The notes below the pieces were generated by a model. The model worked only from the letters and a program-made list of their open reading frames with translations, was not told where the DNA came from and did not search any database. A DNA stretch of 64,000 nucleotides, from NCBI GenBank assembly GCA_040757335.1, contig JBFLXB010000019.1, forward strand, positions 1 through 64,000. The letters are read 5' to 3'. Below, one piece after another: positions 1-64,000 of this stretch. A program made the translations under genes and the position numbers. This DNA comes from Nitrospirota bacterium (GTDB taxonomy: Bacteria > Nitrospirota > Nitrospiria > 2-01-FULL-66-17). The first letter of the stretch is position 1. Each line of letters starts with the position of its first letter.

Positions 1-1
1 T

Positions 2-1450
2 GCCGAACTCAACGAGCGGCGCCTCGCCGCGGGCGAGGCGCCGTTGGCGAACCCCCGCAACGCCGCGGCCGGCGCGGTCCGGCAGCTCGATCCCAGCGTG
101 ACTGCGGAGCGTCGGTTGAAGTTCATGCCCTACGGCGTCGGCGTGATCCAGGGGCGCGAACCACGCACCCACTGGGAAAGTTTGGAGCTCCTCAAAGCCC
201 TGCGATTCCCGGTGAGCCCCCACAACGAGCGTTTGCCCGATTTGGACGCCGCGTGGGCGTTCTGTCAAAAATGGGAGGCGCAACGCGACGACCTGGACTA
301 CGACACCGACGGCACGGTGATCAAGGTTGACGACGTGGAGCTGCAGCGCGAATTGGGCGAGGTGTCGCGACGGCCGCGCTGGGCGATCGCGTATAAATTC
401 CCCGCGGAGGAGGCCACCACGCGCGTGATGGACATCATCATCAACGTGGGCCGCTTCGGCGCGTTGAACCCGGTGGCGATGCTGGACCCCGTCAAGGTGG
501 GCGGCGTCACGGTGCGCAAGGCGACCCTGCACAATGAGGACATCATCGCCAAGAAGGACATCCGGATCGGCGACTGGGTGGTGGTCCGGCGCGCCGGCGA
601 AGTGATCCCCGAGATCGTGAAGGCGATTCCCGAACGGCGCACGGGCGAGGAACGCCCGTTCGAGCCTCCGGCCGCGTGCCCGGTGTGCGGCGGAACCGTG
701 ATCCGGCCGCCCGGCGAGGTCTCGTCCCGTTGCGTCAACGCCGCGTGCCGCGCGCAACTCGAACAGCGCGTCAAACACTTCGTGTCCAAGGGCGCCATGG
801 ACATCCGTGGCCTGGGCGAGCAATGGGCCCTGCGTCTGCTCGACGAGGGCTACATCACGGACGTGGCGGACATTTACGGCCTGACCAACGCGCACCTGTT
901 GAAGCTCGAACGCGTGAGAGACAAGACCGCGACCAACCTCCTGGCCGCGATCAACGAGAGCCGCAACCGCCCGTTTCCGCGCGTGGTGTACGCGCTCGGC
1001 ATCCAGCAAGTGGGCGAGGTCACGGCCGAGAAACTCGCGGAGACGTTTCGGACCATGGACGCCCTCATGAATGCCGGCGAGGAGGACTTGGCCCGGGTCC
1101 GGGATGTCGGCCCAGTCACCGCGCGCATCGTGCGCGCGTTCTTTGACGAGCCCAAGAATCGCGCGTTGATCGAGCGGCTGAAGGCCGTGGGCCTGCAGAT
1201 GGCCTACGAATCAAAGGCGGGCCCGCTCCTCGGCAAAACGTTCGTGTTGACCGGCTCGTTGGCGTCATTGACGCGAGGCCAGGCGCAAGAAAAAATCCGC
1301 GCTGCTGGCGGCAGCGTGGCTGACGCCGTCAGTCGAAAGGTGGACTACGTAGTCGCGGGCGAGGACCCGGGATCCAAGCTGGAAAAGGCCAAGAAACTGG
1401 GGATCAGAGTCATCGACGAGACCGAGTTCCTCACCCTTCTGTCGCGGTAG
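2..1450 (+). CDS. ligA: NAD-dependent DNA ligase LigA, 5'-truncated by the window edge
   Basis: The reading frame is open from base 2, and its first visible residues (LNERRLAAGEAPLANPRNAA) are the conserved adenylation-domain stretch that lies well inside LigA, so the true start and the catalytic KxDG lysine are upstream of the window. Downstream come the DGTVIKV and AIAYKFP nucleotidyltransferase motifs, the OB fold, a four-cysteine zinc finger (CPVCGG then CVNAAC), helix-hairpin-helix repeats and a C-terminal BRCT domain ending in TEFLTLLSR. The enzyme seals nicks in duplex DNA with NAD+ during replication and repair. Family identity is clear from the motif order; only the N-terminus is missing. 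The next gene starts 134 bp after the TAG stop. Confidence 0.97.
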   Translation, partial: AELNERRLAAGEAPLANPRNAAAGAVRQLDPSVTAERRLKFMPYGVGVIQGREPRTHWESLELLKALRFPVSPHNERLPDLDAAWAFCQKWEAQRDDLDYDTDGTVIKVDDVELQRELGEVSRRPRWAIAYKFPAEEATTRVMDIIINVGRFGALNPVAMLDPVKVGGVTVRKATLHNEDIIAKKDIRIGDWVVVRRAGEVIPEIVKAIPERRTGEERPFEPPAACPVCGGTVIRPPGEVSSRCVNAACRAQLEQRVKHFVSKGAMDIRGLGEQWALRLLDEGYITDVADIYGLTNAHLLKLERVRDKTATNLLAAINESRNRPFPRVVYALGIQQVGEVTAEKLAETFRTMDALMNAGEEDLARVRDVGPVTARIVRAFFDEPKNRALIERLKAVGLQMAYESKAGPLLGKTFVLTGSLASLTRGQAQEKIRAAGGSVADAVSRKVDYVVAGEDPGSKLEKAKKLGIRVIDETEFLTLLSR

Positions 1451-1515
1451 CCCGGTGTGCGTGTCCGTCACCGTTCAGCAGATCGGGTTACGTGAAAGGG
1501 CATTGCGAGCGCATC

Positions 1516-1534
1516 CCCTGCAGCTTGCTGCGGG
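1516..1534. other. Short hairpin ahead of the binding-protein gene
   Basis: CCC-T-GCAGC-TT-GCTGC-GGG forms a near-perfect stem with one bulged T, 50 bp before the start of the downstream gene. No U-tract follows, so it is not a convincing terminator for ligA. It may be a remnant of a dispersed hairpin or a leader structure; this is inference. Confidence 0.3.
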
Positions 1535-1584
1535 AGCTTCAATCCCCTCGACGGAAAACGTCTCACCTGTCACAAGGAGATCGC

Positions 1585-2634
1585 GTGATTGATCGTTTCG
1601 TCGTCCGAAACATCTTATTGCCCACATTGGCCATTGCGGCCACGGTCTTTCCGAGCGCGCTTCACGCCGCGTCCACCGAGCCGCCCGTCAAAATCCGGGT
1701 GGGACATTTCCCGAACATCACCCACGCCCAGCCGTTGATCGCCCAGACCAATGGGTGGTTCAGCAAAGCGCTGCAACCCGACGCCGTAGTGGAGTGGAAG
1801 ATTTTCAACGCCGGTCCTGCGGTGATCCAGGCATTGTTTGCCAATGAGTTGGATCTTGCGTATATCGGACCCGGCCCCGCGACCAACGGCTACGTCAAAT
1901 CCAAAGGCAAGCTCCCCATCGTGATCGCGGGCGCAGCCGACGGGGGCGCCGCGCTGGTCGTGCGGCCCGATGCGGGAATCCGTTCTCCGGCTGATTTTCG
2001 CGGAAGACGAATCGCCACCCCCCAGATCGGCAGCACGCAGGACATTGCGTTACGGGGGTGGCTCAAGCAACACGGTCTCGCCCCCAAAGAAAAAGGCGGC
2101 GAGGTCACCGTGGTGCCGTTCGCCAATCCCGATCAACTCACGCTCTTCCGACAGGGCCAGATCGACGGGGCCTGGGCCCCGGAGCCGTGGGCGGCGCGTC
2201 TTATCCACGAGGGTGGCGGAACGATCTTCCTCGATGAGCGCGAGCTGTGGAAAGACCTCACGGGCGGGAAGTTCTCGACCACGGTCCTGGTCGCTCACTC
2301 CAAATTTCTCCAAACACATCCGGAACTCGTGCGGCGATGGGTCGCGGCGCACGTGGAGCTCACGACCTGGATCAACGATCATTCCGACGAGGCCAAATCG
2401 CTCGTCAACGAGGAGCTCAAACGCATCACCGGCAAACCCCTGCCGCCGGCAGTGTTGGACGCGGCGTGGGCGCGGGTCAGATTCACGTCCGACCCGATCA
2501 AAGCATCGATCGCCCAATCCGCGCGATGGGCGTTCGAGCAAGGGCACTTGGGACGCAAGGAGCCCGATCTCTCCGGGCTCGTGGACACGCGCTGGCTGCC
2601 GGCAGAAGCACCGGCTTCTCAACCCAAGAAGTAA
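1585..2634 (+). CDS. Periplasmic ABC substrate-binding protein, NMT1/SsuA/THI5-like family
   Basis: A 349-residue exported protein of the nitrate/sulfonate/bicarbonate binding-protein group. The GTG start is chosen because AAGGAG lies 5 nt upstream and a signal peptide follows at once (hydrophobic ILLPTLAIAATVF, cleavage after ALHA). Open frame continues upstream to 1492 but has no ribosome site and would bury the signal peptide. Family features are the N-terminal KIRVGHFPNITHAQPL strand, AYIGPGPATNGY, and the IDGAWAPEPWAARL hinge segment. Ligands of this family include sulfonates, taurine, nitrate and pyrimidine precursors, and the sequence alone does not choose among them. No permease or ATPase gene adjoins it: ligA lies before it and a convergent operon after it. 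It is therefore an orphan binding protein, or its partners lie elsewhere. Confidence 0.88.
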   Translation: MIDRFVVRNILLPTLAIAATVFPSALHAASTEPPVKIRVGHFPNITHAQPLIAQTNGWFSKALQPDAVVEWKIFNAGPAVIQALFANELDLAYIGPGPATNGYVKSKGKLPIVIAGAADGGAALVVRPDAGIRSPADFRGRRIATPQIGSTQDIALRGWLKQHGLAPKEKGGEVTVVPFANPDQLTLFRQGQIDGAWAPEPWAARLIHEGGGTIFLDERELWKDLTGGKFSTTVLVAHSKFLQTHPELVRRWVAAHVELTTWINDHSDEAKSLVNEELKRITGKPLPPAVLDAAWARVRFTSDPIKASIAQSARWAFEQGHLGRKEPDLSGLVDTRWLPAEAPASQPKK

Positions 2635-2644
2635 CCGCCGAGGC

Positions 2645-2935
2645 TTAGGGTGGGGTGACACCGAGGCTCTCGATCACTTTGCCGGTCGTCTTACCGGGCT
2701 TAGCGACATCAGAAGGCTCCGCTAACCAGGGACCGAGCAACGCCCACACCGCGCGGTGCTTGCCGATCTCAGCGTCGCGCTGCATCAAGGTTCTGAGCCG
2801 GGCGCGCGCCGACGCCATGTCCGGATTGTGGGCGTCATCGAGCAGCAGGAGAAAGTGTTTGATCAACCCTTGGACCTCGGCGCCCTCATCTCGCAGCGAG
2901 GTCAAAAACGCGTCTACTTCGTAATTCGTGACCAT
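2645..2935 (-). CDS. Small conserved-looking protein of unknown function
   Basis: A 96-residue soluble protein, mostly predicted helical (MVTNYEVDAFLTSLRDEGAE onward), with no signal peptide or membrane segment and no family I recognise. ATG at 2935 is preferred over an in-frame TTG at 2944: AAAGGAG sits 10 nt before the ATG but almost touches the TTG. It is the last gene of the run aldo/keto reductase-NUDIX-this gene, starting 15 nt after the NUDIX stop, so co-transcription is likely. It converges with the upstream binding-protein gene, with only 10 bp between the two stop codons. Confidence 0.7.
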   Translation of the reverse strand: MVTNYEVDAFLTSLRDEGAEVQGLIKHFLLLLDDAHNPDMASARARLRTLMQRDAEIGKHRAVWALLGPWLAEPSDVAKPGKTTGKVIESLGVTPP

Positions 2936-2950
2936 AAGCGACAAACTCCT

Positions 2951-3472
2951 TTACGATGTCCGGTTCTTCACGTAATCCGTGAGGGCTTGTCTGGTGCTGG
3001 CAAAGGCTAAGTCATCCCACGGTAGACGATTCACGGCAAAGGTCTTGGCCTCCAACGCTTCGTCCCCCGCCATCAGGCGCCCTCCGGTGACGCGCGCGGC
3101 GTAGACGACCACCACGACCGGATATTCGCGGTACGAGTAGGCGCCGAGCAACCCGTCGGTGCTGACTTCCAGCCCGACTTCCTCCCGCGTCTCCCGTGCG
3201 GCCGCCTCTTCCAAGGTCTCCCCGCGATCCACGAACCCGCCCGGGAACACCCACTTGCCGTACCCGGGTTCGATGCCGCGTTTCAGCAACACCAGTCCGC
3301 CGTCGTGGGAGACGATGGTTCCCACCGCGACCTTGGGATCCAGATACACGACCCGCCCGCACGCCGTGCAGACCGGACGCGGCCTTTCACCCGGTCTGGG
3401 CGACTGCACCGCCAATCTGCCGCCGCAGGCCGCGCAGAACGTCACCCCGCGTTGAATCTCGTCCCACCCCAC
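2951..3472 (-). CDS. NUDIX hydrolase with N-terminal zinc ribbon
   Basis: A 173-residue protein made of a four-cysteine ribbon (C13xxC16 and C35xxC38) followed by a NUDIX fold. The complete NUDIX box G-x5-E-x7-RExxEExG covers residues 79-101 (from GFVDRGETLEEAA). The ribbon plus NUDIX layout resembles NudC/ADP-ribose pyrophosphatase-like enzymes that hydrolyse nucleoside diphosphate-X substrates using Mg2+; the substrate cannot be read from the sequence. The GTG start at 3472 is chosen because GAGGGG lies 7 nt upstream and it falls 4 nt after the stop of the aldo/keto reductase. A longer open frame back to 3541 would overlap that gene. It is the middle gene of a three-gene operon. Confidence 0.9.
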   Translation of the reverse strand: MGWDEIQRGVTFCAACGGRLAVQSPRPGERPRPVCTACGRVVYLDPKVAVGTIVSHDGGLVLLKRGIEPGYGKWVFPGGFVDRGETLEEAAARETREEVGLEVSTDGLLGAYSYREYPVVVVVYAARVTGGRLMAGDEALEAKTFAVNRLPWDDLAFASTRQALTDYVKNRTS

Positions 3473-3476
3473 CTGG

Positions 3477-4412
3477 CTACCCCTCTCGTTGTACCGTAAC
3501 GACGCGAGCCAGATCCCCGTCGCCGAGGTACGGCGGATCACTGGCGCGCACGAATTCTTCGATCTGTGCCGGCGTCTTGATCCCCGGGATCACCGTGGAC
3601 ACCAGCGGCGACGTGAGCACATAGCGCACCGCCGCCTCCGCCAGGCTCGCAATCTTGCCGCGCACCAGGAATCGGAATCCCTCGACTCGTTGAAGCAATG
3701 CAGCGAACTGCTCCGGCGTCCACCGCGTGGCGCGGTGGTCCATGGCGTGAAAATGCGCGCCGACCTTGTACTTACCCGATAGAAGGCCGTACTCGATCGG
3801 CGTCCGCACGATCACACCAATGCCTGTGCGCTCGACCATGGGGCCGATCTCGGAAAGGATATGAGGCCGCAAGAGATTGTGGACTAATTGCAGCGTGGCC
3901 GCGGTCCCTCGCGTCATCACCAGCCGCGCGGATTCCGCGTCGCTTACCGAAACACCGTAGTGGCGGACCAATCCGCGCCGCTGAAAGTCCTCCACCACTG
4001 CAAACAGCTCGTCGCCCTTCAGGAGATCGACGGAAGGATTGTGCAGCTGGTATAGATCGATGATCTCGACTTTGAGGCGCTTGAGGCTGGCTGCCACAGC
4101 GGCCTCAAGATGCTTGCGCGAGAAATCCTTGACCAGTCCCCGAGCCACGTCGTACCCGCCCTTGGTCGCGACCGCCACCTTGCCAGCCAGGCCCGACAAC
4201 ACTTCGCCGAACAACCGCTCACTGCGGCCGTCGCCGTACATGTCCGCGGTGTCAAAGAACGTGACGCCCAGATCCAGCGCCCGCTGAATCGCGGCCACGG
4301 ATTCGCGGTCGTAGGTGGGCCCATAGTCCCGACCGCCGATGGACCAGCCGCCAAACCCGATTTCACTGACGCTCAGACCGGTCTTGCCTAGCACGCGATA
4401 ACGCACGGCCAT
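3477..4412 (-). CDS. Aldo/keto reductase
   Basis: A 311-residue cytoplasmic NAD(P)H-dependent oxidoreductase with the TIM-barrel signature. The catalytic tetrad is visible as D54 and Y59 (FFDTADMYG), K84 (ATKGG) and H124 (LYQLHNP). The N-terminal MAVRYRVLGKTGLSVSEIGF and C-terminal VIPGIKTPAQIEE are typical of the AKR group that includes YajO/Tas-like proteins. Natural substrate is unknown. It is the first gene of a three-gene minus-strand operon with the NUDIX hydrolase. A possible weak promoter, TTGCAC-18-TAGAGT, lies at 4429-4458, giving a very short leader of about 10 nt. There is no clear Shine-Dalgarno site. Confidence 0.93.
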   Translation of the reverse strand: MAVRYRVLGKTGLSVSEIGFGGWSIGGRDYGPTYDRESVAAIQRALDLGVTFFDTADMYGDGRSERLFGEVLSGLAGKVAVATKGGYDVARGLVKDFSRKHLEAAVAASLKRLKVEIIDLYQLHNPSVDLLKGDELFAVVEDFQRRGLVRHYGVSVSDAESARLVMTRGTAATLQLVHNLLRPHILSEIGPMVERTGIGVIVRTPIEYGLLSGKYKVGAHFHAMDHRATRWTPEQFAALLQRVEGFRFLVRGKIASLAEAAVRYVLTSPLVSTVIPGIKTPAQIEEFVRASDPPYLGDGDLARVVTVQREG

Positions 4413-4469
4413 CCCTTTGCGATGCCGTACTCTAGCACGTGATTTTCAAGCGGTGCAACGAACCGACAG

Positions 4470-5222
4470 CTAGGGGCTGGTGATCTGGATGGTCACTTCC
4501 GACCCCGCCGCTTCAGTGCGATCAATCACCGCCACGTAGTATCGGCCGGTCTCGGTCGCGCTGAAAGCAATCAGGCCACCTGGCTCCGCTACGTCGAAGA
4601 AATCGTCGTCCACCGACGGGATGAGCGAGGCGAATGTTTCGGTCGCCCCTCGGATTGTCGTTACTCTGATGGTGTAGTCCGCGCCGCGGATCGCGTCAAA
4701 CACGAATCGCGCGGTCTCGCCGGGAACCAGCGCACGCGGAACCGGGAAGTCGTTCACCAAGAGGCGGGTCGTGCCCGGGATGGGATCGAGGCGCTCGTCG
4801 TAGGACACCACGCGGACCGTGTACTCGGTGCCTCCATGATTGCCGCGGTCAGCCACCGCGATGTAGGCCACCCGGTCGGTCGCGGTGAATGCCAGGCCCG
4901 TAGATGACCCCACGTCCACCATCGCGTGCGTCACGGGATCGATGATCGGCGACAACGAGACGTAGGTATCGGCGCTCCCGGAGAACACCCGGGTCAGCAC
5001 GAAGTATTGATGCCCCGGAATCGTCGTGAACCGCCACGCGTGCGCTTCATTCCGGCCAAGGTCGGCGTCGGCGGGCCGATCATTGATGAGGACCTCGCTG
5101 CCTGCCGAGAGATCCCAACACTCACCCGATGGGCACGGCACCACGAGGACGGGTTCGACGATCGCCCCGCATCCGGCCAGCACCGCCGAACCAAGGCCCA
5201 CCAAAATACGCGGCACACCCAT
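4470..5222 (-). CDS. Lipoprotein with two pre-peptidase-like beta-sandwich repeats
   Basis: A 250-residue exported lipoprotein: MGVPRILVGLGSAVLAGC gives a lipobox with lipidated Cys18. The ATG at 5222 is chosen because GGAGG lies 5 nt upstream; an in-frame ATG at 5285 would place 21 extra residues before the signal. After the signal come two similar units of about 95 residues, each starting LIND/LVND, passing through a short FTTIPG/FDAIRG strand and a YVSLSP/FASLIP strand, and ending with GxYYVAV-type strands. This pattern resembles bacterial PPC (pre-peptidase C-terminal) domains, which bind surfaces or partners. No enzyme domain is present. Function is unknown. It is transcribed divergently from the EamA permease gene. 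Confidence 0.75.
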   Translation of the reverse strand: MGVPRILVGLGSAVLAGCGAIVEPVLVVPCPSGECWDLSAGSEVLINDRPADADLGRNEAHAWRFTTIPGHQYFVLTRVFSGSADTYVSLSPIIDPVTHAMVDVGSSTGLAFTATDRVAYIAVADRGNHGGTEYTVRVVSYDERLDPIPGTTRLLVNDFPVPRALVPGETARFVFDAIRGADYTIRVTTIRGATETFASLIPSVDDDFFDVAEPGGLIAFSATETGRYYVAVIDRTEAAGSEVTIQITSP

Positions 5223-5299
5223 CAGCCCCTCCACAGCCATCGGTGTCGTCAGCCGATCAGACGGGCCATGCCCTGAAATATTCACGCCGGCGACGCGCT

Positions 5300-5328
5300 T
5301 TGACTTTGGCCCATCGGCGTACTACGAT
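5300..5328 (+). promoter_or_regulatory. Sigma-70-type promoter overlapping the start of the EamA gene
   Basis: TTGACT at 5300-5305 and TACGAT at 5323-5328 are separated by 17 bp. Predicted transcription begins near 5335, only about 4 nt before the ATG at 5339 and after the alternative ATG at 5327. This supports a nearly leaderless message. Confidence 0.55.
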
Positions 5329-5338
5329 GCGCGCTCGC

Positions 5339-6223
5339 ATGCCTGCCGACCGCGCGACACACCGACTCGGGATGGTCTTGATGCTCGCGGCCGCGGCGTG
5401 TATCGGCATCCAGGGGTTCTTCGTCAAACTCGCCGGCCGGGAGATCGACCCCGTCACGCTGGCCTTTCTGCGCTTTGCCGCGAGCTACGCGCTCACGCGC
5501 GCGGCCATGACTGCGAGTTGGGTGGAGATCCGCCCGGGCAATCTGCGCATCCTCTGGATCCGCGGGGTGCTGGGCGGCATCGGAAGCCTGCTGCTCTTTC
5601 TGGCGGTCACGCACACGCGCCTGTCTAACGCCATTGTGCTGTTTTACACCTATCCGGTGTTTTCAGCGTTGATTACCCGCGTGTTGCATGGGACCGACCT
5701 GTCGTTGGCCGTGGTGGGGGCGTTTGCCGCGTCGTTCGTGGGCGTGTATTGGATCGTCCAGCCGTCGTTCGACGCGGTTGCGGCCGGGGACGTTTTCGGG
5801 TTGCTCGCCGCGCTGACAGCGGGCGGGGCGATCGTGTCGCTCAAAGTCTCGCGATCCACGGAAACCGTGTGGACCGTGTTCCACTATTACAACATCGCGG
5901 GGATGCTGGTCACGGGCCCCCTCCTACTCTGGCATTGGACCACACCGACGCTCCAGAGCCTCCCGGTTCTGCTCGCCGTGTTGGTGTTCTCGATCTTGGG
6001 GCAACTCGGCACCACGTACGCCTACCGCTATACCACGGCGGTGGAAGGGGGAGTGCTGTCCATGTTCGGCGCCGTGGTGGGCAGCGCCCTGGGAATCGGC
6101 GTGCTACACGAGTCGGCCACCCCACACTTCGTGGCCGGGGCCCTGTTGGTGCTGCTAGCGGGGATCTATTTAACGGTCCGGGGGACCGAGGACAAGAACA
6201 GCAGAATCACGCATCACAGGTAA
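5339..6223 (+). CDS. EamA/DMT-family inner-membrane transporter
   Basis: A 294-residue protein with about ten hydrophobic segments arranged as two EamA repeats, the drug/metabolite transporter fold. Typical pieces are TLAFLRFAASYA in the first repeat, and LGQLGTTYAYRYTTAV plus SMFGAVVGSALG in the second. Members export or import small metabolites and the substrate is unknown. Start choice is uncertain: ATG 5327 lies inside the predicted -10 box, so ATG 5339 is preferred. Neither has a Shine-Dalgarno site. No partner gene is adjacent; the gene stands alone between a divergent lipoprotein gene and a repeat element. Confidence 0.9.
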   Translation: MPADRATHRLGMVLMLAAAACIGIQGFFVKLAGREIDPVTLAFLRFAASYALTRAAMTASWVEIRPGNLRILWIRGVLGGIGSLLLFLAVTHTRLSNAIVLFYTYPVFSALITRVLHGTDLSLAVVGAFAASFVGVYWIVQPSFDAVAAGDVFGLLAALTAGGAIVSLKVSRSTETVWTVFHYYNIAGMLVTGPLLLWHWTTPTLQSLPVLLAVLVFSILGQLGTTYAYRYTTAVEGGVLSMFGAVVGSALGIGVLHESATPHFVAGALLVLLAGIYLTVRGTEDKNSRITHHR

Positions 6224-6246
6224 GACCGTATTATTCGACTCTGTGG

Positions 6247-6367
6247 GGGGCTGCTCAGAAAGCTCCAGCTGCAAGGCCGCAGCGAGGAGGAAACCGGAGC
6301 GTACGGGGTGGTACGTGAGGATTTCCGACGAGCGAGAACGCCGCAGATGGACTTTCTCAGCAGCCCC
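6247..6367 (-). repeat. Dispersed stop-codon-adjacent palindromic element, copy 1 (divergent)
   Basis: Inverted ends GGGGCTGCTCAGAAAG and CTTTCTCAGCAGCCCC (one mismatch) enclose the interior typical of the family: GCTGCAAGGCCGCAGC, an ACCGGAGCGTAC segment, and GAACGCCGCAGATGG. The outer base coincides with the TAG stop of the NifX-like gene, and the element follows that gene in its direction of transcription. The arms differ from other copies yet remain self-complementary. Confidence 0.85.
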
Positions 6368-6702
6368 TAATGCTGGATCTTCATTTCGACCTTCGCATCG
6401 CCCCGCTTGATGCCGAACACCTGCCCCACGGCTTCGTCCGAGGAGTCCACGGTGGTGAGGCGCGGCTCGATGCCGCGGGAAGTCAGATCCGCTTTCAACG
6501 CATCGCCGAAGGATTTGCCGATGACCATCTTGCAGTCAGCGACCGCCTCGAGCAGGGTCTTGTCATAGTAGCGGATCGTACGAAACACGACCTCGTTGCC
6601 CCGCATGTCGTAGACGACCACCAACGGCGGAGCGTCGGCAGAGTCTGCCACGCTGCAGTCGTCATTGGCGGCGACCGCCACCTTCTGTTCGACGTCACTC
6701 AT
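6367..6702 (-). CDS. NifX/NafY-like dinitrogenase cofactor-binding domain protein
   Basis: A 111-residue cytoplasmic protein. The segment from VVYDMRGNEVVFRTI through LLEAVADCKMVIGKSFGDAL and SRGIEPRLTTVDSSDEAV matches the pattern of the dinitrogenase iron-molybdenum cofactor fold (NifX, NafY, C-terminal NifB). In that fold an acidic/cysteine loop precedes a conserved IG..A/G helix and a GI strand. Such proteins bind FeMo-co or NifB-co, but stand-alone relatives occur in many non-diazotrophs. No nif gene is in this window, so a nitrogenase role is not supported. The residues before the domain are low-complexity. The stop codon abuts repeat copy 1. Confidence 0.65.
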   Translation of the reverse strand: MSDVEQKVAVAANDDCSVADSADAPPLVVVYDMRGNEVVFRTIRYYDKTLLEAVADCKMVIGKSFGDALKADLTSRGIEPRLTTVDSSDEAVGQVFGIKRGDAKVEMKIQH

Positions 6703-7086
6703 CGTCCCACCCCCGACTCACGCCAACGTTGTGTAGTAAGACCGCTGAGATAAAGCGGTTATTTACTGTGCTCCGCGCCGTCAGGCGCTGTCAATAGCGC
6801 CAAAGGCCACTCTGCACATGGCGCAGCATAGTCAATTTCACGTTGCCATGCAACCACCCGATGCATCTCCATGGCACCCCGGCCCCGGTCCGGGGCCTTC
6901 CTCCCCATTTGCGCCCACTCTTGAGGACTTTTTCCCCAACACTTTACCCTACCACGACCCCATCTCCTGATGCAGTTGGATTTTATGGGCATTTCCTGTG
7001 GACGGAAACCGGGCTTGTGCCTTGCATGAGTTCAATCAATAGCTTCACCACCCTTCACGCGTGACGCTCGTCACAGGAGTTTGCTC
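6703..7086. other. 384-bp non-coding stretch with hairpins
   Basis: No credible gene is seen on either strand; a 77-codon minus-strand frame lacks family features and a ribosome site. The stretch contains an ACCGCT/AGCGGT hairpin near 6741-6760. It also contains a strong GGCCCCG-GTC-CGGGGCC hairpin at 6881-6897 followed by a pyrimidine run, and pyrimidine-rich sequence before the small secreted protein gene. Promoters for the two flanking divergent genes must lie here, but none is close to consensus. Confidence 0.5.
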
Positions 7087-7380
7087 ATGATTCGCACGGT
7101 GCTTCCCTCTGTTGTGGCGGCCATGGCCACCCTTTTCGTGGCGCTCCCGATGGCTGCCGGCGCGGCCGCTGACCCTGCTCCGCTCGCCCCCAAACGGCTG
7201 GTGGTGGATTCGGTGTCGGCTCCGGTGTTGTCCATTGACCAGGCGGCTTTGCTGGTCGACATCGTCCTGGTCCCGGACGGCGACTACCAACCAGTGCATC
7301 CCGATTCCCTGGGCAATGCGGACGAAGCCCAATCGCCCGCATTGCCCGACGCGACGGGCGAAGAGACCGACAAGCCTTAG
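7087..7380 (+). CDS. Small secreted protein of unknown function
   Basis: A 97-residue protein with a clear signal peptide (MIRTVLPSVVAAMATLFVA, cleavage near AGA-AAD). The mature part of about 70 residues is rich in Pro, Asp and Ala (KRLVVDSVSAPVLSIDQAAL, then VPDGDYQPVHPDS) and lacks cysteines. ATG at 7087 has AGGAG 7 nt upstream; the in-frame TTG at 7081 is too close to that site. I recognise no family. The predicted product is periplasmic or extracellular. A degenerate repeat element starts immediately after its TAG stop. Confidence 0.65.
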   Translation: MIRTVLPSVVAAMATLFVALPMAAGAAADPAPLAPKRLVVDSVSAPVLSIDQAALLVDIVLVPDGDYQPVHPDSLGNADEAQSPALPDATGEETDKP

Positions 7381-7475
7381 CAGCCCGGCTCTTCCGCTGC
7401 GGCGCTGGTTTCGCTACAATCTCTCGCGGCTCCGTGCTCGCAGCGCCTTGCATCTGGCCCGTTCGCGAACAGGCT
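7381..7475 (+). repeat. Dispersed stop-codon-adjacent palindromic element, copy 2 (degenerate)
   Basis: The distal half (GTGCTCGCAGCGCCTTGC, ATCTGGCCCGTTCGCGAACA) is a clear family member, whereas the proximal arm (CAGCCCGGCTCTTCCGCTGC) is eroded. It starts directly after the TAG of the small secreted protein gene in the family's usual orientation and ends just before the metH promoter. A good -10-like TACAAT lies inside it at 7415-7420. Confidence 0.7.
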
Positions 7476-7478
7476 GAA

Positions 7479-7507
7479 TAGACGCCCCGGTTCTCCTCTG
7501 TTATCAT
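7479..7507 (+). promoter_or_regulatory. Probable metH promoter giving a leaderless message
   Basis: TAGACG at 7479-7484 and TATCAT at 7502-7507 are spaced 17 bp apart. The predicted start site coincides with the ATG of metH at 7514, and no Shine-Dalgarno site exists. Confidence 0.5.
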
Positions 7508-7513
7508 GCGGAC

Positions 7514-10975
<3,462 letters not shown>

Positions 10976-11047
10976 CGGGCGACGAGCGTGCGCGGAATCG
11001 GATCAACGTCGAGGAATATCCCGGTGTTGTCGACTGTTTTCCGAGTC

Positions 11048-11404
11048 ATGGGGTCGTGTATCCGACGAATTACCTCTCCGTTGGCCGCGCGAAGGCGCTT
11101 CCGCGCCACCGCCGCGGTCCTGCTTCTTGCCTACTTTGCGCTCGCAGGCGAGGCGATCCATTGCCAGTACTTCCCCACCGCGCACAACGAACACGCCGAC
11201 CACTCGACCACGCCGGTGCCCGCCACGGACCACGCGATCCATTGTCTGGTGGCGAATCACGCGGGATCCGCCGCTGTCAACGCCGACGGGTCCGCGCCGC
11301 TCCCGACCCTAACCCCCAACGTCCGCATCCTCTCGGACGAAGGACCTTCGCTCGTCTCGCACCTGGTCCGGCTCACGCCGGTCCGCGCACCGCCCGTTAG
11401 CTAA
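11048..11404 (+). CDS. Exported His/Cys-rich small protein
   Basis: A protein of about 118 residues with a basic N-terminus and one hydrophobic segment (FRATAAVLLLAYFALAGEA), then a short His/Cys-rich portion (AIHCQYFPTAHNEHADH, later DHAIHCLVANHAG). Two IHC motifs plus clustered His suggest metal binding outside the cytoplasm; this is inference from composition. Start choice is uncertain: GTG at 10988 gives 20 more residues, and neither start has a strong ribosome site. It follows metH by 72 bp and precedes the outer-membrane/cytochrome gene run on the same strand. I recognise no family. Confidence 0.55.
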   Translation: MGSCIRRITSPLAARRRFRATAAVLLLAYFALAGEAIHCQYFPTAHNEHADHSTTPVPATDHAIHCLVANHAGSAAVNADGSAPLPTLTPNVRILSDEGPSLVSHLVRLTPVRAPPVS

Positions 11405-11514
11405 CCCTCAGACATTCTCCATTTCGTTGCCGTAGGGCTGCAGTGCTCGCATCGTTGTGCGCGAGCGGCGGTCCGTTGAATTCATACTTTTCTTGATCGG
11501 CAAAGGAGAAGCCC

Positions 11515-12354
11515 ATGCAGGGAAGGGTGATCGGCACGGCCGCACTGGTAATTGTCCTGTCCGTGTTTGGCCAGGAGGCATTTGGCGCCCACATTCTCGA
11601 GCCATTGAACACCGAGATCGCCGCGACAACGCCGCGCGGCCGCATGTTCGGGCAGATCGTCTACGATTACGCGAAGTTCGAAAACGGAACGACCGTCAAG
11701 ACTCACTTGCTCCCGGTGGAGTTTGAGGTGGGCGTTGGCGAGCGTACCCAACTGAATCTGGAAGGAGTCATCGTCCTCCGCGAGGACACCGCAGGGGTCG
11801 ATGAAAGCGGGGTCGATGAACTCGCCTTCGGCGTCAAGCAGCGCTTTTGGGACGAAGGGCGTGTCGCGCCGGATATGGCGTTCGAGGCCGAATACGTCCC
11901 GTCGGCGGGGCTGACCGGCAACCACAAAGCCGTCGCCGCCACGCTGATCCTCTCAAAGAACGTGACGCCGCGATTCGTCCTGCACGTGAACGGCGGGTAC
12001 GAACTGGAAACCGAGCGGGAAACTGAGATCGAAACCGCGCCCGTGGGCATCGGCGGAGAGGACGTGGTGGTTGGCATCGCAGAGGAAGCCCACAACGAAG
12101 CGATCTGGTTCTACAACGTGGCGCCCATGATCAAGGTCATCCCAGACAAGCTGATGGTGTTGGCGGAATTCAACGGCCGCACCCCGGCGTCCGGCGATAC
12201 CGTGATGGTCGTCGCGCCGGAGATTATTGCGGTGCTCCAAAGCGACACGTTTCTCGCGCTTCAGAACGTCGCGTTCAAGTTCTCCGTGCCGTTCGGGCTG
12301 AATGACGAGTCGCCGGACATGGGGTTCCAATTCGGGATCTCGAAGTTGTTTTAA
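11515..12354 (+). CDS. Outer-membrane beta-barrel protein
   Basis: A 279-residue protein with a signal peptide (MQGRVIGTAALVIVLSVFGQ, cleavage near EAFG). Its body consists of alternating short amphipathic strands such as KTHLLPVEFEVGVGERTQLN, DELAFGVKQRFW and RFVLHVNGGYELE. It ends in an aromatic residue (FQFGISKLF), as expected for recognition by the barrel assembly machinery. AAAGGAG lies 7 nt before the ATG. The pattern resembles small transporter-like or porin-like barrels; no specific substrate can be named. It is the first of four closely spaced genes leading to the cytochrome-porin gene, so a shared role in the outer membrane is likely. Confidence 0.75.
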   Translation: MQGRVIGTAALVIVLSVFGQEAFGAHILEPLNTEIAATTPRGRMFGQIVYDYAKFENGTTVKTHLLPVEFEVGVGERTQLNLEGVIVLREDTAGVDESGVDELAFGVKQRFWDEGRVAPDMAFEAEYVPSAGLTGNHKAVAATLILSKNVTPRFVLHVNGGYELETERETEIETAPVGIGGEDVVVGIAEEAHNEAIWFYNVAPMIKVIPDKLMVLAEFNGRTPASGDTVMVVAPEIIAVLQSDTFLALQNVAFKFSVPFGLNDESPDMGFQFGISKLF

Positions 12355-12362
12355 CGCTCGCG

Positions 12363-12388
12363 CGGGTGGGCGCAAACGCGCCCACCCG
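12363..12388 (+). other. Perfect 11-bp intergenic hairpin
   Basis: CGGGTGGGCGC, a 4-nt loop, then GCGCCCACCCG form a perfect stem 8 bp after the barrel gene stop and 17 bp before the next start. There is no following U-tract, so a processing, stability or partial-attenuation role is likelier than full termination. Confidence 0.6.
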
Positions 12389-12404
12389 TCAATGGAGAAC
12401 AACC

Positions 12405-13085
12405 ATGCAGATCACCACAAAAGCCGGATTGATCGCCGTCCGGTGGGCCATGTTGGCGGTCATGCTCGCGGCGACACCGGTCGCCGCCCACGAGATCGTG
12501 GGGCAGGTCACCCCCTTGATGATCCACATGAAGCGGGCGCTGCTCCTCGCTGAAAACGGCAAGGCGCAGGAGGCGGTGGCCGAAGCCCGCGCCGTGTACG
12601 AGGACTTTGCCCATGAGATGGGCATGGGGATGACGATGGAAGGCGCGGGCTTGAAGAGCACCGCCGCGCAGATCGATCGAACCTTTGGCACACGGTTGGG
12701 CGAATCCCTGGAGCAGTCCCTTCAACGGAACGACGCTGACACGTTGAAGAAGACCATCCAGGAACTCGCCCTGCTGCTGATGATAGAGAAATTCAACGCG
12801 CTCCAAGCGAGCTTCGGCAAAGACACGGTGACGCTCGACACCCAGCGGACCATGTTCTGGCTCGGCCGAAACTACTTCTCCTATCTTCTTGAACCTACGC
12901 TCGCCGCCAAGGATCCGATCGAAGAGCAGCGCCTGGACCGCATGCTGGACGTCATGTTGTATCGGCTCGAAGACGGAGAGCACCAAAGTTTTCTCGATGC
13001 CAGACGAAACTTGCTGGGAGGGATTACCACGGCGTTTCGCTTGACGCTTCCGCAACAAGCCTCGGCGGGAATTCCTCGCGGATGA
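12405..13085 (+). CDS. Secreted alpha-helical protein, possible N-terminal histidine after cleavage
   Basis: A 226-residue exported protein. Signal peptide MQITTKAGLIAVRWAMLAVM ends PVAA, and the likeliest cleavage leaves His as the first mature residue (HEIVGQVTPLMIHMKRALLL). The rest is predicted helical, rich in Glu, Lys and Leu, with two Met-rich stretches (HEMGMGMTMEGAG and LLLMIEKFNAL). GGAG precedes the ATG by 8 nt. I recognise no family. Histidine and methionine content would suit copper or iron handling in the periplasm, but that is inference. The stop overlaps the start of the following membrane protein (ATGA), so the two are translationally coupled. Confidence 0.65.
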   Translation: MQITTKAGLIAVRWAMLAVMLAATPVAAHEIVGQVTPLMIHMKRALLLAENGKAQEAVAEARAVYEDFAHEMGMGMTMEGAGLKSTAAQIDRTFGTRLGESLEQSLQRNDADTLKKTIQELALLLMIEKFNALQASFGKDTVTLDTQRTMFWLGRNYFSYLLEPTLAAKDPIEEQRLDRMLDVMLYRLEDGEHQSFLDARRNLLGGITTAFRLTLPQQASAGIPRG

Positions 13086-13714
13086 AGATCACGCCGAACG
13101 ATCCGCAAACCTCCGTTGATCGGACCGGAGGGCTCAAGCTCCCCTCGCCGTGGGTGATCCTCGCCTGCCTGGTCCTGTTCGGTTTCGGGGAGACCGCGGG
13201 CGCGGCGCTGGGCGGACTGCCCAAACCCATTATGGACGTTGCCCGCGCGCAAGCCGTGACCCGGCCGGAAGTCCACGGCCTGTCCGGCGTGCCGGACATC
13301 GATCGTGCCATCATCGAAGGCGTGCAGACCGAGGTGCTGGCGCGGGTCCATACGTTTCATCTTCACGGTCACGGCCTGGCCATCGTGGTGTTTCTGCTGA
13401 CCTTTATCGTCACGAACACCGGCTTCACGCCTCGCGTCAAGACGCTGCTCACGACACTGACTTGCCTGGGCCTGCTCTATCCCTTTGGCTGGCTGACCAT
13501 GGCCTTGGCAGTGCCGGTGGCCGGGAAGGCGGAGGCCTTCCGCATCGCGGAACGTTGGTTTTTTATCCCCTTTGGCGGGGCGTTCTTAGTCGGGGTGTGG
13601 TTCATCGTATTGGCCTACACCGTCCACTGCCTGCGACGGAATGAAAAGCCGGCCCAACCTGTCTTGGAGGGAGGTGAGACTCAACCGTTTGAAAAACCGA
13701 ATAAGACTCCTTAG
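13082..13714 (+). CDS. Four-helix inner-membrane protein with His cluster
   Basis: A 210-residue protein with four hydrophobic segments: WVILACLVLFGFGETAGAAL, LAIVVFLLTFIV, LLTTLTCLGLLYPFGWLTMA and FIPFGGAFLVGVWFIVLAYT. A periplasmic-type loop follows the first segment and leads into VHTFHLHGHGL at the start of the second helix. A further His lies at the end of helix four (YTVHC). The paired helix histidines could bind heme b or a metal and could pass electrons between the quinone pool and periplasmic partners; that is a hypothesis only. ATGA overlap with the preceding gene, and 14 bp to the cytochrome-porin start, indicate an operon. Confidence 0.65.
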   Translation: MKITPNDPQTSVDRTGGLKLPSPWVILACLVLFGFGETAGAALGGLPKPIMDVARAQAVTRPEVHGLSGVPDIDRAIIEGVQTEVLARVHTFHLHGHGLAIVVFLLTFIVTNTGFTPRVKTLLTTLTCLGLLYPFGWLTMALAVPVAGKAEAFRIAERWFFIPFGGAFLVGVWFIVLAYTVHCLRRNEKPAQPVLEGGETQPFEKPNKTP

Positions 13715-13728
13715 CGGGAGGGCCGCTT

Positions 13729-15186
13729 TTGTGTAATTGGAAACCCCGCGTCCTCCTGGCGAGTTGGATCGCGGTGTTCGGGTTTAGCCTACTGGCTGCG
13801 TCACGGGTGGAAGCCATTCCGGCCTTTGCCCGCAAGTACGACATGGATTGTAGCCATTGCCACGTGATGGCGCCGAAACTCAACAAAGTCGGCAACAAGT
13901 TTCACGACAACTTCACGCTTAAGGAGGCCGTTGCCGACCTCTCGGAAGAGATGCGTGATCGCATCAAGTCAGAAGACCCCGAGGATATCCACCCGGCGTA
14001 CTGGCCCGTGTCGATCCGCGTGGCCGGGGGCTACCAGTACAACAAACGCGACAACCAGGCAACCGACAACGGACTGGAGACGATCACTACCCGGACGTTC
14101 GCGCTGACGCGTTTCGAAATCCTGGCCGGCGGCCTGTTTACGCCGGGAATTTCATACTATCTGACCTATTACCCGGAAGCCCTCAACGTGGGCCTGCCAG
14201 GCCAGCCGCCTGTTCACGCCCATCCGGGCGCGACCTCCGGAACAGCACAGGTGGGGGCCCTGGGGTTCGCATGGGTGCGGTTTGCCGACATCTTCGGCCA
14301 ATTCAGCGAAGCCGAGGATCACCCGCATGACGACGCGGCCGCCGATGAACATCCCCACGACGCCGAGGCCGAGCAGAAACACGAACACGGTCAGGATTTG
14401 ATCTTCGGCAGCCACGAGCTGCACCTGACGCTCTCCGGCCATCATCGGCTCACCAATGCTCCCTACCTCGCCTATCGGTATGACCCACGCTTCTCCCTAA
14501 ACTCCTCCGAGGGATTCCAGCTCGATGCGCCGCAACTGGGCGCGTCGCTGGACGGCGCGACCCCGTGGTTCGGCTACGCGGTCTCGGTGTACAACGGCAC
14601 CACCAGCTCAGCCGACGACAACCGCGCGCTGGATGTCTTTGCCACCGTGACCCAGGAATTCGGCGATCAGCGCTTTGGCGTCTTCGGCGTGCGGGGGATG
14701 GCCCCGACGAGCTTCGTGACCACCGGGGGCGGGACCACTCCGATTGCCGGGACCGGCAAGGATAACGCGGCGTTCTATCGCTTCGGAGCCGACGCCGATC
14801 TCAACTTCGGCCCGTTCAATCTGATGCTATTTGCGTTGTACGGGCAGGACGACAAGGATCTGTTCGGCACATCGTCCGCCACGCAGGACGCGAAGTACTA
14901 CAGCGGATTCATCGAGGGTGACTACATGCTCGAGTCGACCCGGACGATCGTGCTCGGACGCTACGACCTGATCCGCAACCTCGAACAGGGCATCAGCACC
15001 AACCCCAAGCAGCGCGGGGACGCCGATGCCCTCACCCTGGCCGTGCGGCGCGATCTCGTCCTGACGAGCCGCGTCAACCTTCAGTTCCAGTTGGAGGCGA
15101 ACACCATGCGCACGAAGGCCACGGCCCTGGGTGACAACGATCAGACCTCGAACACGGTATTTGCCGGGTTGGATTGGTCGTTTTGA
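13729..15186 (+). CDS. Monoheme cytochrome c-outer membrane porin fusion (Cyc2-like architecture)
   Basis: A 485-residue protein. The signal peptide is followed directly by IPAFARKYDMDCSHCHVMAP with a C41-x-x-C44-H45 heme c site, then PKLNKVGNKFHDNF. The remaining roughly 400 residues are alternating amphipathic strands of a beta-barrel and finish with GLDWSF. A His/Asp/Glu-rich loop at residues 195-221 (EDHPHDDAAADEHPH) could bind metal. One heme fused to a porin is the layout of Cyc2, the outer-membrane Fe(II) oxidase, whose usual length is also close to 485; many relatives are of unknown function. TTG is the start: GGGAGG lies 7 nt upstream and the nearby GTG is out of frame. It is the terminal gene of a four-gene run. 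Confidence 0.82.
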   Translation: MCNWKPRVLLASWIAVFGFSLLAASRVEAIPAFARKYDMDCSHCHVMAPKLNKVGNKFHDNFTLKEAVADLSEEMRDRIKSEDPEDIHPAYWPVSIRVAGGYQYNKRDNQATDNGLETITTRTFALTRFEILAGGLFTPGISYYLTYYPEALNVGLPGQPPVHAHPGATSGTAQVGALGFAWVRFADIFGQFSEAEDHPHDDAAADEHPHDAEAEQKHEHGQDLIFGSHELHLTLSGHHRLTNAPYLAYRYDPRFSLNSSEGFQLDAPQLGASLDGATPWFGYAVSVYNGTTSSADDNRALDVFATVTQEFGDQRFGVFGVRGMAPTSFVTTGGGTTPIAGTGKDNAAFYRFGADADLNFGPFNLMLFALYGQDDKDLFGTSSATQDAKYYSGFIEGDYMLESTRTIVLGRYDLIRNLEQGISTNPKQRGDADALTLAVRRDLVLTSRVNLQFQLEANTMRTKATALGDNDQTSNTVFAGLDWSF

Positions 15187-15264
15187 TGAGTCTGTTGCCG
15201 CAAAACACGAAATATTTCACCATTGGGTGATCGCTAAGCCCAAGGATATTAAGGAGTTTTGACG

Positions 15265-17718
15265 ATGGCGCGATTGTTGCTGTGTGGAGTGCCTGGAATG
15301 ACCAGAGCACGGTGGCAGAGCTCAGCAGTCGCGGTCTTGGGCGCGCTACTCGCGGCGTGCGCAACAGACAGCGCACCCGTTGGAACGCTTTCCGGAAGCA
15401 GCGGGCTGGTCACCTCGGGAGCCAGCACGCTCAACGGGACTGTCGGGGTCCAATACCCCAACGTCACGTTCTCGGTCGAGGACAGCACCCCTGGCGCTCT
15501 CTTTTATTGGACGGTCTCGGGATCGTTGCCTCCCGGCCTCACGGTGACACCGGCCAACAATGCCACGCTTTCGAACACGTTGGTCCTCTCCGGCACACCC
15601 ACGACCGCGGGTCAGTTTCCGTTTCAGATTACAGTACACACGTCTGATCATAGCCTGCTGATCTCCGCAGCTTCCCAGGTGGTGACCATTGCGGGCGCGG
15701 GTGGATCGCCGGTCGTGATCGCGTTACCGTTTACCTGGATCGTCAATGTGGCCGACGAGGAGATCCTGGGTGTGATCGGGGGACAGCCGCTCTACACCTG
15801 GTCTGCGACAAACTTGCCGCCCGGCGTGACGCTGAATCAAACCGAGGGGAAGCTCTCCGGAACCGTGACGTCGGTAGGTTCGTATCCGATCAACGTCACG
15901 GTGACAGACTCGGCAGGTAATCAGGGCAACGGAACGGTGACGCTCACGGTGATCTCCCTTGCCACGTACCAAGGAACGTGGACCGGAATTGTCCAGGGCG
16001 GCCCGTTTACCGAACAGCGGCTGAGCCTGTTGCTCAATCAAAGCGGTCTGGCCGCGCAAGCCACACTCGACGGGCTGATCCTCGCCAGCCCCAGCCAACC
16101 GCTCCAGTTTACCTATGACACCACGCCGGGGTTCGTGGGAATCAACAAGTTTATTAGCCAGATCAACTGGCACCTGGTGTGTCTCTTAAACGATGCCACT
16201 GGGGATCTTGACTGCGCCGTGCATGATGGTTTGGGTGGCAATTCAGTCAATGCCACCGCAGTGCTCAAGAACGTGAGCCAAGCCAGTCAAGACACCACGG
16301 TCCCTACGGTCGCGAGTACGACCCCCGCGAATGGAGCAACGGGCGTCACGGCGAGCCAGGTCACCGTGGTGTTCAACGAACTGATGTCTGGAACCGGAGG
16401 AACCGCGATCACCTTGAGCGGTGGGTCCGGAACCGTAGGAATCCCAAGCTACGCTGACACGACCACTGATCCGGCCTCGCGCACGCTGAGGATCCCGCTT
16501 TCGGGACTTCAGGACAACACGTCGTACACCGTCACATTGAACCCTTCGGGTCAAACGGGATTCTTCGATCTCGCGGGAAATCCGCTGGCCACAACTTCGA
16601 TCTCGTTCACGACCGCGGCGGTTGTCGCGAACAATCCGCCGACCGCAAACCCAGACAGCTACACGACGCTCCTCGGCGCTCCACTGCAGATCACGCTCGA
16701 AGGGTCCGATCCCGAAGGGGGAGCGCTCACGTATACGGTTGTGAACCCGCCAGCGACAGGCACTCTGACACCAAGCGGCACGACCACAACCGGGGACCGG
16801 ACGTACACGCCCGCCGTGGCCGGCCCGGTCAGCTTTACGTTTATTGTGACCGATCCCCTTGGCAGCCAGTCGTCGCCGGCGACAATCAACATTACCGTCC
16901 AACAGCCCCCAGTCGCCCAAGCTCAGGGGCTCGCCATTATGCAGAATACGTCGGCGGCGATCACCTTGGAAGGCACAGCGGAACCAGGCGCCACGATCAC
17001 GGCTTACACGATCGTGCCTGGAAGCGGCCCCACCAACGGCACGCTCGTGCCGGGGGGAAGCGGCAGCTCGCACACCTATACGCCCAACACCTCGTTCATC
17101 GGGACCGACCGCTTCACGTTCACCGTGACGGACTCGAGGGGTCTGGTCTCGGCGCCGGCCACGGTCACCATCGTCGTCAGCCTGACCGAGCCGCCGGTCG
17201 CATTCGACCAGACGATCATTATTGGGCGACGCACGGGCACTGTTGCGGCCCAATGGGCCATCTTTCTGAGTGGCAGCTCATCGGCGGTGCGGTTCAAGAT
17301 CGTCAGGTGGCCCACGTACCAGGACTACAACTACGTGGGAATATGCGGCACCACTACTGACCCCACCATCCCTCAGGATGGGCCCTGTTCTGTCATGGAT
17401 TATGTGGGGGGCCGGACCTACCAAACCGGCTGGACTGCCATCGACGGCGGGACAAGGAAGCCCACCGTGACGCCCGAAGTCGGCACATCGTCAGTAGTGG
17501 ACCTTCAGCTTGCAAGCGGACTGCCGTCGCCGCAATCCACAGGCAACATCACCGTCACGGGATCGCCCTATGCCGTCGTGTATACCGCCACGATCTGTCA
17601 CTTCCAGGACTTCTCTCAGGATTCTTTTGATTTTGTCGCCATTGACGCAAATGGCGTGGAATCCGCACCGGCAACTGTGACGATTCTTCCCCGAAACCAA
17701 TGCGTCGGCACCCACTAA
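15265..17718 (+). CDS. Large surface lipoprotein with Ig/cadherin-like repeats
   Basis: An 817-residue lipoprotein: the signal ends LLAAC with lipidated Cys32, and AAGGAG lies 8 nt before the ATG. It is built from repeated beta-sandwich modules. Two putative-Ig (He_PIG-like) units with LPPGLTVTPANN and LPPGVTLNQTEGKLSG come first. A Big_5/SbsA-like unit follows (PTVASTTPANGATGVTASQV ending FDLAGNPLA). Cadherin-like units come next (NPPTANPDSYTTLLGAPLQI; SFTFIVTDPLGS; DRFTFTVTDSRGL). The final 180 residues contain several cysteines and no recognised domain. Such proteins act as adhesins or surface scaffolds. It follows the cytochrome-porin gene by 78 bp and may be part of the same unit. The N-glycine/threonine-rich composition is normal for this class. 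Confidence 0.82.
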   Translation: MARLLLCGVPGMTRARWQSSAVAVLGALLAACATDSAPVGTLSGSSGLVTSGASTLNGTVGVQYPNVTFSVEDSTPGALFYWTVSGSLPPGLTVTPANNATLSNTLVLSGTPTTAGQFPFQITVHTSDHSLLISAASQVVTIAGAGGSPVVIALPFTWIVNVADEEILGVIGGQPLYTWSATNLPPGVTLNQTEGKLSGTVTSVGSYPINVTVTDSAGNQGNGTVTLTVISLATYQGTWTGIVQGGPFTEQRLSLLLNQSGLAAQATLDGLILASPSQPLQFTYDTTPGFVGINKFISQINWHLVCLLNDATGDLDCAVHDGLGGNSVNATAVLKNVSQASQDTTVPTVASTTPANGATGVTASQVTVVFNELMSGTGGTAITLSGGSGTVGIPSYADTTTDPASRTLRIPLSGLQDNTSYTVTLNPSGQTGFFDLAGNPLATTSISFTTAAVVANNPPTANPDSYTTLLGAPLQITLEGSDPEGGALTYTVVNPPATGTLTPSGTTTTGDRTYTPAVAGPVSFTFIVTDPLGSQSSPATINITVQQPPVAQAQGLAIMQNTSAAITLEGTAEPGATITAYTIVPGSGPTNGTLVPGGSGSSHTYTPNTSFIGTDRFTFTVTDSRGLVSAPATVTIVVSLTEPPVAFDQTIIIGRRTGTVAAQWAIFLSGSSSAVRFKIVRWPTYQDYNYVGICGTTTDPTIPQDGPCSVMDYVGGRTYQTGWTAIDGGTRKPTVTPEVGTSSVVDLQLASGLPSPQSTGNITVTGSPYAVVYTATICHFQDFSQDSFDFVAIDANGVESAPATVTILPRNQCVGTH

Positions 17719-17890
17719 TATGCGAATGCCTGCCAACTAGATCGTAGTTGAAGCGACCAGGTTCCACCGAAAGGCCGCCTAACGGATTGTGAATAACGAT
17801 TGTTTCCGACGATTACGCGACGACCGATTCGCACGTGCGCGAAGGCCGGTGGGCAACACGCTTCATTCCGGAAGTGACGGGCGGGCGATG

Positions 17891-18703
17891 TTATCCGCGG
17901 CTGGTGGCTGGCTGGGCCGCCAGTTTGGCTGAGATTTGACCGGCGCCTTTGCGTCCTGATAACAGCATGGCGCCGAAAGCCGGTCCCATGCGAGGCGTGC
18001 CGTAGACCGCCGCGACTGACAGGCCCACGAGAAACAGGTTGGGATACACCTCGCCGGTTTTTTCGATCACGATTTCTTCGGACTGATCCACCCACATCGC
18101 GCCGTTCCCCGGGATCGGTTGATGCAGACCCCGCTTGGCCAGCATCTGCACCGCCACCGCGTCGTGCCCCGTGGCGTCCACTACCGCGCGGGATTCAAGG
18201 GCGATCGGATCCACGTGCGCCACGTCGTGCCCCACCATCTCCAACGGCGTCCAGTTGACCACCACGCCTTCGAGGCGGTCCGCGCGGTAAACCAAGTCCA
18301 CGACTTTTGTAAAATTGAGGACCTTCACCCCTGCGTCATAGGCCGCACCGATCAGCTTGGCCACCGCGTGGGGAGGATCGACAAGATACATGTCGGGGCC
18401 GGCGTCCTGGCACGGCACGCCGACTTCCTCGAGAATCGTTTGGGCCGGTGAAGCGATCGTCGCCTTGTTCATGAGGTACCCGCCGTTCCAGAACCCTCCG
18501 CCCAAGTGGTTCATCTGCTCGACGATTACGACCTTGAAGCCCGCGAGAGCCAGATCGCGGGCGCACACCAGCCCCGAGGGACCGGACCCGATAATCAGCG
18601 CGTCGGACTCGACCAGGTCGTCGAACTGCCGGAAGTGTTCGCGGGCGATGGCCCGGGTAATGTCCCGTTCTCGGGTGGAAGCGATGGCGCGTGTCTGGTT
18701 CAT
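17891..18703 (-). CDS. thi4: Sulfide-dependent ADP-thiazole synthase (Thi4 family)
   Basis: A 270-residue FAD/NAD-type flavoprotein fold enzyme that builds the thiazole moiety of thiamin. The dinucleotide-binding GSGPSG motif lies at residues 39-44, followed by MNHLGGGFWNGGYLMNK and DATGHDA. At the position where yeast THI4 has its sacrificial cysteine, this protein has His163 (AHVDPIAL). This is the arrangement of archaeal-type Thi4, which uses Fe(II) and free sulfide catalytically instead of consuming itself. It lies 69 bp after thiC on the same strand and is presumably controlled by the same TPP riboswitch. AGGTG precedes the ATG by 6 nt. The pairing of ThiC (pyrimidine) with Thi4 (thiazole) in one operon supports the call. 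Confidence 0.93.
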   Translation of the reverse strand: MNQTRAIASTRERDITRAIAREHFRQFDDLVESDALIIGSGPSGLVCARDLALAGFKVVIVEQMNHLGGGFWNGGYLMNKATIASPAQTILEEVGVPCQDAGPDMYLVDPPHAVAKLIGAAYDAGVKVLNFTKVVDLVYRADRLEGVVVNWTPLEMVGHDVAHVDPIALESRAVVDATGHDAVAVQMLAKRGLHQPIPGNGAMWVDQSEEIVIEKTGEVYPNLFLVGLSVAAVYGTPRMGPAFGAMLLSGRKGAGQISAKLAAQPATSRG

Positions 18704-18737
18704 GTTGTCACCTGTAATGGGTCCCTTCTCCTTGCCT

Positions 18738-18758
18738 CCTCCCCCCTTGCGGGGGAGG
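18738..18758. repeat. G/C-rich hairpin between thiC and thi4
   Basis: CCTCCCCC, a 5-nt loop, then GGGGGAGG form a stable stem in the thiC-thi4 gap, followed by GGGCAGGGTGGGGG on the plus strand. This resembles short G-rich hairpin repeats scattered in many bacterial genomes. Without a U-tract on the coding (minus) strand it is more likely a repeat or stability element than a terminator. Confidence 0.5.
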
Positions 18759-18772
18759 GCAGGGTGGGGGTC

Positions 18773-20929
<2,157 letters not shown>

Positions 20930-20935
20930 AAGCGA

Positions 20936-20965
20936 ATTGTACGGTTGCCGGTTCGGTGAAGTCAA
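20936..20965 (-). promoter_or_regulatory. thiC-thi4 promoter
   Basis: On the minus strand TTGACT (20965-20960) and TACAAT (20941-20936) are spaced by 18 bp. The predicted start near 20929 falls just before the first riboswitch stem. Confidence 0.8.
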
Positions 20966-21043
20966 CGGCGCCCGGTCCGGCGATTGCGGGCCAGAGTCAT
21001 TCACGTCCCCATCCACGCCTTTCATCCAGATCATCCGGTGATA

Positions 21044-21072
21044 TTGAAAACCCTTTTCAGTTGTTGTACAGT
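21044..21072 (+). promoter_or_regulatory. Iron-transporter promoter with overlapping Fur-like palindrome
   Basis: TTGAAA (21044-21049) and TACAGT (21067-21072) are spaced 17 bp apart. A palindrome TGAAAA-CCC-TTTTCA (21045-21059) covers the -35 box. It resembles the TGAxAAT-N-ATTxTCA Fur half-site arrangement and stands before a ferric-iron binding protein gene, so iron-dependent repression is a reasonable inference. Confidence 0.6.
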
Positions 21073-21099
21073 TACCCTGTCTCTCATCCGGAGAACCGT

Positions 21100-22107
21100 A
21101 TGCCTTTGATCGCTCGACTCGTTCCCACCGTGACCCTCGTCATCGGCCTTGCCCACGCCATCGCCTCGGCGGCCGACGAGGTGGTGGTCTACAGTTCGAG
21201 GAACGAACAACTCATCAAACCCCTCTTCGACGCTTACACCAAGGAAACCGGCGTCCACGTACGGTTCATCACCGACAAGGAAGGCCCCCTCATCGAGCGC
21301 CTCAAGGCCGAGGGCTCCAACACCCCGGCGGACCTCCTGATCACGGTCGACGCGGGCAATTTGTGGTTCGCAGGCGACGAAGGCCTGCTGCGGGCGGTGG
21401 AATCCCACGCGCTGCGCGCCAACATTCCCGAGGCGTGGCGCGATCCCGACAACCGGTGGTTCGGGCTCACGGTCCGCGCGCGGACCATCGTGTACAACAC
21501 GAAACGCGTCAAACCGACTGACTTGTCCTCCTACGAAGACCTCGGGACCGCCAAATGGAAGAAACGGCTCTGCTTACGCACGTCGAAAAAAGTTTATAAC
21601 CAATCGCTGGTCGCGATGATGATCGCGGAGCTGGGTGAAGCCAAAACCGAGGCGATCGTCCGTTCGTGGGTCGCCAATCTCGCCACCGACGTGTTTTCCG
21701 ACGACACGGCGATGATCGAGGCAATTGCCGCGGGCCAATGTGACGTCGGCATCGCCAACACCTACTACTTCGGACGGTTCAAGAGCAAACACCCCGACGC
21801 TCCTGTTGCCTTGTTCTGGCCCAATCAGGGCGATCGCGGCGTCCACGTGAACGTCTCCGGAGGCGGCGTGACCCGCCACAGCAAACGCGCCGCCGCGGCG
21901 GTTCGTCTGCTGGAATGGCTCTCGTCCCCGTCGGCGCAGAAGATCTTTACCGAGATCGACTTCGAATATCCCGCAAATCCCTCTGTCGCGCCGTCCCCGA
22001 CCGTGGCGGCGTGGGGCACGTTTCGATCCGATCCCATCAATGTGTCGAAGGCCGGAGAGTTGCAGCGCGCGGCGGTGATGTTGATGGACCGGGCAGGCTA
22101 CCGGTAA
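21100..22107 (+). CDS. Ferric-iron ABC transporter periplasmic binding protein (FbpA/FutA family)
   Basis: A 335-residue exported protein. MPLIARLVPTVTLVIGLAHA forms the signal, cleaved near ASA-ADE. The mature part begins VVVYSSRNEQLIKPLFDAYT, the usual first strand of this iron-binding cluster. The adjacent tyrosines Y222-Y223 (ANTYYFGRF) are the conserved Fe(III) ligands. GGAG lies 6 nt before the ATG. An overlapping palindrome on the promoter suggests control by Fur. The permease gene follows after a 130-bp gap filled by a repeat element. No ATP-binding subunit is encoded beside them. Confidence 0.92.
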   Translation: MPLIARLVPTVTLVIGLAHAIASAADEVVVYSSRNEQLIKPLFDAYTKETGVHVRFITDKEGPLIERLKAEGSNTPADLLITVDAGNLWFAGDEGLLRAVESHALRANIPEAWRDPDNRWFGLTVRARTIVYNTKRVKPTDLSSYEDLGTAKWKKRLCLRTSKKVYNQSLVAMMIAELGEAKTEAIVRSWVANLATDVFSDDTAMIEAIAAGQCDVGIANTYYFGRFKSKHPDAPVALFWPNQGDRGVHVNVSGGGVTRHSKRAAAAVRLLEWLSSPSAQKIFTEIDFEYPANPSVAPSPTVAAWGTFRSDPINVSKAGELQRAAVMLMDRAGYR

Positions 22108-22111
22108 AGAT

Positions 22112-22236
22112 GAGCCTGACCATCAAGGGCCATCTGCGGCGTTGCCGCTGCGCTTCCGGTGCTCACGTACGCAACCAGTACGCTGCGCTCCGGTGCTCGC
22201 GGCGCCTAGCATCTGGCCCGTTGGTGGTCAGTCTGA
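22112..22236 (+). repeat. Dispersed stop-codon-adjacent palindromic element, copy 3
   Basis: Arms CCTGACCATCAAGGGCC and GGCCCGTTGGTGGTCAG are complementary with few mismatches but differ in sequence from other copies. The interior shows two direct copies of GCTGCGCTxCCGGTGCTC on either side of CACGTACGCAACCAGTAC. It begins 4 nt after the TAA of the binding-protein gene and ends at the ATG of the permease gene, so it fills the whole intergenic gap of this operon. Confidence 0.9.
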
Positions 22237-22237
22237 C

Positions 22238-23893
22238 ATGATCAACCCCCAAGACACTGTACTCACGCTGCATCAGAGACGTCCTCTGGACAAATGGCGG
22301 CTGGCGGCCTTTGCCATCGCGGCGTTGGTGACGTTTCCGCTGGTGGTGGTGTTGTCTTCCGTATTCGCGCCGGCGGACGAGGTGTGGCGCCATTTGGCGA
22401 CGACCGTGTTGAGCGATTTGCTGATCAACACGGTCTGGCTCGTGGCGGGCGTTGCGGCCGGGACTGCGGTGTTGGGCGTGGGGCTGGCGTGGCTCACCGC
22501 GGTCTGCGAGTTTCCTGGGCGGCGGTTCTTTGATTGGGCGCTGATGCTGCCGCTGGCGATCCCGGCGTACGTGACCGCGTTCGTCGCAGTGGCGCTGCTG
22601 GATTACGCCGGCCCGCTCCAGACCCTCTTGCGCGCGGCGCTGCCGGAGGGCTGGGCGGTGCTGCCCCCAATCAGATCACGCGGCGGAGTCATCGTGGTCA
22701 TGAGCCTGGCGCTGTATCCCTACGTGTACTTGTTGGCCCGCCAGGCGTTTCTCACCCAGGGCCGACGCGCCATGGAAGCGGCGCAAGCGCTGGGACACGG
22801 GCGCTGGGCTGGCTTTTTCCGTCTCGCCGTGCCCATGGCGAGGCCGTGGATCGTGGGTGGACTCGGGTTGGTGGTGATGGAAACGCTCGCGGACTTCGGG
22901 ACGGTCTCGGTCTTCAACTACGACACCTTTACCACGGCCATCTACAAAGCGTGGTTCGGACTCTTCTCACTCACCGCCGCGGCGCAACTGGCCTCGGTGT
23001 TGATCGTCATCGTCTTCGCGGTCCTGGCCCTGGAGCAGACCTGGCGCGGCCATGCCCGGTACGCAACCGGGGCAAAGCACGACCAGCCCGCCGAGCGAAT
23101 TGCGCTCTCCGGAGCCGCGGCGTGGTTGGCGTGTGTCGCCTGCGCCGGTGTGCTTGCGCTGGCGTTCGCCTTCCCGGTCGCCCGGCTCGCGACCTGGGGC
23201 GTTGCGAGGATTGCCGAGGATCTCGACGGCCGCGCCATCGGGTTTCTGTGGCACTCGGCCTTCTTGGGCACGGTGGCCGCTGCCCTCACGTGCGCCTGCG
23301 CATTGGTCCTGACCTACGCAAAACGCCACGGCAACGGGCTCGTCGCGGTGGCGACGCGCGTCGCTACGCTCGGCTATGCCCTGCCCGGTTCGGTGCTGGC
23401 GGTCGGCATTTTCATCCCCCTGGCGTGGCTCGATCGGCAGGTCGCAGTGGAATTTCAGGCCGTCCACCAGGAGTTGGGCCTGGTCATCCTCGGAACGCCG
23501 CTGGCCATGATCCTCGCCTACGTGGCGAGATTCCTGGCCGCGGGCTTCGGCCCCATCGAAAGCGCCATGCACCGCGTGACGCCAAACCTGGAAGAGGCGG
23601 CTCGCGGGCTGGGGGTCGGCGGGCGCCGGTTGCTGCAACGAGTCCACCTCCCCATCATCCGGAGCGGCGTGCTCACCGCCGCCACGCTCGTGTTCGTGGA
23701 CGTGATCAAGGAAATGCCGGCCACGCTGATGACCAGGCCGTTCGGGTGGGACACGCTCTCGGTGCGCATCTTCGAGCTGACCTCGGAAGGTCAGTGGGAA
23801 CAGGCCGCGCTCCCCGCGCTGGCCTTGGTCTTGGCCGGGCTACTGCCGGTGATGCTGCTCACCAGGCACGGGGCTCAAGCCTCATCGGAGTGA
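22238..23893 (+). CDS. Iron ABC transporter permease, fused double-domain (FbpB-like)
   Basis: A 551-residue inner-membrane protein with about twelve hydrophobic segments and two binding-protein-dependent permease domains. The two EAA loops that contact the ATPase are visible as EAAQALGHGRWAGFFRLAVP and EEAARGLGVGGRRLLQRVHL. The double-domain layout is typical of FbpB/FutB ferric transporters and pairs with the binding protein just upstream. ATG 22238 is the first start after the repeat; there is no Shine-Dalgarno site, because the repeat ends against the start. The open frame reaches into the repeat to 22142 but that part is repeat sequence. The ATPase must be supplied from elsewhere. Confidence 0.92.
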   Translation: MINPQDTVLTLHQRRPLDKWRLAAFAIAALVTFPLVVVLSSVFAPADEVWRHLATTVLSDLLINTVWLVAGVAAGTAVLGVGLAWLTAVCEFPGRRFFDWALMLPLAIPAYVTAFVAVALLDYAGPLQTLLRAALPEGWAVLPPIRSRGGVIVVMSLALYPYVYLLARQAFLTQGRRAMEAAQALGHGRWAGFFRLAVPMARPWIVGGLGLVVMETLADFGTVSVFNYDTFTTAIYKAWFGLFSLTAAAQLASVLIVIVFAVLALEQTWRGHARYATGAKHDQPAERIALSGAAAWLACVACAGVLALAFAFPVARLATWGVARIAEDLDGRAIGFLWHSAFLGTVAAALTCACALVLTYAKRHGNGLVAVATRVATLGYALPGSVLAVGIFIPLAWLDRQVAVEFQAVHQELGLVILGTPLAMILAYVARFLAAGFGPIESAMHRVTPNLEEAARGLGVGGRRLLQRVHLPIIRSGVLTAATLVFVDVIKEMPATLMTRPFGWDTLSVRIFELTSEGQWEQAALPALALVLAGLLPVMLLTRHGAQASSE

Positions 23894-23907
23894 GCGGGGT
23901 CTAGAGC

Positions 23908-25071
23908 TTAAGGGGCCGGGATAATCTGGTAGACTGTACCGTTCGCCGATAAGATATATAACTCGCCGTCCGCGCCTTCGCCGAACGAGAGAATACTTCC
24001 GAGGCTTCCGAAGGCCCATTCCCGCTGTTCCGTGGCGGCGCCGTTCGCGTAGCGAAAGCTGCGCACCCACCCGTCACAGTAGTCCGCGTAGAAATACGTT
24101 CCCTGTAGCGACGGGATGGCCGCGCCGCGGTAGACAAAGCCGCCCGTGATTGAACAGCCCTCGGCATGCCCGTACTCGATAACGGGAAGCGTGAGCCCGC
24201 TCTGATCGCAGCCGCTCGACGGCTCGTAGCAGTGAAATCCCTCCATGATGTCCCACCCGTAGTTCGCGCCCGCAGTGGTGGCAGACACCACGTTGACCTC
24301 TTCCCACGCGCTCTGTCCGACGTCCGCGATATACAGACGCCCAGCGGTCCGATCAAAGGCCCAGCGCCACGGGTTTCGCAGCCCGAGCGCCCAGATCTCC
24401 CCCCGCGCCCCTGGCGTCCCCACAAACGGATTGTCGGGAGGGATCGCATACGGATCCCCGGCATCCACGTCGAGGCGCAGCAGCTTGCCGAGCAGCGTGT
24501 TCGGGTTCTGACCATTCTCGTCCGGATCGCCCCCACCGCCCCCGTCTCCGGTTCCGATGTAGAGCTTGCCATCGGTCCCGAACGCGAGCATGCCGCCGTT
24601 GTGGTTCGTTTGCGTGGAGTGCGCAACGGACAGAATCAGGTGGGCTGATCCCTCATTCGCCAGGTTCGGATCCGCGCTCACCGTGTACCGCTCGACCGTG
24701 ATGTCTCCGTTCGGAGCCGTGTAGTACACGTAAAAGAAGCCATTCGCCGCGTAGGATGGGTGAAAGGCCAGCCCCAGCAACCCGCGCTCCCCGCCGCTAC
24801 TGATCTGACCGACCAGATCGAGAAACGAAGTGGGAAGCAGCGCGCCGTTTTCAACGATACGAATGCGGCCGGGTTGCTCGACGATGAACAGTCTCGGGTC
24901 GAACGCCGGAGCCGTCAGGAGTAGGGGGTTGGACAAGCCGGAGACAACGGGTTCGACCCGGAGGGCAATTGGCGACTGGGTACCAGTCCCCGAGTCGTTG
25001 GGACAGGCCGTGAGCAGAAGCGCAAGACCACACACGACGCAGAGCAGAGAGCCGGATCGGCGTGGCTGCAT
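23908..25071 (-). CDS. PQQ-dependent aldose/sorbosone dehydrogenase-like lipoprotein
   Basis: A 387-residue lipoprotein (lipobox LLTAC, Cys23) with a six-bladed beta-propeller of the glucose/sorbosone dehydrogenase family. Markers are RLFIVEQPGRIRIVENG, GGERGLLGLAFHP with the catalytic His region, NHNGGMLAFGTDGKLYIGTG, ALGLRNPWRWAFD, and YGWDIMEGFHCYE. Enzymes of this class oxidise sugars in the periplasm using PQQ and Ca2+; the true substrate here is unknown and some relatives lack activity. It has its own promoter with a very short leader and no Shine-Dalgarno site. It converges with the permease gene with 14 bp between stops. Confidence 0.88.
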   Translation of the reverse strand: MQPRRSGSLLCVVCGLALLLTACPNDSGTGTQSPIALRVEPVVSGLSNPLLLTAPAFDPRLFIVEQPGRIRIVENGALLPTSFLDLVGQISSGGERGLLGLAFHPSYAANGFFYVYYTAPNGDITVERYTVSADPNLANEGSAHLILSVAHSTQTNHNGGMLAFGTDGKLYIGTGDGGGGGDPDENGQNPNTLLGKLLRLDVDAGDPYAIPPDNPFVGTPGARGEIWALGLRNPWRWAFDRTAGRLYIADVGQSAWEEVNVVSATTAGANYGWDIMEGFHCYEPSSGCDQSGLTLPVIEYGHAEGCSITGGFVYRGAAIPSLQGTYFYADYCDGWVRSFRYANGAATEQREWAFGSLGSILSFGEGADGELYILSANGTVYQIIPAP

Positions 25072-25081
25072 GTTAACGTAA

Positions 25082-25110
25082 CTTTTAACAAGCGAGGACG
25101 ACTAGGTCAA
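25082..25110 (-). promoter_or_regulatory. Probable promoter of the sugar dehydrogenase gene
   Basis: On the minus strand TTGACC (25110-25105) and TAAAAG (25087-25082) are spaced 17 bp. Transcription would begin about 4 nt before the ATG at 25071. Confidence 0.45.
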
Positions 25111-25242
25111 GCCGATGCACTAGTCACTGCTTGGAGGGTCGCAGTCACCTCAGCCCCTGCCGAATCAAACGCGCAGGGCCTTCGCGGATAACAAATGCAC
25201 GCGGTCGCGGACCGTGTAAAGACTTTAAAAGAACGTACCGAT

Positions 25243-25288
25243 CAAAATAAAGCGAAGGGGCACCGCCAACTAGGCGGGGCCCCTTCGG
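25243..25288 (-). terminator. Terminator of the ribosomal array after rplQ
   Basis: On the minus strand CGAAGGGGC, CCCGCC, a TAGTT loop, GGCGGT and GCCCCTTCG form a long stem, followed by a T-rich tract (CTTTATTTTGA). It begins 25 bp after the rplQ stop and closes the 35-kb minus-strand array. Confidence 0.9.
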
Positions 25289-25311
25289 CAACTGACTCTG
25301 GTTGAGATAGG

Positions 25312-25755
25312 CTACTCTGCTTTGGCCTTCGCCGCCTCAGCCTTTTCCTTCTTCGCGCCCTTGCCCTTCTTCTCCGGCCCGGCCGTGGTGACCTTGGGCT
25401 TCATTTCGGTCAGCTCGATCACGGCCATGGCGGCGCCGTCGCCGAGGCGTCGGCGGGATTGGAGCACGCGGGTGTAGCCGCCGGCGCGGTTCGTGAAGCG
25501 CGGGCCGATGTCGGAGAACAAAGTGCGGACTACGGATTCTTTCTGGATGAAGGCCAGCGCGCGTCGCCGAGAGGCCAGGTCGCCGCGTTTGGCCAGCGTG
25601 ATCATTTTGTCGGTGAACGACCGGATCTCCTTGGCTTTCGGAACCGTGGTTTCGATCCGCTCGTGCTCCAATAGCGAGGTCACCAGCGAGCGATACAGGG
25701 CGCGCCGATGGCCGCTGTTTCGGCCCAAGGCTCGGCCGGCTTTGCGATGGCGCAT
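25312..25755 (-). CDS. rplQ: Ribosomal protein bL17
   Basis: A 147-residue large-subunit protein beginning [20 protein letters not shown] and carrying the conserved [18 protein letters not shown] segment. The conserved core ends near residue 118. A C-terminal tail of about 28 residues is almost only Lys, Ala and Glu ([13 protein letters not shown]), so the protein is longer than the usual 115-130 residues. It starts 1 nt after the rpoA stop and is the last gene of the alpha operon. Confidence 0.97.
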
Positions 25756-25756
25756 G

Positions 25757-26797
<1,041 letters not shown>

Positions 26798-26848
26798 AGC
26801 ATCATCTCCACCCTAGCCTGCATTCGCCACCGCGTCCTGCGGCTCGAT

Positions 26849-27475
26849 CTATCGCGAGTACAGCTCGACTACGAGCTGCTCGTTGACCGGCAGGGCGATC
26901 TCTTCCTTGGTCGGGAGCTCCTTGACTCGACCGGTACAGTGGGTCTTGTCCACCTCCAGCCACGATGGAACACCGCGCCCGTCCACGCCTTCGAGCGCCT
27001 TTTGGACCGGTAACATCGACCGCGACGACTCGTGGACCGACACGGTCGCACCCGGCACGACCAGAAACGAGGGAATGTCCACCTTCTTCCCGTTGACCTG
27101 AAAATGGCCGTGCCGGACCAACTGCCTGGCCTCCCGACGCGACGACGCGAATCCCAACCGATAGACCACGTTGTCCAACCGGCGCTCGAGCAAGACCAAC
27201 AGGTTCTCGCCGGTAATACCCTTCATACGCTCCGCCCGGTGAAAATACCCGCGGAACTGGCGTTCCAGCAGCCCGTAGATCCGCTTGAGCTTTTGTTTCT
27301 CGCGGAGCTGGAGGCTGTACTCGGACGTCCGCATCCGACCCTGCCCGTGTTGACCCGGGGGGTAACTCCGACGGTCCACCGCGCACTTGTCCGAGTAACA
27401 GCGCGTTCCCTTGAGAAACAACTTCGTGCCCTCGCGACGGCACAGCCGGCACACCGGCCCTAAATATCGTCCCAC
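26849..27475 (-). CDS. rpsD: Ribosomal protein uS4
   Basis: A 208-residue small-subunit assembly protein with an S4 RNA-binding domain ([20 protein letters not shown]). It keeps four N-terminal cysteines (CRLC and CYSDKC), which in zinc-binding S4 proteins hold a Zn2+ ion. The start is GTG with AAGGAG 8 nt upstream. It lies between rpsK and rpoA, the usual alpha-operon order; S4 is the autoregulator of this operon in E. coli. Confidence 0.97.
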
Positions 27476-27487
27476 TTGGTCTTCTCC

Positions 27488-27874
27488 TTAAACTCGGCGG
27501 CGTTTCGGCGGCCGACACCCATTATGCGGGATCGGCGTCACGTCCCGAATAAGATTGATCTTGAGGCCGGCCACCTGCAACGCCCGGATCGCGGATTCGC
27601 GACCCGATCCCGGCCCCTTGACGTACACGTCCACTTGCCGCATCCCGTGTTCCATGGCTTTTTTGGCGGCCGCGTCCGCGGCCCGCTGCGCGGCGAACGG
27701 GGTGCTCTTGCGAGACCCCTTAAACCCCTGGTTGCCCGCGCTGGCCCAGACCACCACGTTGCCGGCCAGATCGGTCAGGGTGACGATCGTATTGTTGAAC
27801 GAAGCCTGCACGTGCGCCACGCCCGTTTGCACGTGTTTGCGTTCCTTCTTTTTGCCGACTTTCTTATTGACCAT
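27488..27874 (-). CDS. rpsK: Ribosomal protein uS11
   Basis: A 128-residue platform protein with [20 protein letters not shown] and the C-terminal [14 protein letters not shown] signature. ATG 27874 ([15 protein letters not shown]) is preferred over an upstream in-frame start at 27913, because GAGGGGGAG precedes it directly and the family normally begins close to this point. It follows rpsM with a 63-bp gap. Confidence 0.96.
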
Positions 27875-27937
27875 ACTCCCCCTCGCATCCTCGCTCGCGC
27901 ACCGTCTCGTCACGGACGGGCGTACAGCCGTACGCCC

Positions 27938-28315
27938 CTACTTTTCTTTTTTCTTCGCGCCGATCCCGCGTCGGTTCGGTCCCTTCCGGGTCTTGGCGTT
28001 GGTGTGCGTTCGCTGACCCCGAACCGGGAGGCCGCGGCGGTGACGCAGCCCACGATAACACCCGATGTCCATCAGACGCTTGATGTTCATCGCCGTCTCG
28101 CGGCGGAGATCCCCCTCCACCTTGTACTCGCGGTCGACGATGTCCCTCAGGCGGACCACCTCGCCTTCCTGGAGGGCCTTGACCCGCGTGGCGGGATCCA
28201 CGTTCGCCTGCCGCAAAATCTTGAGCGCCGAGGACCGACCGATGCCGTAGATCGCGGTCAACCCGATCTCGACCCGCTTGTCCCGCGGCAAATCAATTCC
28301 AGCGATACGCGCCAT
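27938..28315 (-). CDS. rpsM: Ribosomal protein uS13
   Basis: A 125-residue head protein that contacts the P-site tRNA and the large subunit. It begins [20 protein letters not shown] and contains the invariant [25 protein letters not shown] lies 5 nt before the ATG. Repeat copy 4 separates it from rpmJ upstream. Confidence 0.97.
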
Positions 28316-28348
28316 ATCTTCTCCTAAATACTAGTCTCGAAATCCATC

Positions 28349-28470
28349 AGCCTGTTCAGGAACGCGCCAGATGCAAGGCGGAGTGAGCACCGCACCGCAG
28401 CGTACTCGGTATGTACGTGAGGAGCGGATGCGCAGCGACAACGCCGCAGATGGCCGTTCATGGACAGGCT
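28349..28470 (-). repeat. Dispersed stop-codon-adjacent palindromic element, copy 4
   Basis: Arms AGCCTGTTCAGGAACGCGCC and GGCCGTTCATGGACAGGCT are the commonest arm type. Between them are ATGCAAGGCGGAG, a GTACTCGGTATGTACGTGAG core and GCGACAACGCCGCAG. It starts one base after the TAG of rpmJ in the direction of transcription and lies between rpmJ and rpsM. Confidence 0.92.
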
Positions 28471-28471
28471 C

Positions 28472-28585
28472 CTACCCTTGTCGCTGTTTGTGCCGCGGGT
28501 TCTCGCAAATTACGCGAACGACTCCGCGACGCTTGATGATCTTGCACTTCGCACAAATCGTTTTAATCGATGATCGCACTTTCAT
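28472..28585 (-). CDS. rpmJ: Ribosomal protein bL36
   Basis: A 37-residue zinc-binding large-subunit protein, [20 protein letters not shown] then [17 protein letters not shown]. The three Cys and one His of the zinc site (C-x2-C, C, H) are present, so this is the zinc form. GGGGGAA precedes the ATG. It lies between infA and rpsM, the usual order. Confidence 0.97.
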
Positions 28586-28598
28586 GCCGGTTCCCCCA

Positions 28599-28820
28599 CT
28601 ACTTGCTGAAACGGTACGTGATGCGTCCCCTGGTCAGATCGTACTGCGACAATTCGACCGTGACCTTGTCCCCGGGGAGGATCTTGATATAGTGCATCCG
28701 CATCTTCCCGGAAATATGCGCCAACACCTTGTGGCCGTTCTCCAGCGCCACCCGGAACATGGCGTTGGGGAGGGGTTCGACAATCGTCCCCTGCACTTCG
28801 ATTGTATCTTCCTTCGCCAT
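28599..28820 (-). CDS. infA: Translation initiation factor IF-1
   Basis: A 73-residue OB-fold protein, [20 protein letters not shown] to GRITYRFSK, that binds the ribosomal A site with IF-2 and IF-3. ATG 28820 gives the exact family length; the open frame continues upstream in map sequence. It starts 8 nt after the map stop. Confidence 0.98.
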
Positions 28821-28828
28821 CGTCTCCG

Positions 28829-29581
28829 TTACGCCGCGCGCGTCAGCACTTTCGGGCCTTCGGCGGTCAGGGCGATGGTGTGCTCGAAGTGCGCCGACAG
28901 CTTCCGGTCTCTGGTCACCACGGTCCACCGATCGGCCAACACCTCCACTTCGCTCCCACCGACGTTGACCATCGGCTCGATCGCCAACACCAATCCCTGT
29001 TTGAGCCGAGGCCCCTCCCCGGGTTTTCCGAAGTTCGGCACCTGCGGATCCTCGTGGAGACTCCGGCCGATGCCGTGGCCCACGAAATCAGTCACCACGG
29101 AGTACCCTTCACGCTCGGCCACCGACTGGATCGCGTGCGAGACATCGGACAACCGATTGCCCACGTTCACCTGCGCCAACCCGGCGTCCAAGGCATCTTC
29201 CGTGACGCGGATGAGCCGAGCCGCCTCCTCCGAAATCTGGCCGACCGGCAAGGTCACCGCCGCGTCGCCGTGATACCCTTCGACAATCGCGCCCACGTCC
29301 ACGCCGATAATGTCGCCTTCCTCGAGCCGTTTCTGCGGCGACGGGATGCCGTGCACCACCTCTTCGTTCACCGAGGTGCACAACGTCGCCGGGAATCCCC
29401 GGTACCCCTTGAACGCGGGCCGTGCGCCCTCACGCACGATGAAATCCTCGGCCCAGCGATCCAGTTCGGCGGTGGTGACGCCGGGCTTGACCCGTTCACG
29501 GAGGAACGCGATGGTCGATGCCACGACCCGACTGGCTTGGGCGATCAGTTCGATCTCCTGCGGTGTCTTCAAGATGATCAT
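28829..29581 (-). CDS. map: Type I methionine aminopeptidase
   Basis: A 250-residue metalloprotease that removes the initiator Met from new proteins. Metal ligands are in [20 protein letters not shown] (two Asp), [20 protein letters not shown] (His), LAIEPMVNV (Glu) and a final Glu. Its ATG overlaps the adk stop (ATGA), and it sits in the secY-adk-map-infA order common in bacteria. Confidence 0.97.
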
Positions 29582-30234
29582 ACCGCCCGCGGCGAGAGCA
29601 GCGCCGCCTCAACGCGCGCCGCGACCTGCTCGATCGGCGCCGAGCCGTCGATCATCGTCAACAGGCCGCGCGCTTGATAATACGCCAGGAGCGGCGCGGT
29701 TTCACGCTCGTACACCGCCAATCGTTTCCGTATCGTCTCCTCGCGGTCGTCGTCACGCTGGATGAGTTCGGTTCCGCACGCCCCACATCGGGTCCCTTGC
29801 GGCGACGGGTCGTATTTCACGTGATACACCCTCCCGCATTTCGGACACCCGCGTCGGCCGGACAGACGATCCACGATCAGGTCGGCCCCCGCTTGAAACG
29901 CGACCGCGCGGTCCAGCCGTTCGCCGCGCGACGCGAGCATCGCGTCCAGCGCTTCCGCCTGGGGAATCGTCCGCGGAAATCCGTCCAAGAGATACCCCGG
30001 CTTGGTGTCGTCGGCTTTCAGGCGCTCGGCCAGCATCCCGATCACGACTTCATCGGGCACCAATGCGCCAGCCTCCATAAACGTCTTGGCCTGACGGCCC
30101 AACGGCGTATTGTTGCGCACCGCTTCCCGCAGCACGTCGCCGGTGGAGATCTTCGCGATCCCCTGCGCCGCGGCCAACCGTTGCGCCTGCGTGCCCTTGC
30201 CCACCCCCGGGGGGCCGATAAAGACCACCCTCAC
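29578..30234 (-). CDS. adk: Adenylate kinase
   Basis: A 218-residue enzyme that interconverts 2 ADP with ATP plus AMP. The P-loop GPPGVGKGTQ is at residues 7-16, LLDGFPRTIPQAEALD covers the AMP-binding region, and the LID carries a zinc-type cysteine set (CPKCG and CGACG). GTG 30234 is the start, 2 nt after the secY stop; a longer frame continues through secY on this strand but is a shadow. Confidence 0.97.
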   Translation of the reverse strand: MRVVFIGPPGVGKGTQAQRLAAAQGIAKISTGDVLREAVRNNTPLGRQAKTFMEAGALVPDEVVIGMLAERLKADDTKPGYLLDGFPRTIPQAEALDAMLASRGERLDRAVAFQAGADLIVDRLSGRRGCPKCGRVYHVKYDPSPQGTRCGACGTELIQRDDDREETIRKRLAVYERETAPLLAYYQARGLLTMIDGSAPIEQVAARVEAALLSPRAV

Positions 30235-30236
30235 CG

Positions 30237-31550
30237 CTACCCGCTGCGGCCCTTGAGCCGCCCCTTCCGCATAAAGCCTTCGTAGTTTCTGGTGATCATG
30301 TGGGTCTCGATCTGCTGCGCGGTGTCGAGGCCCACTCCAACGACGATCAGCAGCGACGTGCCGCCGAAGAAGAACGGCAGCCCGGCTTGATAGATCAACA
30401 ACTCCGGAATCACGCAGACGACGGCGAGGTAAATCGACCCGGCAAACGTCACGCGGGTCAGCACCCGGTAAATGTAGTCCGACGTCTTCTGCCCCGGTCT
30501 GATCCCGGGAATGAACCCGCCGTACTTTTTCATGTTGTCCGCCATGTCCACCGGATTCAAGACCACCGCGGTGTAAAAGAACGCGAAAAAGATGATCAAC
30601 CCGACGTACAACACCGTGTACAACGCCGAACCCGGCGCCAGTTGCTGCGAGAGGCTCTGCACCCACGCGATCTGGATGAACCCCGCGATCGTGGCCGGAA
30701 ACGCGATCAGGCTCGACGCGAAGATCGGCGGGATCACGCCCGCGGTATTGATCTTGAGCGGAATGTGCGTGTTCTGTCCCCCATAGACCCGACGTCCCAC
30801 CACCCGTTTGGCGTACTGCACCGGCACCTTTCGCCGCCCGCTTTCCAGGAACACGATCGCCGCGGTCACGCCCACCATCATGACGGCCAGCGCGATCAGG
30901 AACACGCTGCTCAACTGCCCCGTGTCCCACAGGTTATAGGTGTTGATGAGCGCGCTGGGAATGTTCGCCACGATCCCCGCGAAGATGATCAACGAAATCC
31001 CGTTCCCGATGCCGCGTTCGGTGATCTGCTCTCCGAGCCACATGAGAAAGGCCGTGCCCGCCGTGATGGTGATCATGGTCATCAGGCGGAACGACCAGCC
31101 CGGTTGCTGTACGAACACCCCGCCGTTCATCTTCTCCAACCCCACGGCGATGCCGAACGATTGAATAAGGCCGATGCCGATGGTCCCGTACCGCGTGTAC
31201 TGGATGATCTTCTTGCGCCCCCGCTCCCCCTCCTTCGCCAACTTGGTCAGGGCCGGCACCACCACCGTCAACAACTGCAGGATGATGGAGGCCGAAATGT
31301 ACGGCATGATCCCCAGGGCCACGATGGTGACTCTGGCCAGCGCGCCGCCGGAGAACATGTCCAGAAAACCCATCAGGGCGCCGCCTTCCTGATGGAGGAA
31401 CTTGCTCAGTTCTTCGCCGTTGATACCCGGGGTCGGCACGTGCGCCGCGACGCGGTACACGGCCAGCATCGCCAACGTGAAGAAAATCCGCTGGCGCAGC
31501 TCCGGAATCTTGAAGACGTTCTGGAGATTCGTGACGAGCCGTTCGAACAC
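30237..31550 (-). CDS. secY: Protein translocase channel subunit SecY
   Basis: A 437-residue inner-membrane protein with ten transmembrane segments, forming the SecYEG channel for export and membrane insertion. Signature stretches are VPTPGINGEELSKFL, ALGIMPYISASIILQLL (plug region) and RPGQKTSDYIYRVLTRVTF. GTG start with AAGGGA 7 nt upstream. SecE is encoded in the same array at 57.6 kb. Confidence 0.98.
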   Translation of the reverse strand: MFERLVTNLQNVFKIPELRQRIFFTLAMLAVYRVAAHVPTPGINGEELSKFLHQEGGALMGFLDMFSGGALARVTIVALGIMPYISASIILQLLTVVVPALTKLAKEGERGRKKIIQYTRYGTIGIGLIQSFGIAVGLEKMNGGVFVQQPGWSFRLMTMITITAGTAFLMWLGEQITERGIGNGISLIIFAGIVANIPSALINTYNLWDTGQLSSVFLIALAVMMVGVTAAIVFLESGRRKVPVQYAKRVVGRRVYGGQNTHIPLKINTAGVIPPIFASSLIAFPATIAGFIQIAWVQSLSQQLAPGSALYTVLYVGLIIFFAFFYTAVVLNPVDMADNMKKYGGFIPGIRPGQKTSDYIYRVLTRVTFAGSIYLAVVCVIPELLIYQAGLPFFFGGTSLLIVVGVGLDTAQQIETHMITRNYEGFMRKGRLKGRSG

Positions 31551-31564
31551 GCGGTCGTCCCTTC

Positions 31565-32026
31565 TCAGTGCCGCGGCAAGGCTTCGATAACCACCGCCTT
31601 TCCACCAGCCGCTTCGATCTTCTCCTTTGCGCGCCGGCTGAACGCGTGCGCCTGGATCGTCAGCGGAGCGGCCAGCGTCCCGTCTCCGAGAATCTTGACC
31701 GTCGCGGCCGACGCCTTGATCACGCCGGCGGCCTTCAGTCGTTCGGGCGTGACCGCGTCGGTCGCGTCGAAGCCCGCCAGTCGATCAAGGTTCACGACCG
31801 ACGGCGCCTCGCGAAAAATATTCACGAACCCGCGCTTCGGCGCGCGGCGGATCATCGGATTCTGGCCGCCTTCGAATCCCGGAGCCTTCGTCCCGCCGGA
31901 ACGGGCGCCCTGCCCCTTGTGGCCCTTGGTCGAGGTCTTGCCGTGACCGGAACCGATGCCGCGGCCGATCCGCTTTTCTTTCTTCTTCGCGCCCCGCGCA
32001 GGAGCGAGCTGATCCAGCCGAATCAT
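31565..32026 (-). CDS. rplO: Ribosomal protein uL15
   Basis: A 153-residue protein, MIRLDQLAPARGAKKKEKRI with the Gly-rich GRGIGSGHGKTSTKGHKGQG segment and a C-terminal globular domain. Its ATG overlaps the rpmD stop (ATGA). Usual place before secY. Confidence 0.97.
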   Translation of the reverse strand: MIRLDQLAPARGAKKKEKRIGRGIGSGHGKTSTKGHKGQGARSGGTKAPGFEGGQNPMIRRAPKRGFVNIFREAPSVVNLDRLAGFDATDAVTPERLKAAGVIKASAATVKILGDGTLAAPLTIQAHAFSRRAKEKIEAAGGKAVVIEALPRH

Positions 32027-32262
32027 GACCGTCCTTCGGTGTGGGGTTCGACCAGGACCATATGCGAGATCGCGGCCACCATCCCCCGAATGGCCGGATT
32101 GTCCGGTCGGATCACCGTCTGTTGCAGCTTACGAAATCCCAACCCCTTGACGATGGCTTTGTGCTTCGCCGGGCGGCCGATCGGGCTTCTCACCAGAGTG
32201 ATGGCCAGGCGGGAACCCGTTGGTGTCGTCGCCGGCGTTGCGCTCGGAGTTTGCGGACCCAT
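32023..32262 (-). CDS. rpmD: Ribosomal protein uL30 with N-terminal extension
   Basis: A 79-residue protein. The L30 core begins at RLAITLVRSPIGRPAKHKAI, preceded by about 18 extra Pro/Ala/Thr-rich residues ([17 protein letters not shown]) compared with the usual 60-residue protein. The ATG overlaps the rpsE stop as ATGA and no other start codon lies before the core, so the extension is likely real. Confidence 0.93.
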   Translation of the reverse strand: MGPQTPSATPATTPTGSRLAITLVRSPIGRPAKHKAIVKGLGFRKLQQTVIRPDNPAIRGMVAAISHMVLVEPHTEGRS

Positions 32263-32771
32263 CACGCTCCCACCTCGGCCGGCTCGACCGCCCGCACGCC
32301 CCGCATCCTCGTGAGCGTGTCCGGGTCGCGCAGCGCCGTCAGACCGTTGAGCGTGGCCTTGACCACGTTGTAGGGATTCCCGCTCCCCAACGACTTGCAG
32401 AGGATATTCCGAATCCCGGAGATCTCCATTACCGAACGCACGGCGCCGCCCGCGATAATTCCCGTTCCCTCCGCGGCGGGCTTCATCATGATCCGTTCGG
32501 CCCCGCACCGCCCGACGATCTCGTACGGGATGGTATCGTCTTTGATCGGCACTCGCACCAGGCTTTTCTTGGCGTGCTCGACGGCCTTGCGGATCGCCTC
32601 AGGGACTTCCGCGGCCTTGCCTTTGCCCACACCGACGTACCCCTGGCCGTCGCCGACCACAACGATCGCCGCAAAACTGAACCGCTTGCCGCCCTTCACC
32701 ACCTTGGCCACACGGTTGATATACACGACCTTGTCCTTTAAGGTCAGCTCATCCGGATTGACACGTTCCAA
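32262..32771 (-). CDS. rpsE: Ribosomal protein uS5
   Basis: A 169-residue protein with the double-stranded RNA-binding-like S5 N-domain ([20 protein letters not shown]) and the C-terminal domain ([20 protein letters not shown]). It helps decoding accuracy. The start is TTG, supported by AGGAGG 8 nt upstream; no ATG or GTG alternative exists near the N-terminus. Confidence 0.96.
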
Positions 32772-32783
32772 CCGTCAGCCCTC

Positions 32784-33152
32784 CTAGAATTGCAATCCCG
32801 CTTCACGCGCGGCGTCCGCAAGCGCTTTGAGCCTGCCGTGATACAGGTAGCCCCCGCGATCAAAAACCACCGCCACCACGTTCGCCGCCTTGGCGCGCTC
32901 AGCCACCGCCGCACCCAGGGCCTTCGCCGCCTCGATCGAGTTGTGTTTCACCCGCTCGCGAATCGAGGGTTCCAGCGTGGAGGCCGAGACCACGGTCCGC
33001 CCATCGAGGTCGTCGATGATTTGACAGTACAGATAGCGATTGCTTCGGAACACCGACAACCGCAGACGGCTCTTGGTGCCGATCACCCGCTTCCGCACGC
33101 GACGGTGTCTGCGCTGGCGGGCCTCGACTTTATCTTTGGCATTTGTGCTCAT
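32784..33152 (-). CDS. rplR: Ribosomal protein uL18
   Basis: A 122-residue 5S-rRNA-binding protein. The core [20 protein letters not shown], then [12 protein letters not shown] and [20 protein letters not shown] are conserved. It lies between rplF and rpsE, as expected. Confidence 0.97.
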
Positions 33153-33192
33153 CGTTCGATCATCTCAGGACGCCCTCCGGCGCCGACAGGTC

Positions 33193-33729
33193 CTACTTGC
33201 CGGTCTTTCCTTCCTTGCGGATGATGTGTTCGCCCGCGTACTTGACGCCCTTGCCCTTGTAGGGCTCGGGCTTTCGCATCGCCCGAATCTTGGCCGCGGC
33301 CTGGCCGAGCACGTACTTGTCGATTCCCTTCAGCGTGACTGTGGTCTGTTTGTCGACCGCCGCGTCGATCCCCGCTGGCAACGGAAACTCGATCTGGTGC
33401 GTGTGCCCCAGGCTCAGGAGCAGCTTCTTGCCCTGCAGTTGGGCGCGGTACCCCACGCCGCTGATCTCCAGCACCCGTTCATACCCCTGGGTCACGCCCT
33501 CGACCATGTTCTTGATCTCGTTCCTGACCGTGCCGTGGAGGGAGCGGTCGGTCTTCTCGTCGGTGGAGCGGCCTACTCGGATCTGGCCGTTCTCCACCTG
33601 AACCGACACCCGCGGGTGGATCGTCTTGGAAAGCTCGCCCTTCGGGCCTTTCACCCGGACGAGGCCTCCCGCGACCTTCACGTCGACCCCCTTGGGAACC
33701 GCCAACTCTTTACGCCCGATCCTCGACAT
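33193..33729 (-). CDS. rplF: Ribosomal protein uL6
   Basis: A 178-residue protein, MSRIGRKELAVPKGVDVKVA with the C-terminal PEPYKGKGVKYAGEHIIRKE signature. It sits near the factor-binding site of the large subunit. It starts 3 nt after the rpsH stop. Confidence 0.98.
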   Translation of the reverse strand: MSRIGRKELAVPKGVDVKVAGGLVRVKGPKGELSKTIHPRVSVQVENGQIRVGRSTDEKTDRSLHGTVRNEIKNMVEGVTQGYERVLEISGVGYRAQLQGKKLLLSLGHTHQIEFPLPAGIDAAVDKQTTVTLKGIDKYVLGQAAAKIRAMRKPEPYKGKGVKYAGEHIIRKEGKTGK

Positions 33730-33732
33730 GGC

Positions 33733-34131
33733 TCACCACACGTAACACAATACCTCTCCGCCGACCTTGGCCTGCCGAGATTGCTTGTCGGTCAGGACCC
33801 CACGGTTGGTGGAGAGGACCGCGATCCCGTAACCGCCTTTGACCTGCGGGATGCGGTCGTAACCCACGTACACGCGCCGACCGGGGGTGCTCACGCGTTC
33901 GATCCCCGCGATCACCGGCTCTTCTTCGTTGAGGTATTTCAGCTCGATCTTGAGCGCCTGTCGCCCCTCGTGAGACACCAAACGCGCATCGCGAACAAAG
34001 CCTTCCTCTTTGAGCAGGCGGGCGATCTCGCGTTTGATCCGAGACGCCGGGATGAGGACGGACTCGTGACGTCGCATCATCGCGTTGCGAATACGCGTCA
34101 ACATGTCGGCGATGGGATCGGTCATACTCAT
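33733..34131 (-). CDS. rpsH: Ribosomal protein uS8
   Basis: A 132-residue 16S-rRNA-binding protein, MSMTDPIADMLTRIRNAMMR to the C-terminal STNRGVLTDKQSRQAKVGGE and LCYVW. AAGGAG lies 10 nt before the first ATG. In E. coli S8 represses the spc operon; no equivalent hairpin was identified here. Confidence 0.97.
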   Translation of the reverse strand: MSMTDPIADMLTRIRNAMMRRHESVLIPASRIKREIARLLKEEGFVRDARLVSHEGRQALKIELKYLNEEEPVIAGIERVSTPGRRVYVGYDRIPQVKGGYGIAVLSTNRGVLTDKQSRQAKVGGEVLCYVW

Positions 34132-34202
34132 CGAAACATTACTCCTTCGTTTTTCCGTTCCCCGATTCCCCGATTCGCCGGTTTACCGGTTCTGGTCTTC
34201 AT

Positions 34203-34388
34203 CTACCAGCTCGCCTTCACCACGCCGGGGATATCCCCCCGCAGGCTGAAGTTGCGGAAGCAGATCCGGCAGAGGGCGAATTTTCTCATGTAGCCCCGCA
34301 CGCGGCCGCAGGACCGGCAGCGATGGTACTGGCGAACCGCGAATTTTTGCGGCTGGAGGGATTTATGGATGATTGCCTTGCGTGCCAT
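34203..34388 (-). CDS. rpsN: Ribosomal protein uS14, zinc-binding short form
   Basis: A 61-residue type-Z S14 with two CxxC pairs (CRSCGR and CRICFR), [23 protein letters not shown] 34388 has AAGGAG 4 nt upstream; the longer open frame to 34466 overlaps rplE. It lies in the usual spc-operon position between L5 and S8. Confidence 0.97.
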
Positions 34389-34413
34389 GGGTCTCCTTCG
34401 ATCAGCTCTGCGG

Positions 34414-34977
34414 TCAGTTCCTGAACGGCATGCCGAGGTGTTTGAGCAGGGCCTTGGCTTCCGCATCGGTCTTGGCGGTGGTTACGATCGTCACATCCAT
34501 GCCGTGAATCGCGCTGATCTCGTCGTATTTGATCTCGGGGAAAATCAGCTGCTCCTTGACACCCAGCGTGTAGTTGCCCCGCCCGTCGAACGATCGCCCC
34601 AGCACGCCGCGAAAATCGCGGATGCGCGGGAGCGCCACGTGCAGCAGGCGCTCGAGGAACTCCCACATGCGCTGGCCCCGCATCGTCACCTTGCACCCGA
34701 TGGACATGCCCTGGCGCAGCTTGAACCCGGCGATGGATTTGCGCGCCTTGGTGATCATGGGACGTTGTCCCGTGATTTGGGCCACCTCGCCCATCGCGGC
34801 TTCCAGCAGCTTACCGTTGGAGGTGGCCTCGCCCATCCCGACGTTGAGCACGACCTTTTCCAGTCGCGGCACCTGCATCGGGTTCTTGTAGGCGAATTCC
34901 TTCATCAGCAGCGGCACCACTTCTTCTTGGTAACGCGTGCGAAGGGGCGGTACTTCGGTGGTCGAGGTCTTTGCCAT
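34414..34977 (-). CDS. rplE: Ribosomal protein uL5
   Basis: A 187-residue 5S-rRNA-binding protein containing [40 protein letters not shown] and the C-terminal [20 protein letters not shown]. It starts 2 nt after the rplX stop. Confidence 0.98.
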
Positions 34978-34979
34978 CG

Positions 34980-35339
34980 CTAGCCCTTATCCACGATCTC
35001 TCCGCACCGCTTGCAGCGGCGGAGCCGTCGCCCACCATCGAGCAGCGCGACCCCGAGCCTGGCGGGTTTGGCGCAGTGTGGACACACCACCATCACCTTC
35101 GCGAGCGCGAGCGCGCCTTCCTTTTCCACGATGCCGCCCTTGCTCGAGCGGCCGGGCTTGGTGTGGCGTTTGATCAGGTTGAGTTTTTCCACCACCACCT
35201 TGGACTGGGCCGGCATCACGTGCAGGACCTTGCCCTGCTTCCCGCGTTCTTTGCCGGCCAGGATCACCACGGTGTCGCCCTTCTTGATCCGCGCCTTCGT
35301 GGGCATTGCTTCAATCGACTTGAGTGTCGTCCCGATCAT
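34980..35339 (-). CDS. rplX: Ribosomal protein uL24
   Basis: A 119-residue protein with a KOW motif ([20 protein letters not shown]) and a C-terminal zinc-ribbon-like pair (CPHCAKP, CKRCGE), seen in many L24 proteins. Two starts are possible: ATG 35339 directly follows the rplN TAG and has GAGGTG 6 nt upstream, whereas ATG 35306 ([11 protein letters not shown]) gives the commoner family N-terminus but lacks a ribosome site. The first is listed. Confidence 0.95.
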
Positions 35340-35708
35340 CTACAACACCTCGGGCGCCAACGAAATGATCTTCATGAACTTCTTCCATCTCAATTCTCGG
35401 GCGACCGGCCCGAAGATTCGGGTGCCGATCGGTTCGCCCTGGGCGTTGATCAGCACCGCGGCGTTGCGGTCGAATTTGATGTAGGAACCGTCCTCCCGAC
35501 GCACGCCTTTGACGGTACGAACCACCACCGCCTTCACCACCTCCCCCTTCTTGACGCTGCCCTGGGGAATGGCTTCTTTGACCGTGACCGTGATCACGTC
35601 GCCGATCGTGGCGTACCGGCGCTTGGACCCGCCGAAGACGTGAAAACACATCACCTTCTTCGCGCCCGAATTGTCGGCGACATCGAGCATGGTGTAAATC
35701 TGGATCAT
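35340..35708 (-). CDS. rplN: Ribosomal protein uL14
   Basis: A 122-residue protein, [20 protein letters not shown] to [20 protein letters not shown], of the usual length. Its ATG overlaps the rpsQ stop (ATGA). Confidence 0.98.
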
Positions 35709-36046
35709 GACGCCGTCGGCTCCTGGGCGGCCTTCCCGATTTCCACGGCCCGTTCGAGGATCGAAACCACCCGCCAGCGCTTGCGCTTGGACAACGGACG
35801 CGTCTCCGATAGTCGGACCAGGTCCCCCACGCCGCAGTTCCGGTCGTCGTGAGCCATGTAACGGGTGCTCCGTCGGACCACCTTCTTATACTGCGGGTGA
35901 ACGATCGTCCACTCGACCGCGACCACCACGGTCTTCTGCATCTTATTGCTCACGACCCGCCCCACCACCGATTTGGGTGTGTTGGAGCGATCCTTCGTGG
36001 GCTCCGCGCGGGGCCTCATGGTTTCGGCGTTCTTGGCCATGGTCAT
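35705..36046 (-). CDS. rpsQ: Ribosomal protein uS17 with N-terminal extension
   Basis: A 113-residue protein. The OB-fold core starts at [20 protein letters not shown] and contains [19 protein letters not shown]. About 25 charged residues precede the core, more than the usual handful. The ATG overlaps the rpmC stop (ATGA). Confidence 0.95.
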
Positions 36047-36249
36047 TTGGCGCCCGTGCGGCCCAACTCGCGGGCAATGGTTTTCACCCGCGCGACCTCG
36101 CGCCGGACGGCCTTGAACCGAGCCGGGCTCTCCACCCGGCCGGTCGCGTTCTGCACGCGCAGATGGAACAATTCTTTCTTGAGATCCCGCACCTTCTGCG
36201 CGAGTTCTTCGCTTGTCAGGCCTCGGAGGTCCTTCACGTCGGTCGCCAT
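36043..36249 (-). CDS. rpmC: Ribosomal protein uL29
   Basis: A 68-residue two-helix protein, [20 protein letters not shown] with [16 protein letters not shown]. It lies at the peptide exit tunnel. Order rplP-rpmC-rpsQ is standard and the next gene overlaps its stop. Confidence 0.97.
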
Positions 36250-36251
36250 CG

Positions 36252-36668
36252 CTACACCTCCGCTCCGCGCTCGATGAACCTGGTCGCGATCGGGAGCTTG
36301 AACGCGGCGAGCCGGAACGCGGCCTTGGCCACGTCTTGCGTCACCCCTTCCATCTCATAGAGGATCCGGCCCGGCTTGACCACGCAAACCCACAGCTCGG
36401 GATTGCCCTTGCCTTTTCCCATCCGGGTTTCCGCGGGCTTCTTGCTGATGGGCTTGTCGGGGAAAACGCGGATCCAGATCCGTCCGCCGCGCTTGACGTA
36501 CCGGGTCATGGCGATGCGCGCCGCCTCGATTTGCCGCGCGGTGACCCATCCCGGTTCCATCGCCTTGAGGCCGAAGTCCCCGAACGCCAGCGCTGCGCCG
36601 CGATAGGCCTTGCCGTTCATGCGGCCCTTTTGCATCTTGCGGTATTTGACTTTCTTGGGGCTAAGCAT
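36252..36668 (-). CDS. rplP: Ribosomal protein uL16
   Basis: A 138-residue protein, [20 protein letters not shown] then [20 protein letters not shown], located near the peptidyl-transferase centre. The start overlaps the end of rpsC by 8 nt, indicating translational coupling. Confidence 0.98.
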
Positions 36669-37335
36669 GGGCCTTCATCCCCCGCTCATCAGCGACCGCG
36701 AGCGCGGCTCCCGGCGCCAGTTCGCCCCGGTAAATCCAGACTTTCACGCCGATCTGACCGTAGGTGGTTTTGGCCTCGGCCAGGCCGTAGTCGATATCGG
36801 CGCGCAGGGTGTGCAGGGGAACCCGCCCCTCGCGGTACCACTCCGTCCGTGCGATTTCGCCGCCGCCCAATCGACCCGCACACGCGACCCTGATGCCCTT
36901 GGCGCCCAAACGGAGCGCGGAGACCACCGCCTTCTTCATCGCGCGACGAAAGGCGATGCGCTTCTCCAATTGAAGGGCGATATTCTCGGCCACCAGTTGC
37001 GCGTCCACTTCGGGTTTCTTGATCTCCCGGATGTTGATCGCCACCTGGCGTTTGGTCAGCGCTTCGATCTCCGCCTTGAGCTTGTCCACCTCGGCCCCTT
37101 TTCGTCCGATGATGATCCCGGGTCTTGAGGTGTGCAGGTTGATCCGGAGTTGGTTGCCCGACCGCTCGATTTCGATCCGCGAGATCCCGGCGTGGTACAG
37201 CTTGCCTTTGACGATCTTGCGGACCTTGAGGTCTTCGTGCAAGAGCGCGGCGAACTCCTTGCCCGCGAACCAACGCGAGTTCCACGACTTGATGTAACCC
37301 AATCGGAAACCGATCGGGTGGACCTTATGCCCCAC
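36661..37335 (-). CDS. rpsC: Ribosomal protein uS3
   Basis: A 224-residue protein with [20 protein letters not shown] at the N-terminus, a KH domain ([20 protein letters not shown]) and the C-terminal [15 protein letters not shown] start overlapping the rplV end by 11 nt. Confidence 0.98.
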
Positions 37336-37723
37336 GGTGCTCCGCTCCCTTCGCTGTGCCGGTCGCCGCCGCGCGCCGCGCGGGACGCGGTTTCGGCGTG
37401 ACGACGACGGTGATGTGGCTCATCCGTTTGTGGATCGCGTGCGCGCGTCCCTGCGGCGCCGGCTGGATCCGCTTGAGCGTCGGACCCTGATCAACCACCG
37501 CGTGGCTCACCACCAAGTCGTCCACGTCGCCGATGTCCCGATTTTCCGCGTTCGCGATGGCTGACCGCAGCACCTTTTCGACCACGCGAGCCGCGCCCCT
37601 CGAGGTGAACTTCAGCACCGAGAGCGCGTCTCCCGCGCGCTTGCCGCGGATCAGATCGATCACGCTTCGCGCCTTGCGGGGGGCGATCCGTACGAACTTG
37701 AGGACCGCTTTTGCCTCTGCCAT
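37325..37723 (-). CDS. rplV: Ribosomal protein uL22
   Basis: A 132-residue tunnel protein with [20 protein letters not shown] and the tunnel-reaching loop ending [15 protein letters not shown]. The C-terminus has an extra Ala/Arg/Gly-rich tail of about 20 residues. Usual position between S19 and S3. Confidence 0.97.
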
Positions 37724-37753
37724 GGTATCCGCCGTTCCTCTCTTCGCCGCGCG

Positions 37754-38041
37754 CTACTTCGGCGCCGTCGCCTTCTCCGTCTTGGCCGCGCCGTGGCCTT
37801 TGAAGAGCCGCGTGGGCGCGAACTCCCCGAGCTTGTGCCCGACCAGATTCTCGGTCACGTACACCGGGATGAACTTCTTGCCGTTGTGAACCGCCAAGGT
37901 GTGTCCCAACATCTCCGGCACGATGGTCGACCGGCGCGACCACGTTTTGATGATCTTTTTGTCCCTGGCCTGGTTGAGTTTTTCGATCTTGGCCATCAAG
38001 CTGGCGTCGACGAACGGGCCTTTCTTGACTGATCTCGGCAT
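37754..38041 (-). CDS. rpsS: Ribosomal protein uS19
   Basis: A 95-residue head protein, [20 protein letters not shown] then [21 protein letters not shown] short Lys/Ala-rich tail ([11 protein letters not shown]) follows the conserved part. Confidence 0.98.
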
Positions 38042-38047
38042 AGCTCG

Positions 38048-38872
38048 CTACGTCCTCTTCTTGATGATGAACCGCGTCGTGTCCTTCCGGCGCCTGGTCT
38101 TGAACCCCTTGGCGAGCTGACCCCAGGGGGACACCGGATGGGGATTGCCTTGCCCGGCCTTCCCCTCGCCGCCGCCGTGCGGGTGGTCAACGGGGTTCAT
38201 CGCCACCCCCCGGACCGTCGGACGACGCCCCAACCATCGGGAGCGTCCGGCCTTGCCGATCGACACGTTTTCGTGATCGAGATTGCCGACCTGACCGACC
38301 GTGGCCATACACGCGGCGCTGATCAATCGAACCTCTCCGGAGCCCAACCGCACCTGGGCATACCGCTCATCCCTGGCCATCAACTGCGCCACCGTGCCCG
38401 CGCTACGGGCCAGTTGGCCGCCTTTGCCCGGCCGCATTTCGATGTTGTGGATCTGCGTCCCCACCGTGATCTTGGACAGCGGGAGCGCGTTGCCCACTCG
38501 GATCTCGGCGTTCGGACCCGACATCACGGTACTCCCCACGGTCAGGCCGAGCGGCGCCAAGATGTAGCGCTTCTCCCCGTCGCGGTAGTTCAGCAGCGCG
38601 ATCCGGGCGGAACGATTCGGATCGTACTCGATGGACGCCACCGTCGCCGGAATGTCCGGCTTATCCCGCTTGAAGTCGATGAGCCGGAACGCACGTTTGT
38701 GACCGCCGCCCCGGTGCCGCACCGTCATCTTCCCGACGTTGTTGCGTCCGCCCGACGGGGAACGCGACACCACCAGCGATTTTTCCGGACGCCGTTTGGT
38801 GAGCTCTTCGAACGTCGAACACGTCATCGCGCGTCGCCCCGGGGAGGTGGGCTTGTATCCCTTTATCGCCAT
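38048..38872 (-). CDS. rplB: Ribosomal protein uL2
   Basis: A 274-residue core large-subunit protein. It contains [20 protein letters not shown] and the invariant [17 protein letters not shown] including the catalytic-centre histidine. Repeat copy 5 separates it from rplW. Confidence 0.98.
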
Positions 38873-38894
38873 AATGACACCGTTTCTGTCTGTG

Positions 38895-39015
38895 AGCCCG
38901 CGCAGGAAGGGTCAGATGCAAGGCGGAGCGAGCACCGGAGCGGAGCGTACTGGGTGCGTACGTGAGCACCGGGTGCGCAGCGACAACGCAGCAGATGACC
39001 CTTCATCCGCGGGCT
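38895..39015 (-). repeat. Dispersed stop-codon-adjacent palindromic element, copy 5
   Basis: Arms AGCCCGCGCAGGAAGGGTCA and TGACCCTTCATCCGCGGGCT differ from copy 4 at several paired positions, but both sides have changed together. The interior has GAGCACCGGAGCGGAGCG and GAGCACCGGGTGCGCAGCG around TACTGGGTGCGTAC. It begins one base after the rplW TAG. Confidence 0.93.
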
Positions 39016-39016
39016 C

Positions 39017-39367
39017 CTATCCTCCCTCGAACAGGTCGAGCTTCTGACCCGGCTTCAACGTCACGATCCCCTTCTTCCACGACGGTTCTCGCCCTTCGAA
39101 TCGCCCGAGCCGCTTGGTTTTGCCCCGCACGTTGACGATGTTGACCGACGCCACCTTGACCTTCAGCGCTTCTTCGACCGCCTTCTTCACTTCCGACTTG
39201 TTGGCCCGAGACGAGACCATGAACGAGATCTGGTTGTGCTCTTCGCGCAAGCGCGTGCTTTTTTCCGTCAGGAGCGGAGCAATCAAAATATCGTGGGGAT
39301 CGACCCGCAAACCCGGGGCGTTTCCGGTCGCGGCCTTGGGCGTCGCCTTTCGCGGCGCCGCGCTCAT
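39017..39367 (-). CDS. rplW: Ribosomal protein uL23 with N-terminal extension
   Basis: A 116-residue protein. The L23 core (DILIAPLLTEKSTRLREEHN, FMVSSRANKSEVKKAVEEAL) is preceded by about 24 Ala/Pro/Lys-rich residues. ATG 39367 overlaps the rplD stop (ATGA) and is preferred over an in-frame GTG 6 nt upstream. L23 is the docking site for trigger factor and SRP at the tunnel exit. Confidence 0.95.
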   Translation of the reverse strand: MSAAPRKATPKAATGNAPGLRVDPHDILIAPLLTEKSTRLREEHNQISFMVSSRANKSEVKKAVEEALKVKVASVNIVNVRGKTKRLGRFEGREPSWKKGIVTLKPGQKLDLFEGG

Positions 39368-40242
39368 GACCACGCCTCCGCCAAACGGCCGAGATCAGGT
39401 TGCATCAGCACCACGTGGTGATGCGCCAGCACATCGTAGACGTTGAGTCCCGGGACGTCGACCACGGTGACGCGGCCCAGGTTCGCGCTGGCCCGCCGGA
39501 TCCATCCATCGGCGTCGCGGTGAACGATCAACACCCGGCCGTCCAACCCCAAGGCCTCGAGTAGTCCCGCCATCAGCTTGGTCTTGGGCTCGGCCAACGC
39601 CAACTGGTCGAGCACCACCACCTGGTCCTGCACCACCTTGGCACTCATCGCTCCTGCCAGCGCGGCGCGCGCTTTCTTGCGCGGAAACGCATAACCATAG
39701 TCTCTGGGCGTGGGACCGAACACGGTGCCGCCCTTTCGCCACAGCGGCGAGCGGATCGACCCCGCACGCGCCCGGCCCGTCCCCTTTTGTTTCCACGGCT
39801 TGCGCCCGGTTCCGCTCACTTCACCGCGCTCTTTGGTATCAGCGGTTCCCTGTCGGCGCGAGGCCAACTGCATGGTCACCGCCTCGTGGAGCAGCGCGCG
39901 ATTGGGCTCCGAGGTAAACAACCGCCCCGTCAGCTCGATGCGCCCGACAGTCTCGTTCTTCGCGTTCAAGACCGACACGACTCGTGCACCCGAGGCCGAA
40001 ATCTCGACCGCCGGCCTGGTGACGGGAACAGCGACCTTCGGGGCCTTCGGGGCCGCCGGAGGTGCGGTTTGCTTCTTGGATGGCTCGCGTGGCGCGACGC
40101 GGGTCGGACGCGCGGCGGCTTTGGGCTTTGCAGCCGCCTTGGCAATGGGTTTGCGTGCCTTGGTCGCTGGCGGCTTGGAACGCGCCGAGGACGCGGGCTT
40201 CGCCTTCCCGGCCCTCCCCTTGCTTCCCTTGCTCGGCGTCAT
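39364..40242 (-). CDS. rplD: Ribosomal protein uL4 with long basic N-terminal extension
   Basis: A 292-residue protein against about 205 in most bacteria. The conserved L4 body starts near residue 88 (VVSVLNAKNETVGRIEL) and includes GTGRARAGSIRSPLWRKGGT and the C-terminal domain. Residues 1-85 are almost wholly Lys, Ala, Pro, Arg and Ser. The start is well supported: its ATG overlaps the rplC stop as ATGA and no start codon lies at the body's boundary. Role of the extension is unknown; it could bind rRNA or be flexible surface tail. Confidence 0.95.
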   Translation of the reverse strand: MTPSKGSKGRAGKAKPASSARSKPPATKARKPIAKAAAKPKAAARPTRVAPREPSKKQTAPPAAPKAPKVAVPVTRPAVEISASGARVVSVLNAKNETVGRIELTGRLFTSEPNRALLHEAVTMQLASRRQGTADTKERGEVSGTGRKPWKQKGTGRARAGSIRSPLWRKGGTVFGPTPRDYGYAFPRKKARAALAGAMSAKVVQDQVVVLDQLALAEPKTKLMAGLLEALGLDGRVLIVHRDADGWIRRASANLGRVTVVDVPGLNVYDVLAHHHVVLMQPDLGRLAEAWS

Positions 40243-40877
40243 GCCCCCCCTCCGGCAGACGCGACGCGCCGAATCTCCACCACCGAGCCGGTTGGACCGG
40301 GGATCGCGCCCCGCAACAACACGAGGTTCTCCTCGGCCCGCACGTCGATCACCTCGAGGCCCTTGACGGTGACGCGCTCCGCGCCCATGTGGCCGGGCAG
40401 CCGCTTGCCCTTGAACACACGCGACGGAAACGAACTCGCCCCGATGGATCCGGGTTGCCGATGAAACATCGAGCCGTGAGTCGCGGGACCGCCTGAAAAG
40501 TGGTGGCGCTTCATGACGCCGGCAAATCCCTTGCCTTTCGAAATCCCGCTGACCGAAACCCACTCGCCCTTTTGCAGCGCCTCCGCGCTGACGGTCTGGC
40601 CCACTTCGACGCCCTGGCCATCGGTCGGGAACTCGCGAAGGTGATACGCCGGCGGCACATTGGCCTTCTTGTAGTGACCGCGCAGCGGTTGATTCGCCCG
40701 ACTTTCTTTCTTCGGATCAAACGAGAGCTGCACCGCCCGGTACCCATCGGTCTCAGGAGTCTTGACCTGTACGACTCGACACGGGCCGGCCTGGACCACG
40801 GTCACGGGAATCAACCGCCCGTTCTCCCCGAACACCTGGGTCATGCCGAGTTTGCGACCGAGCAATCCGCCAATCAC
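40239..40877 (-). CDS. rplC: Ribosomal protein uL3
   Basis: A 212-residue protein, [20 protein letters not shown] with the loop [20 protein letters not shown] that reaches the peptidyl-transferase centre. GTG start overlapping the rpsJ stop (GTGA). Confidence 0.98.
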
Positions 40878-41188
40878 AACTTGATCTCCACGTGGACACC
40901 GGCCGCGAGGTTGAGCTTCATCAGCGCGTCCACGGTTTCCGGCGACGGTTCCATGATTTCGATCAACCGCTTGTGCGTGCGGATCTCGAATTGTTCGCGC
41001 GACTTTTTGTCCACGTGCGGCGAACGGAGCACCGTGTACCGGTTGATCCGGGTCGGCAACGGCACCGGGCCTGAAATCTTCGCGCCCGTGCGCTTGGCCG
41101 TCTCCACGATCTCCACCACGGATTGATCGAGCACGCGATAGTCATATCCCTTCAGCCTGATCCGAATTTTTTGATTTGCGACAACCAT
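40874..41188 (-). CDS. rpsJ: Ribosomal protein uS10
   Basis: A 104-residue protein, [20 protein letters not shown] to [20 protein letters not shown]. It also serves as NusE in antitermination. It opens the S10 gene block here and follows tuf after repeat copy 6. Confidence 0.98.
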
Positions 41189-41214
41189 GTCGTCTTGTTC
41201 TTTCTTTCCCCGGA

Positions 41215-41351
41215 GCCTGTTCAGGAATGCGTCAGATGCAAGGCGCCGCGAGACCCGGATCCTGTAGGGGCGTATTGCAATACGCCCCTACGAATGACGC
41301 GAGGACCGGAAGCGCAGCGGCAACGACGCAGATGACCGCTCATGGACAGGC
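41215..41351 (-). repeat. Dispersed stop-codon-adjacent palindromic element, copy 6, carrying a nested palindrome
   Basis: Arms GCCTGTTCAGGAATGCGTCA and TGACCGCTCATGGACAGGC frame the usual interior, but its centre is replaced by a 28-bp palindrome (41264-41291, GTAGGGGCGTATTG plus its complement). It begins 3 nt after the tuf stop. Nearly the same sequence lies after the second tuf gene (copy 10). Confidence 0.93.
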
Positions 41352-41354
41352 GCC

Positions 41355-42545
<1,191 letters not shown>

Positions 42546-42606
42546 GTGCGTCTCCCTTAACCCCGGTTCTCATTCAAGCGGGGCTTACTGAATGCTTCGG
42601 CCAGTT

Positions 42607-42728
42607 GAGCCCGTTCAGGGATGGCCAGATGCCAGGCGGAGCGAGCACCGGAGCGCAGCGTACTGGGTGCGTACGTGAGCACCGAAGCGCAGCGACAACG
42701 CCGCAGATGGCCATTCATGGACGGGCTC
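42607..42728 (-). repeat. Dispersed stop-codon-adjacent palindromic element, copy 7
   Basis: Arms GAGCCCGTTCAGGGATGGCC and GGCCATTCATGGACGGGCTC. The interior shows an 18-bp direct repeat, GAGCACCGGAGCGCAGCG (42643-42660) and GAGCACCGAAGCGCAGCG (42677-42694). It touches the TAG of fusA and separates fusA from tuf. Confidence 0.93.
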
Positions 42729-44810
42729 CTACCCACCCTGCACCTTCGCAACGATCTGATCGGCAATCGGTTTCGGCACCATGTCGTAGTGCGCGAACTG
42801 CATGGTAAAGGTGCCGCGACCCTGGGTCTTGGACCGCAGATCGGTGGCGTAGCCGAACATCTCGGCCAGCGGCACCTCGGCGGTGATGACCTGCGCCGAC
42901 CCCCTCGCCTTCATCCCTTGAATCTTGCCGCGCCGCGAGTTGAGATCACCGATCACGTCCCCCATATAATCCTCGGGCACGATCACTTCCAGCGACATGA
43001 TCGGCTCCAGCAACACGGGATTCGCCTTTTTCGCGGCCTCCTTGAAACCCATCGAGCCCGCGATCTTGAACGCCATTTCCGACGAGTCCACGTCGTGGTA
43101 CGAGCCGTCGACGATCCTCACCTTGATGTCCACCATGGGATAGCCCGCGACCACGCCGTTTTCCATGGCCTCGCGCACCCCTTTTTCCACGGCGGGAATA
43201 TACTCCCTAGGGACTCTTCCGCCCACGATCTTGTTTTCGAACTCAAAGCCCTTGCCAGGTTCCTGGGGCTCGATCTCCAAGACCACGTGCCCATACTGCC
43301 CGCGCCCGCCGGTCTGCCGGATATATTTGCCTTCCGCCCCCGACGCCGTTCGGATCGTCTCCCGGAACGCCACCTGGGGTTTGCCGACGTTGGTTTCGAC
43401 CTTGAACTCCCGCTTCAGACGATCGACGATGATCTCCAGATGCAACTCCCCCATCCCGGCGATGAGCGTTTGCATGGTCTCTTCGTCGGTCGAAACCCGC
43501 AGCGAGGGATCCTCTTGCGCGAGCTTCTGGAGGGCGAGCCCCATCTTTTCTTGATCCGGTTTGGTCTTGGGCTCGATCGCCATCTGGATCACCGGTTCGG
43601 GGAACTTCATCACTTCGAGCAGAACCGGATGATCCTCGTCGCAGAGCGTGTCACCGGTGGTGGCGCCCTTGAGTCCCACCGCCGCGCCGATCTCTCCGGC
43701 GTACATCTCCTTGACCTCTTCGCGTTTGTTGGCGTGCATCTTGAGAATGCGCCCGATCCGTTCCTTGCTGTCCTTGGTCGCGTTGTAGATGTACGAGCCC
43801 GATTTCAAGATGCCCGAGTAGACGCGGAAAAAGGTGAGCTGCCCCACGAACGGATCGGTCATGATCTTAAAAGCCAGTGCCGAAAATTTTTCGTTGTCGT
43901 CGGGACGACGCGTGACCTCCTGCTGGGTCTTCATGTCGACCCCGGTCACCGGCGGAATGTCCAAGGGCGACGGCAAGTAGTCCACCACGGCATCCAAGAG
44001 CAACTGCACGCCCTTATTCTTAAATGAGGCGCCGCAGAGGACCGGGACGACCTTCATATCAAGCACGCCCTTGCGGATCGCGGCCTTCAGTTCCTCAACC
44101 GTCGGCGACTCGCCGGCGAGATACCGCTCCATCACGGTCTCATCGCAATCCGCGAGCGCCTCGATCATCTTCTCCCGATACTCGTGCGCTTGGTCTTTGA
44201 GATCCCCCGGGATCTCGTCCACGACGAACTTCGCTCCGAGCGTTTCGTCGTCGAAAAAGACCCCTTTCATAGTGAGCAGGTCGACCGGGCCTCGGAACGT
44301 GCTCTCCTTTCCAATGGGGAGCTGAAGGCAGACCGGGCGAACTCCCAGCCGGTCCACCAACGACTGCACGCTCGCGAAGAAATCAGCCCCGATCCGGTCC
44401 ATCTTGTTCATGAACGCGATGCGGGGCACGCGATACTTGTCCGCCTGTCGCCAGACGGTTTCGGACTGCGGCTCCACCCCTTGCACCGAGTCGAACACCG
44501 CAACCGCGCCGTCCAACACCCGCAGGGAGCGCTCGACTTCGATCGTGAAGTCCACGTGCCCCGGGGTGTCGATGATGTTGATCCGATAGTCCCTCCAGAA
44601 ACAGGTCGTGGCGGCGGCCGTGATCGTGATCCCGCGCTCGCGTTCCTGCTCCATCCAATCCATGGTGGCCGAGCCCTCGTCCACCTCGCCGATCCGATGG
44701 GTCACGCCGGTGTAATACAAGATGCGCTCGGTGGTCGTGGTTTTGCCCGCGTCGATATGCGCCATGATCCCGATGTTGCGGGTCCGCTCTAATGGGTACT
44801 GACGAGGCAC
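42729..44810 (-). CDS. fusA: Elongation factor G
   Basis: A 693-residue translocase GTPase. Domain I carries [42 protein letters not shown] and [10 protein letters not shown]. Domains II-V are complete, including [18 protein letters not shown] and the C-terminal domain V. GTG start with AAGGA 6 nt upstream. Between rpsG and tuf in the str order. Confidence 0.99.
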
Positions 44811-44877
44811 TTGTGTTCCTTCTTACCCCAACCGACTGATTGTGAAACCCGACGCTACAGGAGAACCCGGAAGGCCG

Positions 44878-45351
44878 TTACCACCGATAGTGGGCAAATG
44901 CCTTGTTCGCCTCCGCCATCTTGTGCGTGTCTTCCCGCTTCTTGACGGCCCCACCGGTGTTGTTCGAGGCGTCGAGCATTTCCGCAGCCAACTTCTCCTC
45001 CATGGAGCGGCCGCTTCGCTGCTTGGCATAGGTCACCAGCCACCGCAGCGCCAACGAAATCCGACGCTCCGGCCGAACCTCCACCGGGACCTGATACGAT
45101 GCGCCACCCACGCGACGGGATTTGACCTCCAACACCGGCTTGATGTTATCCACCGCAGCTCTGAAGAACTTGAGCGGGTCCCCGCCATTGGTCTTGGTCT
45201 TGACCAGGTCGAACGCGTCGTAGCACACCGACTCCGCCACGCTTTTTTCGCCTTTATGCATCAGCGTGTTGATGAACTTCCCAACCAACCGATCGTGGTA
45301 CCGGGAGTCCGGCGCCGATTCACGTTTGACGGGCACTCTACGCCGCGGCAT
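44878..45351 (-). CDS. rpsG: Ribosomal protein uS7
   Basis: A 157-residue 16S-rRNA head assembly protein, [20 protein letters not shown] with [20 protein letters not shown] and the C-terminal [12 protein letters not shown]. Length matches the family. Confidence 0.98.
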
Positions 45352-45414
45352 GGCTGCCTCCCATCGTTGCCGTCGCTGCCCGATTCTGCCCGGTCACCAT
45401 CAGTCCGTTCCGCG

Positions 45415-45786
45415 CTACTTAGGGGTCTTCGCCCCGTACTTCGAGCGACCCTGCTTGCGGTTCTGCACCCCTTGGGTGTCCAGCGTCCCGCGCACGATGT
45501 GGTAACGAACGCCGGGAAGATCTTTGACGCGACCGCCTCGAACCAACACGATCGAGTGTTCCTGAAGGTTGTGCCCCACGCCCGGAATGTACGTCGTGAC
45601 CTCCATCCCATTGGTCAAACGCACCCTGGCCACTTTCCGGAGCGCGGAGTTCGGCTTCTTGGGCGTCGTCGTGTAGACGCGGACACAGACGCCTCGACGC
45701 TGCGGAGCGCCTTTCAACGCAGGAGACTTGGTCTTCCCGCGCGCTTGAAAACGCCCTTGCTTCACCAATTGATTGATCGTCGGCAC
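45415..45786 (-). CDS. rpsL: Ribosomal protein uS12
   Basis: A 123-residue decoding-centre protein. [20 protein letters not shown] and [20 protein letters not shown] carry the unmodified lysines at the streptomycin-resistance positions. GTG start with AAGGAT 5 nt upstream. First gene of the str block, with its own strong promoter about 70 nt upstream. Confidence 0.98.
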
Positions 45787-45863
45787 GCTGATCCTTGTGG
45801 CCGCACCCGCCCCGAACGCCCCGTTTTAGGCCTCGATGGGAGATGCTGGCGAAAAACTTTGGA

Positions 45864-45892
45864 AGTATATGGAAACACACGGGCCATGTCAA
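45864..45892 (-). promoter_or_regulatory. Strong str-block promoter upstream of rpsL
   Basis: On the minus strand TTGACA (45892-45887) and TATACT (45869-45864) are spaced exactly 17 bp. Predicted start near 45857 gives a leader of about 70 nt. It lies in the rpoC-rpsL gap and partly inside a 39-bp imperfect palindrome. Confidence 0.85.
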
Positions 45893-45918
45893 GCGTTTTT
45901 GCGCTCGCGCATGGCCCG
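45880..45918. promoter_or_regulatory. Imperfect palindrome over the -35 box of the rpsL promoter
   Basis: CGGGCCATG (45880-45888) and CATGGCCCG (45910-45918) are perfect inverted repeats around an inner AGCG/CGCT pair with an A-rich loop. It lies just after rpoC, so it could be a weak rpoC terminator, a regulator site, or both. Confidence 0.5.
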
Positions 45919-45940
45919 ATCCGAATCATCCCGAATCGGA

Positions 45941-50098
<4,158 letters not shown>

Positions 50099-50122
50099 CC
50101 CCCTTTAGTGAGCGGTCAGCCG

Positions 50123-50321
50123 GGCCTGTTCAGGAACGCGCCAGATGCAAGGCGGAGCGAGAACCGGAGCTGTAGGGGCGTATTGCAATACGCCCCTACG
50201 AGGACGTGAGCACCGGAAGCGCAGCGACAACGCCGCAGATGGCCGTTGCTTCGCCACCTGCAGGGTGCTTGCGATCTGTTTAACATTCGCGCCCTTGGCG
50301 CGCGCAGGTTCATGGACAGGC

Positions 50322-50322
<1 letters not shown>
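50123..50322 (-). repeat. Dispersed stop-codon-adjacent palindromic element, copy 8, with two insertions
   Basis: Outer arms GGCCTGTTCAGGAACGCGCC and GGCCGTT...TTCATGGACAGGCC frame the element. The 28-bp palindrome GTAGGGGCGTATTG plus complement lies at 50172-50199, in the same internal position as in copies 6 and 10. A further insert of about 60 bp (about 50247-50306) splits the proximal arm; it begins with GCTTCGCCACCTG, shared with the hairpin at 59922-59968. The element touches the TAG of rpoB. Confidence 0.92.
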
Positions 50323-54290
<3,968 letters not shown>

Positions 54291-54323
54291 TACGCCTCCC
54301 ATCCGAGCTTGCTGTCCGCACCG

Positions 54324-54345
54324 CAGGCGCAGAGCGTCGCGCCTG
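54324..54345 (-). other. Hairpin in the rplL-rpoB gap
   Basis: CAGGCGC, an 8-nt loop and GCGCCTG form a perfect 7-bp stem in the gap between rplL and rpoB. In E. coli this gap holds an attenuator and an RNase III site that reduce rpoBC expression relative to rplJL; a similar role is plausible but unproven. Confidence 0.45.
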
Positions 54346-54390
54346 GGCTGCGAGAGGTTGACGAGCCTTCACCACGTCCGGCTGGTCCGG

Positions 54391-54780
54391 CTACTTGATC
54401 TCGACCTTTGCGCCGACCTCTTCCAGTTTCTTCTTCATGGTTTCGGATTCTTCCTTGGCCACACCCGCTTTCACCGGCTTGGGCACGCCTTCGACCAAGT
54501 CTTTGGCTTCTTTGAGGCCCAGGTTGGTCAGTTCGCGCACCACCTTGATGACCTGGATCTTCTTGTCAGCGGGAACCGTGGTCAGGATCACGTCGAAAGC
54601 GGTCTTCTCCTCGACGGCCGCCGCGCCGCCCGCCGCCGCACCGGGCGCCGCCATCATGGCCACCGGCGCCGCGGCCGTCACGCCGAACTTCTCCTCCAGC
54701 GCTTTGACCAGCTCCGAGAGCTGGAGCACCGGCATCGCTTCAACCGCTTTGATGATGTCGTCATTCGTCAATGTTGCCAT
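54391..54780 (-). CDS. rplL: Ribosomal protein bL12 (L7/L12)
   Basis: A 129-residue stalk protein. The N-terminal dimerisation helix pair, the Ala/Gly-rich hinge ([18 protein letters not shown]) and the C-terminal factor-binding domain ([40 protein letters not shown]) are all present. It starts 30 nt after rplJ. Confidence 0.98.
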
Positions 54781-54810
54781 TTCGAAATCTCCTTCCCAAC
54801 AGTCAATGGT

Positions 54811-55341
54811 TTATCCCGCTTCGGCCGCGCGTTTCTTGGCTACCGCGTCCAAGGTCGACACCGCTTTTCGCACGATCCCTTGAAGACTTCCCACCAACCC
54901 CGAGACCGGCGCCTGCATCCGGCCCACCAGTCGGCCCAGCAACTCCTGGCGCGAGGGGAGCGAGGCTACCCGGGTGAGCCCCGCGACGTCCAACACGCGG
55001 CCTTCCAACCAACCCATGCGCAGCTTGAGCTTGTCTTGTTGGCCCGCGAAGTCCTTCAGGGCTTTCGCCAGGGGTGCCGGATCGCCGTACCCCAGCGCCA
55101 CGCCGACGGGACCGTCGAAGTAGTCCCGCAAACCCACCAGCGTCGTCCCTTCGGCCGCCCGCCGAGCCAGGGTGTTCTTGACCACCTTGAACTCCGCACC
55201 GACGGCGCGCAGCTTTCCTCTCAGCACCCGCATCTCTTCGACCTCGAGACCCCGATACTCCGCCACGACCGCCATTTGGGCTTTGGCGAATCGCTCGTGG
55301 ATCTCGTCGATCAGGACCGCCTTTTCTGCCTTGCCTTTCAC
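54811..55341 (-). CDS. rplJ: Ribosomal protein uL10
   Basis: A 176-residue stalk-base protein, KAEKAVLIDEIHERFAKAQM with VVAEYRGLEVEEMRVLRGKL, and a C-terminal helix that binds L12 dimers. GTG 55341 is the start; an ATG 9 nt upstream is out of frame and followed at once by a stop. It lies behind an L10 leader RNA. Confidence 0.96.
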   Translation of the reverse strand: MKGKAEKAVLIDEIHERFAKAQMAVVAEYRGLEVEEMRVLRGKLRAVGAEFKVVKNTLARRAAEGTTLVGLRDYFDGPVGVALGYGDPAPLAKALKDFAGQQDKLKLRMGWLEGRVLDVAGLTRVASLPSRQELLGRLVGRMQAPVSGLVGSLQGIVRKAVSTLDAVAKKRAAEAG

Positions 55342-55464
55342 TGGTTCATCTCCCTCCTTTCAATCGTCGCGGAAGACTCTTCTCGGATGCCATCCCCGAG
55401 ACGACTGGGAGGTTGACCACGAGCAACGCGCAGGGTGAACACTGCCGTTGCGAGGAATCGATCC

Positions 55465-55600
55465 CATTTCGTCTCGGTAGGACGCCCGGAACGCTTCTCG
55501 CTCCGTCGTTTACGCCAACCGGCTCCTACGGTCTTAGACGAACACCGCCGGCCCCAACGCCTGCAGGACCAGCGGCCCGTTGGTGTTGCGCTCTATCTGG
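55465..55600 (-). promoter_or_regulatory. L10 (rplJL) leader RNA
   Basis: On the minus strand the untranslated leader contains AGACCGTAGGAGCCGGTT, AACGACGGAGCGAG and CGTCCTACCGAGACG. These form the paired CGTAGGAG/CTCCTACG-type stem and kink-turn motif of the bacterial L10 leader, where the L10-L12 complex represses its own synthesis. It fills most of the 277-bp rplA-rplJ gap, which holds no gene. Confidence 0.8.
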
Positions 55601-55618
55601 TGAGTTGTTCCTTTACGA

Positions 55619-56311
55619 CTACGACGCCGGCCGTTCGATGCTGGCCGCGTCCACTTTGATCCCCGGCCCCATGGTCGCTGACACCGACACCGAGCGCAAA
55701 TACGTGCCTTTGGCCGCCGCCGGCTTCGCTTTGATGATGGAGTCCAGAATCGACTGGGCGTTGTCGTGCAGCTTGGCCACCTCGAACGAGGCTTTGCCCA
55801 CCGGAACATGCACGATGCCCGCTTTTTCCACCTTGTACTCGACCTTTCCCTGGCGAATCTCGCGGATCGCACGCGCAACGTCGAAGGTCACGGTTCCGGT
55901 CTTGGGATTCGGCATCAGGCCGCGGGGACCCAGAATCTTCCCCAGTCGGCCGACCAATCCCATCAAGTCCGGCGTGGCCACGACTCGGTCGAACTCCATC
56001 CACCCCTTGGTGATTTTGTCGGCCAGGTCCTCCGCGCCGACGTGGTCGGCCCCGGCTTCACGCGCCTCGCGCTCTTTGTCGCCCTTGGCGAACACAACGA
56101 TGGTGACGGTCTTGCCCATCCCGTGCGGGAGCACCACCGACCCGCGAACCATCTGATCGGAGTGCTTGGGATCGACTCCCAGTCGAACTGCGAGGTCAAC
56201 CGAGGCGTCGAACTTCACCACGCTCGTGGCTTTCGCCAGCTCCAGTGCTTCCCGCAACGGATACGATGGCGATTGGACCCGTTGTTTGGCCGCTTGATAT
56301 TTCTTCCCCAT
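55619..56311 (-). CDS. rplA: Ribosomal protein uL1
   Basis: A 230-residue L1-stalk protein, [20 protein letters not shown] with [20 protein letters not shown] and [19 protein letters not shown] 56311 is taken; the open frame reaches upstream into rplK and is a shadow there. It starts 19 nt after rplK. Confidence 0.98.
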
Positions 56312-56330
56312 GATCTCAATTCCCCTCGGG

Positions 56331-56756
56331 CTATTTGACGACTTGCAGACCCATGCTTCGAGCCGTGCCTTCAATGATCTTGATCGCACCTGGGAGGTCG
56401 ACCGCGTTGAGATCGGGCAACTTGGTCTTGGCGATCTCCTGGATCTGCGTCGACGTGACTTTCCCCACTTTGTCCTTGTGCGGAACTGCCGACCCCTTGA
56501 CGACACCGGCGGCCTTCTTTAACAGGTCTGAGGCGGGCGGGGTCTTCGTGATGAACGTGAACGTGCGATCGGCATAGACCGTAATCACCACCGGGATGAT
56601 GGAATCGCCGAGCGCTTGGGTTCTCGCGTTAAACGTCTTGCAGAATTCCATGATGTTGACGCCGTGTTGCCCCAAGGCCGGTCCCACCGGTGGTGCGGGA
56701 TTCGCCTTTCCCGCCGGAATCTGCAATTTGACCATCGCCGTCACGACCTTTGCCAT
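56331..56756 (-). CDS. rplK: Ribosomal protein uL11
   Basis: A 141-residue GTPase-centre protein, [20 protein letters not shown] with the rRNA-binding C-domain ([20 protein letters not shown]). Repeat copy 9 separates it from nusG. Confidence 0.98.
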
Positions 56757-56831
56757 ACGCGTCCTTTCCTACTTGTCCAACTTGAACGGTTTCAACAACG
56801 CCCTAAAGCCTGTCCGAGTTACCGCGAGAGC

Positions 56832-56957
56832 GGAGCCTGTTCAGGAAAGGCCAGATGCAAGGCGCCGCAGAGCACCGGAGCGGAGCGTACTGAGTGCGTA
56901 CGTGAGCACCGGAGCGCAAGCGGTAACGCGGCAGATGGCTTTTCATGGACAGGCTCC
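56832..56957 (-). repeat. Dispersed stop-codon-adjacent palindromic element, copy 9
   Basis: Arms GGAGCCTGTTCAGGAAAGGC and GCTTTTCATGGACAGGCTCC. Here ACGCGCC of copy 4 is replaced by AAAGGCC, and the opposite arm has changed from GGCCGTT to GGCTTTT, keeping the pairing. It touches the TAG of nusG. Confidence 0.93.
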
Positions 56958-57490
56958 TAGACCTTCTCGACCTGGAGAAACCCCAGTTCGACCGGCGTCG
57001 ACCGCCCGAAGATGCTCACCAGCACTTTGACCTTGGAGTGCTCCTGGTGCACCTCATCCACAATCCCATTGAAGCCCAGGAACGGACCGTCGATGATGCG
57101 CACGCTCTCGCCTTTTTGAAATTGCGTCTTGCTTCGCGGCTTGACCGCCGTGGAGTCCATCTGACTCATCAACGTGCTCATCTCGTCCTCGGTGATCGGG
57201 GTGGGATAGGCCTCGCCCCCGCCCACGAATCCGGTCACTTTCGGCGTGTTTTTCACCAGCTGCCACGTCGTGTCGTTCATGTCCATTTCGACGAGCACGT
57301 ACCCCGGGAAAAATTTCTTGGTCGACATCCGTCGCTTGCCCTCGCGGATCTCGACCACCTCCTCGGTGGGGATCATCACCTTTCGGATCTGGTCGGACAG
57401 CCCGAAGGACTTCGCGCGTTCCTCAATGGCCTGTTTGACCCGGTTTTCAAAGCCCGCATACGTATGTACGACGTACCACGACGCTGCCAT
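56957..57490 (-). CDS. nusG: Transcription antitermination/elongation factor NusG
   Basis: A 177-residue protein: NGN domain ([40 protein letters not shown]) and a C-terminal KOW domain ([20 protein letters not shown]). ATG 57490 gives the usual length and has GAGGA 7 nt upstream. An alternative ATG at 57568 overlaps the secE stop (ATGA) and would add 26 residues of unusual sequence; both may be used. Confidence 0.96.
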
Positions 57491-57564
57491 CCGTCGATCC
57501 TCGCCTGCCTGTTCCTTGACCCGGGGCTCCTGCGTGGCTCCCGGGGTTCGTTCGCTCGCGCCGC

Positions 57565-57759
57565 TCATTGCAGCAACACGGCCACCAGTTTGACGAGCAC
57601 CGCGTCCATCGCTGAAAGGAAGATGGCCACCACGGCGACGAAGATCAACACCACCGACGTGGACCCCACGGTTTCCGCACGGGTCGGAAAGGAGACTTTC
57701 TTGAGTTCCGCTCCCACCTCGGAAAAGAATTCCTTGGCTCGAAGATACAGCTTCTTCAT
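57565..57759 (-). CDS. secE: Preprotein translocase subunit SecE
   Basis: A 64-residue single-span membrane protein with an amphipathic N-terminal helix (AKEFFSEVGAELKKVSFPTR) and one transmembrane helix (TSVVLIFVAVVAIFLSAMDA). It clamps SecY in the translocon. Its position before nusG and after tRNA-Trp is standard. Confidence 0.97.
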   Translation of the reverse strand: MKKLYLRAKEFFSEVGAELKKVSFPTRAETVGSTSVVLIFVAVVAIFLSAMDAVLVKLVAVLLQ

Positions 57760-57860
57760 TCCGTCGTCCTCAATCTTCTCGCCCCGGTCTTCTGACCGGA
57801 GCCTATGGTGCCGCCGAACATCATCCGACGCAAAACCTATGTTGCCTCCGCAAGCGAGGA

Positions 57861-57937
57861 TGGCAGGCCAGGAGGGATTCGAACCCCCATCCCGCGGTTT
57901 TGGAGACCGCTGCTCTAGCCGTTGGAGCTACTGGCCT
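57861..57937 (-). tRNA. tRNA-Trp (CCA anticodon)
   Basis: Acceptor AGGCCAG pairs with CTGGCCT, followed by discriminator G and an encoded CCA tail. The anticodon loop reads CTCCAAA with anticodon CCA. The T-arm GGGTTCGAATC is normal. It lies between rpmG and secE, as in many bacteria. Confidence 0.97.
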
Positions 57938-57961
57938 TCGTGCCGCGTGCGCTGCAGCGCG

Positions 57962-58111
57962 TCACTTCACTTCCTTGTGCCCGGTGTGTTTGCGGCAGCG
58001 CTTGCAGTACTTCTTGAGTTCCAAACGATCCGGCGTGTTGCGTCGGTTCTTCGTCGTGGAATAATTCCGTTCTTTGCAATCCAAACACGCCAAGGTAATG
58101 ATCTCTCTCAT
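57962..58111 (-). CDS. rpmG: Ribosomal protein bL33
   Basis: A 49-residue zinc-ribbon form: [49 protein letters not shown], with the four cysteines CxxC and CxxC. It lies between tuf copy B and tRNA-Trp, its usual position. Confidence 0.97.
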
Positions 58112-58139
58112 CGATCTGCCCTTTGATTATTTTGATCGA

Positions 58140-58276
58140 CGCCTGTTCAGGAGCGCGCCAGATGCCAGGCGGAGCGCACCGGATCCTGCAGGGGCGTATT
58201 GCAATACGCCCCTACGAATGACGCGAGGACCGGAAGCGCAGCGACAACGCCGCAGATGGCCGCTCATGGACAGGCG
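58140..58276 (-). repeat. Dispersed stop-codon-adjacent palindromic element, copy 10, carrying a nested palindrome
   Basis: Arms CGCCTGTTCAGGAGCGCGCC and GGCCGCTCATGGACAGGCG. The A-to-G change in the left arm (GGAGCG) is matched by T-to-C in the right arm (CGCTC). The nested palindrome (58189-58214) occupies the same internal position as in copies 6 and 8. It begins 2 nt after the tuf stop. Confidence 0.93.
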
Positions 58277-58278
58277 TC

Positions 58279-59469
<1,191 letters not shown>

Positions 59470-59528
59470 GAGAAAACCCTCCTAGAAAAAACCTACAGGC
59501 CGAAGATAGGCAGCCTCGGCGCTGGACC

Positions 59529-59566
59529 CCGCGCCTGCGTTGCCCCCAGCAAGCTCGGTGGCGCGG
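59529..59566 (-). other. Hairpin in the tRNA-tuf spacer
   Basis: CCGCGCC and GGCGCGG form a 7-bp inverted repeat around a 24-nt loop, in the 100-bp spacer between tRNA-Thr(GGU) and tuf copy B. It may serve as a processing signal for the tRNA-mRNA transcript. Confidence 0.35.
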
Positions 59567-59569
59567 ATA

Positions 59570-59642
59570 AGCCCTCGACCGGGATCGAACCGGTGACCTC
59601 TTCCTTACCAAGGAAGTGCTCTGCCGACTGAGCTACAAGGGC
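59570..59642 (-). tRNA. tRNA-Thr (GGU anticodon)
   Basis: GCCCTTG pairs with CGAGGGC; the anticodon loop TTGGTAA gives anticodon GGU. The T-arm is GGTTCGATCCC. No CCA tail is encoded. Confidence 0.96.
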
Positions 59643-59650
59643 GTCTCCAA

Positions 59651-59726
59651 TGGAGCGGGAAACGGGATTTGAACCCGCGACCCCCAGCTTGGAAGGCTGG
59701 CGCTCTACCAGCTGAGCTATTCCCGC
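59651..59726 (-). tRNA. tRNA-Gly (UCC anticodon)
   Basis: GCGGGAA pairs with TTCCCGC, with discriminator T and an encoded CCA. The anticodon loop CTTCCAA gives anticodon UCC. It lies 8 bp upstream of tRNA-Thr(GGU). Confidence 0.96.
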
Positions 59727-59775
59727 CCAGATCCCTTCCATCTCCATCATCGCCGACATCGCCGAAACGTAAGTA

Positions 59776-59858
59776 TGGGGAGGGGAGGGTTCGAACCTCC
59801 GAAGGCCGAAGCCGACAGATTTACAGTCTGTTCCCTTTGTCCACTCGGGAACCTCCCC
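59776..59858 (-). tRNA. tRNA-Tyr (GUA anticodon)
   Basis: GGGGAGG pairs with CCTCCCC. The anticodon arm ACAGACTGTAAATCTGT gives GUA, and the long variable arm (CGGCTTCGGCCTTCG region) is typical of class II tRNA. No CCA is encoded. Confidence 0.96.
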
Positions 59859-59915
59859 ACCGAACTTGTTGGGCCGAACCTGCGGGCGCGCCAAGGGCGC
59901 GACGTCCAATACGTA

Positions 59916-59973
59916 CTTCCTCTCAGGTGGCGAAGCAACGTAGGCGCCGCTTTGCTTCGCCACCTGAGCGGAA
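59916..59973. repeat. Long hairpin between tRNA-Thr(UGU) and tRNA-Tyr
   Basis: CTCAGGTGGCGAAGCAA (59922-59938) and TTGCTTCGCCACCTGAG (59952-59968) are perfect 17-bp inverted repeats around a 13-nt loop, with further pairing outside (TTCC/GGAA). The TTGCTTCGCCACCTG half also occurs inside the rpoB-rpoC repeat copy, suggesting a second small repeat family. A separate CCGCCCC/GGGGCGG hairpin lies at 59990-60008. Confidence 0.8.
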
Positions 59974-60078
59974 GCATGACATCTGCGTTCCGCCCCTGTG
60001 CGGGGCGGAGCAGGTTCCCGCGCCGAGGCTCGGAGGGGTCTCCCCTTTTCTGATTCTCCTTGACGGAACAATCTCGTG

Positions 60079-60151
60079 AGCTGGCGAAGGGAATCGAACC
60101 CCCGACCTGCTGATTACAAGTCAGCTGCTCTACCGACTGAGCTACGCCAGC
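60079..60151 (-). tRNA. tRNA-Thr (UGU anticodon)
   Basis: GCTGGCG pairs with CGCCAGC; the anticodon loop CTTGTAA gives UGU. No CCA is encoded. It is the first gene of the tRNA-tuf unit, about 110 bp after a consensus promoter. Confidence 0.96.
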
Positions 60152-60270
60152 GTCTTCGCGGTTCGGGTTCGGCATTTTACAAAAACACAGTCCCCTGCTA
60201 TCAATAAACCCGTTCAGCTGACGCCTGTTTCATCACAGGAGGGTCGATATCCGGGAAGATTAAACACGAC

Positions 60271-60299
60271 ATTATAGGAATCCACTTTTTGCTTGTCAA
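60271..60299 (-). promoter_or_regulatory. Consensus sigma-70 promoter of the tRNA-tuf-secE array
   Basis: On the minus strand TTGACA (60299-60294) and TATAAT (60276-60271) match the consensus perfectly with an optimal 17-bp spacer. The predicted start is near 60264. A strong stable-RNA promoter here fits the tRNA and translation genes that follow. Confidence 0.95.
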
Positions 60300-60357
60300 G
60301 GCATAACTCCCCCGGCAACAGAACCCGGGGGCCTCACGCTGGGAGGATCACCGACTC

Positions 60358-61143
60358 ATGTCCAACAACACCGCCCGCAGTATACGATTCCGCAATCCAA
60401 CGCGACACCTCCTCATCGCCATTGCCGCAGCCACGGTCGTCGGCATGCCGTCGCACCCAGCGTATGCCGCAAAATACGATATCTCTGTGCCCGACGGGGT
60501 GTTGACGCAGGCCAACTTTAAGGATCTCAGCGAACAACTCGGGCTGGTGCTGGCCTACCACCCACTCGCACCCGCCGAGCCATTGGGACTCCTGGGATTC
60601 GACATCGGGGTCGAGATCACGGCCAGCGACATCGACGAGAATGAATCGTTCTGGACCGACGTGACCTCGGATATCCCCAGCTATCTCACTTTACCCAAAC
60701 TGCATGCCCAGAAGGGGTTGCCCTTCGGCATCGACGTGGGACTGGTCTATAGCCAGGTTCCCTCCAGCAACATCGGAATGTGGGGGGCCGAGGTGAAGTG
60801 GGCGATACTCAAAGGCACGCTCGCCACGCCCGCGCTGGCGCTCCGGGGGAGCTATACGACGCTCTTCGGGGTGAACAACCTGGACGTCTCGACCTACGGA
60901 GCCGACCTGTCGATCAGCAAGGGGTTCGGCCCGTTTACTCCCTACGCCGGCATCGGCCAAGTTGCCACCAACAGTAGTTCGGATGCCACCGCGTTCGGCG
61001 GCGGGGCACTGCAAGACGAATCGATTTCCGCGACGCACGGGTTCATCGGCGCCAAACTCAGCTTCCTCATGTTGAGTTTTGTCGCCGAGGCTGACTTCGC
61101 TGCGATCCCCACGTACGGCCTCCGACTCAATCTGAGTTTCTAA
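60358..61143 (+). CDS. Small outer-membrane beta-barrel protein
   Basis: A 261-residue exported protein. Signal peptide HLLIAIAAATVVGMPSHPAY ends AYA. The body has alternating strands (LGLVLAYHPLAPAEPLGLLG, FGIDVGLVYSQVP, MWGAEVKWAI, ALALRGSYTTLFG) and a C-terminal aromatic (YGLRLNLSF). This is the outline of an 8-10-stranded outer-membrane barrel, with similarity in style to OmpA/OprF-like or DUF-type barrels but no family I can name. GGAGG lies 11 nt before the ATG. It is divergent from the tRNA-tuf promoter. Confidence 0.72.
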   Translation: MSNNTARSIRFRNPTRHLLIAIAAATVVGMPSHPAYAAKYDISVPDGVLTQANFKDLSEQLGLVLAYHPLAPAEPLGLLGFDIGVEITASDIDENESFWTDVTSDIPSYLTLPKLHAQKGLPFGIDVGLVYSQVPSSNIGMWGAEVKWAILKGTLATPALALRGSYTTLFGVNNLDVSTYGADLSISKGFGPFTPYAGIGQVATNSSSDATAFGGGALQDESISATHGFIGAKLSFLMLSFVAEADFAAIPTYGLRLNLSF

Positions 61144-61161
61144 CCCTATCGGAATGGCAAT

Positions 61162-61206
61162 AATCCCCTCTCGCCCCCCTTTGACAAAGGGGGGGATGGG
61201 GGGATT
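61162..61206. terminator. Nested C/G hairpin between convergent genes (repeat-like, possible bidirectional terminator)
   Basis: AATCCCC ... GGGGATT encloses CCCCCCTTT-GAC-AAAGGGGGG. It fills the 81-bp gap between two convergent genes. This C-run/G-run hairpin resembles a widespread dispersed bacterial repeat and could stop transcription from both sides, though no strong U-tract follows. Confidence 0.6.
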
Positions 61207-61224
61207 TGCCTTTGCGGCCTTGCG

Positions 61225-62334
61225 CTACGAGCGGTAGAACTGAACGATCGAGTCGACCACGAACGTTTGTTGCGTCTCGCTCAGTTCGGGGTAGATGGGG
61301 AGGGCGAGCGTTTCGCGCGCGGCTCGCTCGCTTTCGGGGAAATCTCCGGGACCATACCCGAGGTGGCGGTAACAAGGCTGGAGGTGCAAGGGAATCGGAT
61401 AGTAGATCTCCGTCCCGATCTCGCGAGCCGTCAAGAACTCCCTGAGGTCGTCGCGTCGCTTCGAACGGATCACAAACTGGTTGAACACGTGGCCGTCGGT
61501 CACCTCGGGAACGGCCAAGAGGTCGGCAAGCCCCGCTTCTGAAAACAGCGCGCGGTAACGCTGCGCGTTGCGACGGCGCGCTTCGGTCCAGCCGTCGAGG
61601 TGCCCCAGTTTGACTCGCAGCACCGCTGCCTGGAGAGCGTCCAACCGGCCGTTGATCCCGATCTCGACGTGTTCGTAGCGCCGCTCACTGCCGTGAACCC
61701 GCAACCGTCGGATCGCGGACGCGCGTTCGCTGTCCGTGGTCGTCACGAGACCGCCATCGCCGAAGCCGCCGAGATTCTTGGACGGGAAAAAACTAAACGC
61801 GCCGAACGCGCCGAACGCACCGACCCGCTTGCCGTGAACCGATGCCCCGATCGCTTGCGCGGCGTCTTCGATGACTGCCAAGTCCTCTTCACGAGCCAAT
61901 TCTGTGACCGGCCCCAGATCCATGGGCCGCCCATAGAGATGGACCGGGATCACGGCACGGGCCTTGGGCGTCAGCGCATCACCGAGCTTGGTGACGTCCA
62001 GGCAATACGTGGACGGATCGATATCCACGAACACCGGCGTGGCGCCCAGGCGAGAAATCGATCCTGCAGTGGCGAAAAACGTGTATGGCGTGGTGATCAC
62101 TTCATCGCCGGCCTTGACGCCGGCCGCCATCAAGCTGAGCAACAGGGCGTCGGTCCCAGACGAGACGCCGATCGCGTGCTCGACCCCGAGGTATTTGGCG
62201 ATGTCGCGTTCAAACGCCTCCACCTGCGGCCCGAGGACGAACCCCTGTTCCTCGCAGACCTGATGGATGACCTGCAGGACGTCCGGTTTGAGCTTCTGAT
62301 ACTGGAGTTTGAGATCGAGGAGGGGAACTCGCAT
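61225..62334 (-). CDS. DegT/DnrJ/EryC1/StrS-family sugar aminotransferase
   Basis: A 369-residue PLP enzyme. Motifs are GVSSGTDALLLSLMA, VITTPYTFFATAGSISRLGA, VIEDAAQAIGA and the cofactor-lysine segment SFFPSKNLGGFGDGG (Lys186). Such enzymes transaminate keto-sugars for surface polysaccharides or, in relatives, dehydrate them; the exact sugar cannot be told. ATG 62334 (MRVPLLDLKLQY) is the family N-terminus; an ATG 18 nt earlier lies at the -10 box. The message seems leaderless. No glycan genes adjoin it in this window. Confidence 0.93.
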   Translation of the reverse strand: MRVPLLDLKLQYQKLKPDVLQVIHQVCEEQGFVLGPQVEAFERDIAKYLGVEHAIGVSSGTDALLLSLMAAGVKAGDEVITTPYTFFATAGSISRLGATPVFVDIDPSTYCLDVTKLGDALTPKARAVIPVHLYGRPMDLGPVTELAREEDLAVIEDAAQAIGASVHGKRVGAFGAFGAFSFFPSKNLGGFGDGGLVTTTDSERASAIRRLRVHGSERRYEHVEIGINGRLDALQAAVLRVKLGHLDGWTEARRRNAQRYRALFSEAGLADLLAVPEVTDGHVFNQFVIRSKRRDDLREFLTAREIGTEIYYPIPLHLQPCYRHLGYGPGDFPESERAARETLALPIYPELSETQQTFVVDSIVQFYRS

Positions 62335-62342
62335 CGCCGCGG

Positions 62343-62371
62343 ATTGTAACAACGGAGACAGAGGGTGTCAA
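62343..62371 (-). promoter_or_regulatory. Promoter of the DegT-family gene, predicted leaderless
   Basis: On the minus strand TTGACA (62371-62366) and TACAAT (62348-62343) are spaced 17 bp. The expected start is within about 3 nt of the ATG at 62334. No Shine-Dalgarno site is possible. Confidence 0.8.
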
Positions 62372-62447
62372 ACGAGCTGATCGGGTGCAGGATCGAACTG
62401 AGTCCCCCCGCAGGGCAGTCGTCCGGCGCGTGCCGACCCATGGACGG

Positions 62448-63296
62448 TCATCGCGCAACCGGCCTGAGATCACTCGTGGTCCAGACCGAGCCGTCCGGCC
62501 TGAGGTAGTACGTTCCACCGTAGGGATCGACCGGCAGCGAGGGCACCACACCGCGCTCGACCAGCACACGAAGGTCACGCGGCGCCTCTCCGAACGCATC
62601 TCGGTAGTGCTCGACGGCCAGTTCGAGGCTCCTTATGCCGCGAAGGGCATCGGCGCGCTGCCTGATTTGTCCGCGGGTCACGCTGTCTTCAGTCCGCGCG
62701 GCAAGCTGATCCAGGAAGACGACGGCGACCTCCGTCGTCCCGCCCTTGGAAGCCAATCGAGCCGCAAGCAACCCCAGCAGCGGAGCGGCTCCGGGCCGTT
62801 GCGACGCATCCATCAGATACTCGGCAGCCTGGGCATCGTCGCGCAGAAAATAGAACGCGTTGAATCCCATGAAAAAGGGCATCACCCAGTCGTCGGCGCG
62901 ATGGATCCGTCCGCGATCGAGTAACGCGTTGGTTTCCCGGGGCATGTTTGCTCCCCACGCCAGCACTGCCTGTCCAAAGTAATACGGGTCGACAAAGTAC
63001 GGGTCGAGGGCTGAAGCGGCATCCAGCCGCCGGTAGATAATGCGGTACGTGTCCTCGTTGATCGACTCCCGTCGATTGAGTTGTCCGCCGTGAAAGCTCA
63101 GGGTTCGGGAAAAGAGCAGGTCCGCGATGAGACTGTCGTATTCCAGTGAAAGCAGCTTCAGCGCGACGACCGGCAGAGGCGGTGCGAGTTCGCCCCGCGC
63201 GGCGACCGCGCCACGCACCGACGCCAATTCCACCGACAGCAGCGCGTGGCCGGCGAGCAGAGCGCCGAGCAGAGCGGGGAGGGCCGTGGCTCGCAT
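62448..63296 (-). CDS. Membrane-anchored TPR-like protein linked to an ABC-2 transporter
   Basis: A 282-residue protein with an N-terminal hydrophobic anchor or signal (MRATALPALLGALLAGHALL) and then mostly helical sequence with tetratricopeptide-like pairs (RLDAASALDPYFVDPYYFGQ, LAWGANMPRETNALLDRGRI, AAEYLMDASQRPGAAPLLGL). The C-terminus has a DPYGGTYYLRPDGSVWTTS segment. It starts 4 nt after the ABC-2 permease gene stop, so it is co-transcribed and may be an accessory of that transporter. I recognise no named family. Confidence 0.7.
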   Translation of the reverse strand: MRATALPALLGALLAGHALLSVELASVRGAVAARGELAPPLPVVALKLLSLEYDSLIADLLFSRTLSFHGGQLNRRESINEDTYRIIYRRLDAASALDPYFVDPYYFGQAVLAWGANMPRETNALLDRGRIHRADDWVMPFFMGFNAFYFLRDDAQAAEYLMDASQRPGAAPLLGLLAARLASKGGTTEVAVVFLDQLAARTEDSVTRGQIRQRADALRGIRSLELAVEHYRDAFGEAPRDLRVLVERGVVPSLPVDPYGGTYYLRPDGSVWTTSDLRPVAR

Positions 63297-63300
63297 CAGG

Positions 63301-64000
63301 CTAGGGGAACTCCCTTCGTCCAAAAATCCACGCCGCGGCCACAACCATGACCGCGGTATAGACCCCACCGTAAGCGATCGCCCACACGACCGCCGAAGCG
63401 GCCAGCGGCAACCCATGTGCAGCATGCATCTTGAAATCGAAGGCCGCGAGATTGGGGAACACATAGTACGCGACGGCTACGATTTTCTCGAACACGGGGT
63501 TGATCGCAATACCCTCCGCCCCGGAAGCGAGAAAGTTCCTGATCTCCTCGATCGACTGGCCAATAAGATACACCACCAGGGCCAAGCCCAATGCGACGAA
63601 CGTGCTCGATGTGAACGACGAGAAGAAGACGATGACCGACGCCAACAGGACGAGCATCAGCGTCATGGTGCAGAGGCTCACCACGAAGGCCTGCCAGTGC
63701 ATCACGCCGTACTGGTCGGCTGTCAGCAGATCCACGACCCAAATGGCCAGTCCAGCAAATGCACCCAGGATGACCATCGCACAGGCGATGATGAACGAAA
63801 GGCCAGCGAACTTGCCGACCACGTACTCCGACCGGGACACCGCCTTGGCCACCACAGTGTGGATGGTGCGCCTTTCCAGATCTTTGGCCAAAAGCTGTGT
63901 GCCCAGGAAGAGTGTCAACACCAGCCCGACGAGCGAGACAATACCCAAACCGAGGTCCACCGCGACCTTGATCACATCCCGCGGGAACAAGTAGCTCAGT
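63301..64000 (-). CDS. ABC-2 type transporter permease, 5'-truncated by the window edge
   Basis: At least 233 residues with about six hydrophobic segments (VSLVGLVLTLFLGTQLLAKD, FIIACAMVILGAFAGLAIWV, TLMLVLLASVIVFFSSFTSS and others). LAKDLERRTIHTVVAKAVSR with EYVVGKFAGL is typical of ABC-2 membrane proteins such as NosY-like permeases. The frame is open to the last base of the window (LSYLFPRDVIK), so the real start lies outside; the in-frame TTG at 63990 is not needed. The partner ATPase is expected upstream, beyond the window. Confidence 0.88.
   Translation of the reverse strand, partial: LSYLFPRDVIKVAVDLGLGIVSLVGLVLTLFLGTQLLAKDLERRTIHTVVAKAVSRSEYVVGKFAGLSFIIACAMVILGAFAGLAIWVVDLLTADQYGVMHWQAFVVSLCTMTLMLVLLASVIVFFSSFTSSTFVALGLALVVYLIGQSIEEIRNFLASGAEGIAINPVFEKIVAVAYYVFPNLAAFDFKMHAAHGLPLAASAVVWAIAYGGVYTAVMVVAAAWIFGRREFP

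Follow-up and report, generated by a model that had tools for sequence, protein, structure and literature searches.

A probable non-autonomous mobile repeat of Nitrospirota found mostly at stop codons and mostly in one orientation

The ten palindromic copies present in the window analysed here (the whole stretch of 64,000 nt) belong to a high-copy family of palindromic extragenic repeats, as REPs and REPINs are, with roughly one to two hundred copies per genome in this Nitrospirota bacterium and its relatives. The copies lie mostly at stop codons and mostly in one orientation, and in this way the family has spread through essential operons without breaking proteins. We infer that the repeat is mobile, and we think it probable that it is a non-autonomous, hairpin-forming MITE- or REP-like element of Nitrospirota which inserts at CTAG and whose placement at stop codons is maintained by its harmlessness there.

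A profile built from the copies recovered all ten sites of the window and no further significant one, the remaining weak matches being non-significant. The gap between stop and repeat ranges from 0 to about 4 nt and the sense relative to the upstream gene is identical in all ten, so that the original prediction of ten palindromic copies with a fixed gap and orientation behind stop codons was borne out at every site. A 15-mer of the repeat matches eight times in the window, with 0.13 matches expected by chance; the window had been chosen for its density of copies, and its 10 in 64 kb exceed the sample average. The motif quoted at the outset fared less well, as the repeat is present at the ten sites but GAGCCTGTCCATGAA occurs exactly in only two copies.

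Nine of the ten copies are good. Within the array of translation and RNA polymerase genes, all on the minus strand, copies are found at the TAG stops of rpmJ (copy 28348-28473, 117 bits; gene 28472-28585, minus strand, identified by the L36 Pfam match and its translation), rplW (38893-39018; profile match and orthologous-site comparison), fusA (42606-42730; profile match, orthologs and Pfam) and nusG (56833-56958; profile match and Pfam), the tail of the nusG copy being still recognisable downstream in the sequence (CGGACAGGCTTTAG). Three further minus-strand copies follow the TGA stop of one tuf gene (41213-41355, by profile match), the TAG stop of rpoB (50123-50321) and the TGA stop of the second tuf gene (58139-58279). 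These three carry a nested GTAGGGGCGTATTGCAATACGCCCCTAC palindrome in their loop, at 41264-41291, 50172-50199 and 58188-58215, respectively, and in the rpoB copy a CAGGTGGCGAAGCAAC module of ~60 nt (50245-50309) replaces the 5' arm. A minus-strand copy at 6248-6366 (profile match of 67 bits and sequence) has the arms of a second subfamily (GGCTGCTGAGAAAG) and directly adjoins the TAG stop of the ORF at 6367-6702 on the same strand. On the plus strand, the copy at 22110-22236 (103 bits) lies 4 nt past the TAA stop of a solute-binding-protein gene (21100-22107, by Pfam), and a degenerate copy at 7381-7481 follows the TAG stop of a small secreted-protein ORF (7087-7380), its profile match being confined to the 3' half (7429-7475, E = 4e-7). 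The predicted identities of the upstream genes held for seven of them by Pfam (L36, L23, EF-Tu, EF-G, NusG, EF-Tu and solute-binding protein) and for rpoB by position and tblastn orthology; the NifX-like and the small secreted ORFs had no Pfam match.

The inner repeat is an imperfect palindrome of ~125 nt. Intact copies measure ~157 nt, have an additional third arm and are bounded by CTAG on both sides. They follow one plan: CTAG, arm A, core, arm A' (which pairs imperfectly with A), spacer, arm A'' (which pairs perfectly with A) and CTAG. In intact copies of G001 and G002, two genomes that share a family, though not a genus, with that of the window, the spacer is followed by the third arm, ending in CGGACAGGCTCCTAG, which pairs perfectly with the 5' arm TAGGAGCCTGTCC. 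Intact copies are therefore bounded by terminal inverted repeats, TAGGAGCCTGTCC and GGACAGGCTCCTA, as MITEs are. The second subfamily leaves the three-arm plan and the core unchanged and has CTAGCAGGCTGCTGAAAAAGTC as its arms. In G237, a Nitrospiraceae-like genome, the tail is longer and again ends in that arm, often with CTA or CTAG. No Rfam family matched at the element sites.

Our sample of the window's own genome comprised 1.26 Mb, made up of 20-kb stretches plus the flanks of matches, with genes called by a home-made, simple dicodon-model caller, and contained 84 copies of the element. A longer model gave 145 copies with a readable left end from three genomes, for which we measured how far the T of the element's TAG lies from the start of the nearest stop codon. 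The distances peak at 0 (55 copies) and are at most 8 nt in 101 of the 145. In the own genome, 45 of 63 such copies lie within 8 nt of a stop, where uniform placement in free intergenic space predicts 11.1. The corresponding counts for G001 and G002, incomplete MAGs whose stretches were taken around matches and are hence non-random samples, are 28 of 36 and 28 of 46; among copies flanked by called genes on both sides they are 28 of 35 (5.9 expected on the same basis) and 27 of 43 (7.9 expected). In G237, which belongs to another family, 10 of 28 copies start exactly at a stop and 16 are within 4 nt of one. A general rule that any palindrome in this genome sits at stops can be dismissed, since all nine GTAGGGG palindromes of the own-genome sample are more than 30 nt away from stops.

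Copies found equally in both orientations and away from stop codons had been named beforehand as the genome-wide outcome that would speak against the original prediction, and this is not what we observed: between tandem genes, 93 copies are in the sense orientation and 19 in the antisense orientation (p = 7e-13; 46:7, 24:4 and 23:8 by genome). Where the tail is intact the ratio falls to 22:10, compared with 71:9 for all remaining copies (p = 0.02), a difference that favours selection after insertion, with the caveat that tail loss may itself depend on position.

The sequence at the junctions points to a defined target. C precedes the TAG in 29 of 47 stops bearing an element, compared with 90 of 355 empty TAG stops (p = 1.6e-6). 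Away from stops, most left ends also start with TAG and C precedes in 22 of 33 copies, while a G follows the terminal CTA of the tail in 35 of 42. C-TA-G is thus found at both junctions, in line with the CTAG preference of IS630-type MITEs. Element-free CTAG sites in the own-genome sample number 62 at stops, 162 in other intergenic positions and 208 within genes; stops make up 28% of the usable CTAG sites in this sample and 36% in the stretches of the relatives. As 33 of the 42 CTAG-flanked copies are at stops, CTAG targeting accounts for much of the placement but not for all of it, and either selection or some additional targeting has to be invoked, most simply selection against insertions upstream of genes. 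In eight copies it is the tail and not the head that lies exactly on a stop, one of the opposite strand, an arrangement permitted by the palindromic target.

Comparison with orthologous genes revealed empty sites. The fusA and rpoB orthologs of both G001 and G002 terminate at the same codon (TAA, TGA or TAG) with no repeat behind it, as do the nusG ortholog in G002 and the tuf gene upstream of rpsJ in G001. One clean pair is available, a filled site (L194) reading TAG-element-TAG-GCGCC-ATG and its empty counterpart in G001 reading TAA-GATTT-ATG, which fits a duplication of 2, 3 or 4 nt equally. The CTAG/TAG signature, the possible duplication of TA and the empty sites with the stop at the junction support the earlier suggestion of an insertion aimed at stop codons. 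The rplW site is occupied in the own genome and in G002 and empty in G001, and the stems differ on both sides between the genera. For several genes, orthologous stops are occupied in both G000 and G001/G002 by very different copies, more commonly than the low occupancy suggests; either repeated insertions or conversion between copies could be behind this. The element-free junctions of G001/G002 between fusA and tuf, rpoB and rpoC, and nusG and rplK (L201, L225 and L224) often hold other, unrelated palindromes.

The core of the repeat is restricted in its exact form and widespread in its relatives. Among 84,980 species genomes, a listing that may omit records very near the window's own genome, the exact core pattern was found only in the Nitrospirae MAGs RIFCSPHIGHO2_01_FULL_66_17 and NC_groundwater_959. 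Of 246 genomes of the phylum, 94 contain relatives of the repeat that keep the core and have other arms, i.e. over one third of the Nitrospirota genomes sampled, with more than 100 candidate copies in G001, which is 88% complete, and ~198 in G182.

The two strands also differ in how well they fold. The mean fold energy is -58.7 kcal/mol for the gene-sense RNA and -68.9 kcal/mol for the antisense strand, the latter folding better in 111 of 112 copies. In an alignment of 46 copies, 99.1% of the cells of the antisense structure are paired and 18 of 38 pairs show double changes; the doubly changed cells amount to 147, compared with 46 in shuffles, which do not remove relatedness, and shifting the pairing partner along the alignment destroys the structure. 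On the sense strand, apart from one invariant U·G pair, A·C (71) exceeds G·U (13). Conservation of base pairing on the mRNA strand, as expected of a functional 3'-UTR RNA, was not found. Since it is the antisense fold that is conserved, selection would have acted on single-stranded DNA or RNA antisense to the gene, and not on the 3' end of the mRNA.

This bears directly on the second idea put forward in the original prediction, namely that the repeat is a 3'-UTR RNA element held at stops by selection for mRNA processing, stability or ribosome release. The tight gap to the stop together with the orientation, the copies in highly expressed operons and the orthologous stops that are filled in both genera would all suit such a function, and the orientation bias could reflect selection on transcripts. 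Furthermore, REPs of E. coli within 15 nt of stops are reported to stall ribosomes (PMC12306157). Nevertheless we consider this function improbable and unsupported by our data, as the wobble pairs of the conserved antisense fold become non-pairing A·C combinations in the mRNA, the orthologs of fusA, tuf, rpoB and nusG do without the repeat, and CTAG governs placement also away from stops. Moreover, a copy shared by L229 and L164 has decayed in its 3' arm without compensation, so that we cannot claim in situ selection on the hairpin. Far less probable still is that translation sets position and orientation through a coupled small frame. The element starts with TAGGAG, 7 nt and ATG in 112 of 145 copies, the stop codon overlapping a well-spaced, Shine-Dalgarno-like AGGAG visible in the sequence, and a terminating ribosome might restart there to make an element-encoded peptide. 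However, the lengths of the ORFs are scattered (47, 34, 31, 46, 43... codons), some staying open beyond the element, the frame changes from copy to copy through indels of one base in the core, and 19 copies have AGG in place of the ATG.

The strand-specific fold would be at home in a REP- or REPIN-type element whose movement depends on a RAYT (Y1, TnpA-REP) acting on a folded single strand, and a link to such an enzyme had been suggested for this repeat. We rate a RAYT-moved element of this type as unlikely, and likewise the more specific proposal that the antisense strand folds, that CTAG/TAG serves as the head tag and that the single-strand mechanism itself fixes the orientation to the stop. 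One strand does fold far better, with conserved mismatches and wobbles, the ends of the palindrome are TAG-tagged, and published GTAG REPs are found beside 3' ends, where they provide TAG stops (PMC3733652). Of seven genomes searched for Y1_Tnp loci, five have them, G000, G001 and G002 included. The association itself was not found: a copy lies within 1.6 kb of one of eight own Y1 loci, about what density predicts, and of none of nine in other genomes, none of the Y1 loci tested is a RAYT flanked by this repeat, and the repeat-rich G182 has no Y1_Tnp match. On contig 34 of G000 (L092, L094 and L096), three Y1 transposase (RAYT) genes are clustered with a different repeat of their own, GAAAAAGTAGCCTGTCCCC / GAAAAAGTAGCCTGTCCCCTTTTCGGT. 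The presence of CTA/TAG at both ends is also unlike the one-sided head tag of REPs; where that tag would be expected, at the foot of the palindrome, we find CTAG/NTAG with a variable, host-derived base before the TAG.

The preferred reading, a CTAG-targeting MITE-like element, faces difficulties of its own. A palindromic target leaves the 5:1 orientation bias unexplained, and a fold and covariation restricted to one strand are atypical of MITEs that move by double-strand cut-and-paste and better suited to a single-strand mechanism. Furthermore, we found no transposase with matching ends. None flanked the gene at the DDE_3 loci L242-L244, in incomplete genomes, and G001, for all its candidate copies, contains neither DDE_3 nor DDE_Tnp_1 genes. 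DDE_Tnp_1, considered as a source, was rejected because its loci lack matching ends. No full-length parent with left and right ends 0.3-3.5 kb apart was found, and two pairs of ends ~1.9 kb apart in L172 were discarded as parents, as they join halves of separate copies. A tentative alternative, to which we give somewhat more credence than to a RAYT, is a putative single-strand enzyme acting across the phylum, which would recognise the folded antisense strand and join it to (C)TAG with a fixed polarity, restoring the TAG and fixing the orientation.

For the CTAG-targeting MITE-like element, we envisage the following. The target would be CTAG or, less strictly, TAG or TAA, of which TA up to the whole CTAG would be duplicated. 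In this GC-rich genome, amber stops account for much of the CTAG present in non-coding sequence, and an insertion at an amber stop would re-create TAG from TA and the first G of the element, leaving the protein unchanged. Insertions inside genes would be lost and others partly purged by purifying selection, and CTAG targeting, TAG re-creation and purging together would give the 0-4 nt spacing. The orientation may stem from an insertion with strand polarity or, more likely in part, from selection removing opposite-facing copies in operons, because in these the tighter hairpin would enter the mRNA. The orientation bias is thereby explained only partly.

Several known systems share features with the repeat. 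Its target, an empty site compatible with TA duplication and perfect terminal inverted repeats are those of IS630/Tc1-mariner MITEs; titles in the reference list of PMC2170065 attribute a CTAG preference to IS630 (Tenzen and Ohtsubo 1991), and the text of that article, on ISY100, reports TA duplication. The strand-specific fold and the orientation bias would not be expected of such MITEs, and we found no IS630 transposase with these ends. With the REPIN-RAYT/TnpA-REP system it has in common non-coding palindromes, a conserved, mismatch-bearing hairpin on one strand and a tag that includes TAG (PMC2817692, PMC8266576), but it differs in length and architecture and no copies flank the Y1 genes tested. 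The assumption that ordinary REPs lack such placement was wrong, as GTAG-tagged REPs lie near the 3' end of the upstream gene and often provide its TAG stop (Di Nocera et al. 2013, PMC3733652). These GTAG REPs and REP dimers are likewise high-copy, TAG-tagged palindromes, mainly between tandem or convergent genes. While stop-adjacent REPs are thus already published, the Nitrospirota family is distinct in its unit, a single ~157-nt three-arm repeat, in its tags, with CTAG at both ends, in its strong, fixed orientation, in a core that is common across the phylum with exchangeable arms, and in having no RAYT gene alongside. The REPs of E. coli can also form a hairpin very close after the stop codon, but ~11% of them lie within 15 nt (PMC12306157), compared with 71% within 8 nt here, and the sequence differs. 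We found no published description of the Nitrospirota repeat, including by a literature search with sequence strings.

Integron attC sites, too, are imperfect palindromes right behind stops, with a fixed orientation and one strand that folds better, features that the repeat shares. The attC core GTTRRRY/RYYYAAC is absent from the consensus ends, and the Nitrospirota copies are dispersed in essential operons and not arranged in a cassette array.

We believe that this family offers a clear and testable case of mobile DNA that evades harm by way of stop codons, among them the stops of rpoB, fusA, tuf and genes for ribosomal proteins. Targeting and RNA function, which are usually mixed in REP-like repeats, can be separated here, as three countable features are available: the strand that folds, the base at the target and the orientation. 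If a single-strand enzyme were indeed at work, the stop codon would be a safe harbour by mechanism.

Some further features of the sequences were observed. The two tuf genes of the window are 97% identical, and the identity continues beyond the stop into the element and its nested insert (41255-41554 and 58179-58478), which in sequence terms suggests a gene conversion or duplication that took in the repeat. The CAGGTGGCGAAGCAAC module is also found at 59892-59998, where it forms an inverted repeat of its own among tRNA genes, and a similar module is present in about four other element copies. Finally, Rfam identified a TPP riboswitch on the minus strand of the window at 20823-20929.

Follow-up and report, generated by a model that had tools for sequence, protein, structure and literature searches.

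Do a Cyc2-like cytochrome-porin and the genes around it form one route for electrons, or do units with different tasks lie side by side? Cyc2-type cytochrome-porins are usually thought to take electrons from metals outside the cell, and Cyc2 genes are widely taken as markers of iron oxidation. We analysed a 64,000-nucleotide stretch of a contig from an uncultured Nitrospirota bacterium (the window), in which a sequence-only reading had described six same-strand genes at 11048-17718 as a possible electron conduit. All six open reading frames, here called A to F, were found on the + strand at these positions, and we regard them as real genes because homologues in conserved order were found in other genomes. 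With moderate confidence, we arrive at another arrangement: A-D would be an operon for metal handling, led by A and responsive to a metal that is most likely copper, and E-F a separate Cyc2-type pair. The six-gene locus thus stands in that every gene is present, but it divides into two units, a B-C-D block and an E-F pair.

Consecutive genes are separated by 110, 50, -4, 14 and 78 nt. Hydrophobic N-termini were found in A, B, C, E and F, and both B and E end in Phe, a terminal residue typical of outer-membrane barrels. No terminators or promoters at the locus stood above chance, and no Rfam elements were found there. A terminator-like hairpin occupies 13713-13727, between D and E. The features are as follows:

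11048..11404, + strand: gene A, exported 118-aa ORF, most likely a CutF/CruR-like arrest-peptide leader gene (uORF)
11243..11260, + strand: CLVANH of A, putative metal-binding motif, in position and spacing like the CxxxC/CxxxH of other A genes
11384..11395, + strand: RAPP arrest-type motif of A, by sequence (PMC9426467, PMC12992588)
11515..12354, + strand: gene B, 279 aa, predicted 12-stranded outer-membrane barrel (AlphaFold2 model, Foldseek match to FapF, terminal Phe)
12405..13085, + strand: gene C, 226 aa, exported all-helical protein (AlphaFold2 pLDDT 83)
12612..12638, + strand: HEMGMGMTM of C, Cu(I)-type Met motif; HxMGMGMxM kept in 4 loci
13082..13714, + strand: gene D, 210 aa, four-helix membrane protein with four hydrophobic segments
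13358-13366, + strand: HxH of D; H93 and H95 invariant in 8 homologues
13729..15186, + strand: gene E, 485 aa, TTG start, Cyc2-like monoheme cytochrome-porin with the Cyc2 motif and one CxxCH
13849..13863, + strand: CSHCH heme motif of E; CxxCH invariant in a 17-row alignment
14296..14397, + strand: His-rich insertion of E, 6 His in 34 aa
15265..17718, + strand: gene F, 817 aa, Ig-repeat surface lipoprotein paired with E, LAAC lipobox

A candidate leader gene

Gene A had been described as an exported His/Cys-rich protein. The exported ORF is there, and its features fit a leader gene better than a structural protein. A secretion signal is followed by CLVANH, 41 residues and a C-terminal RAPP-VS; its 118 aa, its export and the PP within its last 15 residues fit CutF/CruR-like leaders (<150 aa, exported, PP). 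By this anatomy, A is most likely a copper-sensing leader gene of the CutF/CruR type. Copper sensing by CutF and CruR, which have this anatomy, has been shown by experiment (PMC9973294, PMC9426467); arrest by CruR has been demonstrated in vitro, and bacterial proteomes otherwise strongly avoid RAPP-like motifs (both PMC12992588).

We scanned 1659 ORFs of 60-160 aa in 491 kb for the layout of A. An RxPP ending occurred in 22 of them, and 8 of these 22 carry a metal motif 39-47 residues ahead of it, the actual spacing being 41-43. Besides A itself, these are seven further ORFs, all heading a B-C-D-type module; all eight lie on the module strand, immediately ahead of B, D or, in genome G155, a tetraheme-plus-Cyc2-like unit. 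The metal motif is CxxxC in most relatives, CxxC in one, C-x3-H in genome G198 and C-x4-H (CLVANH) in the window, where the second Cys of CxxxC is missing.

Like A, CutF (Rhodobacter cutFOG), CruR (Bordetella cruR-bfrG-bp2921) and DUF2946 proteins are small exported leader ORFs with a Cys-type motif. CutF and CruR also share with A a C-terminal proline motif (RxPP in CruR) and the place of first gene in a metal operon, and CruR also heads an outer-membrane transporter gene and a four-helix inner-membrane gene. A differs in its altered metal motif and in what follows it, which is B-C-D rather than the MCO/chaperone or TBDT/PepSY_TM genes behind CutF/CruR; the distance from motif to RxPP is 41-43 in all eight A ORFs, whereas it is 45 (within one or two) in CruR. 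Alignments to Pfam DUF2946 (PF11162) were obtained for three A proteins, all below threshold: A of the window scored 10.5 bits against a curated cut-off of 23.7, and a DUF2946 search of its own genome gave no match. A stem-loop shielding the ribosome-binding site of B did not rise above shuffled sequences (21% unpaired, with 13% of shuffles as low), and a CutF-type stem-loop over the next ribosome-binding site was not seen at the other A loci. An ActA match on A was at chance level.

The B-C-D genes and their neighbours

The small outer-membrane barrel proposed for B was recovered as a 12-strand barrel by AlphaFold2 (pLDDT 72), with FapF as the nearest solved fold (Foldseek E 8.8e-8). B shares this fold with the 12-strand outer-membrane channels PF13557, FapF and COG4313, and differs from them in its conserved AHILEPLGTEIAATPPRGR start, its partner C and a score below the Pfam cut-off (PF13557, E 0.004, 17.6 bits against 22). 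A phylum-wide search with the B profile drew in a broad barrel family, most examined loci of which lie beside tat genes; because of this breadth, only close members are counted here as B. Strong PF13557 barrels found with the profile adjoin feoB and cbiM, neighbours that suggest metal uptake.

C was rightly called a secreted helical protein, being exported and helical in its model. Its HxMGMGMxM motif, which suggests copper, is present in C of 4 loci and missing in 6 other C proteins (it is absent from C of G155, Dadabacteria, a deltaproteobacterium and the f2 genomes). A Foldseek search with C gave no significant match; an EfeO/imelysin or FTR1-type domain was rejected because of weak scores (best E 0.25; EfeO-like Algp7 E 0.59, TM about 0.27). 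D has the four hydrophobic segments and the HTFHLHGHG cluster ascribed to it; its identification as a HupE/UreJ or PepSY_TM protein was rejected, neither giving a Pfam match. Searches by sequence found no significant solved relatives of C, D or E.

A conserved four-gene block from B to E (11515-15186) is not what other genomes keep: they retain B-C-D, B-C or C-D, mostly without E. In each of the seven B loci found, those of Dadabacteria and a deltaproteobacterium among them, C lies next to B; B-C-D is a rare conserved block, and C-D pairs also occur without B. The impression that the non-cytochrome members were unfamiliar was borne out for B-C-D, which are conserved together and unnamed in any library searched. 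A multicopper oxidase (Pfam E about 1e-30) and a plastocyanin lie near C-D in f2 genomes, whose C-D loci are probably one inherited locus; these neighbours suggest copper as well. A CDF cation transporter behind B-C-D in G218 likewise fits metal handling. Metal (copper) handling, instead of the electron-transfer role proposed for the non-cytochrome genes, is thus the function indicated by A, by the Met motif in C and by the genes found next to C-D and B-like barrels.

The E-F pair

E had been taken for a CxxCH-porin fusion of Cyc2 architecture and length, and its sequence agrees with the published consensus, AXPXFAR[Q/K][T/Y]-CXXCH-PXL (PMC8406198). AIPAFARKY lies upstream of the heme site, which reads CSHCH-VMA-PKL and so has the one CxxCH in E and, four residues further on, PXL; at 485 aa with a hydrophobic N-terminus, E exceeds the Cyc2 minimum of at least 365 aa with a signal peptide. 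The string IPAFARKY...CSHCH had been suspected to mark a different clade; followed by PKL, it matches the consensus exactly and is therefore no mark of a non-Cyc2 clade. The conservation of CxxCH holds throughout the alignment, and the motif occurs in 22/22 tree relatives, which were selected by it. The fused 16-strand outer-membrane porin expected of a Cyc2 is putative in E: the protein aligns with relatives over its full length and ends in Phe, with a weak CopB-barrel match only. Thioredoxin/PDI matches around the heme motif were weak and were discarded.

With the Cyc2 of Mariprofundus PV-1 and Acidithiobacillus, a fused monoheme cytochrome-porin, E has in common AXPXFAR[QK][TY], one CXXCH and PXL, as well as the signal peptide, length and terminal Phe. 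It differs in apparently forming a Nitrospirota clade of its own, in its pairing with an Ig lipoprotein, in its place behind a CutF/CruR-like operon and in its His-rich insertion, which recurs in the same-family orthologue L072 (7 His in 55) and in none of the 15 further relatives aligned. In phylum and general type, E matches the Cyc2 homologues of Nitrospirales and Ca. Troglogloeales/Manganitrophaceae (PMC9040806), but in the tree the E-clade stands apart from the one that holds most proteins of the f2 (probably Nitrospira-type) genomes. No E relatives were found on plasmids or viral contigs.

F, as described, is a surface lipoprotein by its hydrophobic N-terminus and lipobox, with Big_9, Big_5 and He_PIG domains (Pfam). 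The E-F pair recurs in the same-family genome G199 (L072), there without A-D. We treat E-F as a separate pair which, with E only 14 nt behind D, may share the A-D operon.

Competing readings of the locus

A single electron conduit would make E a Cyc2 Fe(II)/Mn(II) oxidase, F its surface partner and B-C-D auxiliaries reaching to the inner membrane. The Cyc2 motif, length and single heme of E agree with this, as do its closeness to D and the tetraheme NapC-like cytochrome that stands with an E relative just behind B-C in G155. However, B, C and D have no heme c motif, the distribution of the genes separates E-F from A-D within one family and B-C-D mostly from E (G198, G218, Dadabacteria, the deltaproteobacterium), and the function of Cyc2 outside Cluster 1 is termed uncertain by its authors (PMC8406198). 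We consider the six-gene conduit rather unlikely; Fe(II) oxidation by E is a putative function.

Two further readings keep A as a sensor. In one, A-D would be a copper-induced detoxification operon of the CutF-CutO sort, with E oxidising Cu(I) or otherwise replacing the multicopper oxidase. The copper-inducing action of CutF, the CutF-like CxxxC of most A motifs, the multicopper oxidases near C-D elsewhere, the His-rich insertion of E and a paralogue, E3, adjoining a CusCBA-like operon all fit; yet the window operon lacks an efflux pump or ATPase, and B has a channel fold, with PF13557 relatives beside the uptake genes feoB and cbiM. We judge detoxification unlikely. In the other, A would sense a different metal (Ni, Co, Zn or Mn) handled by B-C-D. 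CutF-like proteins can sense metals other than copper, and His-only forms head nickel/cobalt HupE/UreJ genes (PMC9973294); in A of the window and of G198, His likewise takes the place of a second Cys, and a CDF cation transporter gene lies behind B-C-D in G218. Against this stand the CxxxC of other A genes of the module, the Met motif in C and the multicopper oxidase and plastocyanin found near C-D, which make another metal quite improbable.

Under the metal-responsive A-D operon that we prefer, the ribosome would pause at RAPP, giving the nascent exported A peptide time to bind metal through its Cys/His motif; following the CutF and CruR precedents, this would set expression of the genes downstream. 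B would be an outer-membrane channel, as modelled, C a helical protein of the periplasm with HxMGMGMxM as a possible Cu(I) site, and D an inner-membrane four-helix protein whose HxH site may receive or pass on the metal. More likely than the opposite direction is that the metal is taken up, or handed to copper proteins in the periplasm. A bolder version, in which B-C-D is a new uptake or delivery route under a copper-sensing arrest peptide and copper, not iron, controls this Cyc2-type clade or is what it acts on, is rather unlikely.

A Cyc2-like gene beside a copper-type leader gene, and in G155 directly behind one, cautions against an iron reading and suggests another, testable role. The leader gene also offers a direct handle on what B-C-D, an uncharacterised three-compartment module, handles; if the reading is true, CutF/CruR-type arrest peptides extend to Nitrospirota, Dadabacteria and new targets. 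Cupredoxins and multicopper oxidases abound in the genome that holds the window, which fits a copper role of A-D; electrons from E could plausibly pass to one of these cupredoxins.

Composition and distribution of the locus

The locus joins elements of known kinds, a putative arrest-peptide leader, an outer-membrane channel and a Cyc2-like protein, in a combination that is new, and the conserved module at its centre is apparently undescribed until now. The source genome is a 3.56 Mb draft in 61 contigs (99% complete). All six genes proposed by the sequence-only reading are present:

11048-11404, +, gene A, putative leader ORF
11515-12354, +, gene B, outer-membrane barrel
12405-13085, +, gene C, exported helical protein
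13082-13714, +, gene D, four-helix membrane protein with an HxH motif
13729-15186, +, gene E, Cyc2-like monoheme cytochrome-porin
15265-17718, +, gene F, surface lipoprotein

The intergenic gaps from A to F are 110, 50, -4, 14 and 78 nt. The locus as first observed is real, but its interpretation is in part replaced: A is reread as a leader gene, and the genes do not form a single unit, as B-C(-D) and E-F occur apart in other genomes. Among 247 class genomes searched, strong B matches are confined to four: the window genome, G155, G218 and G198, the last with two loci; a pattern scan of an 84,980-species genome collection added two B loci, in Dadabacteria CSP1-2 and a deltaproteobacterium. C lies directly after B in all seven B loci, and D comes next in the window, in G218 and at one of G198's two loci; G155 instead has D-B-C, its B being divided between two overlapping contig ends. 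The C-D pair occurs without B in G325 and family f2; C is present in 10 of 270 class genomes. The same-family genome G199 keeps E (57% identical), F and the thi4 gene after F, whereas B and C were not found in this draft (88% complete). E and F are a pair separate from B-C-D, and the six-gene arrangement is therefore known so far from the window genome only. A looser version is seen in G155, where B-C is followed by another A-type ORF, then by genes for a tetraheme NapC-like cytochrome and a relative of E, and by a small partner gene.

A putative leader gene of a copper-sensing type

A had been described as an exported His/Cys-rich protein. Export stands; the RAPP-VS C-terminus, with CLVANH 41 residues ahead of RAPP, points to a leader gene with the anatomy of CutF (Rhodobacter) and CruR (Bordetella). 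For both, copper-dependent control by a nascent exported peptide has been demonstrated experimentally (PMC9973294, PMC9426467); arrest of CruR at RAPP was demonstrated in vitro, and bacterial proteomes otherwise strongly avoid RAPP/RSPP motifs (PMC12992588). A rule formulated with the first cases already known (a Cys/His motif, then 39-47 residues, then RxPP at most 8 residues from the end) was applied to 1659 ORFs of 60-160 aa (39 loci, 491 kb) and matched exactly eight, with a motif-RxPP spacing of 41-43. All eight lie on the module's strand, directly upstream of B, D or a tetraheme-Cyc2-like unit; they include the Dadabacteria locus, and three of them stand in tandem in G218. A similar Cys-rich ORF with an RSPP end, at the deltaproteobacterial locus, fails the Cys/His motif rule, and G198 shows no A at one of its two B-C loci. 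Three A proteins give alignments to DUF2946, the Pfam family of CutF/CruR, that run through the C-terminus but score below its cut-off (E 0.023, 0.035 and 1), and the metal motif of the window A has no second Cys. A CutF-type stem-loop over the next ribosome-binding site was also looked for: the window site is 21% unpaired, a value as low in 13% of shuffles, and no shielding was seen at the other loci. For these reasons we grade A only as CutF/CruR-like.

At another locus (L029 6548-8334), the paralogue E3 and a CusCBA-like RND operon are arranged back to back; the first ORF of that operon encodes an exported protein of 144 aa with a RAPP end and no Cys.

The B-C-D module and its probable copper context

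The B model is a 12-strand barrel (pLDDT 72), in agreement with the predicted outer-membrane barrel; its nearest fold is FapF (E 8.8e-8), and the channels that it also matches include the COG4313 channel (E 9e-5). The B profile reaches strong barrels of the Pfam family PF13557 adjoining feoB in two genomes and cbiM in one, which suggests metal uptake. PF13557 barrels at L127, L131 and L135 adjoin feoA-feoA-feoB (two genomes) or cbiM (one), suggesting metal-specific outer-membrane channels.

C, proposed as a secreted helical protein, is exported, and its model is all-helical except for one hairpin (pLDDT 83); a search for solved relatives gave none of significance. HxMGMGMxM, found in C of four loci, sits in this only beta-hairpin, a lower-confidence region. 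In other copper proteins, Met-rich motifs like this one bind Cu(I). In D there are four hydrophobic segments, and its H93, H95 and YP..W motif are invariant across close and distant homologues. Distant D-family proteins (HxH, YPxxW) adjoin response-regulator/histidine-kinase genes at L023 6533-9891, also beside a PepSY protein, and at L024 4626-7328.

Three f2 genomes have, a few genes away from C-D, plastocyanin-like proteins and a multicopper oxidase whose Cu-oxidase domains match at E about 1e-30. The conserved f2 locus surrounding C-D (L105, L106, L022 and L109, the last truncated at C) holds a multicopper oxidase, cupredoxins and CarboxypepD_reg-like, radical SAM, TPR and NHL proteins. 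The window genome has seven above-cut-off cupredoxin matches and several multicopper oxidases, so copper demand of the host is probably high. Three open frames of genome G000 (C1:113269, C1:284830, C6:39072; 1631-1701 aa, several Cu-oxidase_3 matches) are giant multicopper oxidases of the size known from Mn(II) oxidases.

The E-F pair and a proposed mechanism

E, matched in 122 of the 247 class genomes, contains the exact Cyc2 motif; Cyc2 homologues in Nitrospirota are already on record (PMC9040806). E, its G199 orthologue, the E2 paralogues and proteins of G155 and G129 form one clade (SH-aLRT 99) apart from the f2 proteins. The Cyc2-like assignment is upheld. E and the G199 orthologue share a His-rich insertion at a point where the rest of the aligned relatives form only a short turn; from usual barrel topology this turn would face the periplasm. 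F is an Ig-repeat lipoprotein. At L028 7189-9398, E2 has upstream of it a protein of 107 aa whose tail is His-rich, and downstream a small partner gene (BiPBP_C match) that recurs beside the G155 relative of E.

Our direct evidence comprises gene order, motifs, the modelled folds of B and C, and conservation. A would sense copper and set expression, B would let metal in, C would bind it in the periplasm, D may be the inner-membrane partner, and E-F could contribute redox activity, perhaps feeding cupredoxins. Since the A-F locus has no efflux gene and B-like barrels accompany uptake genes, we tentatively prefer metal acquisition to detoxification.

The window also holds two EF-Tu genes of equal length (41355-42545 and 58279-59469), with N-termini identical over the residues compared; such pairs are common in bacteria.
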